Source: a virus. From it: a DNA stretch of 28,662 nucleotides. Position numbers and translations under genes: made by a program. The notes below the pieces were generated by a model. It ran no database searches. It saw only the letters and a list, made by a program, of their open reading frames with translations, and was not told the DNA's origin. The stretch spans positions 1 through 28,662 of IMG/VR virus record IMGVR_UViG_3300028423_000684, one strand, 5' to 3'. Positions 1 to 28,662 of this stretch are shown one piece after another (positions within the stretch are counted from its first letter, which is position 1; each line of letters begins with the position of its first letter).

Positions 1-48
1 CGCCGGGGCGGTGCTGGCCTGTGGCGTTCTGAAATTGGCTGTCTGCAT
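1..48 (-). CDS. 5' end of a minus-strand gene cut by the window edge
   Basis: An ATG at 48 reads leftward without a stop to the window edge (16 codons, beginning MQTANFRTPQ). It is preceded by an excellent ribosome binding site (AAGGAG eight bases before the ATG). Just upstream lies a hairpin leader that also precedes the minus-strand genes starting at 2489 and 3070. The strong site and shared leader make this a real gene start. Too little protein is visible to name a function. Confidence 0.6.
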   Translation of the reverse strand, partial: MQTANFRTPQASTAPA

Positions 49-72
49 CGGTCTTGCTCCTTCTCGGGGTTC

Positions 73-136
73 CCGCCGGGTTCAATTCGGCGGCGTAGGC
101 ATTGGCCCACGGGATGCGCGCCCGCTGTGGGGCGCG
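73..136 (-). promoter_or_regulatory. Two-hairpin leader, copy 1
   Basis: In the minus-strand reading, a 7-bp hairpin (CGCGCCC, loop CACAGC, GGGCGCG; 136-117) is followed by TGGGCCA (109-103). A second 6-bp hairpin follows (CCGCCG, loop AATTGAACC, CGGCGG; 93-73), then CCGAGAAGGAG and the start codon at 48. The same order and very similar bases occur before the gene at 2489, and a shortened form before the gene at 3070. I see no good -35/-10 pair here. It could be an operator, an RNA-processing or stability element, or part of a non-canonical promoter. Confidence 0.55.
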
Positions 137-147
137 TCACCGGTGGG

Positions 148-1449
148 TCAGGTGCGGGTTGCGCTCGTGGTAAAAATCCCCGTTGGAATGTTTGTTCCGC
201 TTTCCGCAAAGCTGGCAACGGGCAAATCTTGCCACGATCCGGCCGGCAATTCCCCGTGGTCATACCAGGCAGACGCGGGCAGGATTGCGCAAAGCGTGCC
301 GCCTGGCTTGAGAAACCGCAGCGCGTGCCGAATGTGCTTGATGTAGTGCCGGCCGCTGAATGGCGGGTTCATCATCACGGCGTCAAAGATCGCTTGCGGC
401 GCCACTTGCAGAAAATTCGCCTGCTGGACCTGATGGCCTTTAGCGCGCGCCTCGGCCACTCGCTCCGGGTGGCATTCAATACCCGTGACGGATAGCGAAT
501 GCGGCGCGCTCCGTAGCGCATCCATGATGCGGCCGCAGCCGCAAGAGGGTTCCAGAACGCTTTGCCCGTCGCGCCAGGATACGCCGCCGGCTAGGTGTTC
601 GGCCACGGTTTCCGGGGTGGGGTAATAGGCGAGATTAGCGGCAAGATCGGTTGAAGGTTGCCGCCTCTGCACGTCCTCGGACGTGTCGGCCAGCGTGTCG
701 CCGTAGAATTCGGCCAAGGCCTTATTGATTGCGGTTTGCGCTTCGCGGTCAAAGACAAGATGCGCGTTTCCGTTCTGAAATCCGCGCATTGTCACGCCCA
801 TGAATTCCGGTTCATCGCCGCGCCGTGCTGCATCCATCAAGGCGCCAAACTCTGGCCAGCTCATGCGCGGTTCTTCGTGAAGGGTCGCCATTGCATCCAA
901 GACGTTTTGCACTTGGCCCGCTCTCCATCCGCGCCCGTATTCGGCAAAGGCGCCGGAAATAATGATGCGCTTAGGCAGGCCTTCCACGCCGATCTTGACT
1001 TTGGAATGCGATTTATAGGCCGGGTCCAGGTCGGTGAAGCACTCGGCCACGCCGCGCAAAACGTGGTGCCGCGGGTCGATCAGGTATTTTCCGAACGTCG
1101 CCCGGATGTTGTCCAGGGTAAACGCGGGCGGGTTGGTCATCGCGGTGTCAAGCCGAGACAGGTCGCGGGCCGTGGCTATCTGGCGCACTTGTAGCCCGTC
1201 GATGACGTGTTTCCACGCGGATTGAAGCAAGGCCGCTTCTAGGTCGCGTTCGTTTGGGCTGGGCGTGCCGTAGCGGCCCCATATGGGCTGACCAAAGGTG
1301 CCGCCAATGCTTGCGGCGGTCTCGATGTCGGAAACCGCCTGAATGAACGCCGCGCGGGCTGCGGGGATTTCTCCCCGCTTGGCCTCGTATTCATCCACGA
1401 TTTGCGAAAGGCTCCGCAGCGTGGCCGGTGTGTTGTGTTCGTCCAGCAT
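148..1449 (-). CDS. DUF4942-type DNA methyltransferase (NPPF motif)
   Basis: This 433-residue protein joins a DUF4942-like N-terminal region (about 10-250) to an SAM-dependent methyltransferase domain. The domain shows YYPTPE at 275-280, motif I LEPSCGCGRI at 299-308, an acidic residue in GIEC at 323-326, and the catalytic NPPF motif at 361-364 followed by FLKPGGTL. The NPPF tetrad is known from amino-methyltransferases that make N6-methyladenine or N4-methylcytosine, so phage DNA is the likely substrate; the usual phage role would be evading host restriction. No partner nuclease is visible. The ATG shares one base with the stop of the upstream gene (TGATG), so the two are probably translationally coupled; an in-frame extension further upstream is only overlap with that gene. 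Target sequence and role are inferred. Confidence 0.85.
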   Translation of the reverse strand: MLDEHNTPATLRSLSQIVDEYEAKRGEIPAARAAFIQAVSDIETAASIGGTFGQPIWGRYGTPSPNERDLEAALLQSAWKHVIDGLQVRQIATARDLSRLDTAMTNPPAFTLDNIRATFGKYLIDPRHHVLRGVAECFTDLDPAYKSHSKVKIGVEGLPKRIIISGAFAEYGRGWRAGQVQNVLDAMATLHEEPRMSWPEFGALMDAARRGDEPEFMGVTMRGFQNGNAHLVFDREAQTAINKALAEFYGDTLADTSEDVQRRQPSTDLAANLAYYPTPETVAEHLAGGVSWRDGQSVLEPSCGCGRIMDALRSAPHSLSVTGIECHPERVAEARAKGHQVQQANFLQVAPQAIFDAVMMNPPFSGRHYIKHIRHALRFLKPGGTLCAILPASAWYDHGELPAGSWQDLPVASFAESGTNIPTGIFTTSATRT

Positions 1450-2489
1450 CAAACCGCCTCCGCAAATTCGCGCGCCGCGTCTGCATCCTTGAAGGCGAAA
1501 CCGGCCGGGCTGTCGCCCCACTTGCGAGAATACCAGCCCCGCGCGCCCTTGGCTGTCTGCAAGAGCCGGGCGAACTCGTCGCGGTCCACACGCTCGGGCA
1601 GGCATACGATCCACATCCTGAAACCCTTCTTGGTGTGGGTCCGCGGGCAGATGGTGCAGCCGTTTACGGTCTCTGCGGGCAGATCGTCCGGGGTCTCGCT
1701 CATGGGCGCGGTGCGCTCTGTGTTTGGCGCTGTGCCTGTCACAAAGGGCTGGCCCTCCGGCACGGCCCACTTGCCATAGGGCAAGGCGGCCGCCGGGTCA
1801 TTGCCGCGCATGTGCAGGGGGCGCTTTTCGACCTTCCAGCCCGAAGAATAGCGATGCGATGCCTTGAGATAGAAGCCGGCGCCCATGCTGTATTTTTCGC
1901 GGTGTTCCGCATCTGGGCCAGCGTCGGCCAAGTGTGCGGTTGCGTCATAGCGCGCCGCTGCCTTGCGCATTTCCGGGAACAAGTCGCGCGTGTGGCGGGA
2001 AAAGCCAAGAATGACCATTTCGCCCGTCTTGGTGTTGAAATAATCGGTCATCGTGTCGCAATCGTCGATTTCCCGAACTGCGATCAAGACCGCCTTGGCG
2101 TCGGCCGGGATCTTGTCGCGGATGGAATCTTGCCAAGCGTCCACGCGGGCGCGCTGTTCTTCCTGTTCGCGCTGGCGTTCTTCCTGCTGGCGGCGCTGAC
2201 TCTCCTTCGCCTCGGCCAGCATTGCGGCCACGTCCTCGGCGCTCTTGGCGTCCATATGGCCGGCACGATCGGCCCAAGGTTGCACGATATGCTCTGAAAG
2301 GTCGGCGCTGTGCGTGCCGTTGTCCCAAACGACCGTGACTGAATAGCGGTTCGGGCGCATCCCGCCGGATAGGGTGAAGCTCTGCAAGCCTTCGCCCAGC
2401 GGCTCAACGCTGGCAATCCATCCGGGGTGATAGATACCGTCAACGGGCTGGCCTACATAAAGGGCTTGTTTCGTCGTGTGTGCGTTCAT
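1449..2489 (-). CDS. Hypothetical accessory protein coupled to the methyltransferase
   Basis: A 346-residue protein starting MNAHTTKQAL, chosen because GAGGGAAG lies just before this ATG; an ATG 24 codons earlier would read through the leader element. Residues about 20-80 look like a compact beta-rich domain. Then follows a charged helical stretch very rich in Q, E and R, probably a coiled coil (about 90-125), and a central domain. The C-terminal region has CTICPRTHTKKGF and GWYSRKWGDSPAGFAFKDAD. Similar W-G-x-PAGFAF tails occur, to my knowledge, in phage and plasmid accessory proteins, but I cannot assign a function. It is the first gene of a two-gene unit with the DUF4942 methyltransferase, so a role in DNA modification or host takeover is possible but unproven. 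Confidence 0.75.
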   Translation of the reverse strand: MNAHTTKQALYVGQPVDGIYHPGWIASVEPLGEGLQSFTLSGGMRPNRYSVTVVWDNGTHSADLSEHIVQPWADRAGHMDAKSAEDVAAMLAEAKESQRRQQEERQREQEEQRARVDAWQDSIRDKIPADAKAVLIAVREIDDCDTMTDYFNTKTGEMVILGFSRHTRDLFPEMRKAAARYDATAHLADAGPDAEHREKYSMGAGFYLKASHRYSSGWKVEKRPLHMRGNDPAAALPYGKWAVPEGQPFVTGTAPNTERTAPMSETPDDLPAETVNGCTICPRTHTKKGFRMWIVCLPERVDRDEFARLLQTAKGARGWYSRKWGDSPAGFAFKDADAAREFAEAV

Positions 2490-2515
2490 TGGTCTTCCCT
2501 CTCGGTCTGGTGTGT

Positions 2516-2575
2516 CGCCGGGTTCAATCGGCGCATGGGGTGGCCCATGGTGACGCGCCACGCATAGGTGGCGCG
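2516..2575 (-). promoter_or_regulatory. Two-hairpin leader, copy 2
   Basis: In the minus-strand reading, an 8-bp hairpin (CGCGCCAC, loop CTATGC, GTGGCGCG; 2575-2554) lies about 10 bases after the stop of the 2586-2861 gene. Next comes CATGGG-CCAC-CCCATG (2549-2534), which contains the TGGGCCA shared with copy 1. Then comes CGCCG, loop ATTGAACC, CGGCG (2533-2516), ending 27 bases before the ATG at 2489. There is no T-run after the first hairpin, so it is not a classic terminator. Its resemblance to 73-136 suggests a duplicated leader module. Confidence 0.6.
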
Positions 2576-2585
2576 CTGCAATGGG

Positions 2586-2861
2586 TCAGGGGATAAGCTC
2601 GCAAATGATCGCGTCGGCCTTCCGCTCGTTCTTCCGCGCCTCGGCCCGAAACGTGTCAGAAATCAGGGTTTCGCCGTGCCGTGCGCAGCGGGCCGCCACC
2701 TCGCGCCAGGCAAGCGCCGCGGCGTTGTAGTGGGTGTATGCGCCGTTGATGCGGCCTGCGGTGCGATGCTCCAAGGCGATGCGCTCATGTGCGCGGGCCT
2801 GCTCGGCAGTGGCCGCAGTGCGCGTGCCCTTGGTCGGCCAGGTCTTGGCGGTGCTGGTCAT
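2586..2861 (-). CDS. Small hypothetical protein (91 aa)
   Basis: A 91-residue soluble, mostly helical protein rich in Ala, Arg and His. The sequence shows no TM segment, signal peptide or recognised motif. The start is secure: a perfect AAGGAGG lies shortly before the ATG, and that ATG overlaps the stop of the upstream gene as ATGA (2858-2861). It was probably co-transcribed with the 2858-3070 gene from the promoter near 3152-3124. It resembles the small early accessory proteins common in phages; function unknown. Confidence 0.75.
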   Translation of the reverse strand: MTSTAKTWPTKGTRTAATAEQARAHERIALEHRTAGRINGAYTHYNAAALAWREVAARCARHGETLISDTFRAEARKNERKADAIICELIP

Positions 2862-3070
2862 TGGCCCGCCTCCTTGTTGCGCAGGTAAATTGCGCTTGCG
2901 GCCTTGGACTCCATCTCGCGGAAATTGGCCTCAAAGCCGGGGCAGCGGGCGTAAGCCTCTTTCGCCCAAACATAGCAACGCGCCGCCTCGGCGTAGTCCC
3001 GTTCGGCCATAGCCTTGACGGCCTCGATTTCGCGGGCCTGGGCGGCTGTAAGGAAGGTTTCAAAGACCAT
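2858..3070 (-). CDS. Small hypothetical protein (70 aa), first gene of the leftward unit
   Basis: A 70-residue helical protein (MVFETFLTAAQAREIEAV...). The central stretch AMAERDYAEAARCYVWAKEAY reads like one TPR-type helical hairpin, which is only a resemblance. AGAAAGGA precedes the ATG at a good distance. It is the first gene downstream of a sigma-70-like promoter (TTGACG, 17 bases, TAGGTT) and of hairpin leader copy 3, and it overlaps the next gene by 4 bases. It is likely expressed early, by analogy with phage genes divergent from the late module. Function unknown. Confidence 0.75.
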   Translation of the reverse strand: MVFETFLTAAQAREIEAVKAMAERDYAEAARCYVWAKEAYARCPGFEANFREMESKAASAIYLRNKEAGQ

Positions 3071-3099
3071 CGTATGTTCCTTTCTCGGGTTGACGTGGT

Positions 3100-3122
3100 G
3101 GCGGGTTCAAGCGCCATGGCCT
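3100..3122 (-). promoter_or_regulatory. Hairpin leader, copy 3 (short form)
   Basis: In the minus-strand reading, AGGCCA (3122-3117) is followed by GGCG, loop CTTGAACC, CGCC (3115-3100). This corresponds to the second hairpin and preceding GGCCA of copies 1 and 2. It lies 30 bases before the ATG at 3070 and almost exactly at the transcription start predicted from the -10 box at 3129-3124, so the mRNA would begin with the hairpin. Confidence 0.5.
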
Positions 3123-3123
3123 A

Positions 3124-3152
3124 AACCTAGGAATAACGCTAAAACCCGTCAA
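3124..3152 (-). promoter_or_regulatory. Sigma-70-like promoter for the leftward genes
   Basis: TTGACG (3152-3147; five of six consensus -35 bases), exactly 17 bases, then TAGGTT (3129-3124; T, A and final T of the -10 box). It lies in the AT-richer divergent spacer and points at the gene starting at 3070. The predicted start is near 3117. Both boxes and their spacing are visible; activity is inferred. Confidence 0.6.
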
Positions 3153-3195
3153 GCCTAAATCACACAAAAAAGCAAAAAAGACGCCGCGCCCCCGG

Positions 3196-3239
3196 TTGTG
3201 CATGTGATCGAGCCCATATCGCCCCCGATATTCCCGCCC
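3196..3239 (+). promoter_or_regulatory. Putative late promoter, copy A (leaderless start)
   Basis: TTGTGCAT (3196-3203), GCCCAT (3212-3217) and GATATTCCCGCCC (3227-3239) run directly into the ATG at 3240. The same blocks recur at 10818 and 21644. GATATT sits seven bases before the ATG, the usual distance from a -10 box to a transcription start, and no Shine-Dalgarno is present. This copy also contains a local inverted repeat, ATATCG-CCCC-CGATAT (3216-3231). It could be a host promoter with a phage activator site or a promoter for a phage-coded factor. Confidence 0.6.
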
Positions 3240-3749
3240 ATGACCTCTCAGGAAAACATGCCCCAAGACCCCGCAAAGATGCCGAAACCCGGCCAGCGCC
3301 CCCGCGGAATGCGCAAGAAAACCCACCTCGCCTGCCTCGCAATCGCAAACAAAGGCAGGACCGTCAAAGAAGCAGCACAAGAAGCAGGCATGAATGAGAG
3401 CGCCCTATACCGGGCGCTAGCCCGCCCCGATGTCGCTCAATACCTCGAAAGCCTCAAAGCCCTGTATATCCTCGAAATCGACGGACTCCGAAAAACCGTC
3501 CGGGCCGAGGCAATCCTCACGGGCAGGGACCTCATGGCAAACGCAAAGTCCGAAGCAGTAAGGGCCAGGATGGTCGAGTTTTTCGCGAGCGAGGACAAGA
3601 AATCGCCCACCGTGACGATACAAAACAACATAAATTCAGGGGGTTACGCCTACGCCCCGCCAGGTGCGCGCGTGGTGGACATCGAGGACGCCGAGACCGT
3701 CGAGGAAGGCGGCACACATGACACGCAGTCAGGGGATGAAAGCCAATAA
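3240..3749 (+). CDS. Putative terminase small subunit / HTH DNA-binding protein
   Basis: A 169-residue protein. After a Pro- and Lys-rich N-terminus, residues about 35-70 form a helix-turn-helix (GRTVKEAAQEAGMNESALYRAL). A long helical region follows (about 75-125) and then an acidic tail, a layout typical of small terminase subunits that recognise the packaging site and form a ring with TerL. I chose the ATG at 3240 because it follows the recurring promoter-like element; a GTG at 3198 would begin inside it, and an ATG at 3258 (AGGA just upstream) is possible. It is the first gene of the packaging and head module, although 360 bases separate it from the next gene. The HTH is clear; the terminase role comes from position and layout. 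Confidence 0.7.
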   Translation: MTSQENMPQDPAKMPKPGQRPRGMRKKTHLACLAIANKGRTVKEAAQEAGMNESALYRALARPDVAQYLESLKALYILEIDGLRKTVRAEAILTGRDLMANAKSEAVRARMVEFFASEDKKSPTVTIQNNINSGGYAYAPPGARVVDIEDAETVEEGGTHDTQSGDESQ

Positions 3750-4111
3750 CATGCTGACAACGCTGCACAATCTCGCAAAGTTGGAACGAGCCACCATGCC
3801 AACAGCCCCAAGCGGCCAAGTTGCGCGGCCTGTGCCCCCACGCGGCAGGGGGGTATCCGCGCTTCACCGGGCCGACCTTGGGGGTGGGGGTAGGGAAAAA
3901 ACGGGCGCGCGCATACTCTCTACTCGTCCCCACCGCGCTCTCCGTTTCATTTTCTTTTTTCCCAAATTTTTTTCCTTGAGGGTGAAGGTCCCACGGGGCT
4001 GGTATCGCTGTTTTCGGTGTTTTCCACACTTTCGGGGGACTTTCGTGGTATTTGGGGGGTTTTCTGGCGGTGCTGGTGTTGATCGGGCTTGGGCTGCTGG
4101 GGGTGCTTGTG
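3750..4111 (+). other. Non-coding spacer between the putative small terminase and the next gene
   Basis: No convincing gene. The frames here are open by composition only. The stretch changes sharply from C/A-rich (to about 3850) through a G-run segment and a pyrimidine/T-tract segment (about 3940-3980) to G/T-rich sequence (after about 4000). It could hold a packaging or replication site, by analogy with phages whose pac or cos site lies near the small terminase gene. I see no direct proof. A hydrophobic frame begins near 4052 (see the next gene). Confidence 0.4.
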
Positions 4112-4375
4112 ATGTCTGACCGGGTTGTTGCCTTGGATGGGCGTGCGGTTTTTCAGGCGGCGGAGCCGAACGATGATGTTGTCTCCAAATTGGAGGAATT
4201 GCTTGATGAGGCTCGATCTGGTCGGTTGCAGGGTTTCACGTTTTGTGCGTTGCGGGCTGACGGGTCTGCGTTCCGGGGTTGGAGCGGCTGGGACAGTCCT
4301 GTTCAGCTTGGGCAGTTGACGCTGTTGTTGCATGAGGCTTGCGAGGATCGGCTTGTTTTCGAGCGGGGTGGGTGA
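4112..4375 (+). CDS. Small hypothetical phage protein upstream of TerL
   Basis: An 87-residue protein from the ATG at 4112. It has a short N-terminal strand, an amphipathic helix containing VVSKLEELLDEARSG (about 23-37), a beta-strand pair around FTFCALRADGS, and a final helix. Similar small proteins with a DVVxxLEELLxxA helix are, as far as I recall, frequent in alphaproteobacterial phages, with no known function. The same frame stays open upstream to a TTG at 4052 and would add a hydrophobic stretch (FLAVLVLIGLGLLGVLV) in GC-ending codons, so a membrane-anchored longer form cannot be excluded. Its stop shares a base with the TerL ATG (TGATG). Confidence 0.6.
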   Translation: MSDRVVALDGRAVFQAAEPNDDVVSKLEELLDEARSGRLQGFTFCALRADGSAFRGWSGWDSPVQLGQLTLLLHEACEDRLVFERGG

Positions 4376-5889
4376 TGCTTCGGACTTCTGACGGGCGGTT
4401 TGTTTATGTTCCTGACGGGAAGGTTCTGAACGACTATTTCTGGGATCGTTCGCGGCTTGGGATTATCCAGGGTCCGATCGGGTCGGGGACATCTTCGGCT
4501 TCGCTTCACAAGATATGGCGTCTGGCGAATGAGCAGGAGCCGGATTGGGACGGCGTGCGTCGGACGAAGTGGATCGTTGCGCGTGAGACCTACAAGCAGT
4601 TGAAGACGACGATTTTGGCGACGACTTGGCCGATCTGGTTCCCCGAGGATGAGTGGGGTGCTGTTGAGCGGTCTGAGCCTGCCGTGGCGCATTTGCGCAA
4701 GCCTCACCCATCGGGGGACGGGACGCGGGTTGAGTGCGACATCACGTTTCTGGCGATCCCGGACGAGACGGTTGCGGAGAGCATTCTGGCGTCTTTTGAG
4801 ATCACGGGGTTTTTCTACAACGAGGGTCAGAATCAGAACCTTGGGGTGATCGTGGAGCTTCTGTCGCGGTGCGGGCGCTTTCCGTCGATGAAGACGGGGC
4901 CCGGGGCGACGTGGTTCGGGGGGATGATCGACCTGAACGCGCCGGTCGAGGGGCACTGGATACCCTACATGCGGGGTGATGTTCCGCTGCCGCCGGACTG
5001 GACGGACGAGCAGAAGGCGCAGTTCAAGAAGCCGGACAACTGGTCGTTCTTCGTGCAGCCGCCCGGGCTGATCGAGAAGATCGTTGACGGAAAGCCGCAC
5101 TACGAGCCGAACGCGGACGCGGAGAATCAGCGGTGGCTCAAGGAACCCTACATCGAGAAGATACAGGGCTGGGACAAGGACCGGATCGACCGGCGCGTTC
5201 TGAACAAAGTGGGCCTGTCGCGGCACGGATTGCCCGTCTACCCCACGTTCATGGCCGACGAGCATGTGGCCTCGAAGGAGTTGGAGCCGATTGATGGGCT
5301 TCCGATCATCGTGGGGCTGGACTTCGGGCGTGAGCCGGCCGCCGTGTTCATGCAGAACCGCGTGGATAACTGGCGCGTCCTGTCCGAGCTGGTGGGGACG
5401 AACGAGGCGGCGACGGACTTTGCGCCCCGTGTTGCCCGGCACCTGGCGCAGCACTACGCCGGGTTTCACGCGGAGTTCTACGGAGACCCCCGCGGGGCGG
5501 ATCGAGGGCAGAACACCGACGTGACGGCCTACGACATCTTCATGGCGAACGGGATGCGGGTGCAGCCCGCCACCATCGACAACAACCCGGAAATGCGCCG
5601 ATCGACGGTGAACAACGTCCTGAAACGGCGCTACGGCCTGACGATCAACCCCTCGTGCCTGACCCTCAAGACCGGCATGGCCGGGGGATACTACTACCGC
5701 AAGATCGCCACCATGGGCGGCGGTTATTCCGAGAAGCCCGCGAAGAACGAATACTCCCACATTGTCGAAGCGATGGAAAACGCGCTCATGGGCGGCGGGG
5801 AAAACCCCGTCGCCATTCCCGGCATCACGCCGCCCAAGCCCCGCGTCGGGGTCCAGCAACACCGGAGGGTCCAGTGGCGGACGAGGTGA
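4375..5889 (+). CDS. Terminase large subunit (TerL)
   Basis: A 504-residue packaging motor that translocates DNA into the prohead and cuts concatemers. The N-terminal ATPase half has a P-loop-like GPIGSGTS at 33-40 and a Walker B-like GFFYNE at 145-150. The C-terminal RuvC/RNase H-like nuclease has GLDFG at 314-318 (Asp316), AEFYGDPRG at 366-374 (Asp371) and HIVEAMENAL at 462-471. Length and layout fit TerL of BPP-1-like podophages. Oddly, the usual P-loop lysine (GSGK) is Thr39. The first third prefers codons ending in G or T, while the last third prefers C, so the gene may be mosaic. The start overlaps the previous stop by one base, and the end overlaps the next gene by 16 bases. Confidence 0.93.
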   Translation: MLRTSDGRFVYVPDGKVLNDYFWDRSRLGIIQGPIGSGTSSASLHKIWRLANEQEPDWDGVRRTKWIVARETYKQLKTTILATTWPIWFPEDEWGAVERSEPAVAHLRKPHPSGDGTRVECDITFLAIPDETVAESILASFEITGFFYNEGQNQNLGVIVELLSRCGRFPSMKTGPGATWFGGMIDLNAPVEGHWIPYMRGDVPLPPDWTDEQKAQFKKPDNWSFFVQPPGLIEKIVDGKPHYEPNADAENQRWLKEPYIEKIQGWDKDRIDRRVLNKVGLSRHGLPVYPTFMADEHVASKELEPIDGLPIIVGLDFGREPAAVFMQNRVDNWRVLSELVGTNEAATDFAPRVARHLAQHYAGFHAEFYGDPRGADRGQNTDVTAYDIFMANGMRVQPATIDNNPEMRRSTVNNVLKRRYGLTINPSCLTLKTGMAGGYYYRKIATMGGGYSEKPAKNEYSHIVEAMENALMGGGENPVAIPGITPPKPRVGVQQHRRVQWRTR

Positions 5890-6341
5890 TCGAATGGTAT
5901 TTCGGCTTCTGGAAACGGCCAAGCCTCTGGCAATTCTGCAAAAAACCGACATGGACCATCTTCGGACACGTCGAGGCATGGGGCTTCACCGCCGACAATA
6001 CTTGGATGTTCTATGACCCGCAGAGGATCGGAACGCAGGTGAAGGTCACGCACCACGCCGAGGAAGTCGAAAACCTGCTGGCGCTGCGTTTCGCGGTCTG
6101 CAAATCCATCCTGCGCCTGCCCCACCCCGGCACGCGGCTGTCCGTCCCGCTCCACCCCACGATGAACTGCGTGAGCCAGTGCGCGGGCCTCGTGGGCATC
6201 CGTGCATATTGCCCCGGCACCTTTCGCCGCAAGTTGCTGCGCAACGGAGCCAAGGAGCTGATAGATGGACGGGCCGAAAGAGAGCGAGGAGTCGAAGCGC
6301 ATCCGCAAGATGGAGCGCCGTCAGGCCACGCAGGAGCGTAA
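5874..6341 (+). CDS. Hypothetical protein between TerL and portal
   Basis: A 155-residue protein starting with GTG at 5874, chosen for a perfect GGAGG five bases upstream; the TerL stop is at 5889. It is Trp-rich at the N-terminus (WYFGFWKRPSLWQF). It then has a central beta-rich domain and the segment NCVSQCAGLVGIRAYCPGTF, which recalls the NCV-x-LLGI block of small podophage proteins found at this same position. A conserved Cys and an upstream His (VTHHAEE) might hint at a hydrolase-like fold, but I cannot show a catalytic site. Its last 25 codons overlap the following small gene in another frame. Confidence 0.7.
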   Translation: MADEVIEWYFGFWKRPSLWQFCKKPTWTIFGHVEAWGFTADNTWMFYDPQRIGTQVKVTHHAEEVENLLALRFAVCKSILRLPHPGTRLSVPLHPTMNCVSQCAGLVGIRAYCPGTFRRKLLRNGAKELIDGRAERERGVEAHPQDGAPSGHAGA

Positions 6342-6441
6342 CAGCGCGACCGAACGCATGGCGGCCGGCCAGACTTCGGACATCAAGCGGTCCTACGACA
6401 GTCCGTTCTCCATGTTCTCGATCTTCCAGCGGCGCCAATGA
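6265..6441 (+). CDS. Small charged protein (58 aa) before the portal gene
   Basis: A 58-codon frame from the ATG at 6265 with AAGGAG seven bases upstream. Its stop overlaps the portal start (ATGA, 6438-6441). The product is strongly helical and charged (KESEESKRIRKMERRQATQE), ending in an aromatic tail (PFSMFSIFQRRQ). Good ribosome site and junction overlap support a real gene although it overlaps the previous frame by 77 bases. Tiny proteins at this position are common in podophage head modules. Function unknown. Confidence 0.65.
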   Translation: MDGPKESEESKRIRKMERRQATQERNSATERMAAGQTSDIKRSYDSPFSMFSIFQRRQ

Positions 6442-7988
6442 AGCCGACGCAGGAATTCTCCACCCGCTTCGAGGAAGCGAAGAAGTGGCGCTCGCTCGTG
6501 GAGCCCTACATCAAGGAGGTGTATTCCTTCTGCGCGCCAGACCGCGTGGATGAATTCACCAAGGGCGGGATGCGCCAGGTGTCCTCCGTTGATACCGAAG
6601 TCTACCACTCGCTCGGGGAAGAAGCCTCCGACGACTTGGCCGGCGATCTGGTCACGTTCTTCACGCCGCCCGAGGCCCGCTGGTTCGACAGCCTCATCAT
6701 GACCGAGGTGCCAGAGGAGGCAGAGGCGCAGGCCAAAGAACTTGTCGGTCAGCGCGAAAGCGACATCGCATCCCTGATCCAAAGCAGCAATTACAACGAC
6801 ATAGCCCCGCAGATCGGGCAGGAAATTGCCTCGCACGGCACGCCGGCCATGTGGGTGCAGAAGGCCCATTTCCAGCAGCCGGTCTACTGCGAGGCGGTGC
6901 CCCCGTCCGAACTCTACCTCGTGCCCGGCCACATGGGGATGCTCGATCGCTTCCGCGAGAAGACTGTGCGCGCCAACACGCTCAAGGCATTGTTCGCGGA
7001 TGAAATCGCCCAGGGCGACGTGGACCTGGAAAGCAACCCGAAGATCAAGGCGAAGATCAACAAGCCCGGGTCGATCTGCGTTGTCGTATGGGGGTTCTGG
7101 CTCGACTGGACCGATCCCGGTTTCCCGATGTGGAAGATGGAAATCACCATCGACAATCACCGCGTCACGCCGACAGAACCCGTCACCCTCGGGCCGGTCA
7201 ACGGTTCCTGCCCGCTTCTCGTGGGCCGGTTCAACCCCCGCTCCGGGCGCCCTTGGGGCCGCGGGCCCGGCTTGCGCGCCCTCGCTGATCTGCGGGTTCT
7301 CGACAAGATCGAGGAAATCTACCTTCTCGGCCTCGAAGACGCGATCAAGAACACGATCATCTACGCCGATGACGGCTTTCTCGACTTCTCCAACGGTGGC
7401 ATCATCCCCGGATCGGCCAACCCGGCATCGCGCGGATTCACCCGAGACCAGATATACGAGCTGAACAAGTCCACCGACATGGAGGTGGCGTTCTTCTCGA
7501 AAGACGACATGGAGCGCCGCATCCGGTCGCTGTTCTATCAGGACGGACCCCGCCAGCGTGGCGACACACCGCCCACGGCCGCCCAATGGTTCGATGAAGC
7601 CCGTCGCGTGCAGCAGCGCCTCGGCAAGCCGTCTGCCCCGTTGTGGACCGAATTCTACGGCCCCTTCGTGCAGCGCGTCGAATTCCTCGGCGTCCAGATG
7701 GGCGACCTCGAACCCCAGCTTCTCCTCGACGGCCGCGCCATCAACGTCCAGCCCGTCTCGCCGCTGCACAAGGCCCAGCAGCACGATCAGGTCATGATCG
7801 CCCGCACCAACATGGAGACCGCCCAGGTCAACTTCGGCCCCGAGGGCGCCATGCAGATCATCGACATGGGCAAGACCTTCCAGAACATCCTGGAAGCGAG
7901 CGGCGATGAGTTGATCGTGATCCGCAAAGAAGACGCCACCCCGCCGCAAGGACCGACCAATGAGCCAGCTCCCGAACCGGATCAGTAA
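6438..7988 (+). CDS. Portal protein (head-to-tail connector, T7/BPP-1 type)
   Basis: A 516-residue protein of the head-tail connector family, which forms the twelve-fold portal ring at one capsid vertex through which DNA enters and leaves. Family-like landmarks are the N-terminal RWRSL-type helix and YSFCAPDR; the core block RPWGRGPGLRALADLRVLDKI (about 270-290); and a C-terminal alpha-rich wing and crown region (about 370-490) with SPLHKAQQHDQV. A Pro/Glu-rich tail ends the protein. The ATG overlaps the preceding stop. The length is normal for the family. The next gene starts 29 bases before the portal stop. Confidence 0.92.
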   Translation: MKPTQEFSTRFEEAKKWRSLVEPYIKEVYSFCAPDRVDEFTKGGMRQVSSVDTEVYHSLGEEASDDLAGDLVTFFTPPEARWFDSLIMTEVPEEAEAQAKELVGQRESDIASLIQSSNYNDIAPQIGQEIASHGTPAMWVQKAHFQQPVYCEAVPPSELYLVPGHMGMLDRFREKTVRANTLKALFADEIAQGDVDLESNPKIKAKINKPGSICVVVWGFWLDWTDPGFPMWKMEITIDNHRVTPTEPVTLGPVNGSCPLLVGRFNPRSGRPWGRGPGLRALADLRVLDKIEEIYLLGLEDAIKNTIIYADDGFLDFSNGGIIPGSANPASRGFTRDQIYELNKSTDMEVAFFSKDDMERRIRSLFYQDGPRQRGDTPPTAAQWFDEARRVQQRLGKPSAPLWTEFYGPFVQRVEFLGVQMGDLEPQLLLDGRAINVQPVSPLHKAQQHDQVMIARTNMETAQVNFGPEGAMQIIDMGKTFQNILEASGDELIVIRKEDATPPQGPTNEPAPEPDQ

Positions 7989-8304
7989 GCCCGGCCCCGT
8001 CCTCGACTATCTCCAGAATCTGGCATCGCAAGGCGGCGAGGGCGGCGACATCGCCCGGCGTGCCGCTCTTGCCGTGCAGCGCGTCCTGCAAACGGAGGAC
8101 GGTGCTATCCTTATGGAATTGCTTGAAAAATCTACCACAGATTATTTCCTGCCGCCGTCTGCCGAAGCCAGTGCATTAGATGCGCTCAATTCTCAGCGTT
8201 TTCTCGTCCTCGATCTCAGGAGGATGAAAACCGATGAAACTCAGCACGTTCTGGCTCGACAGCAAGATCACACGGAAACCCGAGGACGAGGGCGCCGGGG
8301 GTAA
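7960..8304 (+). CDS. Bbp19-like small structural protein
   Basis: A 114-residue protein whose middle (AILMELLEKSTTDYFLPP, then LNSQRFLVLDLRRM) resembles the Bbp19 family found between the portal and scaffold genes of BPP-1-like podophages. Members are small virion or assembly proteins of unknown exact role. AAGGA lies seven bases before the ATG. The frame overlaps the portal end by 29 bases and the scaffold gene start by 71 bases, so the last 23 residues share DNA with the scaffold protein. A sequence matching the late-promoter block (GTGCATTAGAT, 8171-8181) lies inside it. Confidence 0.7.
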   Translation: MSQLPNRISKPGPVLDYLQNLASQGGEGGDIARRAALAVQRVLQTEDGAILMELLEKSTTDYFLPPSAEASALDALNSQRFLVLDLRRMKTDETQHVLARQQDHTETRGRGRRG

Positions 8305-9022
8305 TCCCGACCCGAACGCCGGGAATGGCGATCCCCCGGCAGACCCCCCGGCCGATCCCAATGCCGGCGCCGATCCGCAGGCCCCCGACCTGTCCTTCCT
8401 TGGCGAAGACTATGTGAAGGACGGCAACCTCGACACCGACGCATTCAAGGAACGCTGGGAAACGCTCGTTGCCCAGGAAACCAGGTTTGCCGAACAGGCC
8501 CCGGACATTCCCGAGGACGGCGAATACGACCTCGCGGTGCCTGACGATCTGGATTTCGGTGACATCGAGCTTCCCGAAGGCGTGAACATCGAGCCGCTGG
8601 ACCCCAGCGACGAAACCTTTGCGCCGGTCTTCGAGGAAGCCAAGGCCTTTCTCAAGGAAAACAACATCGGCCAGACCGCTGCCAAGGGCCTGATGGGGCT
8701 CGTGGCGAAGATGGAAGCCGCCAAGGAAGCCAAGCGTTACGCCGCCGCGACCGAAGCCTACAACACGCTCGGCGCGACCGACGCGGCCCGCAACGCGCGG
8801 ATGGCATCGCTTCAACGCGCCGCGCAGACGCGCCTCCCCTCGGATCAGGCCGAGGCCCTTCTTTCAGGAATGACCAGCAGTCCCGAGGCCGTTCGCGCCC
8901 TCGAAAAGCTGCTGGGCATGAACGCGGGGCCCCGAACCTCGCAGAACTCGGCCACCAAAGTCGATCCGAACCTTCGCGGCTTTGATCTTCTCAAGGCGGC
9001 CAACGCAACAGCCCCCAGCTAA
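8234..9022 (+). CDS. Capsid scaffolding protein
   Basis: A 262-residue, very acidic protein with a disordered Pro/Asp/Gly-rich N-terminus (about 16-55) and a helical C-terminal half (about 120-262). It lies directly upstream of the major capsid gene, the classic position for a scaffold that directs prohead assembly and then leaves. AGGAGG precedes the ATG. The protein ends 12 bases before the capsid gene, whose own ribosome site overlaps this spacing. No protease domain is visible, so scaffold release would not need cleavage by this protein. The identity rests on composition and position. Confidence 0.85.
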   Translation: MKLSTFWLDSKITRKPEDEGAGGNPDPNAGNGDPPADPPADPNAGADPQAPDLSFLGEDYVKDGNLDTDAFKERWETLVAQETRFAEQAPDIPEDGEYDLAVPDDLDFGDIELPEGVNIEPLDPSDETFAPVFEEAKAFLKENNIGQTAAKGLMGLVAKMEAAKEAKRYAAATEAYNTLGATDAARNARMASLQRAAQTRLPSDQAEALLSGMTSSPEAVRALEKLLGMNAGPRTSQNSATKVDPNLRGFDLLKAANATAPS

Positions 9023-9034
9023 GGAAGAATCATC

Positions 9035-9997
9035 ATGGTTCACACTCTCCCCGAATACGCCAAGACGGTGGATGATCCGAAGCAGCGGGCCGTGATCGAG
9101 CTTTTCCCGGAAAGCGTCGATTTCATGGCCGCGCTGCCCTTCGCGTCCGCCCCGAACGGCGCATACCGCTACCAGGAAGAAGGCGCCCTGCCCAACAACA
9201 TGGGCTTCCGTGCCATCAACGAGACCCCCAGCGAGGGCCACGGCCTGCTGAACGACCGGGTGGAAATGACCTTCCCGATCGCAGGCAACATCGACGTGGA
9301 CCGCGCGTTGATCCGGCGCCACGGCCCTGATCGTCGCTCCGTCGAGGAGCGCATGTCGATCAAGAAGAAGGCCAAGGTCTGGGCGGACACCTTTATGTTC
9401 GGGGACAACCCCACGGCACCGCGGGAATTTACCGGCCTCAAGAACCGCCTGAATTCGGTCGGCGGGTCCGTGGACGGCTCCAACTACGAAAGCCGCATCC
9501 TGGCGAACGACACGTCCTCGGGCGGCGGCGCGCTGTCGCTGGCACAGCTTGACCGGGCCATCGGCCTTGTCGAGAACCCCAACGGCATCATCATGCCAAA
9601 GGCGCTGAAAGACCGCTTCGCGGCCGCGCAGCGGGACACCAACATCGGTGGCTTCATCACGCTCGACAAGGACGAGATGGGCCGGCAGATCACCCGATAC
9701 GGCGAGCTGCCGATCTACTGCGGCTACGGCGTCTCGAAGTATGGCGAATTCCTGCCCTTCGATGAAGTCGCGCATGGCGGCGGTTCGGCTGTCACGTCCT
9801 CGATCTACATCGTTCGGATGTCCGAGGATGGCGTGGTCGGTCTCGAAGTGCAGCCCATGGAGGTCCAGGACATGGGCCTTCTGGATGATGGCGTCTACTA
9901 CCGGACCAACATCGAACACGATGTCGGCATGGCGGTGTTCGATCCGTTCGCGGCGATCCGCCTGTCCTCCATCACCAACGCAGCAATCGTGAAGTAA
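9035..9997 (+). CDS. Major capsid protein
   Basis: A 320-residue protein of the size and style of HK97-fold capsid subunits of podophages. The N-terminal helix (LPEYAKTVDDPKQRAVIELF) and the following PLLxxxPF-like segment (FMAALPFASAPNGAYRY) are typical. A long central spine helix lies around ERMSIKKKAKVWADTFMFGD. The mid-region NGIIMPKALKDRF and the C-terminal VGMAVFDPFAAIRL match this group of capsid proteins. No N-terminal delta domain is apparent, in line with a separate scaffold gene. AAGGAAG gives a good ribosome site. It should be the most abundant virion protein. Confidence 0.92.
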   Translation: MVHTLPEYAKTVDDPKQRAVIELFPESVDFMAALPFASAPNGAYRYQEEGALPNNMGFRAINETPSEGHGLLNDRVEMTFPIAGNIDVDRALIRRHGPDRRSVEERMSIKKKAKVWADTFMFGDNPTAPREFTGLKNRLNSVGGSVDGSNYESRILANDTSSGGGALSLAQLDRAIGLVENPNGIIMPKALKDRFAAAQRDTNIGGFITLDKDEMGRQITRYGELPIYCGYGVSKYGEFLPFDEVAHGGGSAVTSSIYIVRMSEDGVVGLEVQPMEVQDMGLLDDGVYYRTNIEHDVGMAVFDPFAAIRLSSITNAAIVK

Positions 9998-10009
9998 GGA
10001 GGCAGACCG

Positions 10010-10447
10010 ATGAGCACCATCGACAAATTCTTCGCAATCGACGCCGCAACCGGCCTTATCAAGCGTGAGCTCGGCCTGGCCGCGCTCACCTCTGATGGCT
10101 ATGTCGGCACCCAATGGGACCAGGGCGATGCCGCCTCGACGGACTTGGCCTGCATCATCAACATCGAGTCCTGCAAGGTCTCGGCTGGCGATGAGACCTA
10201 CACGTTCCGCCTGGTTGGCTCCAACGCGAGCAACCGGTCGGATGCGCAGGTTCTCGACACGCTGGAAATCGGTGACGCGGGCACGCTGTCCATCGAGACC
10301 GTCGATACCACGGCTGGCGATCAGTTCGTCATGCGGGGGCGCAGCTTCCGCCGCGGGCTGAATTTCCAGTATATCGACCTGCACCTCGAAGTGGCCGGCA
10401 CGTCGCCTTCCATCGGCTTCGGCGCCTACATCTCGAAGGAGTTCTAA
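10010..10447 (+). CDS. Bbp16-like head cement / decoration protein
   Basis: A 145-residue, all-beta-looking protein immediately after the capsid gene with a perfect AAGGAGG upstream. Position, length and beta pattern (strands around TYTFRLVGS, LDTLEIG, QYIDLHLEVAGTSPS) match Bbp16, the cement protein of phage BPP-1 that clamps neighbouring capsomers. No signal peptide or TM segment is present, and the end (GAYISKEF) is short. It is probably co-expressed with the capsid gene from one transcript. The fold is not proven from sequence alone. Confidence 0.75.
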   Translation: MSTIDKFFAIDAATGLIKRELGLAALTSDGYVGTQWDQGDAASTDLACIINIESCKVSAGDETYTFRLVGSNASNRSDAQVLDTLEIGDAGTLSIETVDTTAGDQFVMRGRSFRRGLNFQYIDLHLEVAGTSPSIGFGAYISKEF

Positions 10448-10450
10448 GCC

Positions 10451-10756
10451 ATGGTGGATATGGTTCGACTGAAACCCGCCCCGGGCGCCCCTGCCGCGAT
10501 TGCCAAGGAAAAGCCGCGTCTCGTGGCCCGCACCACGGCTGTCGAGAATGTTCGGCTCTCCAAGGGCGCCTACACCTTCGAGAACGTCGATCAGCCCGCC
10601 GCGCCGCAGGCTCCGCAGCTCGAAGACATGGACCGGCAGGAGCTTCTGCAAATGGCCCTCGGCATGGGGATGAAAACCTCCAAGCAGATGAAGCACGGCG
10701 ACATCGTGGCTTTTGTCCGCAAGAAGATCGGTGACGTGGAGATTGTGGACGAATAG
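10451..10756 (+). CDS. Small head-associated protein with a HeH/LEM-like C-terminus
   Basis: A 101-residue protein. The first 60 residues are Pro/Ala-rich and probably flexible. The last 40 (LEDMDRQELLQMALGMGMKT...DIVAFVRKKIG) form a short helix-extended-helix unit like those of HeH, SAP and Rho-N domains, seen in small phage head genes at this position. Such domains often bind nucleic acid, but here that is inference. AAGGAG lies nine bases before the ATG. It is the last gene of the head transcript, since a terminator follows at 10789. Confidence 0.7.
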   Translation: MVDMVRLKPAPGAPAAIAKEKPRLVARTTAVENVRLSKGAYTFENVDQPAAPQAPQLEDMDRQELLQMALGMGMKTSKQMKHGDIVAFVRKKIGDVEIVDE

Positions 10757-10788
10757 CCGGACCTGAGACGGCGACTTCGACCGCAACG

Positions 10789-10819
10789 AGGGGGCTGGGG
10801 AGACCTGGCCCCCTTTCTT
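10789..10819 (+). terminator. Rho-independent terminator after the head module
   Basis: AGGGGGC (10789-10795) pairs perfectly with GCCCCCT (10808-10814) over a 12-base loop, followed by TTTCTT. It ends the head transcript 33 bases after the last stop. The next promoter-like element begins at 10818, so the tail/ejection block appears to be restarted independently. Confidence 0.8.
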
Positions 10820-10859
10820 GTGCATTAGATTGTTGATGCGCCTCGTGGAATTTGCCCGC
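10818..10859 (+). promoter_or_regulatory. Putative late promoter, copy B (leaderless start)
   Basis: TTGTGCATTAG (10818-10828) and GAATTTGCCCGC (10848-10859) lead straight into ATGGCAACG at 10860. The distance from TTGTGCAT to the ATG is 42 bases, identical to copy C at 21644. It follows a terminator directly, the expected place for a new promoter. Only a weak GGA lies before the start codon. Confidence 0.65.
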
Positions 10860-11465
10860 ATGGCAACGCAATTCTCCATGCTCGGGATCATGAACGCCGC
10901 TCTGACCGAGCGGGGCTGGGATGAAATCGTCTCGCTCAATGACGGGACGCCCGAGTTTCGGCTGATGCAGCGCCAATGGCCGCGCATTGTCGAGGCCGAA
11001 CTGGAAGACGGGAATTACCAATTCAGTCGGCAGGAAACGACGCTCACGGCCCTGACACCCGGGCGGTATGGCTTCGACAACAGCTTCCAGCTTCCGGCCT
11101 CCGCGCTTCATGTGCGCCACGTCTGGTTCGTCACGAATTCCGTGCGGACCACCTGCGATCACTGGTCGATGGACGATGACGGACTCTACGCCACCCTTCC
11201 GACCGGTGCGGACTGCGTGATCGAATACATCAACTGCCCCGATCCGGCCGCCTGGTCGGCCCGCTTCGCCGCCGGGGTGCAATTCAAGCTGGAAGCGGCC
11301 CTTCTGCGCGGACTGGAAGGCGATGCGCGCGAGGCTTCGGAAATGGACGCGGCGGGCGAGGTCGAATTCCAGAAAGCCCGCACCAAGTCGTCGCAATCGA
11401 AGTCGCCCGATCCGATCACGCGGCAGGGAGGGCTTGCGGGCGCGAGGTTCCGCAGCCGTGCCTAA
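10860..11465 (+). CDS. Tail adaptor / tubular protein A-like protein
   Basis: A 201-residue protein of the T7 gp11-like adaptor type, which forms a ring below the portal and carries the tail nozzle. The opening (MLGIMNAALTERGWDEIVSLNDGTPE), the RQWPRIVEAEL helix and the central SFQLPAS...VRHVW strands fit the family, as does the order adaptor then nozzle. The ATG at 10860 follows the promoter-like element; the frame is open further upstream (TTG at 10818) but those codons are the element itself. The end overlaps the next gene's GTG. Confidence 0.82.
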   Translation: MATQFSMLGIMNAALTERGWDEIVSLNDGTPEFRLMQRQWPRIVEAELEDGNYQFSRQETTLTALTPGRYGFDNSFQLPASALHVRHVWFVTNSVRTTCDHWSMDDDGLYATLPTGADCVIEYINCPDPAAWSARFAAGVQFKLEAALLRGLEGDAREASEMDAAGEVEFQKARTKSSQSKSPDPITRQGGLAGARFRSRA

Positions 11466-13647
11466 GCAGGTCGTTCAGCAACGGGATTTCTCCGTCCTTG
11501 AGATTCACCCGAACTTCCTTGAGGCGGACGATATTCAGGTGCGTGCGCAATCCTTGCGCGGCGCCTACAATGCGACCCTGAACAACGCACGCTCCGTCAC
11601 CGGCCGCCCTGGCACGGTCTACAGCCAGAACCTTTCCGGCGCGAAGGTGCAATTCCAGGTCATCGCCGGCGACGGCAACAAATTCAACGTGGTCATGGCC
11701 GACGATCATTGCTGGGTTGTCGAGGAAGACGAAAGCCTCAACCTCGATACCGGGACCGTGAACTGGACCAGCGCCGAGGATGTCTGGTTTGCCCCGGCCG
11801 GCAACGTGGTCTTCATGGGCGACGACACGAACGGCATCTGGACGTTGGAATATGACGGTTCGACCTGGGCTTTCGGCACCTACACGTTTGCGGACGGCGC
11901 CGCTGGGTCGCTGTTGCAGCCATATTGGAACTTCCTCGCGGGCTCCGCGATCACGCCCTCGGCCCGCACCGGTTCAATCACGGTCACGAGCGATGCGGCG
12001 GTATTCACGTCCGACCATGTGGGCACGCGCATCCGGTATGCCGGCAAGGAAATCGAGATCACGGCCTTCACCGACAGCCAGACGGTCACGGGCGACGTGG
12101 TTTCGCAGCTTCCCCCTTCGTTCCAGATCGAAGTTGCCGACACCAGCGAGATAAACGTCGATGACGTGGTGATCGGCCAGGTCAGCGGATGGCGCGGCGT
12201 GGTCACGGAGGTCGTGGACGGAACCGACTTCAAGGCGATCACGTCTGCGGCGGGCGATGGACAGGGGACGGAATACGGCGGGCCGACCGGCACGGAAAGC
12301 CTGTCCTTTCCCAACACCACGCAGGACCGCGTTGCATCCTCCTCGATCACGCCCGAGGCGACGAAGGTATGGGACGAGCAGATGTTCTCGGACGCCCGCG
12401 GCTATCCTCGCGCCGGAGCCTATGTCAGCGGGCGGCTGATGTTCAGCAACATGCCCGAGGTGCCGAACGGGATCGTCATTTCATCGCTTCGCGGGTCCAC
12501 AGACTTTCTGACCGGCGTCGAGGATGACGATGCGATAATCCGCACCCTGGGCCCCTCGTCGGCGCGCTTCCTGCACATCATCGAGTCGCAGGACGTGATC
12601 CTGATGTCCTCGGACGGCATCTACGTCATCGAGTTGCGCGAGGGGCTGTCCCTGACGCCCAGCTCCTTCAACCCTATCCTCGTGGACAAGACAGTTGGCG
12701 TATCGTCGGCCAAGCCGGTCGCGGTGCAGGACGGTGTGGTGTTCGTGGAGGAAAATCAGAGCAATATCAGCGCATTGCTTCTGGATGGAAACATCTACCT
12801 GAAATGGAGCGTGCGCCCGATTTCGCTTCTGTCCTCGGAGACGATTTCCGCCGTCACCGCGCTCGGCGTTGTTCTCGCGGACACCTACACCAAGCCCAAC
12901 CGCATCTTTGCCAGCAACGGCGAGTCCATGGTCGTGGGCCACTGGTTCGGGCGCTTCGGTGAGCAGCAGGTAGGGTTTTCGCCGTGGGAAACCGAAGGCG
13001 CGATCAAGAGCGTCATCGGCTTCAACGGATCGCCCTGGGGCCTGATAGAGCGCGACGTGACTGGATCGGGCGTCGTGATGTTCGAACGGTTTGACGAAGG
13101 CGCGACCATGGACTGCACCACGACCGGGAACCCCAACACGGCCTCGGTCTCGGATTATCTGGACGGCCAGACGCTTGGGCTTGTGCAGGATCGGCGCTAC
13201 GCCGGTGCGGGGCTTGCGAGCGGCGGAATCATCGAGGGCTTCCCCGATCTGGACGGGGATTGCGAGATCGGCATCCCGTTCACGGCGGAATTCGCCCTTT
13301 GGCCGTCCGAGGTGATCGAACACCCCCGCGCCGGCATCTTCCCGGTTCGGTGCTTCCGGCTGATCGTTTCGGCCCGGCATGACTGCGCTTTTCAGATACG
13401 CTGCAACAGCCACACGCGCACGGTCGGCGGCTTCCGGTTCGGAGAAGACCTTTCCGGCATCCCGGACCCGGACTGGCCCTCGTTCGGCGGGGACTTCTCG
13501 ACGGGCGGCTACGACCAGACCGGCCTTGCCGACAGCATCTTCCGCGTTCCCGTGACCGGTCGGCGCGAACACAACGACATAGCGATCATCCTGCACATCC
13601 CAGGCCGGGTGACGATCATGACGGCCAACCAGGAGGTTCGTTACTGA
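11458..13647 (+). CDS. Tail nozzle / tubular protein B-like protein
   Basis: A 729-residue protein of the T7 gp12-like nozzle family, forming the distal tube of the short tail. The N-terminus is typical (QRDFSVLEIHPNFLEADDI...LRGAYNATLNNARSVTGRPGT). The start is GTG at 11458, since the upstream in-frame residues are only overlap with the adaptor gene; it overlaps the adaptor stop by 8 bases, with GAGG about ten bases upstream. The central part is beta-rich, as expected for propeller-like nozzle proteins, with blocks such as YPRAGAYVSGRLMFSN and ILMSSDGIYVIELREG. It ends by sharing TGATG with the next gene. Confidence 0.88.
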   Translation: MPKQVVQQRDFSVLEIHPNFLEADDIQVRAQSLRGAYNATLNNARSVTGRPGTVYSQNLSGAKVQFQVIAGDGNKFNVVMADDHCWVVEEDESLNLDTGTVNWTSAEDVWFAPAGNVVFMGDDTNGIWTLEYDGSTWAFGTYTFADGAAGSLLQPYWNFLAGSAITPSARTGSITVTSDAAVFTSDHVGTRIRYAGKEIEITAFTDSQTVTGDVVSQLPPSFQIEVADTSEINVDDVVIGQVSGWRGVVTEVVDGTDFKAITSAAGDGQGTEYGGPTGTESLSFPNTTQDRVASSSITPEATKVWDEQMFSDARGYPRAGAYVSGRLMFSNMPEVPNGIVISSLRGSTDFLTGVEDDDAIIRTLGPSSARFLHIIESQDVILMSSDGIYVIELREGLSLTPSSFNPILVDKTVGVSSAKPVAVQDGVVFVEENQSNISALLLDGNIYLKWSVRPISLLSSETISAVTALGVVLADTYTKPNRIFASNGESMVVGHWFGRFGEQQVGFSPWETEGAIKSVIGFNGSPWGLIERDVTGSGVVMFERFDEGATMDCTTTGNPNTASVSDYLDGQTLGLVQDRRYAGAGLASGGIIEGFPDLDGDCEIGIPFTAEFALWPSEVIEHPRAGIFPVRCFRLIVSARHDCAFQIRCNSHTRTVGGFRFGEDLSGIPDPDWPSFGGDFSTGGYDQTGLADSIFRVPVTGRREHNDIAIILHIPGRVTIMTANQEVRY

Positions 13648-14069
13648 TGGGCGTTCCAACTCTAGCACTTGCGGTTCAGGCGGGCGGCGCGGTTGCGGGA
13701 GGTCTCGCGGCGCGCGGACAGGCCAAGGCCGAACAGGAGCGCGGCGAGATCAACGCCTACATTGGCGAGACGCGGGCGATCCAGACCGCCACCACCAACG
13801 TCGAGCAACTGAACAGCGAGCTTGGCACGCTCCGCGCCACGCTGGCCCAGAACGGGCAGGGCATGAACGCCGGGACCATGCCGTTCTTCAACGAGCTTTC
13901 CCGCGTCCGGCTTCGTGAAGGGCGCATCCAGTCGAACAACGAGCGCATGGGGGCCGAGGACTCGCGGATGCAGGCCAAGGCGGCAGGGCAACGTGCGGCT
14001 TGGGCCCCGGTCATGGGGATCGGCAAGGCCGCGCCCTCGCTCTACGATATGTGGCAACTGAGGCAGTAA
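13647..14069 (+). CDS. Small internal virion / ejection protein
   Basis: A 140-residue protein with a hydrophobic, small-residue N-terminus (ALAVQAGGAVAGGLAA) followed by a long Gln/Glu-rich helical region and a short C-terminal hydrophobic patch (WAPVMGIGKAAPSLYDMW). Size, position after the nozzle gene and layout resemble T7 gp14-like ejection proteins that form the outer-membrane part of the ejection channel. AGGAGG lies ten bases before the ATG, which overlaps the previous stop. Role assigned by synteny and composition. Confidence 0.72.
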   Translation: MGVPTLALAVQAGGAVAGGLAARGQAKAEQERGEINAYIGETRAIQTATTNVEQLNSELGTLRATLAQNGQGMNAGTMPFFNELSRVRLREGRIQSNNERMGAEDSRMQAKAAGQRAAWAPVMGIGKAAPSLYDMWQLRQ

Positions 14070-14073
14070 CGGC

Positions 14074-16818
14074 ATGGTCCAAATCCGCAAGATCACGCGC
14101 GGCAACCCGCTCTCGAACACCCGCCGCTATGAGCCGCAGGGCGGCACCGCTTTCCGGGCGCTGGGGATGCTCGCGCAGGACGCCTACGACAACTTCCTTG
14201 AGCCCATGGCGATCGAGGAAATGCAGCAGCGGGCCGACGAGGACTGGACCGGCTATGCCCGCGACGTGATGGCAAACAACCGGGTGCCGGGCCCGCAGCG
14301 CGGCCAGCCTCGGCGTCGAAGCGGCGACACCACGGCACTCGCCATGCCCCCGGACGTGACCACATCATCGCTGGACGGGATCGACTTCGGCGCCATCGAG
14401 TCGGAAGAAAACCTTCCGATGGGCTACCTCGGGCGAACGCTGCAACTGGAATCCGGCGGCGACCCCAACGCTCAGAACCCCAACAGCTCTGCCGGTGGTC
14501 CCTTCCAGTTCATCGACAGCACGGCAGAGGCTTACGGTCTTGAGGACCGGTTCGACCCCGGCCAATCGACGGATGCCACGGTGCGTCTTGCCAAGGACAA
14601 TCAGCGCGCGCTTCGCAATGCCCTTGGGCGCGACCCGACTGGTGCAGAGCTTTACCTGGCTCACCAACAGGGCGCAGGCGGCGCGATTGATCTTCTGACT
14701 GCGGAGGGGCCGCGCCTCGCCAGTGGAGTCGTCGGAGACGATGCGGTGCGCTTCAACGGCGGCAACCCGAACACGACCACGGCGCGCGAGTTCGCCAACA
14801 TCTGGATCAATAAGTTCAACGGCGGCCCCATGCCGGGCGAGGCGGTCGCAGACGACACCATGGACGCCCTGTTCCCGGACCAGCAGCCCGGTCAGACCGT
14901 CATCAGCAGCCGAGGCGGTGGCGTCACCGTGCGGACCTCTGAGGGGCGCCTTGAGCCTCGCCTGTTCTCGCCCGGCTCGGGGCCGATCCTGCAAGCCTAC
15001 AACGCCGCTGCATCGGTCGCGGCACTGTCGGAAGTCTCGATGCAGGCGCAGGCTGACCTTCTGAACCTGTCGCAGCAATACAAGACCGACCCGCAGGGTT
15101 TCCAGCAGGCCGCCGAGGGATACATCGAGTCCATCGTGGAGAGCTTCGACCCGCAGATGAAGCGGGACGTGCGCGGCGCGTTGACCGAGGAAGTGTCGCG
15201 GCGCAGCCTGGGCATTCTTGACGAGCAGCACCGCGACATCCAGCGCCGGGCCGACAATTCCTCGCGCGCCCTTGTCGAGCGCCTGTCCCAAGACCACGCC
15301 GACGCGATTGCCTCCGGGGATCAGGGCGAAATCGAGCGGACCCGCGCCGAGCTTGATGACGTTCTCTTTGCCCGCGAAAACCTGCCCGGCGTGTCATGGA
15401 CCCCCGCGCAGTCGGAAAACGTCTTCATCGAGGCGCAGCGGCAGGCAGAGCGCGTGCAGACATCCCGGCAGGCTGATCTGGAAAAGGAATGGAAGGGCGA
15501 GCTGAACCTGATCCTCAAGGCCCGCAAGGAAGGCTTGACCGGGGCAAACGAGGCGATCCTGCAAAACCCCGAGGTATGGGCTGCACACCCGGACCTGGCG
15601 CGCGAGGCGCAGGCCATGGTGCTGTTCCAGAACGAGGTGCCTTCCTTCCAGCAGATGACGCCGGCGCAGATGGATGCCGCTATTGCCGACATGGAGGAAA
15701 ACCCGGTCTCGGAGGAATACCAGATCGACATCCTCGATGCGGCGCGGGGTATTCGGGACAATCAGGCGCGCGGCTTCGAGGAAGACCCCATCGCGCGGGC
15801 AGGCGCCGTCCTGCAAGACCCGCCGCCCGCGATTGATGGCATTGACCCGGCGAACCCGCAGGGCTTCATTGACCAGTTGAACGCCCGGGCGGAATATGCC
15901 GAGGGCCTTGTCGAGAAGGGCTATATCGACGCGCCGGTTTACCTTTCGAAAGAGGAATCGGAGACCTTCTCGCAGATGTTCTCGAAGGAAATGCCCGACG
16001 AGGTGCGCGGGCTGGCGGCGCGGGCGATTGTCGAGGGCTTCGGAGAGAGCGCCGTTGATGTTTTCGATGAAATGGACGTGCCGAGCGAAATCGCGCTGGC
16101 GGGCAAGCTGACGGCCGCAGGCGGGCCGCAAGAGACCATGCAGACCGTCCTTCGCGGGCAGCGGATGCTGGACGAGGGACTGGTCAGCGTTCCGGCCAGC
16201 ATGGGGCGCCTTGATCGCTTCCCCACGGATTTTCAGGATGCCCTGTCCGACCTTCCCGTTGCCGAGGAGCAGAACTTCGCGCAAATCCGCGACCTGGCGC
16301 GCAACATCTACGCCGGGACCGTGGCCGGGCAAGACCTGACCGACGAGCAGAAAAGCGAAGCCATGGAGGCGTCGATCCAGTTGGCGCTTGGGCAGGGGAA
16401 AGACAGTCGGGGGCGCAAGACAGGCGGCATTCAGGACATCAACGACACCGCCACATGGCTCCCCATCGGCGTATCGGGCGAGCGGGTGAATGCCAGCCTG
16501 CAAACGCTCGCGCAGAATATGCCGATCGACATGCCTTTGGTGGAGGGGATGATGGCGCCTGGCGCGGCGGCTGAGAAGAACGGCGAAATGTGGCGGCGCG
16601 TCAGCCCAGAAGGCAAGCCCGAGTCCCTGCCCTATGTGGGTGGCGAGCCCTTGCGCGCCCGTGATCTGCGCAACGGCAACGTCCGCTTGGTGCCCGACGA
16701 CAGCGGCAACTACCGGATGGAATACGTCGCCGGTCAGTCTCCGATCGACGTGGCGCGCGAGGACGGCTCAATCTTCCTCATCGACATGGACCGGCTTTTG
16801 GAGGCCACGCTGCCGTGA
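14074..16818 (+). CDS. Large internal virion protein with lytic transglycosylase domain
   Basis: A 914-residue protein. Residues about 115-250 are an SLT-type lytic transglycosylase: catalytic Glu126 in LQLESGGDPNA, the GPFQFIDST block at 142-150 and YLAHQQGAGGA at 194-204. Such domains in internal virion proteins (T7 gp16-like) open the peptidoglycan locally during DNA entry. The remaining 650 residues are mainly helical and hydrophilic with no catalytic motif I recognise, ending in a short mixed alpha/beta region. No signal peptide is present, as expected for a protein packed in the virion. It is followed by two more giant internal proteins with overlapping start and stop codons. Confidence 0.85.
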   Translation: MVQIRKITRGNPLSNTRRYEPQGGTAFRALGMLAQDAYDNFLEPMAIEEMQQRADEDWTGYARDVMANNRVPGPQRGQPRRRSGDTTALAMPPDVTTSSLDGIDFGAIESEENLPMGYLGRTLQLESGGDPNAQNPNSSAGGPFQFIDSTAEAYGLEDRFDPGQSTDATVRLAKDNQRALRNALGRDPTGAELYLAHQQGAGGAIDLLTAEGPRLASGVVGDDAVRFNGGNPNTTTAREFANIWINKFNGGPMPGEAVADDTMDALFPDQQPGQTVISSRGGGVTVRTSEGRLEPRLFSPGSGPILQAYNAAASVAALSEVSMQAQADLLNLSQQYKTDPQGFQQAAEGYIESIVESFDPQMKRDVRGALTEEVSRRSLGILDEQHRDIQRRADNSSRALVERLSQDHADAIASGDQGEIERTRAELDDVLFARENLPGVSWTPAQSENVFIEAQRQAERVQTSRQADLEKEWKGELNLILKARKEGLTGANEAILQNPEVWAAHPDLAREAQAMVLFQNEVPSFQQMTPAQMDAAIADMEENPVSEEYQIDILDAARGIRDNQARGFEEDPIARAGAVLQDPPPAIDGIDPANPQGFIDQLNARAEYAEGLVEKGYIDAPVYLSKEESETFSQMFSKEMPDEVRGLAARAIVEGFGESAVDVFDEMDVPSEIALAGKLTAAGGPQETMQTVLRGQRMLDEGLVSVPASMGRLDRFPTDFQDALSDLPVAEEQNFAQIRDLARNIYAGTVAGQDLTDEQKSEAMEASIQLALGQGKDSRGRKTGGIQDINDTATWLPIGVSGERVNASLQTLAQNMPIDMPLVEGMMAPGAAAEKNGEMWRRVSPEGKPESLPYVGGEPLRARDLRNGNVRLVPDDSGNYRMEYVAGQSPIDVAREDGSIFLIDMDRLLEATLP

Positions 16819-19082
16819 CATACCTCTTGCCCTCGAAGAACCCGGCGGGTGATCGCCCGGCCCGCGGTGCGGATACGCCGATCGCGGACAACTGGCTGGA
16901 AGGCATCGGCGCGGCGTCCAGGCGCGCAATGCTGGACAAGATGGCGAACAACCGGGACTTCGCTGAAATGTCTCGGATGGAGGAAGAACTCGCCCTGCGC
17001 GCCTTGCAGAACGGCTCCGACGAGGTGCGCCGCGCCATGCGTGAGCCCTTCGAGGAAACCTCGCGCGTGACGGAAATCACCGACGAGGAGATCGCTAACT
17101 CGTTTTCGCGTGGTCGCGGCAATGAAACGGCCGACAACGCCGAAATCATGGACATGATATACGCCGATGCCCAAGAGAACCCGCAGGCTTACGAGGGCCT
17201 GCCGTCCAGCCGCGAAGAACTCGAAGGCCGGGTGCAGGACATGCTCCAAGAGGAGTATCGAGACCTTCTCGCGATCGAGCAGACCGTGCCCGAGGAGCGG
17301 CGGTTCCTGACCAGCCTGATCGGCGGCTTCTATGGAGAATTCAGGGACCTGCGAAACCTTCCATGGATGGCTTTCGGAGGTGGTGGCGGTGTTCTTCGCA
17401 CGATGGGGCGCGAGGCGGCGCTGAACGTGGCGGCCGAGACGACGCAACTGCCGTCCCGGTTTCGGTCTACCGAGTTGCTGGAAACGCCCGATCCGAACGT
17501 CGCTTCGGAACTGGCCTTGGCGGGTGTTTTCGGCGGTGCGTTCGGCGGGATTGCGGCCGGGGGCGCCAAGGCGGCGGATTTCCTGCGCACGCGCAACACA
17601 ACGCCGCGGGTCACGGGCGACCCGATCACCGACCAACAGCTTGCCGGCACGGCAGAGGAAGCGGTTGTCACGGGCGAAGACCCATTGGCGGCCGTGCAGC
17701 GCGACATGGAGGCGATGCCGCAGCAGCAGACGCCGCCGCCGGGGCGCGATCCGCTGATCCTGCGCCCGGAGGAACGGCGCACGCCTGTTGATCCCGAAAT
17801 AGACGCGCAGATTGCCGACCTACAGGCCGAAGTGGACCGGATGCGGGCCGAAGTGGACTACCGGCAGGCCAATCCCCTGATTGACCGGCTGCGGCGCGGC
17901 GACGTGGACCCTCAGAGCGGACGCCGGATGCCAAGTGGCTTGCAGGTCCACCCCGAGGGATCGGCGGCTGACGCGCTGCGGGCGGCCGACATCAATGCAC
18001 GCTCTTTTCCGGGGCTGTTCTCGCGGAAGGGCCGAAAGGAATACGACAACCTCGTGGCGTCGGAGTGGAAAGAAATGTTCCCGGGGATCATCGACGCCAC
18101 CGGCACCCGCTACGGCGACGACTACCTTGACGTGGAGGGGTTTCTGGACGTTGTGGTTCGATCCGCCAAGGGCGACTACGGCTGGCTTCGCTCCCGGGCC
18201 GAAGTGGACGAATTGCAGGCCCGTGTGGCCGATTTGGAAGCCGCGCGGGACCGAGGGTCATTTGAAGGCCCTCTTGCCGATTACGCCAGCGGACAGCGCG
18301 CGGATGACGGTCTCTACATCGACCGGTTTTCCGACGAATGGGAATTTCTCACCGGCGAGGAGCGACTTGGCTACATTGACGCCGCGGTGCGCGGGCAAAT
18401 CGACCGGAACTGGCCCGGCGCCCGGATCACGGATCGGGAAATCTCAGAAATCACGCTGGAACTCGACAATCGTGGCGGCGATGCAGATTTTCTGATAGAA
18501 CGGGTGCTTGAGCGCGAACTGGAATTTGCCGAACTTCCACCATCGAAGGCGCAGGAATATGACGACATCCCCTGGGACGAGACAGGACCGGTTCCGCAAG
18601 ATGCAGCGCCGGGCCGAGGCGGTGCTGAACGACCCGGACAAGACGGCGGCGCAGAAGGCGGCGGCGCAGCGGGTCAAGGACGCAATGTCGAGCAAACTGG
18701 CGCAGGCGAACAAGCCCTCATCGACGGCGTAGAGCCGGTATCCCCGACAGACCAGGCCATGGCGCAGCGCAATGCCGAGGCGCGCCGGCGGGCGGACAAT
18801 GCCCCGCCGATGGACACGGGCCTGTTCGACCTCGGCCAGCGCGACCAGATGGATTGGCTCGACAACCCTGCCAGCGCCAAGGCCGACCCGGTGATGTCGC
18901 AGCAGGTCGAGACCATCCGGGGCGAACTGGAAGCCGACCCCGAACTTGCCGCCCGCAAGGTCGCCATCCAAGACGCGGACGGCAATGTGCGCACCGTCAG
19001 CCTTGCGGATTGGAGCGGCGATCTGGATCAGTGGGAACGGGCGATAGCGCGACTTGATCTTTGCGGGAAAGGACCGTCATGA
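16815..19082 (+). CDS. Internal virion protein 2 (large, polyvalent-like)
   Basis: A 755-residue protein starting with GTG at 16815, overlapping the previous stop (GTGA), with GGAGG ten bases upstream. It has a helical N-terminus, a Gly/Ala-rich hydrophobic patch (about 232-256, ALAGVFGGAFGGIAAGGAKA), coiled-coil segments (about 330-355 and 463-480), and a Gly/Pro-rich linker (about 596-630). The C-terminal domain ends SLADWSGDLDQWERAIARL. This layout is typical of internal or ejected proteins in alphaproteobacterial podophages. The linker is encoded by DNA whose other frame has far better codon use (see 18559-18732). I find no enzymatic motif. Confidence 0.78.
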   Translation: MTYLLPSKNPAGDRPARGADTPIADNWLEGIGAASRRAMLDKMANNRDFAEMSRMEEELALRALQNGSDEVRRAMREPFEETSRVTEITDEEIANSFSRGRGNETADNAEIMDMIYADAQENPQAYEGLPSSREELEGRVQDMLQEEYRDLLAIEQTVPEERRFLTSLIGGFYGEFRDLRNLPWMAFGGGGGVLRTMGREAALNVAAETTQLPSRFRSTELLETPDPNVASELALAGVFGGAFGGIAAGGAKAADFLRTRNTTPRVTGDPITDQQLAGTAEEAVVTGEDPLAAVQRDMEAMPQQQTPPPGRDPLILRPEERRTPVDPEIDAQIADLQAEVDRMRAEVDYRQANPLIDRLRRGDVDPQSGRRMPSGLQVHPEGSAADALRAADINARSFPGLFSRKGRKEYDNLVASEWKEMFPGIIDATGTRYGDDYLDVEGFLDVVVRSAKGDYGWLRSRAEVDELQARVADLEAARDRGSFEGPLADYASGQRADDGLYIDRFSDEWEFLTGEERLGYIDAAVRGQIDRNWPGARITDREISEITLELDNRGGDADFLIERVLERELEFAELPPSKAQEYDDIPWDETGPVPQDAAPGRGGAERPGQDGGAEGGGAAGQGRNVEQTGAGEQALIDGVEPVSPTDQAMAQRNAEARRRADNAPPMDTGLFDLGQRDQMDWLDNPASAKADPVMSQQVETIRGELEADPELAARKVAIQDADGNVRTVSLADWSGDLDQWERAIARLDLCGKGPS
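18559..18732 (+). CDS. Candidate gene nested in the internal virion protein gene
   Basis: A 57-residue frame in the +1 frame relative to its host gene. It starts at an ATG with AAGG nine bases upstream. The product is a basic helix-rich protein (RFRKMQRRAEAVLNDPDKTA, then AAQRVKDAMSSKL). By my hand count, 40 of the 43 codons from 18601 to 18729 end in G or C in this frame against 22 of 43 in the host frame, where the same DNA reads as a Gly-rich linker. That is the normal signature of real coding in this high-GC genome. It could be an overlapping gene or reached by frameshifting; function unknown. Confidence 0.4.
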   Translation: MTTSPGTRQDRFRKMQRRAEAVLNDPDKTAAQKAAAQRVKDAMSSKLAQANKPSSTA

Positions 19083-21643
19083 CCTTCTTCGATTGTGTTT
19101 CCGACGCCCTGGATGAAGGCTCGATCGACAAGAGTCGGGCCGAACGCGCGCAGGAGTATTGGCGGACGTTCCGCGACCGGCATGTGCGCAACGGGCACTC
19201 CGAGGAAATGGCCGATGCCTTGGCGGGCGAGGACGTGAAGGCCGCGTTCCGCAAGGAATTTGGCAAGGAACGTCAGGCATTCATTCAGACCCGGATCGCT
19301 ATGCGGAACTCCGAGGCGCTGGTCGAGAACGCCGTTGATCTGGTGGGGCTTCCGACCGACCGGGTGGAGTTTCGGCCCAACTCCAGGAACCGTGTCAGCC
19401 CTATCGCGCAACAGGCGGATGGCCTCTATCAGCGCGTGAAGGGCCGGATGAACGACCTGGCCGAATACTACGGCCCCAAGCAGTTGACCGGGAAAAGCAA
19501 AGACCCCGCCGGCGTGGATCAGGTGGCAAAGGAAATGATGGGCCAGCCCACCGGCAATCCCCGTGCGGCCATGGTGGCGCGCGTCGTGTCCGAGACCATC
19601 GAAGACCTTCGGCGCATGGCAAACGAGGCCGGGGCGAACATCGGCAAGATCGACAACTACATGCCAACGCGGCACGACCGCATGGCCGTTGCCAAGGCGG
19701 GGTTTGACCAGTGGTTCGAGACCATCGCGCCGAAACTGGACTGGCACCGCATCGAGGATTTCCTGACCGGCCGGCCCATGGCGCCGGAAGGGGGCGAGCC
19801 GCCGATCGAGACGCAGCGGGAATTCCTGCGCGAGATTTTCAACAACATGGCCTTCGGCAAGGACTCGGACAAACCGCAGTATGCCCGGATTTCGGGCGAG
19901 AACATCGTCAAGGCCATGAGCCATGAGCGCGTCCTGCAATTCAAGAGCGCCGAGGACTGGATCGAATACAACACGGCATTCGGCACCGGCGACGTGTTTT
20001 CCGCGATCATGGACCATACCCGTTCCATGTCGGAGGACATCGTGACCCTGCGCGAGCTCGGGCAATCCTGGCGCCTGGGGCTGGACTACGAGCGCCAGGT
20101 CGCGGTCAAGAAGGCGCGCGACATGGGCGACGAGAAACTGGCCGGGAAGGTGGAAGCCGCCTACGACAATGCCGAGATCATGCTTGCCATCCGGCGGGGC
20201 GGCGCGGCGCCAAAAAGCTGGCGGCAGGCCAACCGGGCATCGTGGTATTCATCGGCTCGCTCGTGGATCACAGCCTCGCTGCTGGAAAGAGCGGTCATTC
20301 CCTCGATCAGCGACCTCAATTCGAACCGGCTTGCAGCGCAGACCTTCGGCGCCAATCCCCTGGCTCCGTTCGCTCAGGCGATGAAGTTCATGTTCGACTC
20401 TGCTTCTCGGCAGGACTTGCAGCGCATGGGTCGGGCGCTGGACCATATGTTTCAGACCAACAGCGTTGCAGCACGGTTCAACGCAGAGGCGCCGCCGCAC
20501 GGGTTCGTGAACAACGTGACCAACTCCGTCTTTCGCTACACCGGCCTGAGCGGGCTGACGGATCACGGCCGCAACGCCATCAAGCACGTCTGGCACGGGC
20601 GCATGGCGGACTTTCAGGGGCAGTCCCTCAAGGATGTGGACCCCGGGTTTCGGGAATTGCTCGTGCGCCGCGGCATCACCGAGGAAGATTGGGCCGAATT
20701 CAGCAAGCCGGGCGTCGAGTGGCGCGACGAAAGCGGCGCTCCGTATCTGGATGCGGTCTATTGGCGCGAAAAGACCGACCTCGACCCCAGCCGGGCGGAC
20801 GACATCTTCCTAAAGTTCGAGGGGCTGTCCGAGGAATTCAGCGAAATGGGCGTCCCGTCGCAGAGTCTCTTTGCCCAGGCGCAGACGCTTGGTCGGATTG
20901 GGCTTGACCGCCCCAAGGGGGACTTCGGCTACGAATTCGCCAAGTCCGTGGGCATGTTCAAGTCCTTCCTCAGCGCCTTCACGGTCAACCAGTATCGCGC
21001 GATCATGGGAACGGAAAGCTGGCGCATGTTCGGGTTTCTGCCAGAGGCCAAGGGCCGGGCAGCGCGAGTGGCGCGGTTTGCGGACTCCTTGACGTTCTAC
21101 ACGCTGCTGGGCGGTCTGGCGTTGCAGATCACCAACGTCAACAACGGGCAAGACCCGGAGGATATGTCCGATCCCGACTTCTGGTGGCGGGCCACACTCA
21201 AGGGCGGCGGACTCGGGTTCTTCGGGGACCTGCTGAATATCTCGGGCGGGAAAGACATACCAGGCGCGATCGGCAGTTTTGTCGTCGGTCCTGTGGGCGA
21301 TCTTGCGGTGGATATGGGGCAACTGACCATCGGCAACGGCGCGGAGCTTCTCGCCAACGCATATCGCCTGACGAACGAAACCGATACCAAGCCCACGGGG
21401 CTCGGCGGCGAGGTGGTGGACTTCATAGACGACTGGACGCCCAACGATTTCCCCGTTGTCGGCACGGTGATTGACCGGCTGATGATGGACAACCTCAAGG
21501 CCATCCTTGACCCCGAGGGCGTGGACGACATCGCCGCGGCGGCGCGAAACCGGGAAAATCGCACCGGCAGCAAGTTTTGGTGGACCCCTGGCAAGGCCGC
21601 ACCGGAGCGCGCGCCGGACCTCGGGGCGGCTTTCGGGCGATAG
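19079..21643 (+). CDS. Internal virion protein 3 (large, membrane-active C-terminus)
   Basis: An 854-residue protein starting at the ATG at 19079 (AAAGGA five bases upstream, ATGA overlap with the previous gene). The N-terminal two thirds are helical and hydrophilic, with FDCVSDALDEGSIDKS at the very start and IGKIDNYMPTRHD around 195-205, a segment I associate with large podophage internal proteins. The last third is hydrophobic and Gly-rich (for example TFYTLLGGLALQI and GGLGFFGDLLNI), suggesting insertion into a membrane during ejection. It has the place and size of T7 gp15/gp16-like ejection proteins. Its stop lies one base before the third promoter-like element, with no terminator between. 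Confidence 0.8.
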   Translation: MTFFDCVSDALDEGSIDKSRAERAQEYWRTFRDRHVRNGHSEEMADALAGEDVKAAFRKEFGKERQAFIQTRIAMRNSEALVENAVDLVGLPTDRVEFRPNSRNRVSPIAQQADGLYQRVKGRMNDLAEYYGPKQLTGKSKDPAGVDQVAKEMMGQPTGNPRAAMVARVVSETIEDLRRMANEAGANIGKIDNYMPTRHDRMAVAKAGFDQWFETIAPKLDWHRIEDFLTGRPMAPEGGEPPIETQREFLREIFNNMAFGKDSDKPQYARISGENIVKAMSHERVLQFKSAEDWIEYNTAFGTGDVFSAIMDHTRSMSEDIVTLRELGQSWRLGLDYERQVAVKKARDMGDEKLAGKVEAAYDNAEIMLAIRRGGAAPKSWRQANRASWYSSARSWITASLLERAVIPSISDLNSNRLAAQTFGANPLAPFAQAMKFMFDSASRQDLQRMGRALDHMFQTNSVAARFNAEAPPHGFVNNVTNSVFRYTGLSGLTDHGRNAIKHVWHGRMADFQGQSLKDVDPGFRELLVRRGITEEDWAEFSKPGVEWRDESGAPYLDAVYWREKTDLDPSRADDIFLKFEGLSEEFSEMGVPSQSLFAQAQTLGRIGLDRPKGDFGYEFAKSVGMFKSFLSAFTVNQYRAIMGTESWRMFGFLPEAKGRAARVARFADSLTFYTLLGGLALQITNVNNGQDPEDMSDPDFWWRATLKGGGLGFFGDLLNISGGKDIPGAIGSFVVGPVGDLAVDMGQLTIGNGAELLANAYRLTNETDTKPTGLGGEVVDFIDDWTPNDFPVVGTVIDRLMMDNLKAILDPEGVDDIAAAARNRENRTGSKFWWTPGKAAPERAPDLGAAFGR

Positions 21644-21685
21644 TTGTGCATTAGGTAAGCCCATGGTGGCGCGGATATTCCCGCC
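21644..21685 (+). promoter_or_regulatory. Putative late promoter, copy C (leaderless start)
   Basis: TTGTGCATTAG (21644-21654), GCCCAT (21659-21664) and GATATTCCCGCC (21674-21685) run directly into ATGGCAACG at 21686. It shares the downstream 12-mer with copy A and the upstream 11-mer, the exact 42-base spacing and the first codons with copy B. There is no Shine-Dalgarno. It begins immediately after the stop of the previous gene. Confidence 0.65.
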
Positions 21686-23143
21686 ATGGCAACGCTTTCT
21701 GCATCAGACCCCCGCGAGAACACGGTCACGCTGGCTTCGGCCTCGGCGGGGCCGATCGAGGTAGGCTTCCGGCTGTTCAGCGAGGACATCAAGGTTTACG
21801 TCGATTACGTCGAGACCTCGGCCTACACGCTTTCCGCCTCTTTCGAGAACGGCTTTGAGGACGACGCGACGATCACCTTTGATGCGGCGCAGGACTCCGG
21901 GTCCATCATCACGATCCAGTCCGACTTCGTGCCAGAGCGAGGCACCAACTTCCTTCCGAGTGATGCGCAACTCACCGACAAGATGAATGTCGAGCTCGGC
22001 CACTTGTGGGGGTCGGTGGCTGACGACAAGCGCGACTTCGGGCGGGCGTTAAAGTTTGCTCCGGGTGATGGGGCAAATTCCGTTCTTCCCGCCCTGCAAT
22101 CATCCAGTGCGTTGATCGTGAACGCGGCGGGCGACGGTTTTGAAATGGGCCCGACAGCGGCTCAGATCGAAGGGGCCGAAGCGGCGGCGGTTGACGCAGC
22201 CAATTCCTTCGATGAATTCAGCCGCCTTTACCTTGGAACGAAGTCGAGCGATCCGGCGACAGACAATGAAGGGGACGCCCTTCAAACGGGCGCGCTCTAC
22301 TACAACGACTCCGACAACGAGATGCGGCAATACAATGGCGCCGCATGGGAAACGGCCTATGGCACGATCAGCGGCGCCGACGGGGCGCTGTTGAGTGAAA
22401 ACAACCTTTCTGACGTTGCGAACGCTGAGTCCGCTCGCGGGAATCTTGGCCTGACCATCGGGACGCATGTGCAGGGCATTGGCGATGCCATAGACGACCC
22501 CATCCTGACGGGCGATGTGTCGGGCAATGCTTTGTCGTCCACGGTGTCAGCGGTCGCGGGCATCGTCCATAACCGCATCATGACGCCGGTGCGGACGCGC
22601 GAAGCCATTGAAGCCCTTGCCGGGCAACAGAAAGTCGAGACGATCACCCTGTCAGGCGATGCGAGCGTGGACATTACGCTGCCTTCGATGTTCCGGGGCG
22701 TTCGGATCACGCTGGATAACGTGATTCCGTCTTCCGATGAAGTTTACCTGATGCTGCGCACATCGTCGGACGGCGGGTCCACTTTCGACAGTGGCGCCAG
22801 TGACTACGATCAAATCACGTCCGGTCTTGATAACATCCAAGAGGCTTCTGATAGTCGTTCGTCCCTAAGCGCAGTATACCTGACCACGTTTGAGCTCGAT
22901 GAAGCAGTTGGTTCCAGCACTTTCGAAGATGGGGTGTCCGGTGACGTTGAAGTGTTCGGACACGGCCTGTCCAGACGGACGCATGTTCGCGGCAATGTCG
23001 CCTACTACGCTGCTGATGGGAAGCTGAACCAAAACTCGGTCTGGGCTTTCCGCACGCAGCAAGCGGCGGTTGATGCTGTCCGCTTGTCGTTCGACACCGG
23101 CAACCTCGAAAGCGGCACGATCACTGTCTACGGGGTTGCCTGA
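21686..23143 (+). CDS. Tail fibre protein (T7-fibre-type N-terminus)
   Basis: A 485-residue tail fibre. Residues about 1-115 fit the T7 tail-fibre N-terminal domain that fixes the fibre to the tail: FRLFSEDIKVYVDYVETSAY, an acidic strand region, and the SDFVPERGTNFLPSDAQL block followed by DKMNVELGHLWG. The middle has repeat-like shaft sequence (NLSDVANAESARGNLGL, typical of trimeric fibres), and the C-terminus (about 310-485) is a beta-rich domain that should contact the receptor. It starts at 21686 behind its own promoter-like element, so host-range genes appear to form a separate transcription unit. Confidence 0.88.
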   Translation: MATLSASDPRENTVTLASASAGPIEVGFRLFSEDIKVYVDYVETSAYTLSASFENGFEDDATITFDAAQDSGSIITIQSDFVPERGTNFLPSDAQLTDKMNVELGHLWGSVADDKRDFGRALKFAPGDGANSVLPALQSSSALIVNAAGDGFEMGPTAAQIEGAEAAAVDAANSFDEFSRLYLGTKSSDPATDNEGDALQTGALYYNDSDNEMRQYNGAAWETAYGTISGADGALLSENNLSDVANAESARGNLGLTIGTHVQGIGDAIDDPILTGDVSGNALSSTVSAVAGIVHNRIMTPVRTREAIEALAGQQKVETITLSGDASVDITLPSMFRGVRITLDNVIPSSDEVYLMLRTSSDGGSTFDSGASDYDQITSGLDNIQEASDSRSSLSAVYLTTFELDEAVGSSTFEDGVSGDVEVFGHGLSRRTHVRGNVAYYAADGKLNQNSVWAFRTQQAAVDAVRLSFDTGNLESGTITVYGVA

Positions 23144-23197
23144 CCATGCCCTTGCTGCCGCTTGAAGCCTCCGTCCAATCAGAAAGGAACCTGACCC

Positions 23198-23530
23198 ATG
23201 GCTGAAATCGCGAACACCGGGACGCGCGACACGCTGATCTTTCCCAGCCTGTCCAACGGCGACACGACGCAATGGATGCAGATGCCTGCGGGCCAGTCCC
23301 TCGGAGCGTCCATCCAGGCGGAAGGGAGCTTTGGGTCCGGCACGGTCACTGTCGAGGTGTCCAACGACGCCACCAACGCCCACGCTTTGACGTTGGTGGA
23401 CGGCACCGCGGCGCCGACCCTTACGGCAGACGGGATCATCGAGGTTTCGACCGGGTGCCGGATGTTCCGGGCAAGCCTGTCCGGGGGTTCTGGCGGGGAC
23501 GTGACGATCACGGCTTTCGGGGCTGGCTGA
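23198..23530 (+). CDS. Small beta-rich tail-associated protein
   Basis: A 110-residue, Gly/Thr/Ser-rich protein with alternating strands and no TM or signal peptide. AAAGGA lies nine bases before the ATG. It sits between the tail fibre gene and the lectin-like appendage gene, so a structural role in the fibre complex or baseplate is likely. The segment TVTVEVSNDATNAHALTLVDG looks like one strand-turn-strand module. I cannot place it in a named family. Confidence 0.65.
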   Translation: MAEIANTGTRDTLIFPSLSNGDTTQWMQMPAGQSLGASIQAEGSFGSGTVTVEVSNDATNAHALTLVDGTAAPTLTADGIIEVSTGCRMFRASLSGGSGGDVTITAFGAG

Positions 23531-23531
23531 C

Positions 23532-23912
23532 ATGCCCTCTGCCGCCATCATCCGCCGCCGCCGGCTTGCGTCTGGCGAGCCTGTCCCTGATACCACGGCC
23601 CCCACGGTGTCCTCTGCCACGCTGGCGTCCGACGGCGTGACGCTCACGGTGACGTTCAACGAGGCTCTGGACGGGGCAAACGATACGGCGGCAGGGGAAT
23701 GGGCGGTATCGGCGTCCAGCACCACCACCAGCGTCTCCACGGCTGCGATAGCCAGCGGGGCAGACGTGACCGTGACCCTCGGAACGGCTGTCGGCACGGG
23801 CGAGACAGTCACGACAGCGCGTCCACGGCGGTTGCGTCTGACGGTGACCCGGTGGCCTTGGTGCAGGACATATCCGGTAGCGCGAATGGCGTGGATCACT
23901 CTACCAGCGTGA
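23532..23912 (+). CDS. N-terminal part of a frameshifted tail appendage gene (Ig-like domain)
   Basis: A basic start (MPSAAIIRRRRLASG) is followed by an Ig-like/SwmB-type domain (DTTAPTVSSATLASDGVTLT, FNEALDG, GEWAVSA, ADVTVTLGTAVGTGETVT). After about codon 95 the translation becomes Arg/Trp-rich and unlike the domain. A matching continuation appears in the -1 frame (about 23813 onward). The gene therefore seems to have lost one base, or uses a -1 frameshift. The ATG is two bases after the previous stop. Confidence 0.6.
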   Translation: MPSAAIIRRRRLASGEPVPDTTAPTVSSATLASDGVTLTVTFNEALDGANDTAAGEWAVSASSTTTSVSTAAIASGADVTVTLGTAVGTGETVTTARPRRLRLTVTRWPWCRTYPVARMAWITLPA

Positions 23913-24466
23913 GCGGTGAACGTCCGACCTACAAGGACGACGGAACGTATCAGTGGATCGAGAGCGACGGCATAGACGACGCCCTTGAAAGCACGGCCAA
24001 TCTGGACATGACCGGCACGGATGTCTGGACGGCTGTGTTTGCGGTTCGCTCGCTGGATACGAGCGGCGGCCAAAATATCGTTTGGGGGCATAACGCATTG
24101 GATGGAAACAAAATCCTCTATGCCCCACGGACGAGCAGCATTGATGTGCGCGCCCTCGCCAATGGGGGGAGCACGATCACCGTCGATGAGAAAGGATCGG
24201 CCTATGATCCGCCTGCCGATATGGTCATGCGCGTCGAGGGCGACCTGACAAACGACCACCTCAAACTCTGGCTGGACGGCACGCTTGTCGGCACCGCAAC
24301 AGGGCTGGGTGCATCGACGGACTGGAAAACCGAGGTTTCGGAACTGTTTAATGCGTCCGCTAATATCCGCTTCTACGGCGGGATCGTCATTGGCCGCGCC
24401 CTGACCACGACGGAAACCGATGATGCCGAACAGTGGGCGGCAGATAGAAGCCCGGTGACGCTATGA
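23699..24466 (+). CDS. C-terminal part of the frameshifted tail appendage gene (lectin/LamG-like)
   Basis: The frame opens with an ATG at 23699, but the first 40 codons read as shadow of the Ig-like domain (His/Arg-rich). Sensible protein starts about 23813 (STAVASDGDPVALVQDISG). From there it is a concanavalin-like/LamG fold: WIESDGIDDALES, WTAVFAVRSLD, LKLWLDGTLVGTATG and FYGGIVIGRALT are typical strands. Joined to the 23532 frame it would give one protein of about 310 residues, Ig-like then lectin-like, a plausible receptor-binding appendage. It overlaps the next gene by 4 bases. Confidence 0.6.
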   Translation: MGGIGVQHHHQRLHGCDSQRGRRDRDPRNGCRHGRDSHDSASTAVASDGDPVALVQDISGSANGVDHSTSVSGERPTYKDDGTYQWIESDGIDDALESTANLDMTGTDVWTAVFAVRSLDTSGGQNIVWGHNALDGNKILYAPRTSSIDVRALANGGSTITVDEKGSAYDPPADMVMRVEGDLTNDHLKLWLDGTLVGTATGLGASTDWKTEVSELFNASANIRFYGGIVIGRALTTTETDDAEQWAADRSPVTL

Positions 24467-24873
24467 CCAAATACACCATGATTGCCACGGTCGTTTGCGC
24501 GGCTGACATGATCCCCGAGGGGCAGCAGCTTGCCCTCGCGCTGGGGGAAAGCCCCGGCGACGACAAGTCCTTACGCCGCACCGACTGGCAGGACGCCACG
24601 GGCAACCTCTACGGCATCTCCAATGCGCAGGTGACGGAGAATTTCGCGCCCAGGGCCAGCACGGAGCTACAAGCCCCGGATCATGCGCCGCACGTCAATC
24701 TTGACCTTGCGCGGGCCGCTCAGGCGGCGCTCTACATCCATGGCCAGCACGGCACCGAGGGCGCGGCACCGGGGCGCATCTGGGTCATGCTGCAACCGGC
24801 TGACGGCGGCGACCCCATGACGGCAGTTGCGGCGGCTGGCGTGCATCGCGTGCCGCCACAGGAACCGTTCTGA
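24463..24873 (+). CDS. Hypothetical protein downstream of the tail genes
   Basis: A 136-residue soluble protein starting at an ATG that overlaps the previous stop (ATGA) and ending by sharing a base with the next start (TGATG). It has a beta-alpha N-terminal half (YTMIATVVCAADM..., LALALGESPGDDKS), an Ala-rich central helix (DLARAAQAALYIHG) and a strand around GRIWVMLQPADGG. No catalytic motif or TM segment is recognised. Tight coupling to both neighbours suggests it belongs to the tail/lysis transcript; function unknown. Confidence 0.7.
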   Translation: MTKYTMIATVVCAADMIPEGQQLALALGESPGDDKSLRRTDWQDATGNLYGISNAQVTENFAPRASTELQAPDHAPHVNLDLARAAQAALYIHGQHGTEGAAPGRIWVMLQPADGGDPMTAVAAAGVHRVPPQEPF

Positions 24874-25202
24874 TGTTCGAGCGCGGCACAACCCGTCGCC
24901 ACCGCAGCACCGAGCCGGTGTCCTGGCATGTCGGGCACAAGGATTCTGGCTACAAGATCGAAATCCCACCGCGTGATTTCGAGAGCAGCGTCCCGTGGTG
25001 GGCGCGCTGGTTCATCCATCCCGACGACCCGCGCTTCCTGCTGGCCGCGCTGGTGCATGACCACATGCTTGAGGCGGGTATCTACGGCAGGCCGCAGGCA
25101 GCGGCGGAATGGTTCGACGGCGCGCTGGCAGGCGGAGCGCCGAGGTGGAAGGCAAAGCTGGCTTTCGTCGCGGTGGCGGCGTGGGCGGTGTTGAAGGAAT
25201 GA
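24873..25202 (+). CDS. DUF1353-family phage protein
   Basis: A 109-residue protein resembling DUF1353, a family common near the lysis genes of tailed phages. Family-like features are the WARWFIHPDDPRFLLAALVHDHMLE segment (acidic-aromatic approach to an LHDxL-like motif) and the following helix RPQAAAEWFDGALAGGA. Its biochemical role is unknown. The ATG follows AGGA and overlaps the previous stop, and its own stop overlaps the next start. Confidence 0.72.
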   Translation: MFERGTTRRHRSTEPVSWHVGHKDSGYKIEIPPRDFESSVPWWARWFIHPDDPRFLLAALVHDHMLEAGIYGRPQAAAEWFDGALAGGAPRWKAKLAFVAVAAWAVLKE

Positions 25203-25534
25203 TGGGCAGAATGAACAGGCCACACATAGAGCAGAACGACCGGGGCATCACCCTTAACAAGAGCCTCGCATGGACCATGCTGGTCGGGCTTCTCGGGGCC
25301 GGTGTCTGGCTTGGCGCGAACATGACGGAGACGCAGGAAGCGGTATCGTCCCTTGCGGATCGCCAGTCCGAGGACCGGCAGGAAATCCGGCAGAACGCCC
25401 GCGCGATCAACAGCCTGCGCAACAGCAACGCTCGGATAGACGAACGCCTCATCAACATCGAGCGATCGGTTCGCAACACCGAAGAACAGTTGGGCGAAAT
25501 CCTCCGCTACCTTCGTGATGGAGCAGACCAATGA
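25199..25534 (+). CDS. Membrane-anchored coiled-coil lysis-cassette protein
   Basis: A 111-residue protein with one TM helix near the N-terminus (about 24-42, AWTMLVGLLGAGVWLGANM) and a long coiled coil (about 50-108) rich in Arg, Glu, Asn and Gln. The topology fits an inner-membrane spanin-like or holin-associated protein. The preceding gene's stop overlaps the first ATG (ATGA); ATGs at 25202 and 25211 are alternatives, since AAGGA sits very close to the first. It overlaps the endolysin start by 4 bases. Confidence 0.7.
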   Translation: MMGRMNRPHIEQNDRGITLNKSLAWTMLVGLLGAGVWLGANMTETQEAVSSLADRQSEDRQEIRQNARAINSLRNSNARIDERLINIERSVRNTEEQLGEILRYLRDGADQ

Positions 25535-26277
25535 CTGACCTCAGCTTGGGCGACACGCCCCTCATCATGGACGAGTGCCAGCGGCAGGGCTTGCCCCGCA
25601 ATCAGGCTGCCTATGTCCTCGCCACAGCGTTCTGGGAGACGGCCCGGACCATGGGGCCGGTTCGGGAGGCGTTCTGGCTGGACGAGGGCTGGCGCAGGCG
25701 CAACCTTCGCTATTACCCTTGGTATGGTCGCGGGTATGTGCAGTTGACCTGGGAGGCCAACTACGAGCGCATGGGTGCGCGGCTGGACCTTGACCTCACG
25801 ACCGACCCCGATGTTGTCATGCAGCCCGATAAAGCCGCGAAAATCCTTGTGCTGGGGATGCGTGAAGGGCTTTTTACTGGCAAGTGTCTGGATGACTACC
25901 TTACGCGGGACGCCTCCGACTACCGGGGCGCGCGACGTATCGTCAACGGGACCGACAAGGCCGGGCCGATCGCCGAGTTGGCGCGGGAATACGAGGCCGA
26001 CCTTGAGAATGTTGGCTACGGTGTGGGCAAGACGCCCCCGGTGGCCAATGAGCGCCGGGACGGCACCCCACCCAGAACGAGCAAAGCAAAATCTAAGACG
26101 CTTTGGGCGCAGGTCATGCAATGGATCGGCGCGGTTCCGGCTGGTGCCTGGGCATGGTTTCAGGCCGAGGACCAAACCGTAAAGCTGGCCGTGGTCGCCG
26201 CGGTGGGCGTGGCCGTGGTCGCCGGTGCCATCGTGTTTCGCGAGCGGCTAGCGAAATGGGCCGAGGGGGACAGGTGA
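25531..26277 (+). CDS. Endolysin, GH19 type, with C-terminal membrane segment
   Basis: A 248-residue endolysin that cleaves the glycan strands of peptidoglycan at the end of infection. The GH19 chitinase/lysozyme-like domain covers about 15-160, with the catalytic Glu36 in ATAFWETARTMGP, Glu47 in VREAFW, the YYPWYGRGYVQLTWEANY block at 61-78 and RRIVNGTDKAG at 135-145. A charged linker (about 165-190) follows, and then a hydrophobic helix at about 217-236 (VKLAVVAAVGVAVVAGAIVF) ending in a basic/acidic tail. The C-terminal anchor would hold the enzyme on the cytoplasmic side of the membrane until the holin acts, an inference. Confidence 0.88.
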   Translation: MTDLSLGDTPLIMDECQRQGLPRNQAAYVLATAFWETARTMGPVREAFWLDEGWRRRNLRYYPWYGRGYVQLTWEANYERMGARLDLDLTTDPDVVMQPDKAAKILVLGMREGLFTGKCLDDYLTRDASDYRGARRIVNGTDKAGPIAELAREYEADLENVGYGVGKTPPVANERRDGTPPRTSKAKSKTLWAQVMQWIGAVPAGAWAWFQAEDQTVKLAVVAAVGVAVVAGAIVFRERLAKWAEGDR

Positions 26278-26636
26278 TGTTGCTCGTGCTTCTTATTTTC
26301 GGCAGTGGGCACGGCCTTTCCGCCCCGGTTTTGAATCAACGCTTATATTGGTTGGTTGACCTGAACACCTTAGAAGGGCAGTTCTACTCATTTTTGCCTG
26401 GTTTTGGGGCGCAACTTACAAGCTGGCAATGGCGGCGACCCCAAGTCGGGGAAGCCCGCAGGTTCGGCACGAAAACCTATGTGCCATACCTGCAAAGACG
26501 CGGTTGGGTCCGTGATCCACTATTCGGCTTCAATCTATTCCCACTTATGTGGGAAGTGTCGTGGCGCTGCGCGGACCTACCGGACAACCCCAATGCTGAG
26601 GACGTGCGGGCGCTTGAAAAGGAGCTAGTATATTGA
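26277..26636 (+). CDS. Small exported protein between endolysin and holin
   Basis: A 119-residue protein whose ATG overlaps the endolysin stop (TGATG). It begins with a short hydrophobic signal-like segment (MLLVLLIFGSGHGLSA), followed by a Trp/Tyr/Phe-rich region. It has no lipobox Cys, so it is not an obvious outer-membrane spanin. Base composition is clearly richer in A and T and its codons less GC-ending than in the neighbours, which suggests later acquisition. Another frame here (26404-26628) encodes a CxxC-x18-CxxC pattern, so the true frame is not fully certain. Confidence 0.55.
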   Translation: MLLVLLIFGSGHGLSAPVLNQRLYWLVDLNTLEGQFYSFLPGFGAQLTSWQWRRPQVGEARRFGTKTYVPYLQRRGWVRDPLFGFNLFPLMWEVSWRCADLPDNPNAEDVRALEKELVY

Positions 26637-26998
26637 TGTGGCGCGCAATCTTCAACTGGCTGACCAGCGGCGTCCTCGACCGGGTGCTATCGACCGTAGA
26701 CAAGCGGATCGAGGCCCAGACTGACCGCGAGGCGATCAAGGGCGAGATCATCAAGTCGCACTACGCCACGCGAGCCGACTACATGAAGGCCGGAGGCTTC
26801 TGGCTCATGGCCGCTTTCGCTGCGCCCCTTGCCCTGTGGCACGGCGCGGTAGTGGTCTACTCGGTCCTCTGGTGCGCGGATTGCGCATTTCCGCAGGACT
26901 GGACCATCGCGGCTCTACCCGCCCCGCTGGACGAGTGGGCTGGCCTCATGATCGTGAGCATCTTCGGAGTGATCGGGGCGTCCCGGTTCAGTAAGTGA
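26636..26998 (+). CDS. Holin, three-TM family
   Basis: A 120-residue holin with the Holin_3TMs layout: a W-rich amphipathic N-terminus (WRAIFNWLTSGVLDRVLSTVD), a charged helix with DREAIKGEIIKSH, RADYM before the first TM (about 53-72), a second hydrophobic stretch (about 70-85), and the final TM after LPAPLDEWAGL (about 100-116). Holins of this group occur in alphaproteobacterial phages and gene transfer agents and form lesions that release or activate the endolysin. The ATG overlaps the previous stop, with AAGGAG eleven bases upstream. It is the last plus-strand gene before the terminators. Confidence 0.85.
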   Translation: MWRAIFNWLTSGVLDRVLSTVDKRIEAQTDREAIKGEIIKSHYATRADYMKAGGFWLMAAFAAPLALWHGAVVVYSVLWCADCAFPQDWTIAALPAPLDEWAGLMIVSIFGVIGASRFSK

Positions 26999-27006
26999 TT
27001 ACCGGA

Positions 27007-27049
27007 ATACCCCGTGAGGGGGTATCGCCTGCCCGAGCGTCAACGGGCA
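27007..27049 (+). other. Two tandem hairpins after the holin gene
   Basis: ATACCCC pairs with GGGGTAT across GTGAG (27007-27025), and TGCCCG pairs with CGGGCA across eight bases (27030-27049). Neither has a T-run. They lie in the spacer between converging transcripts and may be RNA 3'-end stabilisers or factor-dependent termination sites. Confidence 0.45.
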
Positions 27050-27106
27050 TATTGGTCGCTATTGCGGCCCGTGAACTCGGCCACGACTGCCGGGTGTCTG
27101 TCCCTT

Positions 27107-27139
27107 GCCCCGCTCGGTGTCTGCCGGGCGGGGCTTTCT
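27107..27139 (+). terminator. Strong rho-independent terminator of the late transcript
   Basis: GCCCCGC, T, CGG pairs with CCG, G, GCGGGGC (11 steps with one T-G wobble) around a six-base loop, followed by TTTCT. It closes the lysis cassette before the converging minus-strand genes. Confidence 0.85.
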
Positions 27140-27182
27140 ATGGCAGGCGCGGTCCAGCGGCCAAGGGTGAGGCGGGGCGGCA

Positions 27183-27752
27183 TCACCCATCCCCCTCGTC
27201 TGTGTCGGCGGTGAGGGCGAGGATGGCGGCTTGTGCGGCATGGACCTCACTTACCATATATTCCACGGTTTCTGGTGTTGGTGTTCGAGTGTCGTAACCG
27301 CGCTTATTAATTTCGGTGGATACGGGAAACATCAGACAGCTTTCGATGTGCCGCAAGGACGCACCAACCTTTTCCGCCGCCTCCCTCAGCGCCTCGGCCC
27401 TGATCCTTGCATCACGCTCGGCAAGGGCGTCGGTGCTGCCTCGGGCGAGGATTGCTGATGAGACTTTATATCCACATTCTTGTCTGCCACGGTCATGAGG
27501 TGATCCGGGGGAACACCAATCATTTTCAACCACATAAGCAAAGTTCTCAGCTTCTAAGGTTGCTATCTCCGCACACGCCTCCCGCTCCGCATCCACGGCG
27601 GCGTCGGACAAGTCCTTGCGGATGTATTCAGGTGCATCAGCATCATCAGCGTCATTCCACCCGTGTTCTTTGGCCGCATTTTCAGTGAGAAAAACGGGGT
27701 GATAATCTCGCCCGTCTGTTCCAACCCAAATCCGTTCCGGTGTCTCACTCAT
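27183..27752 (-). CDS. Hypothetical early-type protein (189 aa)
   Basis: A 189-residue soluble protein starting MSETPERIWVGTDG, with GGAAGGAG upstream; it overlaps the previous gene by 8 bases. The opening PERIWV and the later EYIRKDL are shared, in my experience, with many phage early-region proteins of the Ead/Ea22-like kind. The middle is helical (ALAERDARIRAEALREAAEK) and the C-terminus Ala-rich. No catalytic or TM motif is seen. It is the last gene of the visible leftward unit at this end. Confidence 0.72.
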   Translation of the reverse strand: MSETPERIWVGTDGRDYHPVFLTENAAKEHGWNDADDADAPEYIRKDLSDAAVDAEREACAEIATLEAENFAYVVENDWCSPGSPHDRGRQECGYKVSSAILARGSTDALAERDARIRAEALREAAEKVGASLRHIESCLMFPVSTEINKRGYDTRTPTPETVEYMVSEVHAAQAAILALTADTDEGDG

Positions 27753-27960
27753 CGTCTTTCTCCTTCCCGTGTTTCTCAAGAAGCCGATCATACATTTTCT
27801 GTGGTAAAAGGATGACAGGCTTATGGATCAGATTGTCGGATCGCGGCATGACGGTCATTTGCCCCGCCACGCACAGCGCCGCGATAGCTTCTAAAAGGTT
27901 GTCGCGCTCACCGTCCGCAACGGCCTGCGCTTCCGTGATGCGCTCAAGCATGTTACTCAT
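27745..27960 (-). CDS. Small hypothetical protein (71 aa)
   Basis: A 71-residue protein starting MSNMLERITEAQ; AGGAAAAA precedes the ATG, which overlaps the upstream stop by 8 bases. It has an N-terminal helix, a hydrophobic strand (KPVILLPQKMYDRL) and the C-terminus EKDDE. The last codons and the ribosome site of the next gene are the same bases, nearly identical to the junction one gene upstream. Function unknown. Confidence 0.65.
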   Translation of the reverse strand: MSNMLERITEAQAVADGERDNLLEAIAALCVAGQMTVMPRSDNLIHKPVILLPQKMYDRLLEKHGKEKDDE

Positions 27961-28285
27961 CGTCTTTTTCCTGTTCTGCGAGGGCGGCGCGGGCTTCATT
28001 TTCACGTTTCAACATCGCATCCGATGCAAAAAAGAGACCTACATTCGAGATTGCCTCCCTCGCCTCGTAATACTCCCGCAACCGCGCATTCTTGGCCTCA
28101 AGGGCTTCGATGTGGTCGGCAAGGTCATCAAATAGGCCAAAATCACCTCGGCTGTTCTTCGGGTCACCAAGCCCGTTTGCGCAGTCTCTTGCTCGCTTCA
28201 CCAGATCATCCATCTGTCTGGTCCCTCCCATTCGGCTCATATCCTCGATGATGCGGCGCTCGGCGGGGGTCTGGTGGTCAGCCAT
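27953..28285 (-). CDS. Small coiled-coil hypothetical protein (110 aa)
   Basis: A 110-residue helical protein with a coiled-coil core (DDLADHIEALEAKNARLREY), a short loop and the C-terminus EKDDE, identical to that of the next gene. AAGGAG lies eight bases before the ATG. It overlaps both neighbours by 8 bases, so all genes of this unit are translationally linked. No motif identifies its function. Confidence 0.7.
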   Translation of the reverse strand: MADHQTPAERRIIEDMSRMGGTRQMDDLVKRARDCANGLGDPKNSRGDFGLFDDLADHIEALEAKNARLREYYEAREAISNVGLFFASDAMLKRENEARAALAEQEKDDE

Positions 28286-28662
28286 TGCTCAACTCCTTTC
28301 GGGCTTCCTCGATGGCGAGGTTCAGGTGGGCCTGTGGACCCTGTGCGCGGGACAGGCGTTTGTAGGCGGCTTCGGCGTCGGCCAGGGTCGCGCCGGCATC
28401 GAGGTAGAGCACCTCGCGCCACGCCGCTCCTGCGGGGGCCTCGCCCTCTCCGGGCGGTGGCAAGGCGGTAAACCCCTCGAACGCTTGATCGACGATCTGC
28501 GTTGCGCCGTGGCGCTCTGCCGTGCGGAACGCCTTGACGGCCGTGCCGATGGCGCGGATGTTTTCCCACGGGCGGCGGTAGGTGTCGCAGGGCAGGCAGA
28601 TCAGCCGCTTGCCGCGCTGGAAATAGACCGCCACGCCGGGGTCGCTGAGCAGTTCCTTGAGG
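28278..28662 (-). CDS. J-domain-like protein, cut by the window edge
   Basis: At least 128 codons; the frame is still open at 28662 (LKELLSDPGVAVYFQRGKRL...), so a GTG at 28634 is probably not the true start. The N-terminal part has a small CLPCDTYRR segment and a helical region (NIRAIGTAVKAFRTAERHG). The C-terminal 50 residues (AWREVLYLDAGATLADAEAA, YKRLSRAQ, LNLAIEEARKEL) follow the helix spacing of a DnaJ J-domain. The HPD tripeptide, needed to stimulate Hsp70, is absent, so this is a degenerate J-like domain. Similar phage proteins with intact J-domains are known to me from alphaproteobacteria. Confidence 0.7.
   Translation of the reverse strand, partial: LKELLSDPGVAVYFQRGKRLICLPCDTYRRPWENIRAIGTAVKAFRTAERHGATQIVDQAFEGFTALPPPGEGEAPAGAAWREVLYLDAGATLADAEAAYKRLSRAQGPQAHLNLAIEEARKELSNG

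Follow-up and report, generated by a model that had tools for sequence, protein, structure and literature searches.

Gene content and relatives of the window

The window, that is the whole stretch of 28,662 nucleotides that was analyzed, encodes a small and a large terminase, a portal (head-tail adaptor), a major head protein, tail tubular proteins A and B, three large ejection-type proteins, a fibre, a tail assembly chaperone and an endolysin. It is a fragment of a podovirus, and the phage was probably temperate since two complete genomes of its relatives carry lysogeny-type genes (integrase and cI/cro-like genes), along with RecT, exonuclease VIII, RuvC and DnaB. A DNA-level search of phage records with the window gave no match, and a search of the window against Rfam for a conserved RNA element gave none either. 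The close relatives are prophages of Roseovarius amoyensis GCL-8, Oceanicola sp. S124 and Pseudooceanicola endophyticus, together with uncultured phages.

The left end of the window carries two overlapping ORFs on the minus strand (1449-2561 and 148-1770) whose matches fall in different parts of one DNA methyltransferase family, and the coding frame seems to shift near 1450-1650, the frameshift being either real or due to sequencing. The early regions of the relatives hold some further genes of note. The product of one (L118:8387-9367, plus strand) joins a RecT-type annealing protein to a ribosome modulation factor (RMF) domain at its C-terminus; RMF matched two of the 56 early proteins scanned, this one and a second protein. 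L118/L119 further encode, in their early region, a match to Tad3 (E 1.5e-35), which inhibits type I Thoeris, and a match to Lar restriction alleviation.

Table 1. Coordinates of the features of the window.
Feature	Position	Strand	Remarks
DNA methyltransferase region	148..2561	-	left end of window
Promoter A, GTGCAT box	3198..3203	+	before small terminase; box also before terS in relatives
Promoter A, -10-like box GATATT	3227..3232	+	23 bp after GTGCAT; SAWNNT consensus, 34 sites
Small terminase gene (terS)	3240..3749	+	phrog_2538; without Shine-Dalgarno (duplex +0.3 kcal/mol)
Terminator-like hairpin	10788..10819	+	12 bp stem, loop 10800-10803, then TCTT; ends at promoter B GTGCAT
Promoter B, GTGCAT box	10820..10825	+	before tail tubular A; kept at 16/17 TTA loci
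Promoter B, -10-like box GAATTT	10848..10853	+	22 bp after GTGCAT
Tail tubular protein A-like gene (TTA)	10860..11465	+	phrog_394 tail protein; Shine-Dalgarno duplex -3.3
Promoter C, GTGCAT box	21646..21651	+	before fibre gene
Promoter C, -10-like box GATATT	21674..21679	+	22 bp after GTGCAT
Tail fibre-like gene	21686..23143	+	phrog tail fibre matches

Three promoter-like sites

The initial annotation had described a repeated late-promoter-like element abutting the start codons of three genes, and the three sites, here named A, B and C, are indeed present where it had placed them (Table 1). The 42-base spacing that it reported for B and C was confirmed, site A being two bases longer. Other parts of that description stood only in the window itself. 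The 12-mer GATATTCCCGCC does occur exactly twice there but is not conserved as such in the relatives, which keep only the SAWNNT box and a GC-rich stretch ending in C, and the word ATGGCAACG is found at both B and C but mostly encodes the conserved N-terminus Met-Ala-Thr. As for the upstream word TTGTGCAT shared by the three sites, its GTGCAT core is kept in the relatives and its leading TT is not; nothing is conserved upstream of GTGCAT, and therefore the TT lies outside the box.

The word TTGTGCAT occurs exactly three times in the window against 0.70 expected, and at least three copies were reached in 3 of 100 shuffles, so the word alone is a weak signal that could be due to chance. Once the distance to the start codon is included the signal is stronger and significant within the window itself: the pattern GTGCAT-N34..36-ATG is found four times against 0.57 expected, a number reached in none of 100 shuffles; three of these matches are A, B and C, and the fourth (24309) lies within a coding region. 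The GTG of GTGCAT and the TTG of TTGTGCAT were also considered as start codons and were discarded, being in frame at only some of the sites (gaps of 34, 35 or 36).

Conservation in related phages

The search of related phages that had been proposed together with the annotation found the blocks conserved before the same three genes (terS, TTA and fibre). With the starts located by homology, GTGCAT-N34..38-ATG precedes 36 of the 39 terS, TTA and fibre starts; among 122 starts of eleven other late genes of these phages it precedes one. The box-to-ATG distance in the relatives is 34-36 bp and once 38. The misses are accounted for by a contig end (L103), TTGCAT in place of the box at site B of Oceanicola/G002, and an inserted gene at site C of G415, while the only match among the other late starts belongs to the large terminase of G014. 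This extra copy of the promoter in G014 (L129:4742) lies directly after a stop codon. Over 21 records GTGCAT-N34..36-ATG gave 43 matches and a reversed-pattern control gave one. The N-terminus of TTA aligns from residue 1 in the relatives, and that of the window's fibre is homologous to fibre genes behind a GTGCAT box in the relatives; the promoter C box is common to the Roseovarius, Oceanicola and Pseudooceanicola prophages, G013, G413 and G414.

The fixed distance of the box, its conservation and its placement before three genes are far beyond chance across the relatives. Furthermore, the proteins encoded behind A-, B- and C-type sites are often just 33-50% identical and the spacer between the box and the -10 is hardly conserved, and therefore the box is maintained by selection rather than by recent ancestry.

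Matches upstream of the portal gene (L099:7219, L128:7219, L149:13152 and L154:11930) were left uncounted as a by-product of coding, because the differences between L099 and L128 fall at third codon positions. A scan of the viral contigs of the collection for TTGTGCAT-N19..25-GAWWTTNNCCGC gave 95 matches, nearly all of them from one unrelated coding sequence or due to chance. The promoter design was not found in Burkholderia phage BcepC6B, and the GTGCAT form matched once in Pelagibacter phage Hodr, at none of the late starts.

Promoter anatomy

As read from the alignment of 34 sites, the conserved core of the putative promoters is GTGCAT, 22 or 23 bp, SAWNNT, 6 to 9 bp ending in C, and ATG. 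GTGCAT stands 22 or 23 bp ahead of SAWNNT in most of the sites, and the interval is GC-rich and little conserved. SAWNNT has the form of a weak -10 with A-11 and T-7: counted from the box, offset 24 is A in 24 of 34 sites and offset 28 is T in 23 of 34, and these are bases 2 and 6 of the -10 hexamer, the most important positions of a sigma70 -10. The -10 is weak overall, and it is hardly recognisable at the Oceanicola and Pseudooceanicola terS sites. The base preceding the ATG is C in 34 of 34 sites.

Leaderless RNA 5' ends are predicted from the position of the -10 and the invariant C at -1. In the window transcription of terS would begin at A3240 or at most 2 nt away, and leaderless starts are likewise predicted at A10860 for TTA and at A21686 for the fibre gene. 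With RNA starting on the A of the ATG, SAWNNT would span -12 to -7 and GTGCAT would span -40 to -35. Two further points of the initial annotation were borne out here. Shine-Dalgarno sequences are absent at A, B and C, where the duplex energies are +0.3, -3.3 and -3.3 kcal/mol, most other late genes falling between about -4 and -12. Also the upstream box is too far away to serve as a -35, and there is no conserved -35 in the alignment and no sigma70-type site at B or C. The sites therefore lack the -35 hexamer 16-18 bp upstream of the -10 that defines a sigma70 promoter, and they have what characterizes a class II-like activator-dependent promoter, namely a conserved box that overlaps the -35 or lies just upstream of it, at a fixed distance from the -10. 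In the related phages they are placed before late operons, as expected of activator-dependent late promoters.

The terminator-like hairpin immediately upstream of the B box was not scored as a terminator by a simple terminator scan. Of 16 loci, some of them near-duplicates, 13 have a strong hairpin ahead of the B box, frequently accompanied by a T run, so that the tail promoter seems to start at the very point where the head operon stops.

Candidate activator

The initial annotation suggested that the element is read by a phage-coded activator, sigma factor or polymerase. An activator fits best, with an XRE-HTH protein kept in a position like that of lambda Q, while the other two options lost ground: Pfam matches for the 56 early-region ORFs of two complete relatives include no sigma factor, RNA polymerase or Q family. 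HTH_3 matched just three of these ORFs, one of which is the XRE-HTH candidate. This protein of approximately 165 amino acids is present in all six relatives whose DNA extends to its locus, encoded in the lytic direction just before terS, and the copies are 36-48% identical outside close pairs. It begins with a Cys-containing domain, which is followed by an XRE HTH and a tail rich in Arg. Its assignment to the XRE family rests on the Oceanicola copy, which scores 26.3 bits with HTH_3 (cut-off 23) and 27.4 bits with HTH_31 (cut-off 27). The nearest matches of the predicted structure (mean pLDDT 70) are HipB, SinR and C proteins, each at E > 0.01. The recognition helix, mostly xDHLAKxE, is nearly constant, like the box.

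A search with the XRE-HTH protein retrieved eleven more contigs (one as a partial match), eight of which hold terS. GTGCAT precedes terS in six of the eight (L143, L148, L149, L150, L154 and L155), and the two without an in-register GTGCAT there are L156 and L147. In L156/G419 the terS box reads GCGCAT and is out of register, and the TTA gene of L156 has GTGCAT; in G412 (L147/L164) it reads ATGCAT with a gap of 33 to the ATG. The genome of G412 is also rearranged, the activator gene adjoining that of the last ejection protein and the two being convergent. Co-occurrence of activator and box is not independent evidence because, apart from the switch in Mwe-JY08 described below, it is confined to one phage lineage.

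In the fragment L144 the activator gene is followed by methyltransferase genes as at the left end of the window, and therefore the window's own activator gene probably lies just beyond that end.

Among 395 genomes of the host family searched for close relatives, the MCP was found in one and the HTH protein in two, one of the latter being a copy with 26% identity in an apparent prophage remnant. This distant copy, on the bacterial chromosome G069 (L169/L170), overlaps a small-terminase-like gene and adjoins transposase-like genes, and is probably what is left of a prophage.

Judged from its position and conservation, the XRE-HTH protein is the most likely activator, standing in place of lambda Q. 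XRE proteins normally bind palindromes as dimers, and a single asymmetric 6-bp box is unusual for such a protein.

A deep relative with another box

Phage Mwe-JY08 is a deep relative, its TerL, MCP and TTA being 40, 41 and 26% identical. GTGCAT promoters were looked for in its genome and none was found. Instead it has a box GTGCGTTGAG in five copies versus 0.14 expected. Two of the five stand exactly 34 bp before ATGs that have no Shine-Dalgarno and are preceded by C, those of TTA and of a putative fibre (the gene following the last ejection protein); the remaining copies, before terS, at 11292 and at 13900, are at other distances. The HTH protein encoded before terS in this phage is the best match of the activator profile (E 7e-4), and its recognition helix reads SGYTGKLE versus mostly xDHLAKxE elsewhere. 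Thus box and helix have changed together while the geometry was kept. Although a single case, this is the best available argument that the box is read by the HTH protein.

The genome of Mwe-JY08 (L172, PP395640) is labelled 'Microcystis phage' but has a GC-rich appearance, and it is the nearest described relative of these alphaproteobacterial podoviruses. The stated cyanobacterial host may be wrong, the actual one perhaps being an associated bacterium.

Transcription model and its alternatives

Taken together, sites A, B and C are probably leaderless late promoters, used by host RNA polymerase with the help of a phage activator at GTGCAT. The polymerase would read the weak SAWNNT -10 and start on the A of the start codon, which would make the three leading mRNAs leaderless. 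The activator, bound at about -40 to -35, would substitute for the missing -35 contact and probably touch sigma region 4, by analogy with lambda CI at PRM and with the C proteins of restriction-modification systems. It would most likely be the XRE-HTH protein, whose gene is among the last of the early lytic operon and immediately precedes terS. At site B the head operon would end at a terminator-like hairpin and a new promoter begin at once, so that the head, tail/ejection and fibre blocks could be turned on together, as separate units. In this scheme the RNA start point, the binding of the activator and the mechanism of activation are the steps that we infer. A more specific version is tentative and rather doubtful: the Cys-domain/XRE protein alone, as a monomer or an unusual complex, would direct the polymerase from an asymmetric 6-bp box to the start codons of all structural operons, the late genes would be set apart in both transcription and translation, and box and helix would co-diverge between lineages.

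The promoters may be the same but GTGCAT may be read by a host factor or by another small phage protein, which we consider unlikely. A gene of approximately 100 codons on the minus strand, with weak HTH-like matches, is conserved beside the activator, and we infer the binding of the XRE protein to GTGCAT, an asymmetric box unlike an XRE operator. However, the minus-strand gene is more divergent (24-44% identity outside close pairs) and convergent with the lytic operon, and a host factor would hardly explain why Mwe-JY08 has a different box along with a different phage HTH protein.

It is quite improbable that GTGCAT is the loading site of a Q-like antiterminator, with constitutive starts and a polymerase modified to pass downstream terminators. 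The HTH gene does sit where lambda Q would be, the head and tail operons are separated by a hairpin, and Q-type proteins also bind promoter DNA. Yet that hairpin is followed by a new promoter, promoter B, leaderless initiation allows no untranslated pause region, and the early proteins of the two complete relatives match no Q family, so the candidate is not a member of it by this measure. Constitutive starts are also unlikely because the -10 is weak and the -35 absent.

It is very improbable that a novel phage sigma factor uses GTGCAT as its -35-like box, or that GTGCAT belongs to a phage RNA polymerase promoter. Although a two-part conserved signal with odd spacing would suit such a factor or polymerase, neither family was matched in the early regions of the two complete relatives, and a box-to--10 distance of 22 bp falls outside sigma factor geometry. 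Single-subunit RNA polymerase promoters are continuous from about -17 to +6, whereas the middle of the signal described here is unconserved.

Finally, we give next to no credence to the sites being chance, coding by-products or a packaging/nicking signal: TTGTGCAT alone is just mildly over-represented in the window and one GTGCAT..ATG match upstream of the portal in some relatives is a coding coincidence, but the conservation data (36/39 versus 1/122, a fixed distance to the ATG, a conserved -10 and C at -1) strongly contradict a chance or by-product origin, and a packaging or nicking signal would not stand before three different operons per genome instead of at one site.

The activator-dependent late promoters proposed here thus come with a concrete consensus, a prediction of leaderless mRNA for three structural operons and one named activator gene. 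To our knowledge, little has been described of how late genes are controlled in the podoviruses and prophages of marine Roseobacter-type bacteria, and the consensus enables promoter annotation and operon calls in many uncultured phages. The compact pair of activator and box, with a second pair of different specificity in Mwe-JY08, lends itself to the study of how host RNA polymerase is redirected, and would also be a system for leaderless mRNA use at high expression.

Comparison with known systems

Several phage regulators resemble parts of this arrangement. At PRM lambda CI is an HTH activator beside the -35 region and the activated mRNA is leaderless; unlike the present case, CI has palindromic 17-bp operators and serves the maintenance of lysogeny from one promoter, not the late genes. 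At the T4 MotA/AsiA middle promoters and the P2 Ogr late promoters a phage activator box replaces the -35 contact of host RNA polymerase, but boxes, positions and protein families are other than here, and the transcripts have ordinary leaders with Shine-Dalgarno sequences. The lambda Q regulator gene is the last early gene and adjoins the terminase genes; Q, however, acts by antitermination from one promoter with a leader, whereas here there are three promoters, each with its own box.

C.PvuII is a small HTH activator whose activated transcript is leaderless and starts from the initiator codon (PMC2997769). C proteins of this kind are similar to the candidate in being small HTH activators with a leaderless transcript and possible sigma70 contact (PMC2997769). 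They differ in autoregulating their own operon via C boxes, instead of three structural operons via one asymmetric 6-bp box, and the candidate additionally possesses a Cys-containing domain and an Arg-rich tail. Gene transfer agents of the same host group have phage-derived activators, GafA and GafYZ, which work near the -35 of late-type structural genes but differ in fold from the candidate (PMC9638019, PMC11150451). GafA binds DNA through DnaA-like and sigma-like domains (PMC9638019), while the only matched domain of the candidate is the XRE HTH, which places it outside the GafA/GafYZ group. In the mapped CcGTA transcript a long leader precedes the start codon, which stands at +251, in contrast to the leaderless starts predicted here.

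In the literature covered by our search, which lay outside subscription papers, no GTGCAT phage promoter and no leaderless late operons in such phages were found. The activator-dependent late promoter is of a known kind. What appears to be new is that an asymmetric 6-bp box goes together with a Cys-domain XRE activator and with predicted leaderless starts at the three structural operons.
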